DNA of 64,000 bases. Source: Gammaproteobacteria bacterium (GTDB lineage: Bacteria > Pseudomonadota > Gammaproteobacteria > Nevskiales > Nevskiaceae). Of the stretch, positions 1-64,000 are shown piece after piece; the stretch's first letter is position 1, and each line of letters starts with the position of its first letter. The DNA is taken from contig JAPLSA010000019.1 in NCBI GenBank assembly GCA_026398815.1, positions 1-64,000 of the forward strand. The letters run 5' to 3'. The position numbers and the translations under genes are program-made. Below the pieces are notes generated by a model. The model did not search any database. It was not told where the DNA came from and saw nothing but the letters and a program-made list of their open reading frames with translations.

Positions 1-76
1 CGGCGACCTTCGCCCCCGCCTCGACCTCTTTCAGGATCCGGACGATCTGTTCTTCGGAAAACTTCGACTTCTTCAC
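1..76 (-). CDS. IS3-family transposase OrfA, N-terminal 25 codons only
   Basis: The reverse complement opens with GTG and reads MKKSKFSEEQIVRILKE, then a short acidic stretch ending AGAKVA. This is the start of the helix-turn-helix (HTH_Tnp_1) domain of IS3-family OrfA proteins. OrfA supplies the DNA-binding part of the transposase, normally fused to the DDE catalytic OrfB by programmed frameshifting. A good ribosome binding site (AAGGAG) lies about 6 nt before the GTG. The gene is cut by the window edge, so its integrity cannot be judged. Confidence 0.8.
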   Translation of the reverse strand, partial: MKKSKFSEEQIVRILKEVEAGAKVA

Positions 77-139
77 GCAGAGCTCCTTCGTTCAAAGAAA
101 CTCTACCGGCAGGTGTCTTCGAAAAACGAGGACGCTTCA
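1..139 (-). mobile_element. IS3-family insertion sequence, terminal part (rest lies outside the window)
   Basis: Read on the minus strand, the segment starts at 139 with TGAAGCGTCCTCG, the TGA-type terminus typical of IS3-family inverted repeats. It is followed about 60 nt later by a transposase start. Just beyond it, from base 140, the plus-strand reading frame of a GGDEF-EAL protein begins abruptly in mid-domain, which places the element boundary at about 139/140. The other end of the element, the rest of the transposase and any target duplication lie left of the window. The exact boundary is inferred from where GGDEF homology begins and could be off by a few bases. Confidence 0.75.
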
Positions 140-1220
140 GTGGTGCTACTGCCGGAGCCGGGCGAAGATGCAGGCGTGGTGGAGCGGCTGGCCCGAAAGA
201 TCGTCGACGCCATCGGCGCACCGATGATCCTGCATGGGCAAGAGCTGGAAGTGACGCCGAGTCTCGGCGTCGCAGTGTTCCCGGATGACGGTGCCCATGC
301 CGACACCCTGATGAAGAACGCCGATACCGCGCTATACCGGGCCAAGGCGCTGGGTCGCAACGCTTACCGGATGTTCAGCAGCGATATGGCCAAGGTCGCC
401 GACCGGCGCCTGAGCATCGAAGCCGCGATGCGGCAGGCGCTGAAGCGGAACGAGTTCCGGCTGCACTACCAGCCGCAGGTCGATCTCGACAGTGGCGCGG
501 TGACCGGCATGGAAGCGCTGCTGCGCTGGACCGATCCGCTGCTCGGTGTGATGTCGCCGGCGGACTTCATTCCGGTGGCCGAGGAAAGTGGGCTGATCCT
601 GCAGATCGGGGAATGGGTGCTGCGCACGGCAACCCGCGAAGCCGTCGATATCCAGCAGCGCAGTGGCCACGACTTGCGACTGGCCGTCAATCTGTCAGCG
701 CGACAGTTCCGGCAGAACGATCTGGTGGAGATAGTCGCCGACGCGCTGACCCGTTCTGGACTGCCGGCGGCTCAGCTGGAACTGGAAATCACCGAAGGCG
801 CGCTGATGGCCGATACCGATGAAACCCAGGTCCGTCTCAAGGCCCTGCAGGCACTGGGGGTGTCGATCGCGATCGACGATTTCGGCGTCGGCTTTTCCAG
901 CCTGTCCTATGTCACCCGCTTCGATATCGACACACTGAAGATCGACCGCTCGTTCATCGCTGCGCTGCCCGGCAGCGCCAGCGATGCGGCGGTTGCCAGA
1001 ACAGTGATCGCGCTCGGTCAGGCGCTGGATATCACGGTGGTAGCCGAAGGTGTCGAGAACGATGCCCAGCTCGATTTCCTGCGCGGCCATCGCTGCGATC
1101 TGGCGCAGGGTGCGCGCTTCGGCATGCCGGTCGAGCCGGCGAGCTTCAGCGTTCAGGGCTTCCATTTCGCTGCGGCTTTGTCGCCCGACGATTTCATCGC
1201 CCGGCTGCCGGAGCTGGCTG

Positions 1221-1234
<14 letters not shown>
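140..1234 (+). pseudogene. GGDEF-EAL c-di-GMP protein, 3' part, interrupted by the IS element
   Basis: The frame resumes at VVLLPEPG, the residues that normally follow the GGDEF signature, so the diguanylate-cyclase active-site motif is on the far side of the insertion. The rest of the GGDEF fold is present (SLGVAVFP, NADTALYRAK). A full EAL phosphodiesterase domain follows: EALLRW, NLSARQF, EITE, DDFGVGFSSL, LKIDRSFI and VVAEGVE are all intact, so the catalytic Glu, Asp-Asp, Lys and Glu ligands are kept. The late QGxxF-x-P element is slightly divergent (QGARFGMP). The frame stays open into the insertion-sequence end, where a GTG at 113 could start a 373-residue EAL-containing product. No strong ribosome binding site is seen there. 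A broken gene is the safest call, with residual EAL expression possible. Confidence 0.8.
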
Positions 1235-1682
<448 letters not shown>

Positions 1683-1684
1683 CG

Positions 1685-2305
1685 TCAGGTTCGGGGTTTC
1701 GGGAATCGGGTCCAGCCGCGTTCGGTAACCACGGCATCGAGGCGGACATCGAAGGCTTCCATCGGCAGCGCCTCGACCGCCTGGGCGGCGTAAGCGTAGC
1801 CGATGCGCTGCGGCCGCCGGCCGAGGCGCGGCGCCGCCAGTGCGCGGTCGTAGTAGCCGCCACCGTTGCCGAGCCGGCCACCGTCGGCATCGAAGCCGAG
1901 CAGCGGTACCAGGATCAGGTCGAAGTGACGCGCGCCGTGCATCGGCCGCCGCGTCACCGGTTCCGGCAGCCGCAACGGGCCGGTGCGACGCAGGGCGGTA
2001 CCGGCGTGGAACGGCACGAAACGCATCCGCCAGTTGCGCAGCGTGACCGGCACCGACAGGCAATGGCCGGCGCGCAGCAGCGCCCGGCGCAGCGGCAGCG
2101 TCGAGAGTTCGGAGTGCACCGACAGGTAGATGGCGATCCGGCAGCGGCGCGGCAGGCGCTGGACCAGTGCCCGTGCGGCGAGTCGCGCAGCCTTGCGGCG
2201 ATCGGCTTCAGGAAGGCGGCTGCGGCGGCTGCGCAGCACGCGCCGCAGCGCTGACTTCTGCGCTGCGGAGGAAAGTGGAAAGGTGTCTCCCGCCTGTGCC
2301 GTCAT
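1685..2305 (-). CDS. fau: 5-formyltetrahydrofolate cyclo-ligase
   Basis: This 206-residue enzyme uses ATP to convert 5-formyl-THF to 5,10-methenyl-THF in the cytoplasm. The family signature GRLGNGGGYYDR, which forms the ATP/phosphate site, is intact near the C-terminus, and an N-terminal K/R-rich helix (KSALRRVLRSRR) fits the family. The ATG at 2305 (MTAQAGD) gives a normal length. In-frame starts further upstream would fall in the 6S RNA gene. Position directly after 6S RNA and zapA is the classic gammaproteobacterial arrangement, in which this gene (ygfA in E. coli) is read from the 6S RNA transcript. Confidence 0.92.
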   Translation of the reverse strand: MTAQAGDTFPLSSAAQKSALRRVLRSRRSRLPEADRRKAARLAARALVQRLPRRCRIAIYLSVHSELSTLPLRRALLRAGHCLSVPVTLRNWRMRFVPFHAGTALRRTGPLRLPEPVTRRPMHGARHFDLILVPLLGFDADGGRLGNGGGYYDRALAAPRLGRRPQRIGYAYAAQAVEALPMEAFDVRLDAVVTERGWTRFPKPRT

Positions 2306-2466
2306 CCGTCTTCGACCTTGAGACGGAGGTCTCAAGTGGGCACCGCACAATACATTCGGGCTTCCCGCTACGGGGCGGGCCTGCACACCCTGCGTCGTTA
2401 TGGTTCCCGTTGCTGTGAATTAGGCTCAAGGGTTCCTGACGAACATCGAACACCGCAGGAGACACG
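2290..2466 (-). ncRNA. ssrS: 6S RNA
   Basis: The roughly 200-nt gap between zapA and fau is where gammaproteobacteria carry 6S RNA. On the minus strand it contains the expected elements in order: a 5' closing-stem strand with CTGCGGTGTTCG, the conserved AACCCTTGAGCC, a GC-rich apical hairpin (GCCCGCCCCGTAGCGGG), and a 3' arm CACTTGAGACC...GTCTCAAGG. 6S RNA binds the sigma-70 holoenzyme by mimicking an open promoter and represses transcription in stationary phase. The 5' end is placed from the upstream promoter; the 3' end is approximate and may overlap the first codons of fau. Confidence 0.8.
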
Positions 2467-2472
2467 CCAAGA

Positions 2473-2499
2473 ACATTAGCACGAACCGCCTTGTTTCAA
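2473..2499 (-). promoter_or_regulatory. Sigma-70-type promoter of the 6S RNA gene
   Basis: On the minus strand TTGAAA (2499-2494) and TAATGT (2478-2473) are separated by 15 nt, with the predicted 6S RNA start about 7 nt downstream. The spacer is a little short of the ideal 17 nt. The position between zapA and the RNA supports the call; no transcript data are available. Confidence 0.45.
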
Positions 2500-2517
2500 G
2501 GCTGGCGGACGCTGCCT

Positions 2518-2841
2518 TCAGTCGGCCGAATCGAGCGTCTGGTCGATGTCGAAGGCCATCTGCTGAAGCTTGTCGACGACTTCCTGATCGGGCCGTGACA
2601 GCGCCGGATCGCCCTTCAGCGCCAGCAGCTCGCGGGCCAGGTTCAGCGCCGTCATCACGGCGATGCGCTCGGCGCCAAGCGCCTTGCCGCGCCGGCGAAT
2701 CGCGGTCATCCGCTCGTTGAGATAGTCGGCCGATGCCACCAGGCCCTCGTGCTCGTCCGGCGGGCAAGTCACCGTGTATTCGCGCGACATGATGCGCACC
2801 GTCACGGTTCTCAGGTCCGGCTTGTCGGCGTCGCGGCTCAT
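2518..2841 (-). CDS. zapA: Cell division protein ZapA
   Basis: A 107-residue protein matching ZapA, which binds FtsZ and bundles protofilaments at the division ring. The N-terminal beta strands (VTVRIMSREYTVTCP) are followed by the helix with ADYLNERM and a C-terminal coiled coil (NLARELLALK onward), which forms the ZapA tetramer. It lies between the TIGR02449 coiled-coil gene (16 nt upstream) and 6S RNA on the same strand, the usual arrangement, and is probably transcribed with its upstream neighbour. Confidence 0.93.
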   Translation of the reverse strand: MSRDADKPDLRTVTVRIMSREYTVTCPPDEHEGLVASADYLNERMTAIRRRGKALGAERIAVMTALNLARELLALKGDPALSRPDQEVVDKLQQMAFDIDQTLDSAD

Positions 2842-2857
2842 CGGGCTGGCTCCAGGC

Positions 2858-3052
2858 TCAGACGTTCGGATCGGCTTCCAGCAGCCGGATACGCTCGACC
2901 ACCGCTTCGATGCGCCGCTTCAGTTCGGCGTTCAGCGCCAGCAGGCGGTCGCGTTCCTGGATCGCCCGCTTGCGCTCCAGACGCTCCTGGCGAAAGGCGG
3001 CGATCAGTCGCTGCACGCGTTCATCGAGATGGGCGACTTCGCTGTGGAGCAT
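2858..3052 (-). CDS. TIGR02449 family coiled-coil protein
   Basis: A 64-residue, highly charged protein predicted to be one continuous coiled coil, with Leu/Ile heptads from HLDERVQRLI to RIRLLEAD. Small proteins of this kind (TIGR02449) precede zapA in many Gammaproteobacteria and resemble ZapB in size and architecture, so a role at the divisome with ZapA is plausible but inferred. It is the first gene of the zapA transcription unit; a TATACT box lies about 25 nt upstream of the start. Confidence 0.85.
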   Translation of the reverse strand: MLHSEVAHLDERVQRLIAAFRQERLERKRAIQERDRLLALNAELKRRIEAVVERIRLLEADPNV

Positions 3053-3077
3053 GGGCGTACGGTGATGGACGGCGAAA

Positions 3078-3083
3078 AGTATA
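3078..3083 (-). promoter_or_regulatory. -10 box (TATACT) for the TIGR02449-zapA unit
   Basis: On the minus strand TATACT sits 25 nt before the ATG of the coiled-coil gene, followed by TTTCGCC. It lies at the base of the hairpin that ends the upstream protease gene. No clear -35 hexamer is visible because that region is the hairpin itself. Confidence 0.4.
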
Positions 3084-3085
3084 AC

Positions 3086-3111
3086 GCGGGCCTGTCTGGC
3101 GACAGGCCCGC
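3086..3111 (-). terminator. Hairpin after the DegQ-type protease gene
   Basis: GCGGGCCTGTC and GACAGGCCCGC form a perfect 11-bp stem around a TGGC loop, starting 43 nt after the protease stop. On the minus strand it is followed by GTTATACTTTT, only a modest U tract. It probably acts as an intrinsic terminator for the protease gene, immediately before the promoter of the zapA unit. Confidence 0.55.
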
Positions 3112-3154
3112 GTCATGACCGCGAACCGCTTTGCAGATCAGCGAGCCGCCGCGC

Positions 3155-4618
<1,464 letters not shown>

Positions 4619-4670
4619 GACTTTCCTGGAAGGTTCCGTTCTGTTGGTCGTTCGGGAAGAACGTGGCGGT

Positions 4671-4697
4671 GTGACCATGGCGTGAGCGGCAAGTTTC
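4671..4697 (-). promoter_or_regulatory. Sigma-E-like promoter candidate before the protease gene
   Basis: On the minus strand GAAACTT (4697-4691) is followed after 15 nt by GTCAC (4675-4671), resembling the envelope-stress sigma-E pattern GAACTT-N15/16-GTCxxA. It lies about 50 nt upstream of a degP-like gene, a classic sigma-E target. The -10 part is imperfect, so this is a weak call. Confidence 0.3.
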
Positions 4698-4722
4698 ACC
4701 TGCGTTTCACGGTATTTTCGTC

Positions 4723-5802
4723 CTACTGCGGCGGATTCAAGCGCGAGGCTTCGAGGCCAGGCCCTGCCTGCATCCGCGCTGCCGGCCGCCATGCCGCACG
4801 CAGTCCGGCGCCGGCCAGCCGGGTCAGCGAGCCGATCAGCTGCTCGCGCAGGCCGCGCTTGACCCGGAAGTGGATTTCGTAGACCTCGCGCTGCTTGACG
4901 GCGTCGAGCAGCAGGTCATCGCTGGTCTGCAGGCGGTCGACGAGCCCCAGCGCCAGCGCCTGCGTGCCGTACCAGTGCTCGCCGGTGGCGACGCGGTCGA
5001 TCGCCAGCTGCTGGCGATGGTCGGCGACGAACGACTTGAACAACACATGGATCTCGTCCAGTTCCTGCTTGAACTTGGCGCGCGCGGCGTCGGTGTTTTC
5101 GCCGAACATCGTCAAGGTGCGCTTGTACTCGCCGGCCGTGTGCAGTTCGACGTCGATGGCGTTCTTGTCGAGCAGGCGGTGGAAGTTCGGCATCTGCGCC
5201 ACCACACCGATCGAGCCGATCACCGCGAATGGTGCGGCGACGATCTCGTCGGCGACACAGGCCATCATGTAGCCGCCGCTGGCGGCGACCTTGTCGATCG
5301 ACACCACCAGCCGCAGCCCGCGATCGCGGATGCGCTTGAGCTGCGAGGCTGCCAGGCCGTATGAGTGGACGATGCCGCCGCCGCTGTCGAGTCGCACCAG
5401 CACGGCGTCGTCGGGACGGGCAACCTGCAGCAGCGCGCTGATTTCCTCGCGCAGTGCGCCGACCTGCGAGGCCTCGATGTCGCCATCGAAATCGAGCACG
5501 AACAGGCGCGGCTTCGGCGCTGGCGCCTCGCCGCGCTTGGCGGCCTTGCGCTCCGCCTTCGCTTCCGCCTTGCGCTGCTTGGCCAGCGCCTTGTGTTCGT
5601 CGTCATCGAGCAGGTCGAGGTTCAGCACCTCGGCCATGTCCTTGTAGCGCTCGTTCAGATGCTTGACCTCCAGCCGCTCGCCGACCTGGCCGCGGCTCTC
5701 GCGGACCACGTTGGCGACCAGCGCGACCACCGCCACGATGGCGACGATCCAGGTCAGGGTCTTGGCGAGGAACAGGCCGTACTGCAGCAGCAGGTCTTGC
5801 AT
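4723..5802 (-). CDS. sohB: SohB-type inner-membrane signal peptide peptidase / protease
   Basis: 359 residues with a transmembrane segment at about 10-33, an S49_N extension that is Lys/Ala/Glu-rich (70-95), and a ClpP-fold S49 protease domain. The Ser-Lys dyad is seen as Ser175 (AASGGYM) and Lys227 (GEYKRTL); DSGGG at 139-143 fits the oxyanion region. S49 proteases degrade residual signal peptides and membrane proteins. It lies upstream of the DegQ-type gene on the same strand, with a 104-nt gap that holds that gene's own promoter candidate, so the two may be separately regulated parts of envelope quality control. Confidence 0.92.
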   Translation of the reverse strand: MQDLLLQYGLFLAKTLTWIVAIVAVVALVANVVRESRGQVGERLEVKHLNERYKDMAEVLNLDLLDDDEHKALAKQRKAEAKAERKAAKRGEAPAPKPRLFVLDFDGDIEASQVGALREEISALLQVARPDDAVLVRLDSGGGIVHSYGLAASQLKRIRDRGLRLVVSIDKVAASGGYMMACVADEIVAAPFAVIGSIGVVAQMPNFHRLLDKNAIDVELHTAGEYKRTLTMFGENTDAARAKFKQELDEIHVLFKSFVADHRQQLAIDRVATGEHWYGTQALALGLVDRLQTSDDLLLDAVKQREVYEIHFRVKRGLREQLIGSLTRLAGAGLRAAWRPAARMQAGPGLEASRLNPPQ

Positions 5803-5994
5803 GGCGTTTCCAGACGCTTATTAAGGAGAACAGGCGGTCACGCGCACGGCGTCAGGCGGGCGGCGACCGGGCGGGCGAGGCGCACCGCCTTTTTCGTCCA
5901 CAGGGAATGGGGGCGATGATCGCGCATTCAATGAAGGGGTATGCGGGCGACGGTGGCGCGGCGGCTGCCCACCGGGCACTGATAAAGTGCCGCC

Positions 5995-6438
5995 ATGAAC
6001 GAACCCGCCCGACGATTGCTGCCGCTGCACGCCAAGGTTTCCAGCGCGCTGACTCGCGAGGCGCGCTACGAAGGCGCGCTGCCGGTGGCGCGGCTCGAAC
6101 GCCTGCGCGCGGTGACCGCCGATGCCGACGGCAGCCTGCAGGTCGAACTGCAGCTGCTGCGCGACAAGACCCGGGTGCCGAAGCTCGAAGGCCGCGTGCG
6201 CGGCGAGCTGTCGATGATCTGCCAGCGCTGCCTGCAGCCGTTCCGCTGGCCGCTCGATGCCGCCATCGACCTGCGTTTGGTGTTCAACGAAGAAGAAGAG
6301 AGCCGGGTGCTGAAGGATTCCGAGCCGCTGCTGATCGAAGACGACCAGCTGCCGTTCCACGCCGTGGTCGAGGAAGAGGTGCTGCTGGCGCTGCCGTACG
6401 CGCCGCGCTGCGATCGCGACGACTGCGAACCGGGCTGA
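5995..6438 (+). CDS. yceD: YceD / DUF177 family protein
   Basis: 147 residues of the DUF177 family, required in several bacteria and plants for normal 23S rRNA accumulation and encoded beside rpmF. The conserved CxxC pair is Cys76/Cys79 (MICQRC), followed by LQPF and an acidic C-terminal half with DDQLPFH. The start is the ATG at 5995, 192 nt from the divergent sohB; a GATAAAGT sequence just upstream may be part of its promoter. It is the first gene of yceD-rpmF-plsX. Confidence 0.9.
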   Translation: MNEPARRLLPLHAKVSSALTREARYEGALPVARLERLRAVTADADGSLQVELQLLRDKTRVPKLEGRVRGELSMICQRCLQPFRWPLDAAIDLRLVFNEEEESRVLKDSEPLLIEDDQLPFHAVVEEEVLLALPYAPRCDRDDCEPG

Positions 6439-6482
6439 TCGGCGGGCGCAGAATTTTCCTGCCTTTTTCCAGGCAATCAGGG

Positions 6483-6488
6483 TAGACT
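6483..6488 (+). promoter_or_regulatory. -10 box (TAGACT) upstream of rpmF
   Basis: TAGACT is followed by the GC-rich TCGCGCCCC and lies 41 nt before the rpmF ATG, within the 90-nt yceD-rpmF gap. It shares its discriminator with the boxes before serS and ftsK. No convincing -35 hexamer was found. Confidence 0.35.
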
Positions 6489-6528
6489 TCGCGCCCCTGG
6501 GCGTACCCTGAGCCCACCGGAGTTCCCC

Positions 6529-6726
6529 ATGGCAGTCGCAAAATCAAAGAAATCCCGTTCCCGCCGCGGCATGCGCCGCGCCCACGATGCCCTGAGCGCG
6601 CCGACCCTTTCGGTCGACTCGACCTCGGGTGAGACGCACCTTCGCCATCACGTCACCGCCGACGGTTTCTACCGCGGCAAGCGCGTGATCGAGCTGAAGA
6701 CGGCTGAAGTCGCTGACGAAGCCTGA
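6529..6726 (+). CDS. rpmF: 50S ribosomal protein L32 (bL32)
   Basis: 65 residues beginning [17 protein letters not shown], the unmistakable basic N-terminus of bL32, a component of the large ribosomal subunit. This is the zinc-independent form: no CxxC pairs are present in the C-terminal half. A GGAG ribosome binding site precedes the ATG. Placement between yceD and plsX is the conserved order linking ribosome and lipid synthesis. Confidence 0.97.
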
Positions 6727-6786
6727 GCTTCGCTGGCAGCGCGCTGAACGGACCTCTCCGCTTCCGCCCGCTGCCCCGGCGCAGTC

Positions 6787-7827
6787 ATGACGGCGCCTGT
6801 CCTGCTGGCCCTTGACGCGATGAGCGGTGACCACGGTCACCGCATCGTCGTGGACGCGGCTCTGCGGGCACTGGACGAACACCCGCAGCTGAGCCTGATC
6901 CTCGTCGGCGACGAGGCGGTCTTGGCGCGCGAGCTGGCGGCCCACCGGCGCAGCCAGGAATCCCGTATCCGTCTCCAGCACGCGACCCAGGTCGTGGCGA
7001 TGGACGAGCTGCCGTCGAAGGCGTTGCGCGGCAAGAAGGATTCGTCGATGCGGGTCGCCGTCGACCTGGTCAAGTCGGGCCAGGCGCAGGCGGCGGTGTC
7101 GGCCGGCAACACCGGCGCACTGATGGCGATCGCCAAGTTCGTGCTCAAGACGCTGCCGGGCATCGACCGGCCGGCGATCATTTCGCCGATGCCGACGGTC
7201 AGCGGCGCCACCCATGTGCTGGACCTCGGGGCCAATGCCTCGTGCTCGGCCGAGCAACTGTTCCAGTTCGCGGTGATGGGCTCGGCGCTGGTCACGGCGC
7301 TGCATGGCGTCGAGCGGCCCAGGGTCGCCTTGCTGAACATCGGCGAGGAAGAGATCAAGGGCAACGAGATGATCAAGCAGGCGGCGGTGCTGATCGCCGG
7401 CTCGAAGCTGCACTACACCGGCTTCATCGAAGGCGATGGCATCTTCCTGCATCCGGTCGACGTGGTGGTCTGCGACGGCTTCGTCGGCAATGTCGCGCTG
7501 AAGGCCGGCGAGGGCGTGGCCAAGCTGGTCACCCATTTCATGCGTGAGGAATTCACTCGTGACTGGCTGACCAAGGCCGTGGCGCTGATCGCCCGCTCGG
7601 TGCTGCGCCAGCTGGCCCGGCGCATGGACCCGCGCCGCTACAACGGCGCCAGCCTGGTCGGCCTCAACGGCACGGTGATCAAGAGCCACGGCGGCGCCGA
7701 CGCGCTGGCCTTCGCCAATGCCATCGAGGTTGCGCTGCGGGCGGTGCAGAACAACGTGCCGGCGCGCATCGCCTCGCTGCTGGCGGAATCGCTGGGCGCG
7801 TCGCCGACGACATCCGCGGCCGTCTAG
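6787..7827 (+). CDS. plsX: Phosphate acyltransferase PlsX
   Basis: 346 residues. PlsX makes acyl-phosphate from acyl-ACP, the first step of glycerophospholipid synthesis by PlsY. The N-terminal LALDAMSGDHG is the family start motif, and SAGNTGALM, NIGEEEIKGNE, GFVGNVALK and the C-terminal INGTVIKSHG-like LNGTVIKSHG are all recognisable. It lies 60 nt after rpmF on the same strand. In most Gammaproteobacteria fabH-fabD-fabG-acpP follow; here an efflux transporter starts 9 nt later. Confidence 0.96.
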   Translation: MTAPVLLALDAMSGDHGHRIVVDAALRALDEHPQLSLILVGDEAVLARELAAHRRSQESRIRLQHATQVVAMDELPSKALRGKKDSSMRVAVDLVKSGQAQAAVSAGNTGALMAIAKFVLKTLPGIDRPAIISPMPTVSGATHVLDLGANASCSAEQLFQFAVMGSALVTALHGVERPRVALLNIGEEEIKGNEMIKQAAVLIAGSKLHYTGFIEGDGIFLHPVDVVVCDGFVGNVALKAGEGVAKLVTHFMREEFTRDWLTKAVALIARSVLRQLARRMDPRRYNGASLVGLNGTVIKSHGGADALAFANAIEVALRAVQNNVPARIASLLAESLGASPTTSAAV

Positions 7828-7836
7828 GCGCGCGCC

Positions 7837-9105
7837 GTGAACCGCTTCCGCGCCAATCCCCGGCTGCTGGCGCCGCTGCTGGCCGGCATGGCGATGCTCG
7901 GCCCGTTTTCGATCGACGCCTTCTTCCCGGCGTTTCCGACCATGGAAGCCGAGTTCTCGGTGACCCGGGTGGCGATGCAGCAGAGCTTGAGCATCTACCT
8001 GGCGTCGTTCGCGGCGATGTCGCTGGTCCACGGGCCGCTGTCCGATGCCTACGGCCGGCGCGGCGTGATTCTCTGGTCGATGCTGCTGTTCGCGGTGGCT
8101 TGCGCCGGCTGCGCGCTGGCCGACTCCTACCACATGCTGCTGGCGTTCCGCGCCATGCAGGGCGTCTGCGCCGGCGCCGGCATGATCGTCGGCCGGGCGA
8201 TGATCCGTGATCGCCACGACGGCGCCGATGCCCAGCGGCTGATGTCGCAGGTCAGCTTCATCTTCGGCTTTGCGCCGGCCGTGGCGCCGATCATCGGCGG
8301 TCTGGTGCTTGGGCTGGCCGGCTGGCGGGCGATCTTCTGGCTGCTGGGCGGCTTCACCCTGGCGCTGGTCGCCGCCTCGCTGGCGGCGCTGCCCGAAACC
8401 CATCCGCGCGAGCGCCGCACCCGCTTCGCGCTGCGGCCGCTGCTGCGCACCTATCGCAGCGTGCTCGGCGACCGCCGCTTCCTGCTGCTCGGCTTCGCCG
8501 CCAGCCTGAACTTCGGCGCGCTGTTCATCTACATCGCCTCGGCGCCGTCGGTGGTGCTGGACCTGCTGAAGCTGTCGGAAACCCAGTTCGCCTGGCTGTT
8601 CGTGCCGGTGATCGCCGGGATGATGCTCGGCTCGGCCACGTCCGCGCGGATGGCCGGCCGGATGAGCCCGCTGCGCACGGTGCGCGTCGGCTTCGGCCTG
8701 ATGGCGATCGGCACGCTGCTGAACCTGGCCGGCAGCATCGGCCTGCGGCCGCAGGTGCCGTGGTTCGTGCTGCCGGTCGGCCTCATCGGCACCGGCGTGA
8801 CCCTGGCCTTTCCGACGCTGACCCTGCTGATGCTCGACCGCTTCCCGGCGGTTCGCGGCGCGGCCGCTTCGGTGCAGGCCACCATCAGCCTCGGCGTCTC
8901 GGCGCTGGTGTCCGGGCTGGTCGCGCCGCTGGTCGACGCCTCGCCGGTGCTGCTGGCCTCGGCGGCGGCGGCGATGACGGTCACCGGCTACCTGCTGTGG
9001 ACCTGGTACCGGCGGATCACGCCGGATATCGGCCCGCAGGTGCTGTCGGCGGCGCTGGAACCGGCCGTGGCGCCGACGCCGTCATCGGCGCACGTCCAGC
9101 GCTGA
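7837..9105 (+). CDS. Bcr/CflA-type MFS drug efflux transporter
   Basis: 422 residues with about 12 hydrophobic segments, typical of drug:H+ antiporters of the Bcr/CflA group. The N-terminal segment has the group's LGPFSIDAFFPAFP, followed by the loop 2-3 motif GPLSDAYGRRGVI (MFS motif A) and the fifth-helix region FIFGFAPAVAPIIGG (antiporter motif C-like). A GTG start at 7837, 9 nt after plsX, suggests transcription with plsX. The likely role is proton-driven export of a small molecule from the cytoplasm; the substrate cannot be told. Confidence 0.88.
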   Translation: MNRFRANPRLLAPLLAGMAMLGPFSIDAFFPAFPTMEAEFSVTRVAMQQSLSIYLASFAAMSLVHGPLSDAYGRRGVILWSMLLFAVACAGCALADSYHMLLAFRAMQGVCAGAGMIVGRAMIRDRHDGADAQRLMSQVSFIFGFAPAVAPIIGGLVLGLAGWRAIFWLLGGFTLALVAASLAALPETHPRERRTRFALRPLLRTYRSVLGDRRFLLLGFAASLNFGALFIYIASAPSVVLDLLKLSETQFAWLFVPVIAGMMLGSATSARMAGRMSPLRTVRVGFGLMAIGTLLNLAGSIGLRPQVPWFVLPVGLIGTGVTLAFPTLTLLMLDRFPAVRGAAASVQATISLGVSALVSGLVAPLVDASPVLLASAAAAMTVTGYLLWTWYRRITPDIGPQVLSAALEPAVAPTPSSAHVQR

Positions 9106-9132
9106 CAACAAACGCTGAGCAGCGGTGCCGGC

Positions 9133-10068
9133 TCAGTCGCCGCTGAGCAGCAGTTGTCCGTTCAGCGTTGCCGAGCGGCTGCCGTCGGCGCTGTGCAACT
9201 GGGTGCCGAACAGCGACAGCGTCCTGCCGCCGCGCGCGTCTGGAGGCGAAAAGCTGACGCCGGCACAGGCGGCGGCGACGCAACGCAGCGTGTCACCGGC
9301 CGAAGCGTCCGACATTTCGACGCTGCGGATGCTGCCGTTCCGATCGGTGCGCAGCCTGATCACGCCGCCATCGACGTTGCTGAAGCTGTACACCGGCGTG
9401 CCGTCTTCGCCCTGCGCGTAGCCATTGCCGCCAAACGCGCAGAAACGCGTGTAGCTGTTGTCGCTGAAATTCAGAGTGACGCCGGTATCGCAGACGGCGC
9501 CGACATTGCCCAGCGCGCCGAGTCGCGCGGTGAGGGTCACCGGCCCGTCCTGCGTGCCATCGTCCACCGGCGCTTCCCGCGCGAGCCGCGTGTCGCTGAG
9601 CGTGATCTCCTGCCGGCCGTTGAAATCGGGCTTGCCGAAGCTCAGGCCCGAACAGGCTTCGCCATCGCAGCCGTATTCCGGGCTGCGATGGCCGTACTCC
9701 ACGCGCATGACGGCACCCGCCGTGGTGTCGATCAGCAGATAGGCATCGCGACCGAGCGAATACCGATAGCGGCGCCGGCTGCCGGTCTGGCTGGCCAGCG
9801 CCGAATCGGCGCAGAGCTGCTTGGTCTTGCCGGCGGATGAGGTGAGCTGCACCTCGCCCTCGCGGCAAGCCTGATCCGGGCCTGGCTGCCCGGCCGGCAG
9901 CGTCGGTGCAGGCGTGGGCGCCGGCCTTGCCGCTGCTGCTGCCGTTGCGCTGGCTGCTGGCGCAGCAGCCTCAACGGCGGCAAGCGGTGCCGGTGCCGCC
10001 GTCCACCAGCGAAATGCCGCGACCAGCAAGGCAACGGCCAGCAGGGCTGCAACGATCGATCGCTTCAT
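9133..10068 (-). CDS. Membrane-anchored protein with two four-cysteine modules, function unknown
   Basis: 311 residues. The first 22 form a signal anchor or uncleaved signal (IVAALLAVALLVAAF), followed by an Ala/Pro-rich linker to about residue 63. The rest comprises two related modules of about 120 residues, each with two upstream cysteines, a Y-x-Y/YSF strand, and then a Cys-x3-Ala-Cys-x-Gly turn (GEACSG; AAACAG) before an R-x-I/L-x-L-x-x-T-x-L strand and a closing L-x-G/A-x-L. The same module occurs three times in the lipoprotein at 14885-16834, indicating shared ancestry or partnership. It is the last gene of the exported-protein run and convergent with the efflux gene. I do not recognise the family. 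Confidence 0.75.
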   Translation of the reverse strand: MKRSIVAALLAVALLVAAFRWWTAAPAPLAAVEAAAPAASATAAAAARPAPTPAPTLPAGQPGPDQACREGEVQLTSSAGKTKQLCADSALASQTGSRRRYRYSLGRDAYLLIDTTAGAVMRVEYGHRSPEYGCDGEACSGLSFGKPDFNGRQEITLSDTRLAREAPVDDGTQDGPVTLTARLGALGNVGAVCDTGVTLNFSDNSYTRFCAFGGNGYAQGEDGTPVYSFSNVDGGVIRLRTDRNGSIRSVEMSDASAGDTLRCVAAACAGVSFSPPDARGGRTLSLFGTQLHSADGSRSATLNGQLLLSGD

Positions 10069-10098
10069 GGTGGCGGCGGCAGGCGTTCCACGGGACGA

Positions 10099-10887
10099 TC
10101 AGGGCCGCAGGCCGCTGACCGGCACCAGGAACCGGCACTGGCCTTCCTCGCCACCCTGACGGACGCCGATGGTGTTGGCGGTCGTGGTGGTCCTCGGCGG
10201 CGTGGTCAGGCGCGCTGCGACGAAATACCAGGCCGAGGTGGCGACGCTGGTGCCGTCCGGATCATCGAAGTTGATGTCGCTGCGGAAGCTGACGTAGTCG
10301 TTGTTGCGCGCCGGATTCAGGCCTTCCGGCGAGCCCGGATACTGATTGAGTCCCTGCGCGGTGCGGCCGGCCAGCCAGATGCCTTCGTCGGCGCCGTCGA
10401 GCCGGTAGGCGATCGAGGTGGCGATGCCGTTGAAGCCGAGGCGGCCGAGGTCGTTGACCTCGAAGAAGTCCGGATCTTCCGCACCACAGGTGGCGAGCGG
10501 CGGCTGCCAGCGGCGGTTGTTCAAGGTGATGCGGATGCCGAACACGTAGTCGGTGCTGGTGCCGCGCCGCCAGACGCGATCGTCAAGCCGGCCGATCTCG
10601 GTGCCGTTGGCGATCACCGCCTGGTTGTTGTTCGACGCATACAGCGCCCAGGTATTGCCGCCCAGGCCGGGGAAGGTGCGGACGCCGTTGGTGGTCGTCG
10701 GGAAGGCGCCGGTGACCCGGCAGACACCAGCGGTCGGATTGCGATTGGACTCGGTGCCCTGACAGACTTTGAGCACCGGCGTGCCGGCGGTGGTCAGCAC
10801 TTCAAAGCCGGCGAAAGACGGTGCCGCCGCCAGACTCAGTCCGAGACCCGCGCCGAGGTTCAGCAAACTGCGCACATGCTGTTTCAT
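10099..10887 (-). CDS. Secreted protein, paralogue of the next gene, function unknown
   Basis: 262 residues with an N-terminal signal peptide (about 1-26, SLAAAPSFA before GFEVL). The mature part holds LKVCQGTE, NRNPT, the NNNQAVIANGT strand, LDDRVWRRG, a PDFFEVND segment and the C-terminal RQGGEEGQC. It is very similar along its whole length to the product of 11033-11824, so the pair arose by tandem duplication. The ATG at 10887 follows a GGAGAG ribosome binding site. No enzyme motif is recognised; a beta-rich extracellular or periplasmic binding protein is possible but unproven. Confidence 0.78.
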   Translation of the reverse strand: MKQHVRSLLNLGAGLGLSLAAAPSFAGFEVLTTAGTPVLKVCQGTESNRNPTAGVCRVTGAFPTTTNGVRTFPGLGGNTWALYASNNNQAVIANGTEIGRLDDRVWRRGTSTDYVFGIRITLNNRRWQPPLATCGAEDPDFFEVNDLGRLGFNGIATSIAYRLDGADEGIWLAGRTAQGLNQYPGSPEGLNPARNNDYVSFRSDINFDDPDGTSVATSAWYFVAARLTTPPRTTTTANTIGVRQGGEEGQCRFLVPVSGLRP

Positions 10888-11032
10888 GACATCTCTCCTG
10901 TTGCAGGACGGAAGTCGACCAGGCTCCGGATGAGCGGCCGACCCTTCCGTCGGTAATCGAATGCAGGCTTCGAGCTGCGGCAGCGCGGTCGGCGTGCTGC
11001 AGCCGTTGCCGGGCGGAATCCTCAATCCGGCG

Positions 11033-11824
11033 TCATGGCTTCAGGCCGTTGAGGTTCACCGCGAACTGGCACTGGCCTTCCTCGCCGCCCTGCCGGAGCC
11101 GGATCGCGTTGGCGACGGCGCTGCTGCTCGGCGGGGTCGACAGGATCACGCGGACGAACATCCACGAGGAATTGGCGTTGCTCTGGGAATCCGGATCGTC
11201 GATGTTGACGTCGGTGCGGAAGTCGACCCAGTCGTTGGCGCGCGTCGGACTCAGGCCGTCCGGGGAACCGGCGTACTGGTTCAGCCCCTGATTGGTCCGT
11301 CCGGAAAACCAGGCGCCTTCTTCGGCCGTGCCCTGGCGATAGGCGATCTGCAGGCCGGTCAGGCCGCTGAAGCCGTTGCGGAACATGTCGTTGACTTCGA
11401 AGTAGTCCGGCGTGGTGACGGCACAGGCCGGCGAAGGCGGCGTCCACAGCGTGTTGACCATCTGCAGCCGGAAGCCGAACACGTATTCGGTGGTGCTGCC
11501 GCGACGCCAGATGCGGTCATCCAGGTTGCCGATCGTCGTGCCGTTGGCGATCACCGCCTGGTTGTTGTTGGTCGCGTAGACCGCCCAGTTGCTGCCGCTG
11601 AGGCCCGGGAAGGTGCCGGTGCTGCTGCCGGTCGGAAAGTTGCCGGTGACCTTGCAGACGCCGGTGGTCGGATTGCGGTTCGCTTCGGTGCCCTGGCACA
11701 GCTTGAGCACCGTGGTGCCGCTGTCGGTGATCGTTTCGAAGGCCGCCTGCGCCGGCATTGCCGCCGCAGCCAGGCCGATGCTCGTCAGCGCCAGTCTGGC
11801 GCCCAACCCTTGCTTGTTCGTCAT
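11033..11824 (-). CDS. Secreted protein, tandem paralogue, function unknown
   Basis: 263 residues with a signal peptide (about 1-27, AAAAMPAQA before AFETI). It shares with its downstream paralogue LKLCQGTE, NRNPTTGVC, NNNQAVIANGT, LDDRIWRRG, TEYVFGFR, DYFEVND, QGLNQYAGSP and RQGGEEGQC. Four cysteines occupy equivalent positions in both, suggesting disulfides. An 82-nt gap separates it from the TonB receptor stop. The dense conserved blocks indicate that both copies are under selection. Its association with a TonB receptor suggests a substrate-binding or surface role, which is inference. Confidence 0.78.
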   Translation of the reverse strand: MTNKQGLGARLALTSIGLAAAAMPAQAAFETITDSGTTVLKLCQGTEANRNPTTGVCKVTGNFPTGSSTGTFPGLSGSNWAVYATNNNQAVIANGTTIGNLDDRIWRRGSTTEYVFGFRLQMVNTLWTPPSPACAVTTPDYFEVNDMFRNGFSGLTGLQIAYRQGTAEEGAWFSGRTNQGLNQYAGSPDGLSPTRANDWVDFRTDVNIDDPDSQSNANSSWMFVRVILSTPPSSSAVANAIRLRQGGEEGQCQFAVNLNGLKP

Positions 11825-11906
11825 CGTCTTCTCCTCGTTTCACGCTCAGGTCTGTCGACGCCGTTCTGGATGAACGGCATCCGCCGTTGGGAAGCTGCTT
11901 CAGGAT

Positions 11907-14888
11907 TCATTGGCCGAACTGGTACGAAACGCCGCCGAAGAATCCGCGCGGCGCACCGGGACCGACAAAGGTGGTGTTCTGGTGTTCGTTCGAGTTGTAG
12001 TTGTAGCCACCGGGGCCGATCGCGCCGTTGACGCTCGGCGTGTACGGCGTCACGCCGAGCCGGCCGGCGCTGAAGTAGGTCTGGTCGAGCAAGTTGGTGA
12101 TCCGGGCGAACACCGTGAAACCGCGCGGCAGGCGGTACGAGGCATCGAAGTTGATGACCGCGTAACCCGGCACGTAGCCCTTCTCGGTGAACGGCCGGCC
12201 GCCGGTGAAGATGCTGCCGACGCGCGGCACCGGCCCGAAGCCATCGGTGATCTGGTCGCTGCCTTCCGGCTGGTGGGCGTTGTTCTCGTTGCCGCGGACG
12301 AAGGAACGCGAGTGGGCGATCGCGCTCAGGCCCAGCTTGAACGACCGGGTCAGCCGCCAGTCGATGCCGGCCGTGAGGTTGTGCAGCGGCACGCCCGGCA
12401 GCAAGGCACCAGGATCGACGCGGATCGCTCTGAACGTGCCGCGGCCGTCGTTGGCATCGGCGGTCGGCGACAGCACGTTGCCGGGCACCGAGTTCTGGTT
12501 GAAATCGGCACTCGAGTTGTTCGGGCTCAGCACATAGAACTCGGACTCGAAGGTGGCCGAGGTCAGCGAATAGCTGGCACGCAGATCGAACGCGCCGGCG
12601 CTGCCCTTGATGCCCAACTCGAAGCCTTCGCGGCGGGTCTTGTCGATGGTGTCGAAGAAGCTGCGCGTCGGCGAGGCACCGGCGAAGTAGATGTCGTCCT
12701 TCAGGTCGGTGCGGAACACGCTGGCATTCCATTCCCAGGCGCCGAACAGCTGTCCGCGGGCGCCGACTTCCGCCGACAGCGAACGGATCTGGGGCAGATA
12801 GGGATCACCGGACAGGGCGGTGGGCAGCGCGCAGGTCGGGCCGACCTGGCTGCGCGGCGCGGTCTGCGGCGGCACATAGACGCCGGTGACCGGATCGATG
12901 AAGCCGGGCGCGGTCTGCACTGGCGTCGGGTCATAGGCGCAGCCCAGTTCGATCACCGACGGCGCTCGCGCACCGCGGCTCAGGTTGACGTACAGGTTCA
13001 CCGTCGGGATCGGCAGCCAGTTGAGGCCGAACGAGGGATTGAACGAGTAGAAGCCGAACTTTTCCCGCGTCACGTCCTGGGCTTCGCGCGCCAGGTTGTT
13101 GGGGATGATCGGCCCGAGCGTGTCCGGGCAGGAGGCCAGGTCGTTGCCCGGGCAGAGGATGAACGTAGGCTCGCGGTTGAGGACTTCGTGGATGTCCTCG
13201 CCGATCCGCGCGGTGACCTGATTGTCGACCTTGTTGATGTTGTAGCGGGCTGACAGGGTCACGAACAGATTGTCGCGGGCGCTCCAGGTCTCGCTGAAAT
13301 AGGCGCTCCAGGTCCGCGACGTGCCGTTGAAGGCGTTGATGGTCAGCGGATTGGCGGCCGCGTAGTAGAGCGGATCGATATTGTCCGGGTCGAGGTAGAC
13401 GCGGCGGTTGTCGTCGATCAGCGCCAGCTGCTGGGTGGCACGGTAACGCGCCCGGCTGTCGTCGTACGAGGCTCCGACCAGCAGCTTGTGATCGGCCAGG
13501 TTCAGGTTCCACTGCAGCGCGCCGCCGTAGGTCAGCTGACCGATCCGGGTGCGGGTGTAGACGCCGTTCGGCGTGCCTTCGACGACACCGGCGGCATCGC
13601 CGAAGACGCCGTTGCTGCCGAGGCCGTAGGCACCGTTGCGTGCCGTGCCGAGGCGGCTGACGTTCCGGCACAGACCTTCCAGGAACGGATCGTTCAGCGG
13701 TGGCTGCAGGCCGCCGCCGGTGACCGTGTCGCGCAAGCCGTCGCCGTCGACATCGGCATAGCGGCAGACCGGGTCGTCCGGATTGGTGATGACGCGGTTG
13801 GCCTGGTTGCCGCTGAAGAAGAACTCGTCGAAATCGTCGTAGGCATCGCCGTTCAGGCTCTTGCGGCGGCTGTCGCGGCGATACAGCTGGGTGGTCAGGC
13901 TGGACTGGTCGGTGAGATCGAACAGGCCGGACAGATTGATCTGCGAAGCGCGGTTGCGGGTCTGGTCCGGCGAGGTGAACACCGCCGAACGGTCGTTGCG
14001 GAACATCTCGATCGGCACCAGGCCGTTGCCGATCAGGCGGTTCCCGGAAACCAGCGCGCTGGCGGTGACGGTGCCGACATCGAGCCGGTAGTCGGCGCGG
14101 CCGAAGCCCTGCACCAGCCGGCTCGGCGAGTTGTCGCGCCAGCCGTCCTCATCGAAGTAGTGGACGGCACCGAAGCCGGCCAGCGGCCCCTGGCTGCCGC
14201 CGGCGGCGACCTGCAGCTGGCGTCGCCCGAACGAGCCGGCCAGCGCATCGGCTTCGACGCCCTTGGCGGTGAAGCCGCTCTTCGAGCGCAGGCTGATCGC
14301 GCCGCCCAGCGTGTTCAGGCCGAACACCGGGTTCGAGCCGGGGAACAGATCGAGCCGCTCGATCGCATTGGTTGGCAGCAGATCCCAGTTGACGATGTCG
14401 CCGAACGGTTCGTTGACCCGCACGCCATCGAAGAACACCGACAGGCCCTGCGGCGTGCCGAGCTGCGGGCCGGCGGTGAAGCCGCGGAAGGTGACGTCGA
14501 CCTGAAACGGATTGCCCTGGTAATCGTTGACGGTGACCGACTGCAGGCGGTTGTTGAAGAAATCGGCGATGCCGATCGAATGCGAGGCGCGAATCTCCTC
14601 GGCGGTGGCGCTCTGGATGGCGCTGGGAATCTGGTCGCGCGTCAGGTTCAGGCCGGGTAGCGGTCCGGCCGAAACCGGCGGCCGTTCACCTTTGACGTCG
14701 ACCGGGCCCAGCTCGATCTTCGCCGGGCCTTTCGGACTGTCGGCGGCGGCCGGTGGCGGTGGCGCGTCGCTCTGGGCCTGAGCTTGGGTTTGGGCCTGGG
14801 CATCGGCGACGAACATCAGCAGGCCGGCCGCGAACAGCCTGGCAGCCGGGCGCTGGCGGAAATGGCGGATGGCGCGTCGGTCGTTCAT
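11907..14888 (-). CDS. TonB-dependent outer-membrane receptor
   Basis: 993 residues. The signal peptide (about 1-33, ending DAQAQ) is followed by a Gln/Ala/Pro-rich stretch, a TonB-box-like PVDVKGE, a plug domain (FRGF, DGVRVNEPFGD, GSNPVFGLNTLGGAI) and a 22-strand-type beta barrel ending in the outer-membrane signature with terminal aromatic residues (GGVSYQFGQ). It is longer than average because of extended extracellular loops containing several cysteines. Its ATG overlaps the stop of the upstream lipoprotein gene (ATGA), implying translational coupling. Such receptors import scarce substrates with TonB-ExbBD energy; the ligand is unknown. Confidence 0.9.
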   Translation of the reverse strand: MNDRRAIRHFRQRPAARLFAAGLLMFVADAQAQTQAQAQSDAPPPPAAADSPKGPAKIELGPVDVKGERPPVSAGPLPGLNLTRDQIPSAIQSATAEEIRASHSIGIADFFNNRLQSVTVNDYQGNPFQVDVTFRGFTAGPQLGTPQGLSVFFDGVRVNEPFGDIVNWDLLPTNAIERLDLFPGSNPVFGLNTLGGAISLRSKSGFTAKGVEADALAGSFGRRQLQVAAGGSQGPLAGFGAVHYFDEDGWRDNSPSRLVQGFGRADYRLDVGTVTASALVSGNRLIGNGLVPIEMFRNDRSAVFTSPDQTRNRASQINLSGLFDLTDQSSLTTQLYRRDSRRKSLNGDAYDDFDEFFFSGNQANRVITNPDDPVCRYADVDGDGLRDTVTGGGLQPPLNDPFLEGLCRNVSRLGTARNGAYGLGSNGVFGDAAGVVEGTPNGVYTRTRIGQLTYGGALQWNLNLADHKLLVGASYDDSRARYRATQQLALIDDNRRVYLDPDNIDPLYYAAANPLTINAFNGTSRTWSAYFSETWSARDNLFVTLSARYNINKVDNQVTARIGEDIHEVLNREPTFILCPGNDLASCPDTLGPIIPNNLAREAQDVTREKFGFYSFNPSFGLNWLPIPTVNLYVNLSRGARAPSVIELGCAYDPTPVQTAPGFIDPVTGVYVPPQTAPRSQVGPTCALPTALSGDPYLPQIRSLSAEVGARGQLFGAWEWNASVFRTDLKDDIYFAGASPTRSFFDTIDKTRREGFELGIKGSAGAFDLRASYSLTSATFESEFYVLSPNNSSADFNQNSVPGNVLSPTADANDGRGTFRAIRVDPGALLPGVPLHNLTAGIDWRLTRSFKLGLSAIAHSRSFVRGNENNAHQPEGSDQITDGFGPVPRVGSIFTGGRPFTEKGYVPGYAVINFDASYRLPRGFTVFARITNLLDQTYFSAGRLGVTPYTPSVNGAIGPGGYNYNSNEHQNTTFVGPGAPRGFFGGVSYQFGQ

Positions 14889-16834
14889 TCGAGGAAGCTG
14901 CGATCCGGCGCGCTGAGCAGCTGGCCTTGCAGGCTGACCCGGCGATCGCCCGGCCGGTCGCCGAGCAGCACCTCCGGCACCGTGACCGGCGCGATGCGCA
15001 CCGGGTGCGCGCTCTGGACATTGGCCGGGCCGATGCTCACCGCCGACAGGCAGGCGGCATCGGTGCAGGCGAAGCTTTCGCCCTGGGCGCGGTCGTACTG
15101 GAGCCTGCGGACCAGACCGGAAGGGCTGGCGACGATCGTCAGGTAGGACTCGCTGCGCGGCTGCCGGTTGGCGAAGCTGTAGGCGTAGTCGCCGAGCTGG
15201 GCGCCGGGGAACCGGCCGATGTTGGCGTCGCGGATCACGAAGCCGGCGACCGTGCCTTCGTCGAGGTCGTAGGGCGGGCACAGATCCCAGGCGTCGGCTT
15301 CCCCTTCGATGCGCACGCGCAGCGTTTCGCTGGCCGGGGCGGCCGTGCAGTCGGGCGGGATGCGGTCGATGCGATTGCCGAGATTGATGCCGCCGTCGAG
15401 CGTCACCGGGCTGCCGCCGCTCAGGCTGGGCAGCACGGTGCCGGTCAGGCTCAGCGTCCGCTCGGCATTGGTGAGGTTGCCGAGCGTCACGAAGTCGCCC
15501 AGCACGGCGCCATTGCAGGCGTCGCCGACGCATTCGTACAAGGGCACCAGCGCCAGGTCGTCCTCGTCCTGCTGGAACAGCGTGATGCTCAGCAGGCGGT
15601 TGCCGTCCACCCGCACTTCCGGCACCGGAAGGACGTCGATGGCCGCGCGATAGACATAGCGCGCGCTGGCCACCGCCTCGAAGCGGACATTGGCGCTCGC
15701 GCACTGCGCCGTCGCGCTGCCATCGGCCGAGGCGACGAACAGCGGCAGTCCCTCGGCGCCATCGCAGTTGATCGCCGGCCGGCCGGGCACGCCGCCGATC
15801 GCGGTGCCGACCAGCAGCGCGGTGCTGCCGTCAGCGGCCGTCAGCACGGTGTTCGAGAAGCTCAGCGGCCGCGAGCGATCGCTGACTTCGCCGCCAACCA
15901 TCACCAGGCTGCAGCCCGCGTCGACGCAGCGGTACGGCGGCAGGCCCGAGCGGCGCAGTTCGATGCCGATCACCGTGTTGTCGCGCAGCCGCAGGCTCAG
16001 CGTGTTGCCGCGGATATCGAACAGACGGAACACCAGCACCGAGGCATCAGCCTCGTCCGGCAGCGCGTCGCGGGTCGCCGGACAGAACGGGTAGAACTCC
16101 GGGCCCACGGTGATGCCGATCTGCTCGCGGGCGCAGCGCGCCAGTTCGCCGACGCGGTTGTTCGGATAGCTGCCGGGCACGAACTGGTTGCGGGCGATGC
16201 TGGCGCTCAGGCGGGCCAGCGTGTCGTGCATCGGATCGCCCGCCACCGGGACGAACGGCGTGGTCACCCAGTCATCCGTGGCGACCGACGCCGGCACGAC
16301 GATGCCGAGTTCCTGGCGCAGCAGGCGCACCACGGTGGCCTGGGCGTTGGCGATCGCCTCATCGGTGAACGGCGCGAAGTCGGCGATCCGGGCAAAGACC
16401 GGGATCGAAGAAGGGGTCAGCAGCCGGTTGAAGTAGGTCGCCGGCTCCTGGCGGGCCAGTTCCAGCACCACCAGCCGGGTCAGCGGCGTGACATTGATGG
16501 TGCCGCTGCTGGCCCGAGTGACCGCCGCGACATCAAGCGGAACGGCATCCGGGTTGTCGAGCGGATCGGCCGAGCCGAGCACCAGATACGGCGCCGTCAA
16601 CGCCGCCAGCGGCACGATGAAGCGGCCGTTCGATGCGAAGCGGCCATCCCGGGGAAAGGTGCCGTTGCTGGCCACCTGGACTTCGGTGCGCGAGGCCGGC
16701 TGACCGATGCTGACGACGCCGGAGAAGGTCGGCAGCACCGGCGGCGGATCGGCGATGCGGCCGTCGTCGCGGCCGCAGCCGGCGAGGAGTGCCGCTGCCA
16801 GCAACGCGGGAAATCTGCGCGAGCGGATGTTCAT
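14885..16834 (-). CDS. Large lipoprotein with three four-cysteine modules, function unknown
   Basis: 649 residues starting with a lipoprotein signal peptide; the lipobox LLAGC places the lipidated Cys at residue 20. The N-terminal half contains a carboxypeptidase-regulatory-like strand region (FSGVVSIGQP) and a helical part. The C-terminal half carries three modules with CVDAGC, CVGDAC and CTDAAC turns, each followed by a strand such as RTLSLTGTVL and a closing L-x-G-x-x. The same module appears twice in the protein at 9133-10068. Both ends overlap neighbours by 4 nt: its ATG with the stop of the giant exported protein and its stop with the TonB receptor ATG. It probably sits at the outer membrane with that receptor. 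Confidence 0.8.
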   Translation of the reverse strand: MNIRSRRFPALLAAALLAGCGRDDGRIADPPPVLPTFSGVVSIGQPASRTEVQVASNGTFPRDGRFASNGRFIVPLAALTAPYLVLGSADPLDNPDAVPLDVAAVTRASSGTINVTPLTRLVVLELARQEPATYFNRLLTPSSIPVFARIADFAPFTDEAIANAQATVVRLLRQELGIVVPASVATDDWVTTPFVPVAGDPMHDTLARLSASIARNQFVPGSYPNNRVGELARCAREQIGITVGPEFYPFCPATRDALPDEADASVLVFRLFDIRGNTLSLRLRDNTVIGIELRRSGLPPYRCVDAGCSLVMVGGEVSDRSRPLSFSNTVLTAADGSTALLVGTAIGGVPGRPAINCDGAEGLPLFVASADGSATAQCASANVRFEAVASARYVYRAAIDVLPVPEVRVDGNRLLSITLFQQDEDDLALVPLYECVGDACNGAVLGDFVTLGNLTNAERTLSLTGTVLPSLSGGSPVTLDGGINLGNRIDRIPPDCTAAPASETLRVRIEGEADAWDLCPPYDLDEGTVAGFVIRDANIGRFPGAQLGDYAYSFANRQPRSESYLTIVASPSGLVRRLQYDRAQGESFACTDAACLSAVSIGPANVQSAHPVRIAPVTVPEVLLGDRPGDRRVSLQGQLLSAPDRSFLE

Positions 16835-19800
16835 CGGCACCGCCGACGCCGCAGCGCCACCAGCATCAGCAGCCATAAGGGATTGATGGCGCCACCGCCT
16901 CCCGACGACGGTGCCGGACCAGGGCCCGGGCCGGGCCCTGGTCCCGGATCGATGGCGGCGGCCGTCGTGGTCCGGAACTGGGCGCTCAGGTTGCCGATGG
17001 CCACGGTCGTCACCGTCGTGGTGCCTGGACGATCGGAGCTGGTGTGGCGCACGCGCAGGCTGTCGCCGTTGGCGATGATGCCGACCGGGGTCACGAACGG
17101 CCCGCCGTTGATCGAGTACTCGCCGTTGATCACCGAGATCAGGGTCGGCACCTCGATGCCGCCGACGGTGATCGCGTTCGATACCTGCGCGGTCAGCAGC
17201 GCAGTCCCGTCGACGGCCGTGAATGCATAGGGATCCGGCGAGGTATCGGCGGCGCGGGTGATGACCACGAAATCGCCGGACACGCCACCGAGGGTCAGGG
17301 TCGCCCGGCTGGTGGTGGTGAAGCCGGCGGCGGCGATGTGCTCGACCCGCACCGCCGCGCCGTTGCCGACCCGCCCCGGCGCGGCCGTGAACGTCGCACC
17401 GTTGACCGAATAGCGGCCGTTGGCGACGGCGATCGGCACCGGCGCCTCGATGCCGGCCACGAACACGGTGGCCGAGATCACCGCGTCGCCGGGTGTCGCG
17501 CCGCTGGCGGCTGCGATCGTGAAGGCATCGGGAATCACGTCGGCGTCGCGCGTGGTGACATCGAACCCGGCCGAGACGCCGCCGATGTTCAGCGTCGCCG
17601 TCGTGGTGGTCGCGAAGTCGTTGCTGGCGGTCTGCTGCACGCGCACGTTGTCGCCGTTGGCGATCGTGCCGGTGACCGTCGTGGCGGCACCGCCGTTGAT
17701 CGAGTACTGGCCGTTGACCACGCTGATCGTCGCTGGCGCTTCGATGCCGCTGACGATCACCGCGCCGCTGCTGATCACCGCGCCGGGCGATGCGTTGTTG
17801 AACGGCGCGAAGCTGAAGCCGTTGGGCACCGTGTCGGCACCCCGGGTGGTGACGCTGAAGCTGCCGGTGACGCCGCCCAGGTCGACCGTTGCCGTCGTCG
17901 TGGTCGCAGGCAGGTTCGCTGCCGTCAGCTGCAGGCGAAGGGTGTCGTTGTTGCTGACCAGGCCGGCGAGCGCGGTGAACGGGCCGTCGTTGATCGAATA
18001 CAGGCCGCCGGACACCGTGATCGCAACCGGCACTTCGATGCTGCTGACGATGCTTGCCGCCGAGGTCACCCGTGCGCCGGGCTCGGCTCCGGTCACCGGG
18101 GCGAAGCGCGGCGGATCGGCGCTGGCGTCGCCGGCGCGGGTGGTGACCGTGAACGAGCCCTGCCGGCTGCCGATGCGCAGGGTGGCGGTGACCGGCGTCG
18201 AGAACTGCGCCGAGGCGGTCAGCCGCACACGCACCCTGCTGCCGTTGCCGACCGTGCCCGGCGTCGCCGTGAAGGGGGCGCCGTCGATCGAGTACAAGCC
18301 GCCGCTGATGCTGATCGCTTCCGGCTCGGCCAGATCGGAGACGGTGAACGCGGCCGAGGTCACGGTGGCGCCAGGTTCGGCATCGGTGACCGGCGGGAAG
18401 TTCGCGCCGCCCGGCGTGCCGTCGGCGGTTCGGGTGGTGATCCTGAAGTCGCCGCTGACGCCGCCGATGGTCAGGATCGCTGTCGTCGTGGTCGCTGGCA
18501 GATTGGAAGCGGTGCCCTGCACGCGGACCGAGTCGCCGGCGTTGACCAGGCCGGCGCCGCTGGTGAACGCGCCGCCGTTGACCGAGTACAGGCCGCCGCG
18601 GATCGAGATCGGCGCCGGCGAATTGATGCCGGCCACGGTGATCGCATCGGAGATCACCAGGCTGTTCGGTTCCGCGCCAGTGACGGCGGTGAACGCGAAC
18701 GGCGTCGGCGTGGTGTCCGGGGCGTCGACGGTGGTGACGCTGAACGGGATCGCCAGGCCGCCGATGTTCAGCGTGGTGACGGTGGTGGTCGAGAAAGCGG
18801 TCGAGGCCGACTGCTGCACGCGCACCGTATTGCCGTTGTTGACGGTGCCGATCATCGCGCTGGTGAACGGCCCGCCGTCGATCGAGTACAGGCCGTTGCT
18901 GACGCTGATCGAAGCCGCCGCCTCCAGGCCGGAAACGGTGATCGGCGCCGATGTCACGGTGGCGCCGGGTGTGGCGCCGGTGACCGGCGGGAACGCCACC
19001 GCATCCGGCGTGGTGTCGGCGGCGCGGGTGGTGACGCTGTAGCGGCCGCTGACGCCGCCGATGACCACGGTGGCGACAGTGGTGGTTTCGAAGGCCGTCG
19101 ATGCCGTCTGCTGCACGCGCACGACATCGAGGTTGGAGACGCTGCCGGCCGCTGCGGTGAACGGCCCGCCATTGATCGAGTAGCGGCCGCCGCTGACGGT
19201 GATCGGCGACGGCGACTGCAGCCCGGTGATCACCGCGCTGTCGGACACCACCACCGCGCCCGGTTCGGCGTTGCCGAGCGCCGGGAAGCTGAAGGGCAGC
19301 GGCACGGTGTTGCCATCGCGCGTGCGGACGGTGAAGTCACCCGACACGCCGCTGACGGTCAGGGTCGCGGTGACCGTGGTCGAGAAGTTCGCCGAGGCCC
19401 GGGTACGAACGCGAATGCGCTCGCCGCCGTACACCTGGGTCGGATCGCTGACGTAGTCGCCGCCGTCGATGTTGTAGCTGCCGTTGGCGATCGACAGGTT
19501 CGCCGAGGTGTCGATGCCGGCGATGACGATTTCGTTGCTGGTCTGCGTGCTGCCGGGCTCCACACCGCTGACCGGCGTGAACGAGAAGGGATCGACCGTG
19601 AAGTCGCCTTCGCGCGCAGTGATGGTGACCGGGACGTCGGTGAAGCCGGTGGCACCGTCGTTGTCGGTCACCGTGAGCCGGAAGGTCAGCACCGACGTCG
19701 CGTCAAGCTCGGGGGTGGTGAAGCTGGCGTTGGCCGAGAAGGCGCTGTCGATGCTGACTTCGGGCCCGCTGGTCTGGCGCCAGCTGAACTGGGCCACCGC

Positions 19801-22692
19801 GCCGTCGCTGTCGCTGCTGCCGTCGTCGAACAGGCTGATGCCGTTGCCCGGGCCGGAGACGGTCGGATCGGCCAGGGCACGAGCGACGGGGGCCGCGTTC
19901 GGCGACAGCGGCAGCGAGGCCAGCACCGCGTCGCGATCGGCGGCGCGGTCGGCGTACTCGCTGTTGAAGTGCACGTACTGCAGGTCGACGGCCGGATCGT
20001 TCAGCGCGTCGGTGACCAGGATGTGATCGCTGGCGCGGGCGTTGCCGGCGACGATCTGCGTGTAGCGCTCGGCGGCGTCCGTTACCCGCAGCGTGCCGAG
20101 ATTGACCAGCGCCGGCAGCGTGCCTTCGCTGTTGCCGGCACCGAGCGGACCGTTGCGCAGGATGCGCAGCGGCGGCCGGAAATCATCGGCGTTGAAATCG
20201 CCGAGCACGATCACCCGCAGCCGCGCATCCAGCGCCACCGCGTTGCGGACGAAGGTGTGGATCGCCGTTGCCTGCAGTTGTCTCTGGACCTCGCTGGCAG
20301 CCTGCGCAGGCTGGTTCAGGCCGGTGAGGCTGTCGTCGCCATCGGTCTCGACGAGATGGCTGCCGACCAGCAGCAGGTTGCGGCCGTTGAAACGGTAGCC
20401 GGCGACCAGCGGCTTGCGGCTGTTGGCGAATGCCGGGATTTCCGGACGCAGCAGCGCCGGCGACAGGTTCGGCGTGATCGGGCCGATGGTCGGGCCGGAC
20501 AGCAGCGCAATGAAGCTGCCGGGCCCGCCGGCGCCAAAGGCGCCCGGGTTCGGGCTGACCCGCGCCGGGTTGTACAGCTGCACGATGCGGCCATTGGCGC
20601 CGCGCGGGCCGCCGTCGGCGTTGTTGCCCGGATCGATCTGCACGGCGACATAGGCCGGGCCGCCGGCCGAGCGGATCGCGTTCAGCAGGCCCTGGATCGT
20701 TGCGGCGGCGCTGACGATGCCGTCGTCCACAGCACCGCTGTCGTCCCCGATGCCGCTCAGGTTGACGAGATCCGGTGCTCCGAGACGGCTGACGATCTGG
20801 CTGGCGATGCGCGCCATGCGCGCGGTCTCCGCCGGGCCCAGCGAGCCGAGGGCGTAGGTGGCCACGCTCAGGCGATTGCTGCCGGGCGCGATCCGGCTGC
20901 TGTCCACCGGCAGGGCGTTGCGGGTGACGGCCGGGGTGGCGGTCAGGCGCAGCACGTAGCTGCCGTTGTCGTAGCTCAGCACGCCGCGCGCCAGCGGCAG
21001 GCTGTCGCCGACGTCGGCGACCGGGCCCGCGATGCCGGGCAGGCCGCCGCTGAGGCGAATGCGCTCGGGGTTGTCATCGATGACGCCGGGGCTGCGCTCG
21101 GTCGCCGTCAGGCCGCCACGGGCGTTGCTGCCGGTGGCGTTGGCGCCGTTGTCGCCGACCACCCAGAGATTGCCGGCGCCGTCGCTGGGGCCGATGACCC
21201 GGGCGTTGCCGACCTGCACCCGCATGCCTTCGAGGCTTTCGAAGAAATCGAGGCCGTCCTGGGCCGGATCGAAGAGCGCCGTGGAACTGGTTTCGAGATT
21301 GCCGGCGCTGTCGTTGTCGATGATCTCGGCAGGCGGCACTCGGCCGCCGCTGCCGATGATGGTGGCCGCCACCGTGCTGTTGGCGAACGGGAAGGTGCTG
21401 GCCGCCACCGTGCTGGCGACCACTTCGGTGACCGACAGATTGTTCAGGCCGTTCAGCCCGCCCGGACGGAACTCGTTGACCCGGCCGCTGACCGCCACCT
21501 GGCTGCCGACGGTGACCGTCGGCGCACCGGCGGTGCGGACGAATACCGCATCGGAAGTGGCCGGGTTGCCGTCGCCATCCGGGTCTTGCAGGTAGAAGCC
21601 GTCCGCGGCGACTGCGGTGACGATGCCCGGCACCTCGGTGACCGTCTGGCCGACCAGCGGCGAGCGATGCGCAGCGCCCTGGATCTGGTAGATGCGCGCC
21701 CCGGCGACGGTCGGCACGGCTTCGTTGTCGACGATGGTCACGCCGACGCGATCCGGCGAGCCGCGCACGGCGTTGTCCAGGGTGTCGAGCACTACGGCGA
21801 TCGTTTCCGCGCCTTCGAACACGCCGTCGTCGCGGGCGGTCAGCGTGATGCTGCCGGTGGTGGCGCCGGGCGCGATGCTGATCGTGCTTGCCGACGGCGA
21901 GTAGTCGACGCCGTTCCGGGCAAATTCGGCGAAACGCAGGCCGATGGTGACGGGATCGGTGAACGCGGCCGACAAGGTGGCGGTGATGGTGGCAACGCCG
22001 CCGCCTTCGCTGATCGTCGCAGTGCTGGTCGACAAGGACACGGTCGGACGCGGCGTAGCCGCCGGGGCCGCAGGGCTGGCGAGGTTGCGCGGGTTCGCGG
22101 CGACTGCATCGCCGGGGAAATCGACGGCGTTGTCGTCGCTGTCCTGCGGCTGGCCGCCGATCACGCGGCGGTAGTAGGCGAGGTCGGCCACGCCGGTATT
22201 GACCGTCGCCCGTCCGGCACCTTCGCGGCAATGGCTGCCGGCCGGCTGGGCGACGGAGACCGGCGAGCCGATGCCGTCACGAACGGCGCCGGTCGCGTCG
22301 AGGATCTGGATCCCGGAGCGGCCCGCGAACGCGGTGGTCAGAAATTCCCCGAACTGGTTGATCGGGGCATCGGCGGGTGCGCTGCGCGCGTAGCCCGGCC
22401 CGCCGAGCAGGAAATAGCGGCGCGGCGGCAGCATGACGCTGCCTTCGATGGTGCCCAGCAGGTTGAAGCTGGCCGCAGTGCTGCCGAAACAGCTGCGGAT
22501 GGTCCAGCCGTTCAGGTCGACCGGCGTGGTGCCGGCGTTGAACAATTCGATGAAGTCATCGCTGGGGCTTCCAGGTCCGCGCGTCGCGAACTGGCTGATC
22601 ACCACGCCACGGGCGTCCTGCGCCGATGCCGGCAGCGTCGGAATCGACAGCAGTGCTGCCAGCACGGTCAACGACAGCGATCGCGACATCAT
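16831..22692 (-). CDS. Giant secreted protein: lamin-tail, Calx-beta, EEP nuclease-like domain, nine repeats, sorting-type tail
   Basis: 1953 residues. Order: signal peptide (1-25), lamin-tail domain (about 25-190, FIELFN...LNGWTIRS), Calx-beta (205-320), OB-fold-like segment (330-430), endonuclease/exonuclease/phosphatase-like domain (600-905), a PKD/Ig-like domain (930-1027), nine 98-residue repeats (1028-1910), a Gly-Pro repeat, then GGGGA, a hydrophobic stretch and RRRRCR. Architecture matches secreted ExeM/NucH-type nucleases. GDFNADDF and SDHIL of the active site remain, but the usual ATYNVENL is ATYALGSL and LQEIQDN is LSGIGDD, so the first Asn and the metal-binding Glu are missing; nuclease activity is doubtful. 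Two ATGs (22692, 22689) follow GGGAG. Position after gspCDEF fits a type II secretion substrate. Confidence 0.85.
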   Translation of the reverse strand: MMSRSLSLTVLAALLSIPTLPASAQDARGVVISQFATRGPGSPSDDFIELFNAGTTPVDLNGWTIRSCFGSTAASFNLLGTIEGSVMLPPRRYFLLGGPGYARSAPADAPINQFGEFLTTAFAGRSGIQILDATGAVRDGIGSPVSVAQPAGSHCREGAGRATVNTGVADLAYYRRVIGGQPQDSDDNAVDFPGDAVAANPRNLASPAAPAATPRPTVSLSTSTATISEGGGVATITATLSAAFTDPVTIGLRFAEFARNGVDYSPSASTISIAPGATTGSITLTARDDGVFEGAETIAVVLDTLDNAVRGSPDRVGVTIVDNEAVPTVAGARIYQIQGAAHRSPLVGQTVTEVPGIVTAVAADGFYLQDPDGDGNPATSDAVFVRTAGAPTVTVGSQVAVSGRVNEFRPGGLNGLNNLSVTEVVASTVAASTFPFANSTVAATIIGSGGRVPPAEIIDNDSAGNLETSSTALFDPAQDGLDFFESLEGMRVQVGNARVIGPSDGAGNLWVVGDNGANATGSNARGGLTATERSPGVIDDNPERIRLSGGLPGIAGPVADVGDSLPLARGVLSYDNGSYVLRLTATPAVTRNALPVDSSRIAPGSNRLSVATYALGSLGPAETARMARIASQIVSRLGAPDLVNLSGIGDDSGAVDDGIVSAAATIQGLLNAIRSAGGPAYVAVQIDPGNNADGGPRGANGRIVQLYNPARVSPNPGAFGAGGPGSFIALLSGPTIGPITPNLSPALLRPEIPAFANSRKPLVAGYRFNGRNLLLVGSHLVETDGDDSLTGLNQPAQAASEVQRQLQATAIHTFVRNAVALDARLRVIVLGDFNADDFRPPLRILRNGPLGAGNSEGTLPALVNLGTLRVTDAAERYTQIVAGNARASDHILVTDALNDPAVDLQYVHFNSEYADRAADRDAVLASLPLSPNAAPVARALADPTVSGPGNGISLFDDGSSDSDGAVAQFSWRQTSGPEVSIDSAFSANASFTTPELDATSVLTFRLTVTDNDGATGFTDVPVTITAREGDFTVDPFSFTPVSGVEPGSTQTSNEIVIAGIDTSANLSIANGSYNIDGGDYVSDPTQVYGGERIRVRTRASANFSTTVTATLTVSGVSGDFTVRTRDGNTVPLPFSFPALGNAEPGAVVVSDSAVITGLQSPSPITVSGGRYSINGGPFTAAAGSVSNLDVVRVQQTASTAFETTTVATVVIGGVSGRYSVTTRAADTTPDAVAFPPVTGATPGATVTSAPITVSGLEAAASISVSNGLYSIDGGPFTSAMIGTVNNGNTVRVQQSASTAFSTTTVTTLNIGGLAIPFSVTTVDAPDTTPTPFAFTAVTGAEPNSLVISDAITVAGINSPAPISIRGGLYSVNGGAFTSGAGLVNAGDSVRVQGTASNLPATTTTAILTIGGVSGDFRITTRTADGTPGGANFPPVTDAEPGATVTSAAFTVSDLAEPEAISISGGLYSIDGAPFTATPGTVGNGSRVRVRLTASAQFSTPVTATLRIGSRQGSFTVTTRAGDASADPPRFAPVTGAEPGARVTSAASIVSSIEVPVAITVSGGLYSINDGPFTALAGLVSNNDTLRLQLTAANLPATTTTATVDLGGVTGSFSVTTRGADTVPNGFSFAPFNNASPGAVISSGAVIVSGIEAPATISVVNGQYSINGGAATTVTGTIANGDNVRVQQTASNDFATTTTATLNIGGVSAGFDVTTRDADVIPDAFTIAAASGATPGDAVISATVFVAGIEAPVPIAVANGRYSVNGATFTAAPGRVGNGAAVRVEHIAAAGFTTTSRATLTLGGVSGDFVVITRAADTSPDPYAFTAVDGTALLTAQVSNAITVGGIEVPTLISVINGEYSINGGPFVTPVGIIANGDSLRVRHTSSDRPGTTTVTTVAIGNLSAQFRTTTAAAIDPGPGPGPGPGPAPSSGGGGAINPLWLLMLVALRRRRCR
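16963..19611 (-). repeat. Nine tandem 98-residue protein repeats (294-nt units)
   Basis: Within the giant exported protein, residues about 1028-1910 fall into nine units of close to 98 residues. The consensus is P-x-x-F-x-F then G-A-x-P-G, a V/I-S-G-I strand, G-x-Y-S-I-x-G-G-x-F-T, G-x-V-x-x-G-D-x-V-R-V, T-T-T-x-A-T-L-x-I-G-G-V and F-x-V-T-T-R. Together they span 2649 nt, exactly nine times 294 nt plus a codon. The copies differ throughout rather than being recent duplicates, so the array is old. They look like an extracellular beta-sandwich stalk. Confidence 0.88.
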
Positions 22693-23042
22693 CGGTGGCT
22701 CCCTCCCCTCAGCTGGCACGAACGTTTCTTGTGCGCCTGCCGCCGGGGACCGTCATTGCGGTGCCGCCGCGCCAGCAGACTTTATGTTTCCGGCAGCCGA
22801 TGCTTCGGCGGTCGGTGTCGAGGCGGTGAAATTACCGTCCGGGCTGCGTGCCGAGTAGGTGAAAACTTCCCGACGTCAGTCCGCGCGACGGCCGCCGGTC
22901 GGCATGGGTCGGCAGCAGATGGCGACGGTCGGGGCGGGAATCGGGACGGCGTCAGGCAGCGGCGGCGAGCGTCGCGGTGGCCTGCGCCGGGCGCAGCGGG
23001 GCCGAAGCGCCCGGCATGGGGCGCTCCGAACGAGGGCGGGGG
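22693..23042. other. 350-nt intergenic region between gspF and the giant exported gene
   Basis: No convincing gene, RNA or strong terminator is seen. On the minus strand the last 12 nt before the giant gene supply its GGGAG ribosome binding site. An ACATAAAGTC sequence about 90 nt upstream of that start could be part of a promoter, but no -35 partner is evident. The gap suggests that the exported-protein genes have their own promoter rather than relying only on gsp read-through. Confidence 0.4.
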
Positions 23043-24269
23043 TTACTGGACCAGCTGGTTCAGGTTGAAGATCGGCAGCAGGATGGCCAGCACGATCAGC
23101 AGCACCACCGAGCCCATGGTCAGGATCAGGATCGGTTCGAACAGGCTCATCAGCGCGGCGATCAGCGTTTCCAGTTCGCGTTCCTGGTTTTCGGCGGCGC
23201 GGTCGAGCATCTCGTCGAGCTTGCCGGAGGCTTCGCCGCTCCCGATCAGGTGCATGGTGATCGGCGGGAACAGCCGGCTTTCGGCCAGCGACTTGTTGAG
23301 GCTGGCGCCTTCGCGGACGCGCTTGGCGGCGGCGTCGATCGCTTCCTTCATCGGCAGGTTCTCGACTACCTGGCTGCCGATCCGCATGGCGTCGAGGATC
23401 GGCACGCCGGAGCCGAACAGGATGCCCAGGGTGCGCATGAAGCGGCCGGTGTTGGCGCCGCGGGCGAGGCGACCGATCAGCGGCAGGCGCAGCACCCAGA
23501 GGTGGTACTTGCGGCGGAAGTTGTCGCTCTTCAGTGCCTGCTTGAAGACCAGGAAGCCGAGGATCAGCGCCACGAAGATGCCGAGTCCCCAGGCCTGCAG
23601 GAAGTCGCTGGTGGCGATCAGGCCCTTGGTCAGCGGCGGCAGATCGGCGCCGATCGAATCGAACACGCCGACCACCTTGGGCACCACGTAGGCCATCAGC
23701 AGCGCGATCACGCCGATGGCGACGAAGGTCAGGATCGCCGGATAGAAGGTGGCGAGCATCACCTTGCTGCGGATCGCCTGCGAGCGTTCGGCGTAGTCGG
23801 CCAGACGCTCCAGCACCGAATCCAGCTTGCCGGCCGATTCGCCGGCTTCGATCGTGGCGCGGAACAGCGGCGGAAAGGCGCCGGGGAAATCGCCGAGCGC
23901 CTTGGCCAGGCTGTTGCCTTCGGTGACCCGCGAGCGCACGCCGAGCGTCACCCGCTGCACGCGCTTGGACTCGCTCTGCTGCGACACCGCAGCCAGGCCT
24001 TCATCGAGCGGCAGGCCGGAGCGGATCAGGGTCGCCAGCTGGCGGGTGAACAGCGACAGCTCGGTGGAATTGAAGCTGCCACCGCGGTTCATCGAGAAGC
24101 CGCCGGCGCTCGCGGCCTTGACCGCCTTGTCGGCGACTTCGCGGATTTCCAGCGGCGTCAGGCCGCGCTCACGTAGGCTCTGCCGGACCTGGCGCTGGGT
24201 GTCGCCCTCGATCAGGCCCTTGACCTGTTTGCCGCGGGCATCGAGGGCGCTGTATTCGTAGGCGGACAT
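23043..24269 (-). CDS. gspF: Type II secretion inner-membrane platform protein GspF
   Basis: 408 residues with the two repeated T2SSF domains of GspF/PilC proteins: an N-terminal Y-E-Y-x-A-L-D-x-x-G-K start, GEASGKLD in the second domain, its equivalent GESAGKLD in the first, and three hydrophobic segments (around 170, 220 and 380). GspF anchors the secretion ATPase and pseudopilus assembly at the inner membrane. It is the last of four gsp genes here; gspG and the other pseudopilin genes that normally follow are absent from this locus. Confidence 0.94.
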   Translation of the reverse strand: MSAYEYSALDARGKQVKGLIEGDTQRQVRQSLRERGLTPLEIREVADKAVKAASAGGFSMNRGGSFNSTELSLFTRQLATLIRSGLPLDEGLAAVSQQSESKRVQRVTLGVRSRVTEGNSLAKALGDFPGAFPPLFRATIEAGESAGKLDSVLERLADYAERSQAIRSKVMLATFYPAILTFVAIGVIALLMAYVVPKVVGVFDSIGADLPPLTKGLIATSDFLQAWGLGIFVALILGFLVFKQALKSDNFRRKYHLWVLRLPLIGRLARGANTGRFMRTLGILFGSGVPILDAMRIGSQVVENLPMKEAIDAAAKRVREGASLNKSLAESRLFPPITMHLIGSGEASGKLDEMLDRAAENQERELETLIAALMSLFEPILILTMGSVVLLIVLAILLPIFNLNQLVQ

Positions 24270-24343
24270 GGCTCAGGGCGCGGGCGGCGGCAGGAAGCGG
24301 AAGGCGGGAAACGAGGCGCGGCAGCCGGCACGGACCGCCGCGA

Positions 24344-25843
24344 TCATTCCTCGATGGTGACGCGCAGCACTTCGCTCAGCGTGGTTTCGCCGGCGATCAC
24401 CTTGTTGCGTCCGGACTGCAGGATGCCCGGCGTGCGCTCGCGGGCAGCCGCTTCGAGAATCTGCTCCGAGGCGTTGTCGTGGATCAGCGATTCCAGCCGG
24501 CGATCGACTTCGATGATCTCGTGGATGCCGCTGCGGCCGGCGTAGCCGGTATGTCGGCACAGCGGACAGCCGACCGGCTTGTAAAGCACCAGATCGGTGC
24601 GCTCCGGCACGCCGAGCTGCTCCAGTTCCACCTGCTTCGGCGTGTACGGCATCTTGCAGTGCTTGCACAGGGTGCGCACCAGGCGCTGCGCCATCAGGCC
24701 GACCAGCGACGACGACAGCTGGTAGGGCTCCACGCCCATGTCACGCAGGCGGGTGACGGCACCGACGGCGGTGTTGGTGTGCAGGGTCGACATCACCAGA
24801 TGGCCGGTCTGCGAGGCCTGCACGGCGATCTGCGCGGTATCGAGATCGCGGATTTCGCCGACCATCACCACGTCCGGGTCCTGACGCAGGATCGCGCGCA
24901 GGCCCCTGGCGAAGGTCATCTCGACACGCAGATTGACCTGGGTCTGGCCGACGCCGTCGATGTAGTACTCGATCGGGTCCTCGACGGTCATGATGTTGCG
25001 GCTGCGGTCGTTCAGGGTCGACAGCGCCGAATACAGCGTGGTGGTCTTGCCGGAGCCGGTCGGACCGGTGACCAGCATGATGCCGTAGGGCCGGTTGATG
25101 ATCCGCTTCAGGGTCGCGGTCTGCACCGGACCCAAGCCCAGCTGCTCGAGATCCAGGCGCTCGGCCTGCTTGTCGAGGATACGCATCACCACGCGCTCGG
25201 CATTGGCGCCGGTCGGAATCGTCGACACACGCACGTCGACCTTGCGGCCGCCGAACGCGCGGCTGATGCGGCCGTCCTGCGGCAGGCGCTTCTCGGCGAT
25301 GTCGAGCTTGGCCATGATCTTGACGCGCGAGATGATCTTCGGCGCCAGCGAACGCGGCGGGTTGAGGATCTCGCGCAGCACGCCGTCGATGCGGAAGCGC
25401 ACCGTCACCCGGGTTTCGAAGGTCTCGATGTGGATGTCGGAGGCGTTGTCCTTGATCGCCTCGACCAGCAGGCCGTTGATGAACTTGATGATCGGCGCGT
25501 CGTCGTCGGACTCCAGCAGGTCCTGCGCCTCTGCCAGCGCGGCGGACAGCGAGTCGAGGTCGGCCTTGTCTTCCTCCAGGCCGTCGGCCAGCGCCGCGCT
25601 GGCGCCGGTCTGGCCTTCGTAGGTGCGCTGCAGCAGCGCATCGAATTCCTCGAGGCTGACGGCCTTCAGCTTCACCGGACGGCGCACGAAGCGCCGCGCT
25701 TCCTGCACGGCATCAAGGCTGACGCCGGGCCGGCAGACGAGTTCGACGGTGTCGCCGAGATCGGTCGACACGATCAGCCCGTGGCGCTTGGCGAACGCGA
25801 ACGGCGGTCGACGCAGGGCGTTGCTGACAGCATCCATGGCCAT
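24344..25843 (-). CDS. gspE: Type II secretion ATPase GspE
   Basis: 499 residues of the hexameric ATPase that powers pseudopilus assembly. Visible elements are the N1E-type N-terminus, Walker A GPTGSGKTT, Asp box TVEDPIEYY, Walker B-region QDPDVVMVGEIRD, the His box HLVMSTLHTN and the tetracysteine zinc-binding site (CKHC and CPLC). All are intact. ATG codons at 25843 and 25837 are possible starts; the first is used. It lies 13 nt after gspD. Confidence 0.94.
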   Translation of the reverse strand: MAMDAVSNALRRPPFAFAKRHGLIVSTDLGDTVELVCRPGVSLDAVQEARRFVRRPVKLKAVSLEEFDALLQRTYEGQTGASAALADGLEEDKADLDSLSAALAEAQDLLESDDDAPIIKFINGLLVEAIKDNASDIHIETFETRVTVRFRIDGVLREILNPPRSLAPKIISRVKIMAKLDIAEKRLPQDGRISRAFGGRKVDVRVSTIPTGANAERVVMRILDKQAERLDLEQLGLGPVQTATLKRIINRPYGIMLVTGPTGSGKTTTLYSALSTLNDRSRNIMTVEDPIEYYIDGVGQTQVNLRVEMTFARGLRAILRQDPDVVMVGEIRDLDTAQIAVQASQTGHLVMSTLHTNTAVGAVTRLRDMGVEPYQLSSSLVGLMAQRLVRTLCKHCKMPYTPKQVELEQLGVPERTDLVLYKPVGCPLCRHTGYAGRSGIHEIIEVDRRLESLIHDNASEQILEAAARERTPGILQSGRNKVIAGETTLSEVLRVTIEE

Positions 25844-25856
25844 CGTTCCGGCGGGC

Positions 25857-28016
25857 TTACGGGGTCGGCGCGGCGGCGTCAGCCGGTGCCGGGCTGGCGG
25901 CTGGCGCGGCGCCGGCATCCGGTGCGGCGGCCGGCGCCGGCGGCACCACTTCCAGCGGTGGCGTCGCGGCCGGCTTGGCGTACGGCTCGTAGCTGTCGAA
26001 CTGCGGCAGCACCGGCCGGGCGCCGCCGATCAGCGGCACCGCGCCCTGGGCCGCCCGCACCTCGGCGTTGCGCACGCCGTCGTAGCGCTTGCGGGTGTAG
26101 TAGTCGGCCTCGGTGCGGTCATCGAGGATCACCGGATGAATGAAGATCATCAGGTTGGTCTTGGCCTTGCGGACCGAGCGCGACTTGAACAGGTTGCCGA
26201 GCACCGGGATGCTCGACAGCAGCGGGATGCGGCTCTGCGAGTCGGTCAGCTGGTTGTCGATCAGGCCGCCGATGAACAGGATCTGATCGCCTTCCACTGA
26301 AACCGAATTGGTCACCGTGCGCTTGTTGGTGATCAGGCTGGCGGTGCCGGCGCCGCCGCTGGCGATGCCGGAGCTTTCGAGGTCGATCTTCAGCTTCAGG
26401 CCGCTGTTCTCGTTGATCGTCGGGGTGATGCCCAGCTTCAGGCCGACTTCCTTGCGTTCGATGGTCTGGAACGGGTTGACCGCGCCATTGGTGGCGCCGC
26501 CGCCGGTATTCGAGAAGCTGCCGGTCAGGAACGGCACTTCCTGGCCGACGCTGAGCTTGGCTTCCTCGTTGTCGAGCGTGGTCAGCTGCGGCGTCGACAG
26601 GATGTTGGTATCGCCATCCGACGCCAGCGCCCGGAGCAGCACGCCGAAGAACGAGCCGCCCTTGGTGAAGCCGCCGCCGCCTGCGGTGGCGCCGGAGCCG
26701 ATCAGCGAGGCGGCGGCCGACAGGATGGTGCTGGTGCCGCCGGTGGCGGCGCTCGTCGCGGCGCTCGCGCCAGCGCTGGCCAGCGTGGACAGCGCGCCCT
26801 GCGTCGACTGGTTGAGGATGCCGGTGATCGCACCGACCTTCGGGTTGTAGGCGGCGTAGTCGAGGCCCAGTTCGCTGGCCTTGGTCTGGCTGACCTCGGC
26901 GATGATCGCCTCGACCAGCACCTGGCGGCGGCGGATGTCGAGCTGGTTGATGACGTTGCGGATCGCCAGCATTTCCTTCGGGCCGGCGGTGACGACCAGC
27001 GAGTTGGTGTCCTTGTCGGCGATCACCCGGGTGCCGTTGGCGCCGCCACCGGACGATGCCGCGGCCGCCGGCGCGGCACCGCCGGCGGCGCTGGCGGCTG
27101 CCGGTGTCCGGGCTACCGTGGCAGCGGCCTGGGCATAGCCTTCGAGGATCGGCGCAAGGTTCTCGGCGCTGGCGTAGTTCAGGTAGAACACCTGGGTGTC
27201 GCCACCGCTCGGCCCCGGCATGTCGAGCCGGCGGATGATTTCGGCCATGCGGCCGCGTTCGCTCTTCTCGCCGCTGATCAGCACGCTGTTGCTGCGTTCG
27301 TCGGCGATCACCGAACCTGCCTGCGCGGTCGGATCGGCCTGCTTGGCGGCCTGTGCCAGCGTGGTGAGGATGCGCACGACATCGCCGGCGGCGGCGTTCT
27401 CGAGCTTGATGACGTCGATCTCGCGGTCACCGCTCTGGTCGATCTGGGCGATCAGCCGTTCGATGCGGGTGACGTTGGCCGCGCGATCGGAAATGATCAG
27501 CGAGTTGTTGCCGGCGTAGGCCGCGAAGTGGCCGCTCTGCGAAATCAGCGGCCGCAGGATCGCCACCAGCTGCGAGGCCGACACGTTCTGCACCGAATAG
27601 ACGTGGGTGACGATCTCGTCGAGCGGCACGCCGCGACCGTTGGAGATCAGGCCGCCGCCGTCGGTGCGGGCGTTGGTTTCCGGCACGATCTTGATCGCAT
27701 CGCCAGCCGGGATTGCCGCGAAGCCCTGCACCTGCAGCACCGCGAGGAAGGTTTCATAGACGCCGGCCGCATCCATCGGGCTCGACGACACCACGGTGAC
27801 CTTGCCGCGCACGCGCGGGTCGACGATGAAGTTCCGGCCGGTGACCTCGCTGACGGTGGCGATCAGCGTGGAGATTTCCGCGTCCTTCAGGTTCAGCGTC
27901 ACCTCGGCGCCGCGGCTGCGGGCAGCCTGTGCGATCGAGGCCGCGCCGGTGGCGGCGACCAGCGCCGCGATGGCGCTGCTCAGCACGGCGCGTTTCAGGG
28001 TCTTGCGTGAGTTCAT
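25857..28016 (-). CDS. gspD: Type II secretion outer-membrane secretin GspD
   Basis: 719 residues: signal peptide (about 1-32, ASIAQAA), N0 domain (LNLKDAEISTLI...GRNFIVDP), N1-N3 ring domains, and the C-terminal secretin core (SVGQEVPFLTGS, EVGLKLGITPTI, PLLSSIPVLGNLF). N3 contains an Ala/Gly-rich insertion around residues 300-330, common in secretins. The C-terminus is an Ala/Pro-rich tail that could be the S-domain region bound by a pilotin. It forms the gated outer-membrane channel for folded exoproteins. Confidence 0.94.
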   Translation of the reverse strand: MNSRKTLKRAVLSSAIAALVAATGAASIAQAARSRGAEVTLNLKDAEISTLIATVSEVTGRNFIVDPRVRGKVTVVSSSPMDAAGVYETFLAVLQVQGFAAIPAGDAIKIVPETNARTDGGGLISNGRGVPLDEIVTHVYSVQNVSASQLVAILRPLISQSGHFAAYAGNNSLIISDRAANVTRIERLIAQIDQSGDREIDVIKLENAAAGDVVRILTTLAQAAKQADPTAQAGSVIADERSNSVLISGEKSERGRMAEIIRRLDMPGPSGGDTQVFYLNYASAENLAPILEGYAQAAATVARTPAAASAAGGAAPAAAASSGGGANGTRVIADKDTNSLVVTAGPKEMLAIRNVINQLDIRRRQVLVEAIIAEVSQTKASELGLDYAAYNPKVGAITGILNQSTQGALSTLASAGASAATSAATGGTSTILSAAASLIGSGATAGGGGFTKGGSFFGVLLRALASDGDTNILSTPQLTTLDNEEAKLSVGQEVPFLTGSFSNTGGGATNGAVNPFQTIERKEVGLKLGITPTINENSGLKLKIDLESSGIASGGAGTASLITNKRTVTNSVSVEGDQILFIGGLIDNQLTDSQSRIPLLSSIPVLGNLFKSRSVRKAKTNLMIFIHPVILDDRTEADYYTRKRYDGVRNAEVRAAQGAVPLIGGARPVLPQFDSYEPYAKPAATPPLEVVPPAPAAAPDAGAAPAASPAPADAAAPTP

Positions 28017-28077
28017 GTCGGGGTCGAACGGGCTTCGGGTTCGGCTGCCGCAAGGCGCGCCATGGAGTCGGGGACAG

Positions 28078-29004
28078 CTATTCGAGATTGATGCTGAAGC
28101 TTTGCGGCTGGCCGCCGCGATCGACCGTGAGATTGATCTGGCTGCTCTGGCTCAGCTCGTTCAGCATCTGCAGCGAGCGCGCCGGGTCGTTCAGCGCCAT
28201 GCCGTTGACGGCGGTGACGACATCGCCCGGGCGCAGGCCGGCGGCCGCGAACACCGAGCGGTCGCGGCCCGGGTAGATGCGGTAGCCAGTCAGCCCGTTG
28301 CCGCTATTGACCGGCTGCACACGGATGTAATCGGCCACTTTCGACGGATCTTCAAGCAGCTGCGAACGGATCTGCGACAGCGATTCGGCGGCGCTGCCGT
28401 CGATGCTCTGCTCGGGCGCTGTCTGCAGCTGGTCGATCGGTGCGCCGGTCAGGCTGCTGGTGCTGTCCTTGTCCAGCCGCAGCGTCTCCAGCTTGCCGTT
28501 GCGGTTGAGGATGACGCGGTCCGGGAAGATCGCGGTGAGCTGCACGCCGCGCGACACGTCATCGCCAACGGCGTACGGCTGTTCGTCGCCCCCCTGCGAG
28601 GCGATCAGCGCCCGCGAGCGGCTGTCCTTGTCGTTGCGGCCGTTCGACAGGATGCCGAGCAGGGTCAGGTTCAGCTGAGTGTCCGGCGCGGCGGCCAGGT
28701 CGGCGAGCGCCGGTGCCGCAGGCGCGGTGTACTGGCCGAACAGGTGGGCATTGCCGATCGCGTTGAGGTCGACGCCGCGACGCGTCGCCGTGGCTGCGGC
28801 CTGCGCCGGCGGCGGCTGCCAGACCGCATCGGCCGGCGCCGGAACCAGCGCCCAGACCAGCTCGGCCGCCAGCTTCGCGATCACCACGACCAGCACCACG
28901 CTGGCCAGTTCCGGCAGCCGTCGACCATAACGGGCAGTCAAAGCCGGCACGCGGCCGGGCAGCGCTTGGAGTCTCGACGGGGAAAATGTAGCCATTGTCA
29001 GCAT
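28078..29004 (-). CDS. gspC: Type II secretion protein GspC
   Basis: About 308 residues: a short cytoplasmic part, one transmembrane helix (LASVVLVVVIAKLAAELVWA), the homology region that contacts the secretin (NAHLFGQY... LTLLGIL) and a C-terminal PDZ domain (YRIYPGRD...LRPGDVVTAVNG). GspC links the inner-membrane platform to GspD and helps recruit substrates. The start is uncertain: ATGs at 29004 and 28995 both lack a strong ribosome binding site. It heads the gspC-D-E-F operon and is divergent from clpS. Confidence 0.88.
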   Translation of the reverse strand: MLTMATFSPSRLQALPGRVPALTARYGRRLPELASVVLVVVIAKLAAELVWALVPAPADAVWQPPPAQAAATATRRGVDLNAIGNAHLFGQYTAPAAPALADLAAAPDTQLNLTLLGILSNGRNDKDSRSRALIASQGGDEQPYAVGDDVSRGVQLTAIFPDRVILNRNGKLETLRLDKDSTSSLTGAPIDQLQTAPEQSIDGSAAESLSQIRSQLLEDPSKVADYIRVQPVNSGNGLTGYRIYPGRDRSVFAAAGLRPGDVVTAVNGMALNDPARSLQMLNELSQSSQINLTVDRGGQPQSFSINLE

Positions 29005-29137
29005 GATAACGGGGCTTTGTGACTGGCGGGAGCAATCCGGCAGGCGGGTCCGACGCCGGTTCAACGTGCCGTCCCGGCGGCTCCGCCGGCAGCCGATCGA
29101 CGGTCGGGACCGGCAGCGGCCACTGTCCGCAATTCGG

Positions 29138-29143
29138 TACACT
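29138..29143 (+). promoter_or_regulatory. Possible -10 box (TACACT) before clpS
   Basis: TACACT lies 7 nt before the clpS ATG and is followed by GCGCC, resembling other boxes in the window. If used, the transcript would be nearly leaderless. No -35 is visible, so this is weak. Confidence 0.25.
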
Positions 29144-29150
29144 GCGCCGC

Positions 29151-29480
29151 ATGGCTGATCGAAACTCACGTCCTGATTCGGATTCCGGCACCGGACTCGT
29201 CGTTGACGAGGCCAAGCCGCGCCTGCAGCAGCCGCCGCTGTACAAGGTGGTGATGATCAACGACGACTTCACGCCGATGGAATTCGTCGTGCAGGTACTG
29301 CAAACGTTCTTTCATCATTCCCGCGAGCAGGCCGTGCAGATCATGCTGCAGGTGCATCAGGCAGGGCGCGGCACCGCCGGCATCTTCCCGGCGGAGATCG
29401 CCGAGACCAAGGTCGCCCAGGTCAACAGCTTCGCGCGCAAGAGCCACCACCCGCTGCTGACGGTGATGGAAAAGGTCTGA
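29151..29480 (+). CDS. clpS: ATP-dependent Clp protease adaptor ClpS
   Basis: 109 residues: a flexible Asp/Ser-rich N-terminus, then the ClpS core with YKVVMINDDFTPMEFVV, which forms the N-degron pocket and ClpA-binding surface, and HQAGRGTAG. ClpS delivers proteins with destabilising N-terminal residues (Leu, Phe, Tyr, Trp) to ClpAP. The ATG at 29151 (MADRNSR) gives the usual length. It is followed on the same strand by clpA after an unusually long 453-nt gap. Confidence 0.94.
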   Translation: MADRNSRPDSDSGTGLVVDEAKPRLQQPPLYKVVMINDDFTPMEFVVQVLQTFFHHSREQAVQIMLQVHQAGRGTAGIFPAEIAETKVAQVNSFARKSHHPLLTVMEKV

Positions 29481-29933
29481 GCGTCGGACTTCGAACCCGC
29501 GCTGCTGTCCCGTCGCCCTTAGTCGACGACGCTGCTCTCCCTTCACCCACCCTGTTCGATGGCCGCCGTACCGGCGGGCCACGTCTGCAGCGCCTGCGGC
29601 TGACATCAATCTGACGCCCGCATGGCGACGGATTTCCGTCGCTCGCTGCTGTTCAGTCAGCACCGGGGTGGTTGATTTGCATCACACCGACTTCTCGGGA
29701 GCGCCGGATCGGCGCACTGCCTGCGCGCTTGCCACCGCCAGCAATACCGTTTGACGGCCGCGTCTGACGAGGGTCGCCGCCGGCTGCAGCGAAGGCGTCG
29801 GAGACCGCCCTCGGCGATGGATCGTGGTGCGGGTTTTGCGTGTTCCAAATTCGTGCAGAGACGATGCATGATGGTCTGGTAAAGCCTTGAGTCCGGCCCC
29901 AGAGTACCGTTCAGCCCTTTTCAGGAAGTGACC
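29481..29933 (+). other. 453-nt gap between clpS and clpA
   Basis: No gene or RNA is recognised. Short open frames on either strand lack codon character or homology that I can see. clpS and clpA are usually separated by only tens of bases, so the length suggests that clpA has its own promoter. The last 12 nt carry its AGGAAG ribosome binding site; no clear promoter hexamers stand out. Confidence 0.4.
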
Positions 29934-32222
29934 ATGCTCAGCGACGAATTGCAGAAAGCCCTTGATGCAGCGTTCCTCGCAGCCCGCAGTGACGGCCATG
30001 AATTGTTGACCGTCGAACACCTGCTGCTGGCCCTGTTGTCCGACTCCAACGTCAGCGAAGTGCTGACCGCCAGCGGCGGCGACCTCGACAAGCTCGAGGG
30101 CGGCCTGCGCGAGTACATCGCGCAGAACATTCACTCGAACAAGGACGCCGGCGGCAACCAGGAAGTGCAGCCGACGCTGTCGTTCCAGCGCGTGCTGCAG
30201 CGGGCCATCTATCACGTCCAGGCTTCGGGCAAGAAGCGCGTGTCGACCCTGAACGTGCTGGTCGCACTGTTCGCCGAGAAGGACACCCACGCGGTGTTCC
30301 TGCTCAACGAGCAGGGCGTGACGCGGCTGGATGTCGTCAACTACATCAGCCACGGCATCGCCAAGAACAACCAGCCGGCGGCGCCGCAGGAACAGCAGAA
30401 CGAGGTCGACGACAAGGACGACACCGGCAAGGGTGCGGGCAAGTCGGCGCTCGAGCAGTTCGCGGTCAACCTGAACCAGCGGGCGCAGAAGGGCCAGATC
30501 GATCCGCTGATCGGCCGCGCGCACGAGATGGAGCGCGTGATGCAGACGCTCTGCCGCCGGCGCAAGAACAACCCGCTGCTGGTCGGCGAAGCCGGCGTCG
30601 GCAAGACCGCGATCGCCGAAGGCCTCGCCTGGCTGATTACCGAAGGCAGGGTGCCGGAACTGCTGAAGGACGGCATCGTGTTCAGCCTCGACCTCGGCTC
30701 CCTGATCGCCGGCACCAAGTACCGCGGCGATTTCGAGAAGCGCTTCAAGAGCGTGATCCAGGAACTCGCGCGCACGCCGGGCGCGATCCTGTTCATTGAT
30801 GAGATCCACATGATCATCGGTGCCGGTGCGGCTTCCGGCGGCGTGATGGACGCCTCCAACCTGCTGAAGCCGATGCTGGCCAACGGCGAGCTGCGCTGCA
30901 TCGGCTCGACCACCTACCAGGAATATCGCGGCATCTTCGAGAAGGACCGCGCGCTGTCGCGGCGCTTCCAGAAGGTCGACGTGCCGGAACCGAGCGTGCC
31001 GGAAACCATCCAGATCCTCGAAGGTCTGCGTGCGCGTTTCGAAGAGCACCACCAGGTGCATTTCACCAGCGGCGCGATCAAGAGCGCGGTGGAACTGGCG
31101 GCCAAGCACATCACCGACCGTCACCTGCCGGACAAGGCGATCGACGTCATCGACGAGGCCGCCGCCCGCCTGCGCCTGCTGCCCGAGGCCAAGCGCCGCA
31201 AGACCGTGCAGGTGCGCGACATCGAGGAAACCGTCGCCAAGATCGCGCGCATCCCGCCGAAGTCGGTGTCGAGCAACGACAAGGATCGCCTGGCCACGCT
31301 CGAACGCGATCTGAAGCTGGTGATCTTCGGCCAGGACAATGCCGTCGAAACGCTGGCCTCGTGCATCAAGCTGTCGCGCTCGGGCTTGGGCAACCCCGAC
31401 AAGCCGATCGGCAATTTCCTGCTCGCCGGCCCGACCGGGGTCGGCAAGACCGAGGTCACGCGCCAGCTGGCCAGCCAGCTCGGCATCGAGCTGATCCGCT
31501 TCGACATGTCCGAGTACATGGAGCGGCACACGGTGTCGCGCCTGATCGGCGCGCCTCCGGGTTATGTCGGCTTCGATCAGGGCGGTTTGCTGACGGAAGC
31601 GGTCATCAAGCATCCGCATTCGGTGGTGCTGCTCGATGAAATCGAGAAGGCGCACCCGGATGTCTTCAACCTGCTGCTGCAGGTCATGGATCACGGCACG
31701 CTGACCGACAACAACGGCCGCGCGGCGGATTTCCGCAACGTGATCCTGATCATGACCACCAATGCCGGTGCCGAGGAATCGTCGCGGCGCGGCATCGGTT
31801 TCACCGAGCAGAACCACACGACCGACGCGCTGGAAGTGATCCGCCGCGGCTTCTCGCCGGAATTCCGCAACCGCCTCGACGCGATCATCCCGTTCGCGCC
31901 GCTCGGCAAGACGGAAATCACCCGGGTGGTCGACAAGTTCCTGATGCAGCTCGAGGAACAGCTGGCGGCCAAGCACGTGACGATGGAAGTCGAACTGGAA
32001 GCCCGCGACTGGCTGTGCGAGCACGGTTACGACGTGAAGATGGGCGCCCGGCCGATGGCGCGCGTGATCCAGGAAAACATCAAGCGCCCGCTGGCCGAGG
32101 AACTGCTGTTCGGCAAGCTCGCGCATGGTGGCCGCGTCACCGTCAATGTCACCGACGACGGCAAGATCGGTTTCGAGATCGAAGCGCGCGAGAAGGCGGC
32201 ACCGACGGCCGAGCCGGCCTGA
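29934..32222 (+). CDS. clpA: ATP-dependent Clp protease ATP-binding subunit ClpA
   Basis: 762 residues of the class I Clp unfoldase that feeds ClpP. The N-domain with two repeats (ELQKALDAAF..., HELLTVEHLLLALL) binds ClpS. D1 has Walker A GEAGVGKTA and D2 has GPTGVGKTE, with IGF-type sensor and arginine residues (EFRNRLD) in place. The C-terminal IGFEIE is typical of ClpA. The ATG at 29934 follows AGGAAG at 8 nt; a GTG two codons earlier is less well placed. No clpP is in the window. Confidence 0.96.
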   Translation: MLSDELQKALDAAFLAARSDGHELLTVEHLLLALLSDSNVSEVLTASGGDLDKLEGGLREYIAQNIHSNKDAGGNQEVQPTLSFQRVLQRAIYHVQASGKKRVSTLNVLVALFAEKDTHAVFLLNEQGVTRLDVVNYISHGIAKNNQPAAPQEQQNEVDDKDDTGKGAGKSALEQFAVNLNQRAQKGQIDPLIGRAHEMERVMQTLCRRRKNNPLLVGEAGVGKTAIAEGLAWLITEGRVPELLKDGIVFSLDLGSLIAGTKYRGDFEKRFKSVIQELARTPGAILFIDEIHMIIGAGAASGGVMDASNLLKPMLANGELRCIGSTTYQEYRGIFEKDRALSRRFQKVDVPEPSVPETIQILEGLRARFEEHHQVHFTSGAIKSAVELAAKHITDRHLPDKAIDVIDEAAARLRLLPEAKRRKTVQVRDIEETVAKIARIPPKSVSSNDKDRLATLERDLKLVIFGQDNAVETLASCIKLSRSGLGNPDKPIGNFLLAGPTGVGKTEVTRQLASQLGIELIRFDMSEYMERHTVSRLIGAPPGYVGFDQGGLLTEAVIKHPHSVVLLDEIEKAHPDVFNLLLQVMDHGTLTDNNGRAADFRNVILIMTTNAGAEESSRRGIGFTEQNHTTDALEVIRRGFSPEFRNRLDAIIPFAPLGKTEITRVVDKFLMQLEEQLAAKHVTMEVELEARDWLCEHGYDVKMGARPMARVIQENIKRPLAEELLFGKLAHGGRVTVNVTDDGKIGFEIEAREKAAPTAEPA

Positions 32223-32243
32223 GCAACCGGCGCTGAAACGAAA

Positions 32244-32263
32244 AAGCCCGCGAAAGCGGGCTT
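32244..32263 (+). terminator. Intrinsic terminator after clpA
   Basis: AAGCCCGC / GCGGGCTT forms an 8-bp stem with a GAAA tetraloop, flanked by A5 upstream and T5 downstream, 21 nt after the clpA stop. The symmetrical A and T tracts would also allow it to stop transcription coming from infA on the other strand. Confidence 0.9.
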
Positions 32264-32333
32264 TTTCTTGGCCGTCGTGACCGGCTGGGTGTCGGCGACG
32301 GGGCTGCGTTAGTCAGTCAGCACGGGGCGCTCA

Positions 32334-32360
32334 CTGGATTCCGACTTTCGTCGGGATGAC
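32334..32360 (+). repeat. Half copy of a dispersed palindromic repeat
   Basis: CTGGATTCCGACTTTCGTCGGGATGAC is a small hairpin (CCGACTTTCGTCGG) that resembles the CTGGATcCCGgC...GGGATGAC arm of the repeat at 48892-48976. It lies in the intergenic region between clpA and infA, just after the infA stop, the usual place for such intergenic palindromes. Confidence 0.55.
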
Positions 32361-32380
32361 CGCACGGTGACACTGTGCGG

Positions 32381-32599
32381 TCACTTGTCGCGGAAGGTGA
32401 TCCGGCCCTTGGTCAGGTCGTACGGCGTGAGCTGCACGGTGACTTTGTCGCCGGTCAGGATGCGGATGTAGTTCTTCCGCATGCGCCCCGAGATGTGCGC
32501 GGTGACGATGTGACCGTTTTCGAGTTTGACGCGGAACGTCGTGTTCGGAAGTGTTTCGGCGACGATGCCGGGCATCTCGATGTGATCTTCTTTTGCCAT
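32381..32599 (-). CDS. infA: Translation initiation factor IF-1
   Basis: 72 residues, the universal S1/OB-fold IF-1: [41 protein letters not shown] and a short basic tail. IF-1 binds the ribosomal A site and helps IF-2 and IF-3 during initiation. It lies between clpA (convergent) and ate (upstream on the same strand), the usual gammaproteobacterial position. Confidence 0.97.
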
Positions 32600-32674
32600 C
32601 AGGTTGACAACCAGGGGGTCTTGAAAGGACGCGGCATTATCCGGGAACGTCCTCCGAGTAGCAATGCAAGGATT

Positions 32675-33382
32675 TCATTCATTTTCCAGACGCTGCCAAT
32701 GTCCGCCGCGCAGCACCTCCAGCGGCTGGAAGCGGCGCTTGTAATCCATCTTGGCGCTGCCTGAGACCCAGTAGCCGAGATACACGTGCGGCAGGGATTC
32801 GGCGCGGGCACGGTCGATCTGGCTCAGGATCGCGTAGGTGCCGAGGCCGCGCGACGCCAGGTTCGGGTCGAAGAACGTGTAGACCGCCGACAGGCCTTGC
32901 GGAACCCGGTCGATGACGGCCACCGCGACCAGCTCCTGCTCGAGGCGAAACTCCCAGAATTCGGTCGCCCCCCAGCCGCAGGCAAGGAATTCGCGGAAAG
33001 CGTCGGCGTCTTCCGGGTCCATGCCGCCGTTCTGGTGGCGGACCGCCAGATAGCGCCGATACAGCGTGTAGTGCTCGTCGGTCAGGCGCAGCGTGATCGA
33101 CAGTTGCAGATCCTGGTTGCGTTGCCAGCAGCGACGCTGGGCGCGATCGGCAACGAATTCCTGACTGAGGATGCGTGCCGACTGGCACGCCCGGCAGTTC
33201 ATGCACATCGGCCGGTAGGCGTAATCGCCGCTGCGTCGGAAACCCTGGTCGAGCAGCGCGCCGTAGACGCCGGGATCGAGCGGAAACGCCGGGTCGACGA
33301 AGGCGCTGCGGGCATGGCGGTCTTCGAGATAGCCGCAGGCGTGGGCGCTGCCCATCAGCAGTCGCAGACTCTGCATGGTCAT
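32675..33382 (-). CDS. bpt: Aspartate/glutamate leucyltransferase (Bpt-type)
   Basis: 235 residues of the arginyl-transferase (ATE1-like) family. Bacterial Bpt transfers Leu from Leu-tRNA to proteins with N-terminal Asp or Glu, creating N-degrons read by ClpS. The N-terminal Cys cluster (CGYL, CMNCRACQS) and the GNAT-like C-terminal domain (DPNLASRGLGTYAIL, YLGYW, KMDYKRRFQP) are intact. The ATG at 33382 overlaps the aat stop by 4 nt, which decides the start over the ATG at 33376 and implies coupling. Confidence 0.93.
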   Translation of the reverse strand: MTMQSLRLLMGSAHACGYLEDRHARSAFVDPAFPLDPGVYGALLDQGFRRSGDYAYRPMCMNCRACQSARILSQEFVADRAQRRCWQRNQDLQLSITLRLTDEHYTLYRRYLAVRHQNGGMDPEDADAFREFLACGWGATEFWEFRLEQELVAVAVIDRVPQGLSAVYTFFDPNLASRGLGTYAILSQIDRARAESLPHVYLGYWVSGSAKMDYKRRFQPLEVLRGGHWQRLENE

Positions 33383-34134
33383 GCCTCGACCGCTCCGCTG
33401 CGATGCTGCGGATCGCTCGGCACGGCGATCTCGTAGCACCAGCTGCCGGTTCGCGACGGATGCTGCACCGACGCGCGCAGCCGGGACAGGAAGCGGTCGC
33501 GCGGGATTTCGGCGGCGCCCAGCGTTCGCAGATGCTGGGAAGCGATCTGGCAGTCGATCAGTTCGAACGACCAGGCCTTCAGCTGCTGGCACAGCCAGTA
33601 CAGCGCCAGCTTCGAGCAATCGGTTTCCACCGAGAACATCGATTCGCCGAAGAAGGTCCGGCCGAGCGCCACGCCGTACAAGCCGCCGACCAGGCGGCCG
33701 TGCCGCCAGACTTCCGCCGAGTGGGCGTGGCCGGCTTCGAACAACTCGCGGTAGGCGCGCTTCATGTCCGGTCCGAGCCAGGTGCCCTGGCTACCGCGAC
33801 GGCTGGCGGTACAGCCGTCGAGCACGTCGGAAAAGGCGCGATCGAGGCTCACTGCGTAGTCCGCCCTGCGAATGCGCTTTTCCAGCGAATGCGACACGTG
33901 GAAAGTCTCGGGCTCCAGCACGGCGCGCGGGTCCGGACACCACCAGAGGATGGGTTCGTTCGGGTTGTACCAGGGGAAGATGCCGGTGGCGTAGGCGCGC
34001 AGCAGGCGCGTCACCGACAAGTCGCCGCCGATCGCCAGCAGGCCGTTCGGATCGCGCATGGCGCGATGCGGGGCAGGGAACGCCTGGTTCGGATCGTCCG
34101 GATCGAGCCAGTGCAGGCGGACGGGATTATCCAT
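33379..34134 (-). CDS. aat: Leucyl/phenylalanyl-tRNA--protein transferase
   Basis: 251 residues. Aat adds Leu or Phe to the N-terminus of proteins starting with Lys, Arg or Met, marking them for ClpS/ClpAP. Family motifs are intact: FPWYN, ILWWCPDPRAVL, GTWLGPDM, AHSAEVW, GGLYGVALGRTFFGESMF and DCQIASQHLRTLGA. It is 3 nt downstream of the GNAT-like gene and overlaps bpt, so the three genes are one transcription unit. Confidence 0.96.
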   Translation of the reverse strand: MDNPVRLHWLDPDDPNQAFPAPHRAMRDPNGLLAIGGDLSVTRLLRAYATGIFPWYNPNEPILWWCPDPRAVLEPETFHVSHSLEKRIRRADYAVSLDRAFSDVLDGCTASRRGSQGTWLGPDMKRAYRELFEAGHAHSAEVWRHGRLVGGLYGVALGRTFFGESMFSVETDCSKLALYWLCQQLKAWSFELIDCQIASQHLRTLGAAEIPRDRFLSRLRASVQHPSRTGSWCYEIAVPSDPQHRSGAVEA

Positions 34135-34137
34135 GCC

Positions 34138-35286
34138 TCAGGCTTCCGGAACGTCGGCGCGGCGGTCGCGCTTGTACGGCGAATGGGCGTCGAGCAGCGC
34201 TTCGCGCTCGCCGACGTAGTCGCGTTCGCGCTGCAGATGGTCGCTCACCGCATCAAACAGCCGGGTGTCGGCCAGCCAGTGCGCCGAACGGGTGATCTGC
34301 GGAACGAAGCCGCGCGCCAGCTTGTGTTCGCCCTGCGCGCCGGCGTCGAAGTGCCGCAGCCCCTCGCGAATGCAGTAGTCGATGCCCTGGTAGTAGCAGG
34401 TCTCGAAATGCAGGCCGTTGTAGTGCTCGGCCGCACCCCAGTGACGCCCGTAGAGCGTATCGCCACCGCGCAGCAGGATCGCGACTGCCACCATCTCCGC
34501 CCCCGTGTATGCCAGCACGAGTCTAACGGCGGTGTCGGGCTGTCGCCCGTAATCGAGGAAGAAATCCTGTGTCAGGTAGGGGTACTGGCCACGCTCGGCA
34601 TAGGTATTGGCGTACAGGCGATAGACCTGCCGCCAGCCGGACTCGTCCAGTTCATGGCCGGCGCGGTGCTCGAAGCGGATACCGGCTTCGGCGATCCGCC
34701 GTCGCTCGCGCAGGATCTTCTTGCGCTTGTCGCTGCTGAAGGTGGCGAGGAAAGCGCCGAAATCCACATAGCCGGCGTTGTACCAGTGGAACTGCACGTC
34801 ATGGCGCTCGACCATGCCGGCGGCGGCGCAGGCGGCGAAATCGCGGTCGTCGACGAACAGCGCATGGATGCCCGACAGGCCGGCGCTGCCGGCCAGTGCC
34901 GGCAGCTGCTGGGCCATCGCCTGCCGTGCGGACTCGTCGCGCGCGCCGATCCTGGGGCCGGTGCACGGCGTGAACGGAATGGCCGAGATCAGCTTCGGGT
35001 AGTACGGCCGGCCGATGCGCCGGCTGGCATCGGCCCAGGCGAAATCGAACACGAATTCGCCGTAGGAATGGGACTTCAAATACAGCGGCACCGCTGCTGC
35101 CGCCATCCCCTGCTCATCGCTCAGCACCGCGTGGCAGGGCGTCCAACCTTGGTCGGCGCCAACGCAGCGGTGCGCTTCCAGCGCCGCCAGAAAGGCGTGG
35201 CGGGTGAACGGATAGCCAGCTGGGAACAGCGCATCCCATTGTGCTGCCGGCAAGGCGGCAGCACTGTCGAGATGCCGGACGCGCAT
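34138..35286 (-). CDS. GNAT-fold N-acyltransferase of the DUF482 / peptidoglycan-biosynthesis-like family
   Basis: 382 residues. Motifs typical of this family are visible: LYLKSHSYGEFVFDFAWAD, YYPKLISAIPFTP, SSDKRKKILRERR, and YNGLHFETCYYQGIDYCI near the C-terminus, with FDAGAQGEHKLARGF. The double-GNAT fold is shared with FemX-type aminoacyl transferases, which use aminoacyl-tRNA. That makes its place in front of aat and bpt suggestive, but a role in the N-end rule is only inference. The stop is 3 nt from the aat start. Confidence 0.85.
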   Translation of the reverse strand: MRVRHLDSAAALPAAQWDALFPAGYPFTRHAFLAALEAHRCVGADQGWTPCHAVLSDEQGMAAAAVPLYLKSHSYGEFVFDFAWADASRRIGRPYYPKLISAIPFTPCTGPRIGARDESARQAMAQQLPALAGSAGLSGIHALFVDDRDFAACAAAGMVERHDVQFHWYNAGYVDFGAFLATFSSDKRKKILRERRRIAEAGIRFEHRAGHELDESGWRQVYRLYANTYAERGQYPYLTQDFFLDYGRQPDTAVRLVLAYTGAEMVAVAILLRGGDTLYGRHWGAAEHYNGLHFETCYYQGIDYCIREGLRHFDAGAQGEHKLARGFVPQITRSAHWLADTRLFDAVSDHLQRERDYVGEREALLDAHSPYKRDRRADVPEA

Positions 35287-35322
35287 GGCGCGGCGGATGA
35301 CAGCCGGGGAAGCGGGGTCTGT

Positions 35323-35655
35323 CTAGTGGAACGTCAGCGACGCCACCTCGGCCCCACGCAGCGCCCACTGCACGCAGGTGTCGTGCTCGAAGCGGGAGAT
35401 CTTTTCCTCTTCCGACGGCGGAGCCGCTTCGGCCAGCCGGCCGTCGGCATCGAACTTGATCGCCGCGCCGGCCGTCTGGATCTTCATCTCGGCAGCCGCT
35501 TCGTCGTCCCACGACACCTGCAAGTAGCGGACGCGCCGCTCGGCGAATTCCGGCAGCTTGTTCGAGCCGGCGGCGATCAGCGCCGCTTCCTCGGGCGAAA
35601 ACTCGCGAATGGCGCCGTCAGGGGCGAGCACGAAATGACGCACTTCCATCGTCAT
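35323..35655 (-). CDS. Small conserved-looking protein of unknown function
   Basis: 110 residues, acidic, without signal peptide or membrane segment. Notable features are an N-terminal MEVRHFVLAPDG, EFSPEEAALIAAG, RYLQVSWDD, and a C-terminal Cys in HDTCVQWALRG. Codon use is like its neighbours. The start at 35655 follows an AGAGG site at 8 nt; an ATG two codons later is possible. It sits 36 nt upstream of the GNAT-like gene and is divergent from ftsK. I cannot assign a family. Confidence 0.7.
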   Translation of the reverse strand: MTMEVRHFVLAPDGAIREFSPEEAALIAAGSNKLPEFAERRVRYLQVSWDDEAAAEMKIQTAGAAIKFDADGRLAEAAPPSEEEKISRFEHDTCVQWALRGAEVASLTFH

Positions 35656-35779
35656 GACCAAGCCTCTCGATAAGTGATTGAACTGTCGTAAGAGTGACGC
35701 TTCCATCCACGTTTTCAAGTGCGTCCGGGTGGTGATTCCTGCCCTCTCGTCGGTGCCCGGAAGGCGCGGAGGCGGCTGG

Positions 35780-35785
35780 TATACT
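35780..35785 (+). promoter_or_regulatory. -10 box (TATACT) of ftsK
   Basis: A perfect-looking TATACT followed by CGCGCC lies 26 nt before the GTG start of ftsK in the intergenic region with the divergent small gene. The -35 is not evident. The same box and discriminator precede serS. Confidence 0.5.
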
Positions 35786-35811
35786 CGCGCCACCCCCGAC
35801 GCCTGTTTGCC

Positions 35812-38487
35812 GTGCCCTCGATCGCTCGATTCTTTCGCTTCGGAAGCAAGAAGCAAGCCGCGCAGCCGCTGCCGCGCAAGGGCGCTGCGGGTGCACCCGC
35901 AGCCGATGCCACCTGGATCGAACGCCTGCCGAACGAAGCGGCCTTGCTCGGCAGTGTCGGCGTCTCGCTGTTCCTGCTGGTCGCACTGCTGAGCTTCAGC
36001 GCCGATGATCCCGGCTTGTCGTCGTCCGGGGTCGGCAGCAGCACGCGCAATCTGGTCGGTATGGCGGGCGCCTGGATCGCCAACGGCCTGCTGAGCAGCG
36101 TCGGCCTGGTCGCCTACCTGTCGCCATTCGCCGTGCTGTGGCTGGGATCGCGCGCCTATCGCGGCTTCGATGCTCCGCTGCATCTGCCGCTGGGTGTGCG
36201 GGTGACGGCCTGGTTCGTATCGGCGCTGAGTCTGGCCGGCCTTGCCGCGCTGTACGGCGGCGTCAGCCTGGGCTTGCCGCAAGGCGGTGGCGGGATCGCC
36301 GGCAGCCTGCTCGGCCAGGGGCTGACCAGCGTGCTCAACCCGCTCGGCGCCACGCTGCTGTTGCTGACCTTGTTCGTCGTGGCGCTGCCGCTGGCGATGA
36401 TCTTTTCCTGGCTCAGCGTGCTCGATGCAATCGGCAGCCGCACGCTGGCCCTGTTCGGGCGCTTTGGCCGTCGCGACGATGCCGACGAACTACCGCAGGC
36501 CGACCCGGACCAGTCGCTGGCCGAGCCGCCGCGCGAAGCACGCCGGCGCAAGCCGAAGGCGGAGTTGGCGCGCACCACGCCGGACCTGGATCTGCCGCTC
36601 GACCTGCCGCCGGACCGTCAGCCCTCGCTGATCGGCGCGGCATCGCCTGCGGCCGACGACGACGCCCTCGATGCCGCCGAGCGTGACGAGGCCCATGCCC
36701 GTTTCGCCGCCGACTTCGGCCATCCGTTGCCGACGGCAGCCGAGCGTGTCGACGTCGATGATGCCGACAACTCCGATGACATCGACGCGCCAGCGCCAGC
36801 CGTGCGGATCGCGCCTGCAGACGCGAGCGACCTCCCGCCATGGCTGGCGGATGCGCCGGCAGCGGCCGATGCGGCTCCGAAGCCGTCCGGCGCGGTCCCG
36901 GCCGTCGCCGACACCACGCTGGTGATGGTCAAACCGAAGAAGCCGGCCAAGCCAGACGCCGTGCCGCCGCCGGTGTTCAACGGCGAACCGCTGCCGCCGC
37001 TGTATCTGCTCGACCCGCCGAAGCCGGGCGGTCGCCGCTACACCGCTGACGAGATCGACCGGCTGTCGCGCGAGCTGGAGCGCCATCTGGCCAGCTTCGG
37101 CGTCAAGGGCACCGTGGTTGATGCCATGCCGGGCCCGGTGATCACCCGCTTCGAGCTGCAGCCGGCGTCCGGCGTCAAGGGCTCGCAGATCACCAACCTG
37201 TCGCGCGATCTGGCGCGCGTGATGTCGGTGGCCTCGGTGCGCGTCGTCGAAGTCATCGAGGGCAAGAGTGTCATCGGCCTGGAGATCCCGAACCAGAAGC
37301 GCGAGATGGTCAGCCTGTCGGAAATCCTGGCGTCGACCGCCTACACCAGCGCGCCGTCGCCACTGACCATGGGCATGGGCAAGGACATCGCCGGCAACCC
37401 GGTCTCGGTCGACATGGCCAAGATGCCGCATCTGCTGGTCGCCGGCACCACCGGCTCGGGCAAGTCGGTGGCGATCAACGCGATGATCCTGTCGATGCTG
37501 TTCAAGGCCACGGCCGACCAGCTGCGGCTGATCCTGATCGACCCGAAGATGCTCGAGCTGTCGGTCTACGAAGGTATCCCGCACCTGCTGACGCCGGTGG
37601 TCACCGACATGAAGGACGCTGCCAACGCCTTGCGCTGGTGCGTCAACGAGATGGAGCGGCGCTACCGGCTGATGTCCGCGCTCGGCGTGCGCAACCTCGC
37701 CGGCATGAACAAGAAGGTGCAGGACGGCATCGACGCCGGCGAGCCGATCACCGACCCGTTGTCGAACTTGCCCGACCTGTTTGCCGATGCCGAGCTGGAT
37801 GGTCCGGTGCTGGGCCCGGCGCTGGAGCCGATGCCGCACATCGTCATCGTCATCGACGAACTGGCCGACATGATGATGGTGGTCGGCAAGAAGGTCGAAG
37901 AACTGATCGCCCGCATCGCGCAGAAGGCGCGTGCCGCCGGCATCCACCTGATCGTGGCGACGCAGCGGCCGAGCGTCGACGTCATCACCGGCCTGATCAA
38001 GGCCAACATCCCGAGCCGTGTCGCCTTCCAGGTGGCCAGCCGCATCGACAGTCGCACGATCCTCGACGAGATGGGCGCCGAAACCCTGCTCGGCCACGGC
38101 GACATGCTGTATCGCCCGGTCGGCGCCAGCCGCATCCAGCGCCTGCACGGCGCTTTTGTCGACGACCACGAGGTGCACAAGGTCGTGGCCTACCTCAAGC
38201 AGGTCGGCGAGCCGAACTACATCCCGGACATCACCGCCGGCGAGCCGGAAGAGCGCGCCGCGCCCGAGCCTTCGGCCAGCGATGCCGAAGCAGACCCGCT
38301 GTACGACAAGGCTGTGCAGGTGGTCATGGAGACCCGCAAGGCCAGTGTGTCCTGGGTTCAGCGGCGGCTGTCGATCGGCTACAACCGGGCTGCGCGGATG
38401 GTCGAGCAGATGGAAGCGGCCGGCATCGTCGGCCCCAGCGGCCCCGGCGGCAATCGCGAAATCCTGATCCCCGGCGGCCGCGACTGA
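35812..38487 (+). CDS. ftsK: DNA translocase FtsK
   Basis: 891 residues. The N-terminus has about four membrane helices (from [16 protein letters not shown] to [10 protein letters not shown]) that anchor it at the septum. A Pro/Ala/Asp-rich linker (about 215-390) follows, then the RecA-like motor with Walker [10 protein letters not shown], Walker [14 protein letters not shown], and a C-terminal winged-helix gamma domain ([19 protein letters not shown]) that reads KOPS. It clears chromosomes from the division plane and activates XerCD. The GTG at 35812 is chosen because it follows the TATACT box and gives the expected short basic N-terminus. Confidence 0.95.
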
Positions 38488-38640
38488 GGCGCTTCGGCAC
38501 TGCGGCAGCCGGGCGTTTGTCCTGCTACCGCGGCACCGACTGCTGTGTCAGATTACCGCGCGCTGCGCCTCCGGCAGGCCTGGATCGCGCCGTCATCCCG
38601 CAGACCACAGAACCGTCACAAGGCTCGAGAGGAGGCATCC

Positions 38641-39237
38641 ATGAAGTCGATTCAGATCGCTGCTGCCGTCACCCTGGTTTCCGTTTTCGCTGCTGGCTGC
38701 AAGCCGTCCCCGGCCCCGGAAGCGACTGCACCGGCCGACACTGCCGCTGCAGCACCCGCGCCGGCCGAAGCCGCTGTGCTGACGGTGATCAAGTCGGTGG
38801 CGATTGATGCCCCGGCCGACGCGGTGTGGATGAAGGTCCGCGACTTCAACAACCTGAACGGCTGGCACCCGGCCGTTGCCAAGACCGAAATCGTCGAAGG
38901 CAGCAACAACGCGGTTGGCGCCGTGCGCCTGCTGACCCTGGCCGGCGATACTCCGGCGACGATCAAGGAAAAGCTCACCGGCTTCGATGAGGCCGGCAAG
39001 ACCTATCGCTACGAAATCGTCGAGGGTGTGCTGCCGGTGACCGCCTACAACTCCACGTTCGCGGTGACCACCGACGCCAGCGGCAAGGCGATCGCCACCT
39101 GGTCGAGCACCTTCAAGCGTGCCGATACCGGCCCGACGCCGGCCGCCGGCAAGGACGACGCTGCGGCAACCACGACCATCGAAGGCGTCTACACCGCGGG
39201 TCTCGACAACCTCAAGAAAATTCTCGAGGCGAAGTAA
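38641..39237 (+). CDS. SRPBCC-fold lipoprotein
   Basis: 198 residues. A lipoprotein signal (VSVFAAGC) puts the lipidated Cys at about residue 20, followed by a Pro/Ala-rich linker and a START/SRPBCC domain with the typical start IDAPADAVWMKVRDFNNLNGWHP. This fold (polyketide cyclase/START-like) binds hydrophobic ligands, here in the periplasm or at the outer membrane; the ligand is unknown. A GAGGAGG ribosome binding site precedes the ATG. It lies alone between ftsK and lolA, with its own terminator. Confidence 0.82.
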   Translation: MKSIQIAAAVTLVSVFAAGCKPSPAPEATAPADTAAAAPAPAEAAVLTVIKSVAIDAPADAVWMKVRDFNNLNGWHPAVAKTEIVEGSNNAVGAVRLLTLAGDTPATIKEKLTGFDEAGKTYRYEIVEGVLPVTAYNSTFAVTTDASGKAIATWSSTFKRADTGPTPAAGKDDAAATTTIEGVYTAGLDNLKKILEAK

Positions 39238-39265
39238 GGCGCACGGCACCATCCCTGTGCATCTG

Positions 39266-39289
39266 AAAAGGCCCGCTCGCGGGCCTTTT
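39266..39289 (+). terminator. Intrinsic terminator after the SRPBCC lipoprotein gene
   Basis: AAAAGGCCCGC and GCGGGCCTTTT pair perfectly around a TC loop, giving a strong GC stem with flanking A and T tracts 28 nt after the stop. Confidence 0.9.
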
Positions 39290-39346
39290 CTCGTTGAAGC
39301 GCTGCGACTCCGGTGCCCGCGCTCAGCGGCGCTTCAGCATCCAAGC

Positions 39347-39352
39347 GATAAT
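39347..39352 (+). promoter_or_regulatory. -10 box (GATAAT) of lolA
   Basis: GATAAT lies 43 nt before the lolA ATG, downstream of the terminator at 39289, so lolA and rarA probably start a new transcript here. No clear -35 is seen. Confidence 0.35.
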
Positions 39353-39394
39353 TTCCGCACGTCGCGCCGCAACGGCGCCTGGGTTGCTCGGGCC

Positions 39395-40063
39395 ATGTCC
39401 AGACTGTCGAGATTGCTGCTGTCGATTCCCTTCTGCACGGCGCTGGCCGTGCACGCCGATACTGCGCAGGACACGCTGAAGCGCTTCGTCGACGGTGTTC
39501 AGACCTTCGAGGCGCGCTTCGACCAGACCCAGACCGACGAGCACGGCGCGGTCACGGCGCGCTCCAGCGGCCGTTTCCTGCTGTCGCGCCCGACGGCTGG
39601 CGCCAAGACCGATATCGGCCGGTTCCGCTGGGCCTACGAGAAGCCGTACGAACAGCTGTCGATCTGCGATGGCACCAAACTCTGGGCCTACGATCCGGAT
39701 CTCAACCAGGCCACGGTCCGCAATGCGAAAGCGGCGCTGGCCGGCACTCCGGCGGCGCTGCTGTCGCAGCGCGGCGGCCTGACCGAGGCCTTCATCGTGC
39801 AGGACGGCGGCGGCGACGGCGAAGCACGCGTCGTGCGCCTGCTGCCGAAGGCGAAGGACGGCGATTTCAAGTCGATCGAACTATCGATTGACAAGGCCGG
39901 CGCACCGCTGCGGATGCGCTTCAAGGACCCGATCGGCGGATCGTCGGAAGTGAAGTTCAGCAACGTCGCCACCAACAAGCCGATCGACGCCGCGCAGTTC
40001 CAGTTCACGCCGCCGAAGGGCACCGAGATCGTCGATGGCGATGGTGCGCCGGCGCTGCGCTGA
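39395..40063 (+). CDS. lolA: Outer-membrane lipoprotein carrier protein LolA
   Basis: 222 residues with a signal peptide (about 1-23, ALAVHA) and the LolA fold: FEARFDQTQTD, GRFRWAYEKPYEQ, ICDGTKLWAYDPDLNQ and the C-terminal FQFTPPKGTEIVDG. LolA carries lipoproteins across the periplasm from LolCDE to LolB. The start at 39395 gives a normal signal peptide. It is followed by rarA after 24 nt, the usual pairing. Confidence 0.95.
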   Translation: MSRLSRLLLSIPFCTALAVHADTAQDTLKRFVDGVQTFEARFDQTQTDEHGAVTARSSGRFLLSRPTAGAKTDIGRFRWAYEKPYEQLSICDGTKLWAYDPDLNQATVRNAKAALAGTPAALLSQRGGLTEAFIVQDGGGDGEARVVRLLPKAKDGDFKSIELSIDKAGAPLRMRFKDPIGGSSEVKFSNVATNKPIDAAQFQFTPPKGTEIVDGDGAPALR

Positions 40064-40087
40064 TCCCGGCCGGCGCCGCGAACGCCG

Positions 40088-41389
40088 GTGAATGCTTATG
40101 CGCCACTGGCCGAGCGGATGCGGCCGCGCACGCTCGACGAGGTCGTCGGCCAGGCCCATGTGCTCGGTCCCGGCTCGCCGCTGCGGGTGGCGATGGAATC
40201 CGGGCGCATTCCGTCGATCGTGTTCTGGGGGCCGCCCGGGGTCGGCAAGACCACGCTGGCGCGTCTGATCGCCAACCACTCGGAAGCGCAGTTCCTGACG
40301 CTTTCCGCAGTAATGGCCGGCGTGAAGGACATCCGCGAGGCGATGGTCAGCGCGCAGATGGAGCGCAACGCCAAACCGCCGCGACGCACCGTGCTGTTCA
40401 TCGACGAAATCCACCGCTTCAACAAGAGCCAGCAGGACGCGCTGCTGCCCTATGTCGAGGACGGCACCGTCACCTTGATCGGCGCCACCACCGAGAACCC
40501 GAGCTTCGAACTCAACGGCGCACTGCTGTCGCGGCTGCGCGTGTTCGTGCTGCGCTCACTCGATGCCGTAGCGATCGGCGACTTGCTGAAACGGGCGCTG
40601 ACCGATCCCGAGCGCGGCATGGGCGAGGCGGCTGATGCGATTCCCGACGCCTGGTTCGAACGCATCGCCGACAGCGCCGATGGCGACGCTCGCCGGGCGC
40701 TGATCCTGCTGGAGACGGCAGTCGAACTGAGCCGCGCCGCCGGCCGCCAGGACGACACGCTGCTCGATCAGCTGATCGGCCGTGGCCTGCGCCGCTTCGA
40801 CAAGCAGGGCGAAAACTTCTACGACCAGATCAGCGCGCTGCATAAATCTGTGCGCGGCAGCGATCCCGACGCGGCGCTGTACTGGTTCGCGCGGATGCTC
40901 GATGGCGGCGTCGATCCCGGCTATCTGGCGCGACGCATCCTGCGCATGAGCGTCGAAGACATCGGCCTGGCCGACCCGCGCGCACAGCGCATGTGCCTCG
41001 ATGCCTGGGACAGCTACGAGCGGCTCGGCAGTCCGGAAGGCGAACTGGCGCTGGCGCAGGCGGTGGTGTTTTTGTCGGTGGCGCCGAAGAGCAACAGCGT
41101 CTATCGCGCTTACAAGAACGTGCGCGCGGCGGTCGAGAAGCACGGCTCGCTTGAGGTGCCGATGCACATCCGCAACGCGCCGACCAAGCTGATGAAGGGC
41201 CTCGGCTACGGCGACGGCTATCGCTACGACCACGACGAGGAAGACGGCGTGGCCGCCGGCCAGCAGTTCCTGCCGGATGCGCTGCTCGGCAGCGAGTTCT
41301 ATAGCCCGAAGCCGAGAGGCCTGGAAATCAAGATCAGCGAGCGGCTGGCGCAGCTGCGGACGGTGGCGCGGGGCAAGCCGTCGCGCTGA
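40088..41389 (+). CDS. rarA: Replication-associated recombination protein RarA (MgsA)
   Basis: 433-residue AAA+ ATPase related to clamp loaders, acting at stalled replication forks. Landmarks: PLAERMRPRTLDEVVGQ, Walker A GPPGVGKTT, Walker B TVLFIDEIHRFNK, sensor 1 IGATTENPSFELN, the arginine finger region LLSRLRVFVL, and the C-terminal NAPTKLMKGLGYG. The GTG at 40088 is the only suitable start giving the canonical N-terminus. Confidence 0.95.
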   Translation: MNAYAPLAERMRPRTLDEVVGQAHVLGPGSPLRVAMESGRIPSIVFWGPPGVGKTTLARLIANHSEAQFLTLSAVMAGVKDIREAMVSAQMERNAKPPRRTVLFIDEIHRFNKSQQDALLPYVEDGTVTLIGATTENPSFELNGALLSRLRVFVLRSLDAVAIGDLLKRALTDPERGMGEAADAIPDAWFERIADSADGDARRALILLETAVELSRAAGRQDDTLLDQLIGRGLRRFDKQGENFYDQISALHKSVRGSDPDAALYWFARMLDGGVDPGYLARRILRMSVEDIGLADPRAQRMCLDAWDSYERLGSPEGELALAQAVVFLSVAPKSNSVYRAYKNVRAAVEKHGSLEVPMHIRNAPTKLMKGLGYGDGYRYDHDEEDGVAAGQQFLPDALLGSEFYSPKPRGLEIKISERLAQLRTVARGKPSR

Positions 41390-41489
41390 TCGCAGGTGCT
41401 GATCGCGGCCGGCGAGGGCAGACGGCACGCATCAGCGGCTGGCCGGCGTCATCGGGCCGGGCGCCGCGTCTGGGCTCATCATGCTCGAA

Positions 41490-41517
41490 TGTGTATGATT
41501 ACGTCGATTCATGCACA
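41490..41517 (+). promoter_or_regulatory. Inverted repeat upstream of vapB, probable autoregulatory operator
   Basis: TGTGTATGA and TCATGCACA are arms of an inverted repeat (8 of 9 pairs) with a 10-nt centre, ending 12 nt before the vapB ATG. The left arm contains TATGAT, which could be the -10 box. Toxin-antitoxin operons are normally repressed by the complex binding such palindromes. Confidence 0.5.
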
Positions 41518-41529
41518 TGAGGTTTCGCC

Positions 41530-41739
41530 ATGCGAACCAACATCGACATCGACGACGACTTGATGGCCGAAGCGATGGCTGCGACCGGCGCGCGCACCAA
41601 GAAGCAGGCTGTCGAGGACGGCTTGCGCCTGCTGGTGCGCATGCAGCGGCAGCAGGAATTGCGCAGCCTGCGTGGCAAGGTGGTTTGGGAAGGCAACCTC
41701 GAGGTCAGCCGCCTGTCGGTGCACGAGCCGTCGCGGTGA
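41530..41739 (+). CDS. vapB: VapB-type antitoxin
   Basis: 69 residues. The N-terminal RTNIDIDDDLMAEAM and TKKQAVEDGLRLLV form the DNA-binding part of a VapB (DUF2191-like) antitoxin, while the C-terminal LRGKVVWEGNL resembles the toxin-wrapping tail of that family. It neutralises the VapC product of the next gene and represses the operon. Its stop overlaps the vapC GTG start (GTGA). The pair lies between rarA and crcB, genes that are normally adjacent, indicating insertion. Confidence 0.88.
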   Translation: MRTNIDIDDDLMAEAMAATGARTKKQAVEDGLRLLVRMQRQQELRSLRGKVVWEGNLEVSRLSVHEPSR

Positions 41740-42136
41740 TCGTCGCCGACAGCTCGGTCTGGATCGACTTCCTGAACGGCATCGACGGCCCGCAGGTCGA
41801 GCTGCTCGATCGCCTGCTCGATCGCGACACCGTCGCCACCGGCGATCTGATCCTGACCGAAGTGCTGCAGGGCATTCGCGAGGATCGGGAGTTCCGCAGA
41901 GTCGCCGGCCTGATGGCGGCGCTGCCGAGCCACGAGATGGCCGGCTACGAGATCGCCCGGCGCAGCGCCGAGAATTACCGGAAGCTGCGCGCCCAGGGTT
42001 ACACCGTGCGCAAGACCATCGATCTGCTGATCGGTACCTACTGCATCGAGCATGGCCTGACCTTGCTGCATCGGGATCGCGATTTCGAGGTCATGGAGCG
42101 CGGGCTCGGCCTCAAGGTGCTGAGGGCGCACGCGGC

Positions 42137-42140
<4 letters not shown>
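41736..42140 (+). CDS. vapC: VapC-type PIN-domain toxin ribonuclease
   Basis: 134 residues of PIN fold. The acidic metal-binding residues are visible in VADSSVWIDFL, TEVLQGI, KTIDLLIGTYCIE and HRDRDFE, so all four are present and the toxin looks intact. VapC toxins cleave tRNA or rRNA when the antitoxin is degraded. The GTG start at 41736 is fixed by the 4-nt overlap with vapB. Its stop overlaps the crcB ATG (ATGA), which couples a housekeeping gene to the toxin operon. Confidence 0.9.
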
Positions 42141-44718
<2,578 letters not shown>

Positions 44719-44727
44719 GCCGGCCGC

Positions 44728-46155
44728 TCACGGCACCCAGCGGATCGGTTCCAGCGCCTTCAGCAGGAACGGCATCATCCGGTCGGCCTGATCCCAGCCC
44801 CAGCGGAACGCACGCTCGAAATCGGCATCCGACGGCAGCAGGTTGACCGGCGACAGCGTCGGCTCGAAGCGCATCAGCCAGTCGAAGTACGGCCGCTGGC
44901 TCGGCAGCTGCAGCTGGATCGCCTGGGTCACCGGCCACAGCCACAGGTGGCGGGCATCGAACTGCGGATGGAAGCAGTCGAGCGCCAGATAGAACGCGTT
45001 GCGGGTGCCGATGCGGCCGGCCCGCACGCCTTCCCAGGCGATCCGCGCCGGCACGTTGGCAGCCACGCCGCCATCGGCGAACAGCGCCACGTCGTACTGG
45101 CGGCGCAGGTCGGCCAGCACCGCGTCGCTGCTGGCATCACGGGCCTTCGGTTCGTACTGCAGCACGGCCGGAATCGCCGCCGACAGGCCGACCGCGTCGA
45201 TCACCCGCAGCTCGCGCGTTGCTTCGTCGCGGCCGAGCACGATCGCCTTGACCACCTTCGGATTGAAGAAGGTGCCGACCAGCAGCATGCGTTCGGCCAG
45301 CAGCCGCGACAGCGAGCGATGCCGCACCCGGGCGCCGACCAGCTCGCGCAGGGTCGCCGGCATGTGGTCGTAGACGCTCTTGCGGACGCCGGCGATGACC
45401 GCCTCATACGGAATCTCCAGATCCTTCAGGCGCAGCGGCGTGCCGTCCGGGTGGCGCATGTGGCGGGCCATGCCTTCGAGATGCAGGCGCATCAGGCCGG
45501 GCAGGGTATGGGTGGCGCCGACATGCGGCGGCGCGAAGATGTCGCGGGTCTTCAGGCTTTTGGCCCAGGCCAGGATCGCCTCGATATCGAGATCGCGCGA
45601 GCGGGTCAGGAAGGCGCCGATCAGCGCACCGATCGACGAGCCGACCAGATAGTCCGAGGCCTTCTGCTCGGCACGCAGCCGTGCCGCCGCGCCGATGTAG
45701 ACATAGCCGGCGCCGCCGCCGCCGCCCATGATCGTGACCAGTGCCTTGTGGCCGACCTCGGCATCCAGCTCGGCTTCGGAAAAATCGTTCTGATGCCGGC
45801 GCAGCAGCTGGCGGCGCGCGGTGACCAGCGCCGGATACAGCTCGCGCAGCGCATCAACGGCGCCGCCCAGCCGCTTCTCGGTGATCGCCTCGCGGCGCAG
45901 CGGCTTGTAGAGCAGCTTCAGCACCTGCTCGCGCAGCGGCGCGATCAGATCCTGCGCCAGTTCGACATCGGCACGCCGCGGCGCACCGTCGATGCCGCCC
46001 GGCGCGAACACCTGCAGGCGCGCGAAGCTCAGCAGATAGCGCAGCTGCTGGTACTCCCTCGGCACCAGGAACATCTGCTTGATCAGCACGGCGCGGACCA
46101 GCGTCATTTCCATGCGCTGGAGGGTCAGCAGCTGCTTGTCGGTCGGAGCGGTCAT
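44728..46155 (-). CDS. Patatin-like phospholipase / acyl hydrolase
   Basis: 475 residues. The patatin domain is recognised by the oxyanion loop GGGGGAGYVY, the nucleophile elbow GSSIG and the catalytic Asp in ADGGVAAN. About 130 residues of helical sequence precede it and a C-terminal extension ends in LEPIRWVP. No signal peptide is visible, so it is probably cytoplasmic or membrane-associated. Patatins hydrolyse phospholipid or other acyl esters; the substrate is not known. Its stop is 9 nt from the convergent rlmA, and 24 nt separate its start from the nitrilase gene upstream, so it probably shares that transcript. Confidence 0.87.
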   Translation of the reverse strand: MTAPTDKQLLTLQRMEMTLVRAVLIKQMFLVPREYQQLRYLLSFARLQVFAPGGIDGAPRRADVELAQDLIAPLREQVLKLLYKPLRREAITEKRLGGAVDALRELYPALVTARRQLLRRHQNDFSEAELDAEVGHKALVTIMGGGGGAGYVYIGAAARLRAEQKASDYLVGSSIGALIGAFLTRSRDLDIEAILAWAKSLKTRDIFAPPHVGATHTLPGLMRLHLEGMARHMRHPDGTPLRLKDLEIPYEAVIAGVRKSVYDHMPATLRELVGARVRHRSLSRLLAERMLLVGTFFNPKVVKAIVLGRDEATRELRVIDAVGLSAAIPAVLQYEPKARDASSDAVLADLRRQYDVALFADGGVAANVPARIAWEGVRAGRIGTRNAFYLALDCFHPQFDARHLWLWPVTQAIQLQLPSQRPYFDWLMRFEPTLSPVNLLPSDADFERAFRWGWDQADRMMPFLLKALEPIRWVP

Positions 46156-46179
46156 GAGGACGGAAACAGCAGGGTGAGT

Positions 46180-47061
46180 TCAGCGCCGTTCGACCGGCCA
46201 GCCGTCCGACTCCGGCCAGTGCCGGAACGGCCGCACGGCACCTTGCTCGCGGACTTCGGCGACTTTCGCGGGGTCGATGACGGCATACAGCCAGCGCGGT
46301 TCGTTGAGCGGGCCGATCGCGATCACGCCATCGTCCGGGAAGCCGCGATCGGGCGGGCCGTAGACGCCGGCGGCACCGATGTTGACGTCGACCGCCGGCG
46401 ACCACGCGGCCTCGCCGACGATCGGCGACTGCACCACATAGCACTGGTTTTCCAGCGCCCGCGCCTGCGCGCCGACCTTCACCCGGTAATAGCCGGCCAG
46501 CGTGTCGGTGCAACTCGGCACCAGCAGCACTTCGGCACCGGCCGCGCAGGCGGCACGCGCCAGCAGCGGGAATTCGGCGTCGTAGCAGATCAGCACGGTG
46601 AGCTTGCCGAGCGCGGTGTCGAACACCTTCAGCGGCGCGGCTGACGAGATGTTCCACTGCTCGCGCTCGAAGCGGGTCATCACGCATTTGTCCTGGTGCT
46701 CGACCTTGCCGTCGGGCAGACACAGGAAGGCGCGGTTCACATACCGGCCGTCATCCAGACGCCACGGAAAGCTGCCGGCCAGAATGGTCACGCCGTGCGC
46801 CAGCGCCAGCCGCGCATGCAGCGCGCGCCAGGCCTCGCGATGGACCTGCATCGCCGCGATCTGGCCGTGCAGATCGCGGCGCGTCGCGGCATCGAGATGG
46901 GCCAGCGACATCGCGCCGTACTCGGGAAACACCAGCAGCTGCGCACCCTGCACAACGGCGTCGGCAACCCAGCGCGTTACCAGCGCCTCGACCTCGTCCC
47001 ACGAGGCTGGCGAGAACACCGGGAACTGCGCGGCGGCAACCGTGAACGCGCGATCGCTCAT
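46180..47061 (-). CDS. Carbon-nitrogen hydrolase (nitrilase superfamily)
   Basis: 293 residues with the full Glu-Lys-Glu-Cys set of the superfamily: Glu in VFPEYG, Lys in HQDKCVMTRFE, Glu further on, and the nucleophile Cys in LICYDAEFP. Such enzymes hydrolyse amides or nitriles; the chemistry here is probably amidase-like. It overlaps the upstream GNAT gene by 4 nt (ATGA). In other bacteria these two activities occur fused in a single GNAT/nitrilase polypeptide, so the pair likely works together on a small amine or amide. Confidence 0.9.
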   Translation of the reverse strand: MSDRAFTVAAAQFPVFSPASWDEVEALVTRWVADAVVQGAQLLVFPEYGAMSLAHLDAATRRDLHGQIAAMQVHREAWRALHARLALAHGVTILAGSFPWRLDDGRYVNRAFLCLPDGKVEHQDKCVMTRFEREQWNISSAAPLKVFDTALGKLTVLICYDAEFPLLARAACAAGAEVLLVPSCTDTLAGYYRVKVGAQARALENQCYVVQSPIVGEAAWSPAVDVNIGAAGVYGPPDRGFPDDGVIAIGPLNEPRWLYAVIDPAKVAEVREQGAVRPFRHWPESDGWPVERR

Positions 47062-47651
47062 GGCAGGCGCTTGAGCCAGAAGGTCATCGGCTTGGCAGTG
47101 GATTCGGTTTCGCCGATGTCCGGCCAGGAAAAGGTGGTGACGATTTCCGGCGCCTTCGCGTAGCCGCGCTTGCCCCAGAAGCGGTCGTTCGGTACGTAGC
47201 CGGCCGGCTTCAGCGGATGATCGTCCGGCCGCTGCACGGCGCAGAACGCGCAGACCTTCAGGCCCTGTTCGGCGGCGTGGGCTTCGCGCAGCTCGAAGAA
47301 TTTCACGCCGACGCCGAAGCCGCGGTATTCGGGCAGCAGCACCGACTCGCCGAAGTAGTCGATCTCCTCGACCCGATGGCCGCCGGCAATGAACGGCGCC
47401 TGCGCGTCGGCCCCGGCATCGACCAGCGGCAGCACGGTGGATGCACCGATGCAGCGATCACCGTCCCAGACCAGGATCGCGAGGCTGCGCGGGCAGTCGA
47501 TGTAGGTCTGCAGGTAGTGGCGCTCGTAGTCGCGCGAGCCTTCGTACAGATACGGGAAGGCGCGGAACACGGCGATGCGGACATCGGCAAGGGCGTCGAG
47601 CTGGTTCGCGATCTCGGTGCCGCACAGGAGTTCGATACGTAATCTGCTCAC
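47058..47651 (-). CDS. GNAT family N-acetyltransferase
   Basis: 197 residues. The acetyl-CoA region is seen as ESVLLPEYRGFGVGVKFF, with the R/Q-x-x-G-x-G/A pattern (RGFGVG), preceded by an N-terminal substrate-binding part (VRIAVFRAFPYLYEG). The C-terminal half is longer than in minimal GNATs (WGKRGY, TFSWPDIG). Its substrate is unknown; the 4-nt coupling with the nitrilase suggests a shared pathway. Confidence 0.87.
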   Translation of the reverse strand: MSRLRIELLCGTEIANQLDALADVRIAVFRAFPYLYEGSRDYERHYLQTYIDCPRSLAILVWDGDRCIGASTVLPLVDAGADAQAPFIAGGHRVEEIDYFGESVLLPEYRGFGVGVKFFELREAHAAEQGLKVCAFCAVQRPDDHPLKPAGYVPNDRFWGKRGYAKAPEIVTTFSWPDIGETESTAKPMTFWLKRLP

Positions 47652-47687
47652 GAAGCAATCTCCGTCGAAGGTAGAAGCTGACGGTTG

Positions 47688-47948
47688 CTAGCGACCTTCA
47701 ACATGCTGAATCCACACGACCTCATTCGGGTGATGCTCAACGACTGTCGAAAGCGCGTCCTGAACTTCCTCCTGCGTAGCGTCCGCGAGTGTGTAGTTGA
47801 ACAGGGTGTGGCTTATGCCATCTGAGCACAGCCTTAGGTGCTCCTCTGTCGAGACTGTATCCGCGCCGCTCCAAACCGCGGCTCCAGTCGCTTTCGCCAG
47901 TGCGATTGCTTTCGCCAAGCCGTCTTTAGTCCGCGCCAAATAGACCAC
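47688..47948 (-). CDS. Small orphan protein of unknown function
   Basis: 86 residues, GTG start, soluble and acidic, with LARTKDGLAKAIALAKATG at the N-terminus and EEVQDALSTVVEHHPNEVVW near the C-terminus. Hand counts over four 60-base lines give about 57% G+C, clearly lower than its neighbours, suggesting recent acquisition. It fits between two genes with short gaps (36 and 6 nt). No family recognised; a real but foreign small gene is the most likely reading. Confidence 0.6.
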   Translation of the reverse strand: MVYLARTKDGLAKAIALAKATGAAVWSGADTVSTEEHLRLCSDGISHTLFNYTLADATQEEVQDALSTVVEHHPNEVVWIQHVEGR

Positions 47949-47954
47949 GGACGT

Positions 47955-48365
47955 TTAGGCCCCGACCTGCTTCAGCCAGTCGTTCAGGTTGTAGTAGTTG
48001 GTGACGCGGGCGACCTTGCCGTCGCGGATATCGAAGAACGCGCCGGCCGGCAGGCGGTAGGTCTGGCCGTTCGCTTCCGGCAGGCCTTCGTCGGTCTTCA
48101 GGTACTTGCCGAGCACCAGGAATTCGACTGCGGCGCGCGAGCCATCGAGGTTGACGTTGATCGAGATGTCGACGATCTCTTCCGAGTACGAGCGGTTCAT
48201 CTTGCCCATGAACGCCTCGAACGCGGCCTTGCCGATTTCCCGGCCACCCTGATTGACGTCGTGGATCACGTCGTCGGTCAGCAGGCCGAGGAAGGTCGGC
48301 CAGTCGCGGCGGTTGAAGGCGCCGTAATAACGGCTAAGCAGCTCACGGGTGGCATCGACGGACAT
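47955..48365 (-). CDS. SnoaL-like / ketosteroid isomerase-related protein (NTF2 fold)
   Basis: 136 residues of the NTF2-like fold, close to the TIGR02096 ketosteroid isomerase-related group: YYGAFNRRDWPTFLGLLTDDVIHDVNQGG, KAAFEAFMGKMNRSY, and GKVARVTNYYNLNDWLKQV. The conserved Asp/His of the pocket are in DDVIHD. The true reaction of this group is not known. The ATG at 48365 is 11 nt after moaC on the same strand. Confidence 0.86.
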   Translation of the reverse strand: MSVDATRELLSRYYGAFNRRDWPTFLGLLTDDVIHDVNQGGREIGKAAFEAFMGKMNRSYSEEIVDISINVNLDGSRAAVEFLVLGKYLKTDEGLPEANGQTYRLPAGAFFDIRDGKVARVTNYYNLNDWLKQVGA

Positions 48366-48376
48366 GGTCTTGATCC

Positions 48377-48826
48377 TCAGGTGGAACGCGCGCCTCGGGC
48401 GCGCAGGAAATCGCCGGACTTGCCGCCGGTCTTCTTCAGCAGCAGCACGTCGCGGATGCGCAGGTCGGTGCCGGCATGGGGCTTCAGCATGTCGTACAGA
48501 CACAGGGACGCGATGCTCGCCGCCGTCAGCGCTTCCATCTCGATGCCGGTGCGGGCGTGGGTGGCGACCTCGACCAGCACGGTGACGCTGGTCGCCGTGA
48601 AGTCGTAAGTGAGATCAAGCCGCTCGACCGGAATCGGGTGGCACAGCGGCAGCAGCTCCCAGGTGCGCTTGGCCGCGAGGATGCCGGCGGCGCGGGAAAT
48701 CTCCAGCGCATCGCCCTTGTCGAGGGTCTTTTCGCGCAGCCGGACCAGCACCTCGGCCGGCACGTCGACTACGGCCTGGGCCACGGCGACACGCAGGGTC
48801 ACTTCCTTCGGACTGACGTCTCTCAT
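48377..48826 (-). CDS. moaC: Cyclic pyranopterin monophosphate synthase MoaC
   Basis: 149 residues. MoaC converts the MoaA product to cyclic pyranopterin monophosphate in molybdenum cofactor synthesis. Conserved segments: an N-terminal DVSPKE, KGDALEISRAAGILAAKRTWELLPLCHP, GIEMEALTA and LYDMLKP, with the catalytic Lys near the end (LLLKKTGGKSG). It follows moaE on the same strand after a 166-nt gap that contains a dispersed palindrome. Confidence 0.95.
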   Translation of the reverse strand: MRDVSPKEVTLRVAVAQAVVDVPAEVLVRLREKTLDKGDALEISRAAGILAAKRTWELLPLCHPIPVERLDLTYDFTATSVTVLVEVATHARTGIEMEALTAASIASLCLYDMLKPHAGTDLRIRDVLLLKKTGGKSGDFLRARGARST

Positions 48827-48891
48827 GAGCGTTAAGGCAGGTTGAACGAATTTCTACAGCGTGATGACCCGATGCCGCAGGTCACCAACCG

Positions 48892-48976
48892 CGTCATTCC
48901 GGCGCAGGCCGGAATCCAGAGGACGGTGGCGACACGAGCTAATTCGTGACTGGATCCCGGCCTGCGCTGGGATGAC
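48892..48976. repeat. Dispersed intergenic palindromic repeat (REP-like), full copy
   Basis: Two inverted half-sites, GTCATTCCGGCGCAGGCCGG... (48892-48918) and ...CCCGGCCTGCGCTGGGATGAC (48950-48976), flank a 31-nt middle that itself contains GAGCTAATTC. Each half is a short palindrome and together they make a long inverted repeat. Sequences of this CTGGATcCCGGCcTGCGCcGG type are common intergenic repeats in proteobacteria. It lies between moaE and moaC. Confidence 0.8.
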
Positions 48977-48992
48977 GGACGGTGACGGCGGC

Positions 48993-49442
48993 TCACAGCG
49001 ATTCGACCGGCTGGATCGGCGTGCCTTCCAGAAAGCGCGCCTGGCCGTCGAGATAGTGTTCTTCCTTCCAGATCGGCACTGCCTGCTTGATCGTGTCGAT
49101 CGCCCAGCGGCAGGCCTCGAAGCCTTCGGCGCGATGGCCGCCGCGGATCACGACGACGACGCTGATCTCTCCGATCGCAAGCTCACCGACCGCATGGGCG
49201 ACGACGGCGCGGACGCCGAAGCGGGCTTCGGTCGCCGCCTCGATCTCGCGCAGCCGCGTTTCGGCGAGCCCGCGATGGGCGTGGTAGCTCATGCCGCGCA
49301 CGGCCTGGCCTTCGTGGATGTTGCGCACGGTGCCGGCGAACAGGTTCAGCGCGCCGGCCGTGGCCGGCTGCGGCTCGACCAGCCAGTCGGCAAGATTCAG
49401 CGCGCCATCGCGCAGGCGGGGCAGGGATTTCAGGTCGGACAC
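48993..49442 (-). CDS. moaE: Molybdopterin synthase catalytic subunit MoaE
   Basis: 149 residues. MoaE transfers sulfur from MoaD thiocarboxylate to the pyranopterin. Landmarks are GALNLFAGTVRN, GMSYHAHRGLAE, VVVVIRGGHRAEGFEACRW and the active-site lysines in DTIKQAVPIWKEEHY. It is 3 nt downstream of moaD. Confidence 0.95.
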   Translation of the reverse strand: MSDLKSLPRLRDGALNLADWLVEPQPATAGALNLFAGTVRNIHEGQAVRGMSYHAHRGLAETRLREIEAATEARFGVRAVVAHAVGELAIGEISVVVVIRGGHRAEGFEACRWAIDTIKQAVPIWKEEHYLDGQARFLEGTPIQPVESL

Positions 49443-49445
49443 GGT

Positions 49446-49691
49446 TCAGCCGGCGGACACGGGCGGAATCAGCGCGATCACGTCGCCATCGGCGAGCGGT
49501 GCAGTCGGCGAGGCGATGGCGTCGCCAGCAGCGATTGCGACCGTGTCGCGGCGGGCGGCGAAATCCGGGTAGCGCGCAGCGAGGGCATCGAGCGCGTCAT
49601 TGCCGGTCGCGCCATCGGCAAGATCGAGCGTGATCGCGTCCGACCCGCACCAGCGCGCGCTTGCGCCGTAGCACTCCACTGTCACGCGCAT
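49446..49691 (-). CDS. moaD: Molybdopterin synthase sulfur-carrier subunit MoaD
   Basis: 81-residue ubiquitin-fold protein: VTVECYGASARWCG at the N-terminus, ALAARYP in the middle and DGDVIALIPPVSAG at the end. MoaD is normally activated as a C-terminal thiocarboxylate on a Gly-Gly tail. Here the last two residues are Ala-Gly, with Ala replacing the penultimate Gly. Codons at the 3' end are GCC GGC TGA, so this is seen directly. It may still work because the terminal Gly is kept. Confidence 0.92.
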   Translation of the reverse strand: MRVTVECYGASARWCGSDAITLDLADGATGNDALDALAARYPDFAARRDTVAIAAGDAIASPTAPLADGDVIALIPPVSAG

Positions 49692-49758
49692 GACTTATCC
49701 GGCCCTCGCGCCAGCGCGTTCGCCGATGCAGCAATCAGTGATTGCAAAGCGCATCGGC

Positions 49759-50772
49759 TCACCCACCCAGCGAGTTCATCGCGATCGGCCGATCCGAATA
49801 GCCCGGATTGGCCGCGTAGCCGGCGTCCTTGTTCCACACCGTGGTGCGGATCAGTGCCGACAGTGCCGCGTCGTCGGCACCGGCGCGCATCGGGTCGCGC
49901 AGGCTGGTGCCGTGCCGGGAGAACAGGCAGGGATACAGCGAGCCGTCGGCGGTGATCCGCAGGCGGTCGCAACTGGCGCAGAACGGGTTCGAGACGGTGG
50001 CGATGACGCCGACATCGGGGCCGCCGCCCAGCTGGTAGTACGCCGCCGGGTCGTTGGAGCGCGGCAGGGCGGTGACCGCGTACTCGGTACGCAGCGCATC
50101 GAGGATGTCGGCCTGCGGCACCACGCGGTCGCGGCTCCATTCGCCACGGCCGTCGAGCGGCATGAATTCGATGTAGCGCAGCGGCAGCTGCTCGCGGGCG
50201 GCGTAGCGCGCCAGCGGCAGGATCTCGCTTTCGTTGATGCCGCGGATGATCACCGCGTTCAGCTTGATCGGGATGCCGGCGTCGCGGGCGGCGCCGATGC
50301 CGGCCAGTACTGGACGGATGCCGCGGCCGCCGGAGAGCTTGGCGAAGATCGCCGGGTCCATCGCGTCGAGGCTGATGTTGAGATCGTCGACGCCGGCGGC
50401 CTTCAGGCTCGCGGCGCGCTTTTCCAGCAGCGCGGCATTGCTGGTCAGGCTGATCCGTTCCAGGCCGAACGGCCGCAGCGCCTGCGCGTCTTCGATGATG
50501 CCTTCAAGGTCGCGGCGCAGCAGCGGCTCGCCACCGGTCAGGCGCAGCCGATTCACGCCGAGTTCGGCGACAAACAGCATCAGGATGCGGGATAGCTCCG
50601 CACGGCTCAGGCGATCGGCCCGGTCCATGAACTCGGGGCGCTCCGGCATGCAGTACGGGCAGCGGAAATTGCAGCGATCCGTCAGCGATATCCGCAGCTT
50701 GCGCTTGATCCGGCCGAAGCGGTCGGCAATCGGGCTGGGCGGCGCGGTGGTCGGGCGAGGCAGCAAGGTCAT
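49759..50772 (-). CDS. moaA: GTP 3',8-cyclase MoaA
   Basis: 337-residue radical-SAM enzyme starting molybdenum cofactor synthesis from GTP. The N-terminal cluster motif is CNFRCPYC, and GGEPLL, SLDAMD and the C-terminal second [4Fe-4S] site CASCDRLRITADG...C are intact. The protein ends in SLGG, the conserved Gly-Gly tail of MoaA that enters the active site. It is 67 nt upstream of moaD. Confidence 0.95.
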   Translation of the reverse strand: MTLLPRPTTAPPSPIADRFGRIKRKLRISLTDRCNFRCPYCMPERPEFMDRADRLSRAELSRILMLFVAELGVNRLRLTGGEPLLRRDLEGIIEDAQALRPFGLERISLTSNAALLEKRAASLKAAGVDDLNISLDAMDPAIFAKLSGGRGIRPVLAGIGAARDAGIPIKLNAVIIRGINESEILPLARYAAREQLPLRYIEFMPLDGRGEWSRDRVVPQADILDALRTEYAVTALPRSNDPAAYYQLGGGPDVGVIATVSNPFCASCDRLRITADGSLYPCLFSRHGTSLRDPMRAGADDAALSALIRTTVWNKDAGYAANPGYSDRPIAMNSLGG

Positions 50773-50834
50773 GCCGCATTGTACGACCTGCCACTGGCCG
50801 GATGGCGGCCGCGATTTATGCTGCTTTCAGCCGA

Positions 50835-51332
50835 TTAGGCGCGGCGGCGCAGGAACACCGGCTGGGCGTGATCGGCGGCCTGCTGGTAGGGCACGCTGAA
50901 TTCGTGGATCGCCGCCAGGCAGGCCGCCGGGTCCTGACCTTCACGTAGTTCGAAGCTGGTGAAGCCGCAGCGGACCATGAAGCCGATCTGGTCGCGGACC
51001 ACGGCCTTGCCGGTCGCCCGCAGCTCGCCCTTGTAGGCGAAGCGTTCGGCCAGCAGCCGCGCCTGCGAATAGGCGCGGCCATCCGGGAAGGCCGGGAAAT
51101 CGAGCGCGATCAGCGGCCGGTCGGCGATCTCCGGCAGCACGCCGGCGATATCGATCGTGTTCGGGATCTTCACGCCGATCACCCGCCCGGACGCCAGCAA
51201 CGCTTCGCGCTCGGCCTGCCAGCGGCTGTAGCTGACAATCAGCTTGCCGGTTGCCGGCAGCGCGGCATCATCGGCCAGCAGCGTGTAGTCATCGGCTTCG
51301 ACGCGCAGGTTGCGCAGCAGGATGGTGCTCAT
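50835..51332 (-). CDS. DUF934 family protein, sulfite-reductase partner
   Basis: 165 residues. DUF934 proteins occur next to sulfite reductase in many Proteobacteria, and their function in sulfate assimilation is not defined. Typical segments are GVKIPNTIDIAGVLPEIADRPLIALDFPAFPDGRAYSQARLLAERF and VRCGFTSFEL. The ATG at 51332 overlaps the sulfite reductase stop (ATGA), showing translational coupling. The cysH (PAPS reductase) gene that often follows is absent here. Confidence 0.88.
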   Translation of the reverse strand: MSTILLRNLRVEADDYTLLADDAALPATGKLIVSYSRWQAEREALLASGRVIGVKIPNTIDIAGVLPEIADRPLIALDFPAFPDGRAYSQARLLAERFAYKGELRATGKAVVRDQIGFMVRCGFTSFELREGQDPAACLAAIHEFSVPYQQAADHAQPVFLRRRA

Positions 51333-52999
51333 GCTTCGGCCTCGACCTTCGCGTACAGGCGGGTCTTGAACGGCGCCATGCCGACGCGGCGGTAGCAGTC
51401 GAGGAAGGATTCGTCCTCGCTGTGACGCTCGGCCAGATAGGTTTCGATGAGGTTCTGCACGGCATCGGCGATGTCGGCGCGCGACACGCTCGGGCCAGTG
51501 CGATCGCCGAGGCTGGCATCGTTGCTGGACGAGCCGCCGAGGGTGATCTGGTACCACTCCTCGCCCTTCTTATCGACGCCGAGAATGCCGATGTGACCGA
51601 CGCTGTGATGGCCGCAGCCATTCATGCAGCCGGACATGTTCAGCTTGATGTCGCCGATGTCGTGCTGGTCGTCGAGATTCTCGAAGCGCTCGAAGATTTC
51701 CTCGGCGACGGCGATCGAGCTGGCGTTGCTCAAGCTGCAGAAATCGAGTCCCGGGCAGCAGATGACGTCGGTCAGCAGGCCAATGTTCGGTGTCGCAAGG
51801 CCTATCCCGGCCAGCGCCTGCCACAGCGGATACAGATCCTTCTGGGCAACGTCGGCAAACACCAGGTTCTGGGTGTGGGTCACCCGCACTTCGCCGAACG
51901 AGTAGCGGTCGGCGAGATCGGCCACTGCATCAAGCTGGGCGGCATCGATGTCACCCGGGGCCACGCCCTTGGCTTTCAGCGAGGCGAACACCGCCGAGTA
52001 CCCGGGCACCCGGTGGGCCTTCAGGTTGCGGCGCGTCCAGGCAGCGAATGCCGGGTGGGCGGCGAGCTGAGCGGCGTAGCTGCTGTCGTCTGCGGCGGCT
52101 GCGTCGTAGCGCGGCTGCGAGAAATGCTGCTTGACCCGGTCGAGATCGGCCTGCGTCAGCTTTAGATAGGAATCCTTGATCTGCGCCCATTCGGCTTCGA
52201 CCATCTCGGCGAACTTCGCCGGGCCGGTTTCCTTGACCAGGATCTTGATCCGCGCCTTGTAGATGTTGTCGCGACGGCCGAGGCGGTTGTAGACGCGCAG
52301 CACCGCTTCGCAGTAGCTCAGCAGGTCGGCTTCGGGCAGGAAGTCGCGCAGCTTCACACCAATGATCGGCGTGCGGCCCAGGCCGCCGCCGACGTACATC
52401 GTGTAGCCGAGTTCGCCGTGTTCGTTGCGGACGATATGCACGCCGATGTCGTGCACGCGGGTCGCGGCGCGATCGGTGGTCGAGGCGCTGATCGCGATCT
52501 TGAACTTGCGCGGCAGCCAGTTGAATTCCGGGTGCAGGGTCGCCCACTGGCGGGCGATCTCGCAGTACGGGCGCGGATCGACCAGTTCGTCAGCGGCGAC
52601 ACCAGCCAGATGATCCGAGGTGAAATTGCGGATGCAGTTGCCGCTGGTCTGGATCGCGTGCATCTGCACGCTGGCCAGATCAGCCAGGATGTCGGGCACC
52701 GATTCCAGCGTCGGCCAGTTGAACTGGATGTTCTGCCGCGTCGTCAGGTGGCCGTAGCCTTTGTCGTAGGTGCGGGCGATGTGGCCGAGCATCCGCACCT
52801 GCTTCGACGACAGCAGGCCGTAGGGAATCGCCACCCGCAGCATCGGCGCGAACCGCTGCACGTACAGGCCATTGCGCAAGCGGAGCATCCGGTACTCGTC
52901 GTCCGGCAGTTCGCCGGCGAGGTAGCGCCGGGTCTGGTCGCGGAACTGCGCGACCCGTTCGTCGACCAGTTTCTGGTCGTATTCGTCGTACTGGTACAT
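51329..52999 (-). CDS. cysI: Sulfite reductase (siroheme / [4Fe-4S] hemoprotein subunit)
   Basis: 556 residues with two ferredoxin-like (NIR_SIR_ferr) domains and two siroheme-[4Fe-4S] domains. Cluster and heme ligands are seen in CCPGLDFCSLSN and NMSGCMNGCGHH; RQNIQFNWP and GYTMYVGGG line the substrate cavity. It reduces sulfite to sulfide in sulfur assimilation; a related nitrite reductase role is possible but CysB and CysG next door favour sulfite. A palindrome and AT-rich patch lie upstream. Confidence 0.9.
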   Translation of the reverse strand: MYQYDEYDQKLVDERVAQFRDQTRRYLAGELPDDEYRMLRLRNGLYVQRFAPMLRVAIPYGLLSSKQVRMLGHIARTYDKGYGHLTTRQNIQFNWPTLESVPDILADLASVQMHAIQTSGNCIRNFTSDHLAGVAADELVDPRPYCEIARQWATLHPEFNWLPRKFKIAISASTTDRAATRVHDIGVHIVRNEHGELGYTMYVGGGLGRTPIIGVKLRDFLPEADLLSYCEAVLRVYNRLGRRDNIYKARIKILVKETGPAKFAEMVEAEWAQIKDSYLKLTQADLDRVKQHFSQPRYDAAAADDSSYAAQLAAHPAFAAWTRRNLKAHRVPGYSAVFASLKAKGVAPGDIDAAQLDAVADLADRYSFGEVRVTHTQNLVFADVAQKDLYPLWQALAGIGLATPNIGLLTDVICCPGLDFCSLSNASSIAVAEEIFERFENLDDQHDIGDIKLNMSGCMNGCGHHSVGHIGILGVDKKGEEWYQITLGGSSSNDASLGDRTGPSVSRADIADAVQNLIETYLAERHSEDESFLDCYRRVGMAPFKTRLYAKVEAEA

Positions 53000-53073
53000 G
53001 GCGCCACTGCTCGCAGGCCCGCCGGGACATGGCGGGTGCGCACTGTAAAGCTCGGGTTGGGGAATATCCTAAT

Positions 53074-53088
53074 AACTTTCCGAAAGTT
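53074..53088 (-). promoter_or_regulatory. Perfect palindrome upstream of cysI, possible CysB site
   Basis: AACTTTC-C-GAAAGTT is a perfect 7-bp inverted repeat, about 75 nt before the cysI start and 28 nt downstream of the cysB stop on the shared minus strand. CysB-type regulators bind near promoters of sulfate-assimilation genes. The binding is inferred from position only. Confidence 0.4.
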
Positions 53089-53115
53089 GGCCGTGCGCCC
53101 GCTGGCCGCGCCACT

Positions 53116-54163
<1,048 letters not shown>

Positions 54164-54275
54164 GACCTCCCGATCCTTCGTGCCCCGTCGCGCGGCGGTG
54201 GCCGCCTGAACGGCGGCGATCCTGCAGCGGACCGCAGCCGCCGGCTGCGCGCGCCATCGGCCGGCGCCGACCGGG

Positions 54276-54281
54276 GATAAT
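54276..54281 (+). promoter_or_regulatory. -10 box (GATAAT) of cysG
   Basis: GATAAT ends just before GCGGCG and lies 31 nt upstream of the chosen cysG ATG. It overlaps an earlier in-frame ATG at 54280, arguing against that start. Confidence 0.35.
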
Positions 54282-54306
54282 GCGGCGTCCCGCCCTGCCT
54301 GCCCTC

Positions 54307-55698
54307 ATGTCCAACCAGCCTGCCGCCACGCCCCGCTATTTTCCGGTCACGCTGCGGCTCGACGATGCCCGCGTGGTGGTGGTCGGCGGCGGCGAGGTGG
54401 CGGCGCGCAAGATTCGCCTGCTGCTGCGCGCCGGGCCGCAGATCGAGGTGCTGGCGCTGGCGCTGAATCCGGAGCTGGAGCAGTGGTGCCGCGACGGCGT
54501 GGTCCGCCACCGGGCCGCCACCTTCGATGCCGCCTGTCTCGACGGCGCCCGGCTGGTGATCGCGGCGACCGACGACCGCGCGCTGAACCGGCAGGTGGCC
54601 GCCGAGGCGCGGGCGCGCAACATTCCGGTCAATGTCGTCGACGACCCGGAGCCGAGCACCTTCATCACGCCGGCGATCATCGACCGCGCACCGCTGACCG
54701 TCGCGATCTCCAGCGGCGGTGCGGCGCCGGTCGTCGCCCGACGTCTGCGCGAGCGGCTGGAAGCGGAATTGCCGCAGGCCTACGGCGCGCTGGCCCGCTA
54801 CACCCAGCACCGGCGCGACCGGGTCAAGACCGCGCTCGAAGGCCCGGCGCGGCGCGCGCTGTGGGAGCGCTTTCTCGACAGCCCCGGCGCCGAAGCGGTG
54901 CTGCGTGGCGACGAGGCGGCGGCCGATGTGGTGCTCGACCAGCTGCTGGCCGATGTTCGGCCGCTCGGCGAGGTCTACCTGGTCGGCGCCGGCCCCGGCG
55001 ATCCGGACCTGCTGACCTTCCGCGCGCTGCGCCTGATGCAGCAGGCCGACGTGGTGCTCTACGACCGCCTGATCGGCCCCGGCATCCTCGATCTGGTGCG
55101 CCGCGACGCCGAGCGGATCTTCGTCGGCAAGCGCCGCAACCAGCACACCGTGCCGCAGGACGAGATCAACGAGGAGCTGGTGCGGTTGGCGCGGCAGGGC
55201 AAGCGCGTGCTGCGCCTGAAAGGCGGCGATCCCTTCGTGTTCGGGCGCGGCGGCGAGGAAATCGAGCGGCTGGCCCAGGCCGGCATTCCGTTCCAGGTGG
55301 TGCCCGGCATCACCGCCGCCAGCGGCTGCTCGACCTATGCCGGCATTCCGCTGACCCACCGCGACTACGCGCAGGCCTGCATCTTCGTCACCGGCCACCC
55401 GCGTGCCGATGGCCAGCTGACCTTGCCCTGGGACGCGCTGGCCCGACCCGGCCAGACGATCGCCATCTACATGGGCCTGGGTTCGCTGCCGATGCTCAGT
55501 GCCGAGCTGATGGCCCACGGCCTGCCGGGCGACTGGCCGGCAGCGCTGATCGTCGAGGGCACCCAGGCCACCCAGCGGGTGATCGCCTCGACCCTGGCGG
55601 CGCTGCCGGGCGAAGTCGCCGCCGCCGAGATCAAGGGCGCCAGCCTGGTGATCGTCGGTGAAGTGGTGAAGCTGCGCGATCGGCTGGCCTGGCGCTGA
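54307..55698 (+). CDS. cysG: Siroheme synthase CysG (trifunctional)
   Basis: 463 residues: an N-terminal dehydrogenase/ferrochelatase half (VVVVGGGEVAARKIRLLL, NPEL, AAT DDRALN, PSTFITPAI) fused to a C-terminal uroporphyrinogen-III methyltransferase (VYLVGAGPGDPDLLT, VVLYDRL, LKGGDPFVFGRGGEE, PGITAASG, THRDY). It makes siroheme, the cofactor of the sulfite reductase encoded nearby. The ATG at 54307 (MSNQPAA) is preferred over 54280 because the latter overlaps a -10 box. Convergent with the quinone oxidoreductase. Confidence 0.95.
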   Translation: MSNQPAATPRYFPVTLRLDDARVVVVGGGEVAARKIRLLLRAGPQIEVLALALNPELEQWCRDGVVRHRAATFDAACLDGARLVIAATDDRALNRQVAAEARARNIPVNVVDDPEPSTFITPAIIDRAPLTVAISSGGAAPVVARRLRERLEAELPQAYGALARYTQHRRDRVKTALEGPARRALWERFLDSPGAEAVLRGDEAAADVVLDQLLADVRPLGEVYLVGAGPGDPDLLTFRALRLMQQADVVLYDRLIGPGILDLVRRDAERIFVGKRRNQHTVPQDEINEELVRLARQGKRVLRLKGGDPFVFGRGGEEIERLAQAGIPFQVVPGITAASGCSTYAGIPLTHRDYAQACIFVTGHPRADGQLTLPWDALARPGQTIAIYMGLGSLPMLSAELMAHGLPGDWPAALIVEGTQATQRVIASTLAALPGEVAAAEIKGASLVIVGEVVKLRDRLAWR

Positions 55699-55721
55699 GC
55701 CAGCCGGCCGGCGCCGTCCCG

Positions 55722-56696
55722 TCAGGGAACCAGCACGGCCTTGCCGGTGACCTTGCGCGCCTGCATGTCGAGCATCGCCTGCGTCGCCTCGGCCAGCGGA
55801 TAGGTCTTGGAGATGAACGGCTTGAGCTTGCCTTCGCCGTGCCAGGCGAACAGCTGGGCGAAGTTCTCGGCATTCAGTGCCGCTTCACGGACGATGAATG
55901 CGCCCCAGAACACGCCGATCGCCGACGCGCCTTTCAGCAGCAGGCGGTTCAGGGCGATTTCCGGAATGGTGCCGGCGGCGAAGCCGACCACCAGATAGCG
56001 GCCGTTCCAGTTGATCGCCGAAAAGCAGTCCTGGGCCAGATCACCGCCGACCGGATCGTAGATCACGTCGGCGCCCTGGCCCTTGGTCAGCTTCTTGACC
56101 GCTTCCTTCAGGCTTTCTTTCGAGTAGTCGATGACCTCGTCGGCACCCTGCGCCCGGCACAGCGCCAGCTTTTCCGGGCTCGACGCTGCGGCGATGACGC
56201 GCGCCCCCATCAGCTTGCCGATCTGGATCGCCGACAGGCCGACGCCGCCGGCCGCGCCCAGCACCAGCAGCGTTTCGCCGGTCTTCAGCTGGCCGCGCTG
56301 CTTCAGCGCGTGGATGGTGGTGCCGTAGACCAGCGTGAAGCCGGCCGCTTCGATCAGGTCGAAACCTTCCGGCAGTTTCAGCACGCCTTCGGCCGCCGCG
56401 TTGACTTCCTCGGCGTAGCCGCCGATCGGAATCAGCGTCGCGACCCGGTCGCCGACCGCCAGCCGCGTGACCTTGGCGCCGACGGCGGTGATCACGCCCG
56501 ACACCTCGGCGCCCGGCGTGAACGGCGGGTTGGCCTTGAACTGGTACTTGCCCTGGATCTGCAGGATGTCAGGGAAATTGACGCCGGCCCCGGCCACCTT
56601 GATCCGCACCTCGTTGGGGCCGGGCGGCGGCAGCGTCACCTCGCCGAACACCAGTTTTTCCGGACCGCCGAGTTCAGTGCAGAGAATGGCTTTCAT
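55722..56696 (-). CDS. NADPH:quinone oxidoreductase family protein (zeta-crystallin-like)
   Basis: 324-residue medium-chain reductase without the zinc ligands of alcohol dehydrogenases. Seen: MKAILCTELGGPEKL, GVNFPDILQIQGKYQ, FTPGAEVSGVI, the NADPH-binding LVLGAAGGVGLSAIQIGKLMGARVIA, and GAFIVREAALN near the C-terminus. Family members reduce quinones or enoyl-CoA-type substrates; the actual substrate is not known. It follows the MerC-like gene by 31 nt and may be part of its transcript. Confidence 0.9.
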   Translation of the reverse strand: MKAILCTELGGPEKLVFGEVTLPPPGPNEVRIKVAGAGVNFPDILQIQGKYQFKANPPFTPGAEVSGVITAVGAKVTRLAVGDRVATLIPIGGYAEEVNAAAEGVLKLPEGFDLIEAAGFTLVYGTTIHALKQRGQLKTGETLLVLGAAGGVGLSAIQIGKLMGARVIAAASSPEKLALCRAQGADEVIDYSKESLKEAVKKLTKGQGADVIYDPVGGDLAQDCFSAINWNGRYLVVGFAAGTIPEIALNRLLLKGASAIGVFWGAFIVREAALNAENFAQLFAWHGEGKLKPFISKTYPLAEATQAMLDMQARKVTGKAVLVP

Positions 56697-56727
56697 GGTG
56701 AGGGCAGACGTGGCGATGAACGGGACG

Positions 56728-57171
56728 CTAGTGCGCGTGCGGCCGCGAGTGGTCGTGACCGTGATGGCGCAGCTGGTAGTTGCGCAGATGGGCCAGCGCC
56801 AGCAGCAAGGCGCCGACGATGGTCAGCAGCCGCTCGCCTTCGGCATCGAGCAGGCCGAACTGGATGCCGAACGCGGCGAACACCATGAATGCCATGCCGG
56901 CCAGGCCGAGCGCCGCGACCGGGCTGCTGCGATGCCGCCGCCAGCCCCAGCCCAGCGCGATCAGGCTGGTCGGCACGGCGGCCAGCAGCAGCCACTGGTG
57001 GAAGCGTTCATCGGTGACCAGGCTCGAGGCCGCCAGCGGCAGCGCGGCGACCAGCACCGGCAGCGCCAGGCAGTGCACCAGACACAGCGCTGACAGCAGC
57101 ATGGCAAGGCCGTCGAGGCCCCGGATCGGGGTCTCCTCGGCGGCAGCGGAAAGTGGGGGGGGAGGCTTCAT
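56728..57171 (-). CDS. MerC-domain membrane protein
   Basis: 147 residues with four membrane helices of the MerC type. The first helix carries the metal-binding pair in SALCLVHCLALPVLVA, and the C-terminus ends in a His-rich tail (HHGHDHSRPHAH). MerC proteins move heavy metals or are found with metal-responsive receptors. With the ZnuD-like receptor upstream, a zinc or other metal role is likely; mercury genes are absent. Confidence 0.85.
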   Translation of the reverse strand: MKPPPPLSAAAEETPIRGLDGLAMLLSALCLVHCLALPVLVAALPLAASSLVTDERFHQWLLLAAVPTSLIALGWGWRRHRSSPVAALGLAGMAFMVFAAFGIQFGLLDAEGERLLTIVGALLLALAHLRNYQLRHHGHDHSRPHAH

Positions 57172-57358
57172 CGGGGCGGAAGATTAGCATTGACCTGCCC
57201 CGCCTGAACCGGGCGGGGCCGCCCTTGTGCTGGCAGGGATGACGGCAGCGGCGCGCCGGCTGGCGAGGCCGGCAACGGCGATGGCGACGACCGCCGGAGG
57301 GTCTGCCGCAGGCATGCCCTCCAGCGGTCGCCGCCGGTCGATCGCCGCCGGCTTGCGC

Positions 57359-59533
57359 TCAGATCGCCAGACGGAAGCCGACGTAGACCGACGCGCCGGG
57401 CGCCGGTGCGAAGTCCTTGACGAACGAGGTGGCGCGGCGGATGTCGTCGTCCAGCACGTTGCGGGCGCGCAGGAACAGCTCGCTGTCGGCGTTCGCGTCG
57501 GCCGCCAGCTTGAAGCGGTAGGCCGCCTCGATGTTCAGCAGGTTGTAGCCGGCGGTCCGGGTTTCCAGCGCCGTGAAATCGTTCTGCGCGAACACCCGCG
57601 TGTAGCTCAGCGAGGCATGGAACGGCCCGTACTGCGGATCGACGCCGACGCCGGCCCGTGCTGGCGTCACGCGCGGCAGGTTGCCGCCGCTGCGCAGCTC
57701 GCCGATCACCCGGTCGCCGAACAGCCGCAGCGACAGGCCCAGCGGTCCGTCGCGCAGCAGCCGGTAGGCAGCCTGGCCCTCGAAGCCGTAGAAGCGGGCG
57801 TTGGCCTGCCGGTAGTTGACCAGCAGCAGATTGCCGTCCGGATCGAAGTTGCCGTCCTCGTCGACGCGATCGGCGATGCCGTCGCGGCTGACCGCCGCAT
57901 CGACCTCGGCCGCCGCCACGCGGGCCGGCGCCCGCGCCGTCGCCTGTTCGCCCTGATTGCCGCCGCTGCTGCCATCGGCGTTAAGGCCGGCGTCGACCTC
58001 GTCGAGGAACAGGTAGTTGCGGATGCTGTTCAGGTACAGCGTGCCTTCCACCGACAGCCGGTCATCGTGGTGATCGAAGCCGACCTCGATGTTGTTGGCG
58101 GTCTCGATCGACGCGTCCTGGAGCCCGCGTTCGAAAGTGCCGGTGGCCAGATGCGGACCGAACGCGAACAGTTCCTCCGCTGCCGCCGAGCGCTGCGCGC
58201 GGCTGAAGTTGACCTTCAGATGATCGTGCGGGCTCAGGTTGTAGATGCTGCCGAGCGAGAAGCTGACCGGCGTGAAGTCGCGGTTCGGGCCAGGCAGTGT
58301 GCCGTCGTCGGTGAAGTTCGGCTTCACCGTGTCGCGGTTGACGCGCACGCCGGCCTCGAACTTGCCGCGCGCCCACGGCCGTTCCTCGATCAGGAACACG
58401 CCGACCTGCGTGGTCCGGGTCGACGGCACGAAGGCTTCCTCGCCGATCGCCGAGAAGCGGCGGAAATCGTGCTGCACGCCGAACACGCCCCGGAAGCCGA
58501 ACAGCGGCGCGTGGACGATTTCCAGGCGGCTCTGGTTCTGGCTGTTGCGGAACAAGGTGCCGGGCTCTTCCGGCGCTTCGAATTCGGTGTGGTCGTAGGC
58601 GTTGAACGCGCTGCGGAACTTCACCGATTCGATGCCCGGCAGCGGCCGGTCGAGAATCCCCTGCAGGTCGTAGCGGGTCTGGTCGAGGTTGATGAACGCA
58701 GCCTCTTCCTGCGGCAGGCCGTAGACCGCGCCGAAGGTCGACACCGCGAAGCTCAAGGAACTGCCGCCGCTGACGTAGCCGTACGAGAAGCCGGTGGAAT
58801 TGGTCTGCGTGCGGCTGTTGGCGAGCCGCCCCTCGCTGCCTTCGCCATCGACGCGGGCATTGCCGGGAATGTCGTAGTCGCTGGCCTTGCGGCCGGCGGC
58901 GTCGACATGGAACTGGTGGTGGCCGATGCCGTAGTCGAGTTCCAGCGCGCCGTTGCGGTCATCGGCATTGCTGCCGAACTGGCCTTCGAGCACGCCGTGG
59001 AAGCCGTCGTCGACGCTGGTCGGCAGCCGGCCGTTGAGCACGTTGACCACGCCGCCGAGCGCGCGGCTGCCGTAGATCAGCGTCGCCGGGCCTCTGAGCA
59101 CTTCGATCGCCCGGGCATTGCTGACATCGATGCCGACCGCGTGGTCCGGGCTGACATCGGAAACATCGAGCGAGCTGATGCCGTTCTCCAGGATCTCGAC
59201 TCGCGGCCCGGCCTGGCCACGGATCACCGGGCGACCGGCGCCGGCGCCGAAATCGGTGGTCGAGATGCCGGGCTCGTTCTCCAGCGTTTCGCCGATCGTG
59301 CCTCGGCGCTTGCGGTTCAGTTCGTCGCCGTCGACGACCGTGGTCGGCTGCACCAGTTCATCGGAGGTCTTGCCCAGCGGGTTGGCGCGGACGGTGATGG
59401 TGTCGAGCTCGACGGCGGCCTCGTCGGCCATGGACAGCAACGGGAAACTGGCGGCGGCGGCCACCAGCGGCAGCAGGCGGGTGGCACGGCGGACAACGGA
59501 TGCAGGACGGCCCTGCGGAAGGACGGAATTCAT
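57359..59533 (-). CDS. TonB-dependent receptor, ZnuD-like
   Basis: 724 residues. The signal peptide (about 1-37, LLSMADEA) is followed by a TonB-box-like ELDTITVRA, a plug with RGQAGPRVEILENGISSLDVSDVSPDHAVGID and LRGPATLIYGSRALGGVVN, and a beta barrel ending in VYVGFRLAI. The SSLDVSDVSPDHAV plug sequence and His/Asp-rich loops (SPHDHLK, HHDDR) resemble ZnuD-type zinc receptors. The upstream ATG at 59584 is rejected because the ATG at 59533 has a GAGG site and a proper signal peptide. Iron or other ligands are possible. Confidence 0.86.
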   Translation of the reverse strand: MNSVLPQGRPASVVRRATRLLPLVAAAASFPLLSMADEAAVELDTITVRANPLGKTSDELVQPTTVVDGDELNRKRRGTIGETLENEPGISTTDFGAGAGRPVIRGQAGPRVEILENGISSLDVSDVSPDHAVGIDVSNARAIEVLRGPATLIYGSRALGGVVNVLNGRLPTSVDDGFHGVLEGQFGSNADDRNGALELDYGIGHHQFHVDAAGRKASDYDIPGNARVDGEGSEGRLANSRTQTNSTGFSYGYVSGGSSLSFAVSTFGAVYGLPQEEAAFINLDQTRYDLQGILDRPLPGIESVKFRSAFNAYDHTEFEAPEEPGTLFRNSQNQSRLEIVHAPLFGFRGVFGVQHDFRRFSAIGEEAFVPSTRTTQVGVFLIEERPWARGKFEAGVRVNRDTVKPNFTDDGTLPGPNRDFTPVSFSLGSIYNLSPHDHLKVNFSRAQRSAAAEELFAFGPHLATGTFERGLQDASIETANNIEVGFDHHDDRLSVEGTLYLNSIRNYLFLDEVDAGLNADGSSGGNQGEQATARAPARVAAAEVDAAVSRDGIADRVDEDGNFDPDGNLLLVNYRQANARFYGFEGQAAYRLLRDGPLGLSLRLFGDRVIGELRSGGNLPRVTPARAGVGVDPQYGPFHASLSYTRVFAQNDFTALETRTAGYNLLNIEAAYRFKLAADANADSELFLRARNVLDDDIRRATSFVKDFAPAPGASVYVGFRLAI

Positions 59534-59601
59534 GGGGTTCCTCGATACAGACGATGCGACGCGAGCAGGCAAGGGCTCGCGCACGAAGGTTCAGCAGTTC
59601 G

Positions 59602-59892
59602 TCAGACGAGGCGGGATGGCGGGCCGCGCGACGGCGGCGTCCGCAGGCTGGGTCGCGCCGTGGGGGCCAGCCGCGCAGCCGGCGGGCCTTCCAGCGCCAG
59701 TGGCGGCAAGGACGGCGCCAGGCTGGCCGGCGGCGGTCCGGCCGAGGCATGACCGACCGCGCACAGCTCGCAGGCCACCAGCTGTTCGCCGGCGTTGAGC
59801 TCGTGCTGGATGCCGTGCACCACGGCCAGCCACTGGCCGACCACAAGGGTCAGCACCAGCAGCCAGAGATGGCGGGGTCGGATCGGGGTCAT
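59602..59892 (-). CDS. Small CxxC membrane or exported protein, DUF2946-like
   Basis: 96 residues: one N-terminal hydrophobic helix (LWLLVLTLVVGQWLAVVHGIQH), the motif CELCAVGH, then a Pro-rich tail. Small proteins with this helix-CxxC-x3-H layout (DUF2946-like) often precede metal-related TonB receptors. It is the first gene of the receptor unit, 68 nt upstream of the ZnuD-like gene. The function is unknown; metal binding by the Cys/His group is plausible. Confidence 0.7.
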   Translation of the reverse strand: MTPIRPRHLWLLVLTLVVGQWLAVVHGIQHELNAGEQLVACELCAVGHASAGPPPASLAPSLPPLALEGPPAARLAPTARPSLRTPPSRGPPSRLV

Positions 59893-59912
59893 GTCGGGGA
59901 TGCGGCAGGCTG

Positions 59913-59930
59913 CGAATCGTACGACATTCG
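59913..59930 (-). promoter_or_regulatory. Palindrome upstream of the ZnuD-like unit
   Basis: CGAAT and ATTCG flank an 8-nt centre (CGTACGAC), 21 nt before the small CxxC gene. In outline it resembles Fur/Zur-type operators, which are AT-rich inverted repeats, but it is more G+C-rich than the known consensus. A weak call from position and symmetry only. Confidence 0.3.
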
Positions 59931-59962
59931 AACCGCTGCGCCGTTCCGACCGGAGCGGAGCG

Positions 59963-60658
59963 CTAGACCTCCAGCTTGTAGCCGACGCCGTAGATCGAGC
60001 GGATCAGCTCCTGTTCGGGGCTGGCGGCATCCAGCTTGCGGCGCAGGTTCTTGATGTGGCTGTCGACCGTGCGGTCGGTGACGATGCGGTGATCGGTGTA
60101 GAGCCGGTCGAGCAGCTGGTCGCGCGAGAACACCCGGCCCGGCGCATCGGCCAGCGTCTTCAGCAGGCGGAACTCGACCGGCGTCAGCGCCAGCGGCTGG
60201 CCGCGAAATTCGGCGCTGTAGCGGGACTCGTCGATCTGCAGCGCGCTGCGCGGCGTGCTGTCGTCGGCGGCAGTGGTCGTGCCGGCCCGGCTGCGGCGCA
60301 GGATGGCGCGCACCCGCGCCACCACCTCGCGCGGGCTGAACGGCTTGCAGATGTAGTCGTCGGCGCCCAGTTCCAGCCCGAGCAGGCGATCGATTTCCTC
60401 GACCCGGGCCGTGACCATCACGATCGGCACCTCGCTGAAGCGGCGCAGCGTGCGGCAGACGTCGAGGCCGTCCTTGCCGGGCAGCATCAGGTCGAGCAGC
60501 ACCAGGGCCGGCGCCAGCTGCCGCACCTGGGCCTCGACCTCGCGGCCGTCGGCGCAGACCCCGGTGCGATAGCCGGCCGCCTTCAGGTAGTCGGCCAGCA
60601 GCGCGGCGAGCTTCGGCTCGTCCTCGACGATCAGGATCAGCGCGGCCTCGTCGCTCAT
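59963..60658 (-). CDS. OmpR-family response regulator, BaeR-like
   Basis: 231 residues: receiver domain with EDEP acidic pocket, phosphoacceptor Asp in [11 protein letters not shown], Thr in VTAR and Lys in CKPF, followed by a winged-helix output domain ([36 protein letters not shown]). It is 3 nt downstream of its sensor kinase gene. The sequence is close to BaeR/OmpR-type regulators of efflux and envelope stress, matching the divergent macAB-like genes. Confidence 0.92.
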
Positions 60659-60661
60659 CGC

Positions 60662-62146
60662 TCAGCGTCCGGCGGCTGCCAGCGGCAGGCGCAGTTCCAC
60701 GCGCAGGCCACCCAACGGCGAGGCTGCCGCCTGCAGGCTGCCGCCGTGGGCTTCGGCGATCTTCAGGCTGATCGCCAGCCCCAGGCCGGCGCCGCCGGTG
60801 GAGCGGTTGCGCGAGCTTTCGACGCGGTAGAAGCGGTCGAACAGTTTGGCCAGCGCTTCGTCGGCAACGCCGGGCGCGCTGTCGTCGAAGCGCAGCAGCA
60901 GGACCGCGTCGGCGATCGTGGCGCTGATCCGCAGGCGGCCGCCGGCATCGGTGTAGCGCAGGCTGTTCTCCAGCAGGTTGCCGAACAGCTGGCCGAGCCG
61001 GCCTTCGTCGGCGATCACCCGCAGCGGCGCGTCGGGCAGCGCCAGTTCCAGCGCCAGCCCGCGCGCCTTGTAGCGTTCATGCCAGGGCTGCACGGTTTCG
61101 CGCAGCAGCTCGGCGACATCGAGTGCGGCCATCCGGTAGCGCAGCGCGCCGACATCGGCGAGCGACAGCTCGTAGAGATCGTCGACCAGCTTGCCGAGGA
61201 TCGCGGTTTCCGCCTGCAGCGAGCGGATCGACGCCGGCGTCACCGCGCGGACACCGTCTTCCAGCGCTTCCAGTTCACCGCGAAGCACCGCCAGCGGCGT
61301 GCGCAGCTCGTGCGAGACATCGGCGATGAACGCCCGGCGCAGGCCTTCGTTCCGCTGCAGCGCCAGCGCCAGGCGGTTGAAGTCCTCGGCGAGCTGGCCG
61401 AGTTCGTCGCCTGAGCCGGCGTCGATGCGGGTGTCGTACTGGCCGGCGGCCAGCGCGTGGGTGCCGCGGGCGATGCGGGTCAGCGGCGCGATGAAGCGCC
61501 GCGCCAGCAGCATCGCGACGGCCGCCGCCAGCGCGATGGTCAGGCCGCCGATCACCCAGCTGGCCCAGAGCTGCTGCTCGGCGAAGCGCTGTGCGGCCGC
61601 CGTGCTCACGTTCTGGAACGGCACCAGCGCCACCCAGCCGACGGTGCGGCCGTCGACCTGCACCGGCCGCAGCAGCGCGCCTTCGCCGACGCGGGTGCCG
61701 ATCTGGGGATTGCCGGCGATGAAGCCGCGCTGCTCGTCGAGCAGGGCCAGACGCAGGTTGACGCCGGTCAGATCCGATTCGGGCGGCGCCGGTGGTCGCG
61801 CGGCAGCTGTTGTGGCGGCGGGCGGCGGGGGCGGCGGCCGCTCGCGGTCGTCGGCGCGCTCGCAGTCGGCGTCGGTGCTGCTGATCCGGCCCGGCCCGCC
61901 CGGCCGCAGCAGCCGGAACCACTGGCGCGGGTTGTCCTTGAAGCAGTGCCAGCCGCCCTGCTGCTGCCAGGTCGCCGCCAGCACCGGCAGCAGCGCCTCC
62001 ATCCGTTCGACGCCCTGGTCGTTGAGGTAGCCGAGGAAGCCCCGGTTGAAGGTCAGCCGCGACGCCAGACCCATGGCCACCGCCACCAGCACGCTGCTGG
62101 CGAGGATGGCGAGGAACAGTTTGGCGGTGATGCCCGGCTTGAACAT
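60662..62146 (-). CDS. Sensor histidine kinase, BaeS-like
   Basis: 494 residues. Two membrane helices (about 8-28 and 195-215) bracket a periplasmic domain that contains a Pro/Ala-rich insert around 105-125. HAMP, the H-box DVSHELRTPL with the phospho-His, N-box NLLENSLRY, and the G boxes (SAPGV, GGAGLGLAIS) follow. It probably detects envelope or compound stress and phosphorylates the response regulator encoded next. Divergent from macA, with 228 nt between. Confidence 0.92.
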   Translation of the reverse strand: MFKPGITAKLFLAILASSVLVAVAMGLASRLTFNRGFLGYLNDQGVERMEALLPVLAATWQQQGGWHCFKDNPRQWFRLLRPGGPGRISSTDADCERADDRERPPPPPPAATTAAARPPAPPESDLTGVNLRLALLDEQRGFIAGNPQIGTRVGEGALLRPVQVDGRTVGWVALVPFQNVSTAAAQRFAEQQLWASWVIGGLTIALAAAVAMLLARRFIAPLTRIARGTHALAAGQYDTRIDAGSGDELGQLAEDFNRLALALQRNEGLRRAFIADVSHELRTPLAVLRGELEALEDGVRAVTPASIRSLQAETAILGKLVDDLYELSLADVGALRYRMAALDVAELLRETVQPWHERYKARGLALELALPDAPLRVIADEGRLGQLFGNLLENSLRYTDAGGRLRISATIADAVLLLRFDDSAPGVADEALAKLFDRFYRVESSRNRSTGGAGLGLAISLKIAEAHGGSLQAAASPLGGLRVELRLPLAAAGR

Positions 62147-62374
62147 GGGCGCAGCGTGGCAGGGATGGCGGCCTATTTCCGCTGCTGCGCGCCTGGATCA
62201 CAAGGCCTTCCGGCCGATTCCACGAGAACTCCACGATTGGCCGGCCCGGCGGCGGGCCGCTTCCACCAGGCCTGCATCGTCTCTGCACATTCGCCGCGCA
62301 CAGTGCCGCCCAGGCCGGTTGCCGTTCCTGCGACCGCCCATTCTCCAAACGTCTTTCAGGGCTGGCCCGACACC

Positions 62375-63814
62375 ATGAGCGCTTCCACCACCGTCCCGGC
62401 GCGTCGCCGCCTTCGTCGCTGGAGCCTCGCGGCTGCCGTGCTGCTGCTGGTGCTGGCAGCCGCCGCCGCAGTCTGGCAGCGCACGAAGACGGCCGATCCC
62501 GCTGCCAACCTGCGCTTCGCCACCGTCGAACGCGGCAACCTGGAAAAGACCGTCACGGCGGTTGGCTCGCTGAAAGCCAAGAACTATGTCGATGTCGGCA
62601 CCCAGGTGTCCGGCCGGGTGCTGAAGATCCATGTCGAGATCGGCGACAAGGTGGCCAAGGGCGAGCTGATCGCCGAGATCGACCCGACTGTCTACGCCTC
62701 GACGGTGGCCAAGGACCGCGCCAATCTCGACAACCTGCGCGCCCAGCTGGCCCAGCGGCAGGCCGAGCAGCTGCTCGCCGATCAGCAGGCTGCCCGCAAT
62801 GGCCGGCTTGCGGTCGGCAATGCGGTCAGCCAGGACGTGGTGCAGCAGGCCGAGGCGGCGGCTCAGGTCGCGGCGGCCTCGGTTCATTCGGTCAAGGCCC
62901 AGATCAAGGCCGCCGAAGCCACGCTCGAAGGCGATCTCGCCAATCTCGGCTTCACCAAGATCTACGCGCCGATGGACGGCACCGTGGTGGTCCAGGACAC
63001 CCGCGAAGGGCAGACCGTGAACTCGGTGCAGTCGGTCGCGGTGATCGCCCAGGTCGCCAATCTCGACGTGATGACGGTCTGGGCGCAGGTGGCCGAAGCC
63101 GATGTCGGCAGCATCCGGCCGGACATGCCGGCCTACTTCACCACGCTCGGCGCGCCGGAGCGGCGCTGGCAGGGCACGGTGCGCCAGGTGCAGCCGACGC
63201 CGACCACCACCAACGATGTGGTGCTCTACAACGTGCTGGTCGACGTCGACAACCGCGAGCGCGCGCTGCTGCCGGCGATGACCGTGCAGGCCTTCTTCGT
63301 GCTGGCCGAGGCGAAGGACGCGATCCTGGTGCCGCTCGGCGCGCTGAAGCCGGACCCGGATGCGCGCCGCCCGAACGGCGTACCTGGTGCGTCCGGCCCG
63401 GAAGCCGCCAGCAGCGGTGACCGCCCGCGCCGCAGCGGGAACGATGGTGAACGGCCCCGGCGCCGCCAGCCGGCAGCCGGCGACGGCGCTGCGCCGATGA
63501 CCGCAGAGGCAGCACCGGCCGCCGATGGCGAGCACGGTGCGGCGGCCGGCGAGGGCGGTGCTGGCGCCGATGCGCCGCGCGGCCCGCGTCGCGGCCGGCC
63601 GTGGCGGGTGCAGGTCAAGGCCGCCGACGGCAGCCTCGTATGGCGGCAGGTGCGCGTTGGCCTGGCCACCCGCACCGAAGCCGAGGTGCTGTCGGGGCTG
63701 GCAGTCGGTGAGGAGATCGTGGTCGGCGAAAAGGGCAGTGCCGCGCAGGCCGGCGGCGGCAACGGCGCCCGCGCCGCGCCGCGCATGCCGGGCGGCATGG
63801 GGCCGCGGCTGTGA
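62375..63814 (+). CDS. macA: MacA-type membrane-fusion protein of an ABC efflux pump
   Basis: 479 residues. One N-terminal membrane helix, biotinyl-lipoyl halves ([20 protein letters not shown] and [18 protein letters not shown]), a coiled-coil hairpin (about 105-190) and a beta-barrel domain. Between the barrel and the membrane-proximal part lies an unusually long Gly/Ala/Arg-rich insert (about 330-410), probably disordered. MacA links the MacB ABC transporter to TolC. The stop overlaps the macB GTG start by 4 nt. Confidence 0.9.
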
Positions 63815-64000
63815 GCGCCGGTCGGCCAGCCGCGACCGATGCCGTGCCGCTGCTGCAGCTCGATGACGTTGCCCGGATCTACGCCGGCGGCGACGGCGCC
63901 GAGGTGCGGGCGCTCGACGGCGTCACCCTGTCGATCGCCAGCGGCGAGTTCGTCGCGATCATGGGCCAGTCCGGTTCCGGCAAGTCGACGCTGATGAACC
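63811..64000 (+). CDS. macB: MacB-type ABC transporter, N-terminal part (cut by window end)
   Basis: The first 63 codons read as an ABC ATPase: [25 protein letters not shown], then [20 protein letters not shown] with an intact Walker A (GQSGSGKST). The Walker B, signature motif and membrane part lie beyond the window. The GTG at 63811 overlaps the macA stop (GTGA). Together they would form a MacAB tripartite pump for macrolides, heme precursors or peptides. Confidence 0.9.

Follow-up and report, generated by a model that had tools for sequence, protein, structure and literature searches.

Probable capture and import of a molecule by an exchangeable Nevskia surface-protein gene set built around a TonB-dependent receptor

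Locus layout and distribution in the genus

We analyzed a 64,000-nucleotide stretch of DNA from a member of the Nevskiaceae (contig JAPLSA010000019.1, hereafter the window), in which four genes of the type II secretion system (T2SS) are followed by genes for a giant protein, a lipoprotein (LP), a TonB-dependent receptor and three further proteins named C, B and A. The features are, in order of transcription of the ten genes:

28078..29004, minus strand: gspC (TIGR01713, 134.1 bits against an NCBIfam cut-off of 101.6); T2SS housekeeping flank, outside the accessory cassette
25857..28016, minus strand: gspD secretin (TIGR02517, 560.5 bits, cut-off 351.35); flank
24344..25843, minus strand: gspE ATPase (TIGR02533, 669.6 bits, cut-off 630.25); flank
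23043..24269, minus strand: gspF (TIGR02120, 505.4 bits, cut-off 424); flank, in 18/18 genus genomes
22861..22872, minus strand: leader element CGGGAAGTTTTC; all 7 cassettes have the pattern CGGGAANWTTTC in their leader
16831..22692, minus strand: giant, a predicted ExeM/NucH-derived pseudonuclease with LTD, Calx-beta, OB/YhcR, EEP, PKD, nine repeats and a GlyGly-CTERM tail
14885..16834, minus strand: LP, with a PgcA-like N-terminal domain and a C-x4-C repeat in three copies
11907..14888, minus strand: TonB-dependent receptor (PF00593, 130 bits; PF07715, 47.6 bits)
11033..11824, minus strand: C, exported protein of a family confined to cassette carriers
10099..10887, minus strand: B, exported protein, paralogue of C
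9133..10068, minus strand: A, with an N-terminal membrane helix, an Ala/Pro linker and two copies of the LP repeat
7837..9105, plus strand: convergent transporter gene; flank and other edge of the insertion site

All ten genes lie on the minus strand at the coordinates given by the first-pass annotation, and the 4-nt overlaps it had reported (giant/LP, 16831-16834; LP/receptor, 14885-14888) are present. In the relatives, whose genes were called with a home-made codon-usage caller and have approximate start positions, the giant/LP overlap is kept in 4/4 mapped giant carriers. The 4-nt LP/receptor overlap occurs, among mapped carriers, only in the window and in genome G007; in G016 it is 1 nt, and in G002, G010 and G013 the two genes lie about 12-13 nt apart. 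The spacing between gspF and the giant gene is about 320-350 nt, and an AsmA-family gene is interposed in G002 and G013, so that the gsp genes and the cassette need not share a transcript. Neither a consensus sigma-70 promoter nor a terminator was found in 22500-23200. An Rfam scan of 8900-29600 gave no match above the gathering score, and a riboswitch-controlled vitamin receptor was rejected on this basis; a defence system was likewise rejected, as A, C and LP had no PADLOC match at E <= 0.1.

The distribution of the genes was analyzed across 18 genomes of the genus by searching separately for LP, C, the repeat and the receptor, the last counted at E <= 1e-80. Each member of the core LP-TonB receptor-C/B-A was found in the same 7/18 genomes, and the gene order LP-TonB-C/B-A is retained in 6/6 carriers with mapped loci. 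The cassette is absent at the locus in all six inspected non-carriers, where the transporter gene comes next after gspF or after an intervening AsmA gene. The giant, scored on up to four candidates per genome, is present in 5/7 cassettes and absent from G007 and G016. A pattern scan, which can miss distant relatives, gave the names of five assemblies, all MAGs (four Nevskia sp. and one Lysobacteraceae bacterium). We conclude that gspC-F is standing equipment and that the other genes form an accessory cassette bounded by gspF and the convergent transporter gene. Close relatives show this one insertion site empty or filled in either of two ways, which offers natural controls.

These data bear on the proposal of the first-pass annotation that the ten genes form one fixed system, with gspCDEF and the six following genes cooperating and the giant acting as dedicated substrate and capture protein. 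The cassette does lie directly 3' of gspF (or of gspF and AsmA) in 6/6 mapped carriers, and the giant has a rhombosortase/T2SS-substrate tail. However, gspF is found in 18/18 genomes against seven with the cassette and five of those with the giant, an AsmA gene separates gspF from the giant in G002 and G013, and the cassette has its own leader element. Since gspCDEF occurs without the cassette in non-carriers, the ten genes as a single unit are rejected, and we consider such a dedicated cooperation rather improbable. The expectation that the exported genes are kept together held for LP, the receptor, C/B and A, but not for the giant, which, being absent from two of the seven cassettes, cannot be the essential capture protein for LP and the receptor.

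Descent, altered motif and predicted export of the giant

From a GTG start at 22719 the giant comprises 1962 aa (the first ATG is at 22692). LTD, Calx-beta and PKD domains score above their Pfam cut-offs and an Exo_endo_phos stretch slightly below (22.3 bits, cut-off 24.5), and nine repeats recur with a period of 98-100 aa. The ExeM/NucH nuclease model NF033681 gives 80.4 bits, below the NCBIfam cut-off of 300. Residues 342-936 match PDB entries 9sf8 and 9sf9 (E 6.4e-63 for 9sf9), and in a tree of the EEP region, from which duplicates L066, L067 and L069 and the partial rows L042 and L046 were excluded, the giant joins the intact paralogue of the genus with an SH-aLRT of 99. Judged by these comparisons, the giant is a descendant of the ExeM/NucH (Xds) secreted nucleases. 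It resembles Shewanella ExeM (PMC6085458) in its LTD, OB/YhcR-like and EEP regions and its GlyGly-CTERM tail, but is nearly 2000 aa long against 871, carries additional Calx-beta, PKD and repeats and has lost the motif Asn, Glu, Lys and last His. An intact ExeM paralogue was not found in its own genome (assembly 95.6% complete).

These four residues, which we take to be catalytic in the EEP motif, correspond to positions 623, 656, 792 and 929 and are replaced in 5/5 cassette giants. Among 23 relatives, which are those fetched and fewer than exist, the rows covering each site keep Asn in 23/23, Glu in 22/22, Lys in 20/20 and His in 20/20, the smaller denominators reflecting incomplete rows. The dN/dS values of the EEP region (0.22 and 0.44) indicate purifying selection, and by this measure selection still preserves the giant. 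Compared with the intact paralogues, the OB/YhcR region shows 58-61% identity versus 46-48% for EEP. Position 787, before the first His, does not serve as a marker, the five giants having Ser there and 3/21 relatives Val.

In view of the loss of the catalytic-motif residues, an ordinary active nuclease was rejected; the loss fits a predicted role in binding rather than cutting. One other explanation could be that the altered EEP region still is an enzyme of other chemistry or substrate, with the giant acting as a secreted phosphoesterase that supplies the receptor. The retained GDxN, first His and Asp-His of the DHIL motif, together with purifying selection, would agree with this, but all four residues were lost together in 5/5 giants and the replacement residues are themselves conserved among them, so that we regard this explanation as very improbable. 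A literature search for secreted pseudonucleases gave no such case, the nearest match being on a kinase. A secreted nuclease without its catalytic-motif residues, under selection and beside a lipoprotein and a TonB receptor, would be an unusual and testable case of an enzyme turned binder.

With regard to export, the giant resembles a T2SS substrate, as suggested in the first-pass annotation, on three predictions: a GlyGly-CTERM tail (TIGR03501, 22.5 bits and 21.6 in the genome search, cut-off 15.5), a rhombosortase gene adjoining gspG-N (TIGR03902, 146.8 bits, cut-off 84) and the presence of GspN (PF01203, 101.5 bits, cut-off 29.6). In its tail, and in the presence of rhombosortase and T2SS in the genome, it resembles GlyGly-CTERM/rhombosortase substrates such as VesB of Vibrio. 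The substrates named in PMC13393428 are mostly proteases and a DNase; the giant, unlike these, is a predicted pseudoenzyme.

Cassette proteins and their exchange between lineages

By-eye reading was used for signal peptides, the lipobox and the membrane helix. LP has the lipobox LLAGC, and A opens with a membrane helix without a lipobox and may stay in the inner membrane; its anchor and linker are present in 6/6 copies read. Both proteins contain a common repeat that is almost confined to carriers. The receptor has both TonB-receptor Pfam domains, and C and B are paralogues with 58-59% identity. At E <= 0.01, LP had no Pfam match and A, B and C had neither Pfam nor NCBIfam matches. A wide distribution of LP was rejected, as hits among 369 genomes of the class were limited to 9 besides its own, each to just the N-terminal part. 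The structural models were weak, with a pLDDT of 66 and a pTM of 0.39 for LP and a pLDDT of 54 for C; the fold search of the PDB with C gave no match at E <= 0.001.

In Acinetobacter, the lipid Cys of surface lipoproteins dependent on T2SS/GspN is followed by a stretch rich in Gly/Ser or in Asn/Asp, with more than four residues of one class (PMC12802150). The LPs read CGRDDGRI, CGRDNGRI, CGRDDGRT and CPDDDGRA from this Cys, with 4/7 residues being Gly/Asp/Asn and no single class exceeding four; the background of four candidates (two LPs, one C protein) is too small for a statistic.

Comparison of trees revealed that the cassette does not follow its flanks. The flank tree rejects the grouping of G007 with G016 (p 2e-4), and the grouping of G000, G010 and G016 is rejected by TonB (p 3e-42; tree without G009) and by LP (p 1e-65; tree without G009 and G013), the missing genes being split over contigs or omitted on that account. 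This conflict indicates that cassette versions have been exchanged. G000 and G010 as sisters are not rejected by TonB (p 0.265) or LP (p 0.169) alone, so that the case for exchange within type I comes from the giant (p 0.0185) and from synonymous distances. The synonymous distance of B (0.48, G000 versus G002 only) is not low, unlike those of the giant, LP and the receptor; the gspD row of G010 ends at the locus edge.

Between cassette types, LP is far more diverged than the receptor (32-35% versus 61-63% identity). This divergence, together with the exchange, might also be expected if the cassette were a variable surface locus, diversified by phages, colicins or partner recognition, with the giant as an adhesin at the surface or a protein of the biofilm matrix, and the receptor as merely one of several exposed proteins, without import via LP. 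The nine repeats and the Calx-beta, PKD and LTD domains of the giant are consistent with such a locus, as is the same sort of repeat proteins elsewhere in the genome. However, it is LP, the receptor, C/B and A that occur together in 7/7 carriers and not the giant, one repeat is common to LP and A, and, against the intact paralogues, OB has been conserved better than EEP. We consider this alternative worth keeping in view, but on balance unlikely.

Proposed capture and import, and related systems

Altogether, the exchangeable surface-protein gene set of some Nevskia, built around the receptor, probably captures and imports a molecule. The more specific reading, which we consider about evenly poised, is that of an accessory, exchanged TonB-dependent capture/import cassette beside housekeeping gspCDEF, with the giant as a T2SS-exported pseudonuclease scaffold. 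The capture idea of the first-pass annotation thus persists in part: it is favored by the co-conservation of LP, receptor, C/B and A, by the T2SS-substrate tail of the giant and by its lost motif residues, but the giant is missing in 2/7 cassettes.

In the proposed mechanism, an LP-TonB receptor-C/B-A cassette would have been inserted beside gspCDEF and the pseudonuclease giant added in one cassette type. The giant would be exported by the T2SS and then processed or surface-anchored via rhombosortase, serving as a non-cutting binding scaffold at the surface, possibly for nucleic acid. At the outer membrane, LP would catch the ligand for transfer to the TonB receptor; A, equipped with the LP repeat and tethered on the periplasmic side, would take it over, and C and B would be small exported accessory binders. 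Surface location, binding, hand-over and import by the cassette proteins are what we infer here. The repeat that LP, as a lipoprotein of the outer membrane, has in common with the membrane-anchored A makes for a concrete model of ligand relay across the outer membrane. The receptor could serve in signalling instead. A bolder version would be TonB-driven polymer import, for instance of extracellular nucleic acid. The disarmed nuclease would be a surface bait that retains the polymer uncut, and the lineage-specific repeat would bind cargo outside the outer membrane in LP and inside it in A, in a relay via the receptor that Nevskia lineages exchange at the T2SS locus; this we regard as a long shot.

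Among known systems, TbpB/TbpA and SusD/SusC are bipartite pairs with a lipoprotein gene beside the receptor gene, as are LP and the receptor. Foldseek related LP to TbpB at E 3e-4 to 5e-4, but with a TM of about 0.1 and an rmsd of about 21 A (LP model pTM 0.39), which does not amount to fold identity. The nearest solved sequences to the receptor are PqqU/YncD, over its plug end (E 3e-9 and 1.4e-8); its identification as PqqU was rejected, with 55.9 bits for NF041535 against a cut-off of 1200. Titles and abstract openings of the literature on Nevskia with TonB or type II secretion held nothing on the locus.

By gene arrangement, the closest system is that of Caulobacter crescentus, where, according to the published study (PMC2996285), the lipoprotein gene elpS (cc0170) and the TonB-receptor gene cc0171 directly adjoin gspC-N, and a similar organisation of lipoprotein and T2SS genes is found in Xanthomonas, Sphingomonas and Hyphomonas. 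"Undescribed", as the first-pass annotation had called it, is therefore too strong for the arrangement. The authors suggest a functional interaction of the pair. However, ElpS production persists after receptor deletion, each of the two genes has its own regulation, and ElpS requires the T2SS for release but not for its surface location (PMC2996285), so that neighbourhood does not prove joint function. In Caulobacter the pair lies upstream of gspC-N, whereas the Nevskia cassette lies downstream of gspF, occurs in 7/18 genus genomes and adds the pseudonuclease, the LP/A repeat and C/B. The locus represents a second case, after the published one, of a lipoprotein/TonB-receptor pair at a T2SS locus.

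Conservation and exchange of a receptor cassette beside the gsp genes

The window is part of a 4.30-Mb draft assembly (32 contigs, 95.6% complete), in which we recovered all ten minus-strand genes (29004 to 9133) in the order reported by the first-pass annotation, namely gspC, gspD, gspE, gspF, a giant, probably exported protein derived from ExeM/NucH, a lipoprotein (LP), a TonB receptor, the paralogous small, predicted exported proteins C and B, and A. The 4-nt overlaps giant/LP and LP/receptor are also real; the former is retained in 4/4 mapped giant carriers, and the LP/receptor spacing is variable, with the two genes overlapping by 4 nt at one extreme and lying approximately 13 nt apart at the other.

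Matches to LP were found in 9/100 genomes (seven carriers and two matching its N-terminal part only), to C in 7/100, to the receptor at E ≤ 1e-80 in 8/61 (the carriers and a distant relative in G026) and to the repeat shared by LP and A in 8/61 (the carriers and a marginal partial match in G079, E 0.007). Each time, the carriers were the same seven, the window's own genome (G000), G002, G007, G009, G010, G013 and G016, which bears out the proposed co-conservation: LP, receptor, C/B and A travel together as a core set. In G009, the cassette is divided among three contigs. A single C/B gene is present in G010 (closer to B) and in G007 and G016 (closer to C). The C profile hit six loci in five assemblies among genome contigs, and the nearest named records carrying the C family are metagenome-assembled genomes, four of Nevskia sp. 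and one of a Lysobacteraceae bacterium. When the LP profile was run against 369 genomes of the class, nine besides the own genome matched, each in the N-terminal part only.

The giant is an optional member of the cassette. It lies between gspF and LP in five of the seven carriers and is absent from G007 and G016, where LP directly follows gspF. These two genomes hold a second cassette type (type II; 32–35% identity to the window for LP, 61–63% for the receptor, 57% for C). Both also carry a further pair of genes inserted between clpA and clpS (L061:1148-3144 and L062:1132-3129), of which the first starts, by eye, like an alpha/beta hydrolase; no such pair was seen in the window, in G002 or in G013.

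The gsp genes are standing equipment of the genus, with gspF present in 18/18 genomes. We inspected the loci of six carriers (all except G009) and of 6/11 non-carriers. In the carriers, the cassette occupies the position between gspF and a convergent transporter gene. In G004, G008 and G014, gspCDEF is directly followed by the transporter gene (in G014, gspF is 96–97% identical and the distance is 9 nt), and in G012, G015 and G017 an AsmA-family gene lies in between. The gsp genes and the cassette are therefore not one fixed system, contrary to the initial suggestion. The AsmA-family gene, found after gspF in several genus genomes (L063:15064-17034; PF05170, 152 bits; weak GspN-model match under the cut-off), may be an accessory of the type II secretion system (T2SS), because GspN is AsmA-like.

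The cassette has been exchanged between lineages. Based on the flank proteins (gspD, gspF, transporter), G016 groups with G000, G010 and G014, and G016+G007 is rejected (p 0.0002); based on receptor and LP, it groups with G007, and its grouping with G000+G010 is rejected (p 3e-42 and 1e-65). Within type I, synonymous distances for giant, LP and receptor are 0.27–0.35 for G000–G002 versus 0.45–0.53 for G000–G010, and those of the flanks are 0.23–0.35 for G000–G010 versus 0.44–0.55 for G000–G002; C and B gave 0.36 and 0.48 (G000–G002 only). A sister relationship of G000 and G010 is rejected by the giant tree (p 0.0185) and not by receptor (0.265) or LP (0.169), so that trees alone provide weaker support for exchange within type I. 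As an alternative to recent transfer, old cassette versions could have been lost differently in each lineage, combined with recombination.

Motif loss and predicted export of the giant

Over residues 342–936, the giant is similar to two solved proteins, 9sf8 and 9sf9 (E 9e-63 and 6e-63, respectively). In an alignment that included 23 fetched relatives, all five cassette giants were seen to have replaced the Asn of YNxEN (Ala or Ser; kept in 23/23 relatives), the Glu of LxExQD (Gly; 22/22), the Lys of NHxxSK (Thr or Ala; 20/20) and the His of SDHD (Arg; 20/20), which are metal-binding and catalytic residues in this family. GDxN, the first His and the Asp-His of DHIL are retained. Judged from these motifs, the giant is a predicted pseudonuclease.

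A tree built with a quick method placed the cassette giants in one clade beside an intact paralogue located elsewhere in the genus. Both forms occur in G002, G009, G010 and G013; in the own genome (assembly 95.6% complete), we found the altered giant alone. The dN/dS of its EEP domain is 0.22 (G000–G002) and 0.44 (G000–G010), and that of the whole intact paralogue is 0.39–0.43 (two pairs); selection on the giant persists despite the motif loss. Identity to four paralogues is 58–61% in the OB/YhcR region, 46–48% in EEP and 35–40% in LTD, although inside each group (giants; paralogues) no more than 7 points separate OB from EEP. This pattern suggests that binding may have been retained and cutting lost. 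An ExeM-like gene of G017 (L027:1501-5124) looks decayed, with one in-frame TGA and one TAG, and keeps its catalytic motifs. In the own genome, long ORFs (1205, 1434 and 1873 aa) at G000:C23:719582-746414 match the giant's repeats, which makes this another cluster coding for large repeat proteins.

The giant's tail exceeds the TIGR03501 cut-off (22.5 versus 15.5 bits). Only one other ORF of the own genome passes (L130:1486-3063); the region near its end appears similar to PKD repeats, and its tail is basic (LRRRRRLD). The own genome has gspC to gspN and rhombosortase; gspG to gspN are on a different contig from the window with the rhombosortase gene divergent and adjoining (L165:1419-7854), linking the sorting enzyme to the T2SS. 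A Vibrio study reports that GlyGly-CTERM and rhombosortase suffice for membrane association, and that outer-membrane translocation requires a second signal (PMC13393428). Anchoring of the giant cannot be assumed, since Shewanella ExeM is reported to show no major effect of rhombosortase absence (PMC6085458).

Proposed working and known relatives

The reading that we adopt, at roughly even chances, is a cassette for TonB-dependent capture and import, in which the giant would be exported by the T2SS as a non-cutting scaffold. Gene content, co-occurrence, exchange, the loss of motif residues under selection, the repeat common to LP and A, and the presence of the export machinery are observed here, whereas the location of the products, binding, hand-over and import are inferred. 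LP combines a lipobox with three copies of a ~120-aa repeat that contains a conserved Cys pair; A carries two copies of this repeat and, in the six A sequences read by eye, an N-terminal membrane helix with an Ala/Pro-rich linker. The N-terminal part of LP resembles the PgcA non-heme domain (Foldseek E 2.3e-5, probability 1.00, TM 0.50 on target; sequence E 0.049). TbpB structures were also matched, at TM ~0.1, and are not counted here. C and B look secreted; our searches assigned them to no family, and their structure model is poor.

The pairing of a lipoprotein with a TonB receptor next to T2SS genes is already known, and this locus is a variant of it. In Caulobacter, the pair elpS and cc0171 adjoins T2SS genes, and elpS and the T2SS genes are reported to be similarly organised in Xanthomonas campestris, Sphingomonas alaskensis and Hyphomonas neptunium (PMC2996285). 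The results of that study also speak against easy conclusions on the present locus: ElpS was still produced after cc0171 deletion, each of the two genes has its own regulation, and ElpS required the T2SS for release but not to be located at the surface. Lipoproteins exported by the T2SS with a requirement for GspN are described for Acinetobacter (PMC12802150); the LP residues after the lipid Cys fit these only partly.

A shared leader element

The element CGGGAANWTTTC is present in the leader of 7/7 cassettes of both types and in 0/6 fetched non-carrier loci. It has six matches in the own genome (reversed control: one), three of them within called ORFs. The remaining three are found ahead of the giant, of another TonB-receptor gene (C18) and of a gene whose product looks like a porin. 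As CGGGAAGTTTTC (L007:3814-3825), it lies ~100–130 nt upstream of the own-genome TonB-receptor gene L166:5195-7519. In G026, from another genus of the family, CGGGAATATTTCCCG (L116:11877-11888) is located ~285 nt before the called start of a TonB receptor (L116:9349-11592) ~32% identical to that of the cassette. As a lead only, the element may be an operator common to a group of receptors. A second TonB-receptor gene of the window (57359-59533, within 56728-62146) has as neighbours a gene for a small membrane protein whose end is rich in His and, by eye, an apparent two-component system.
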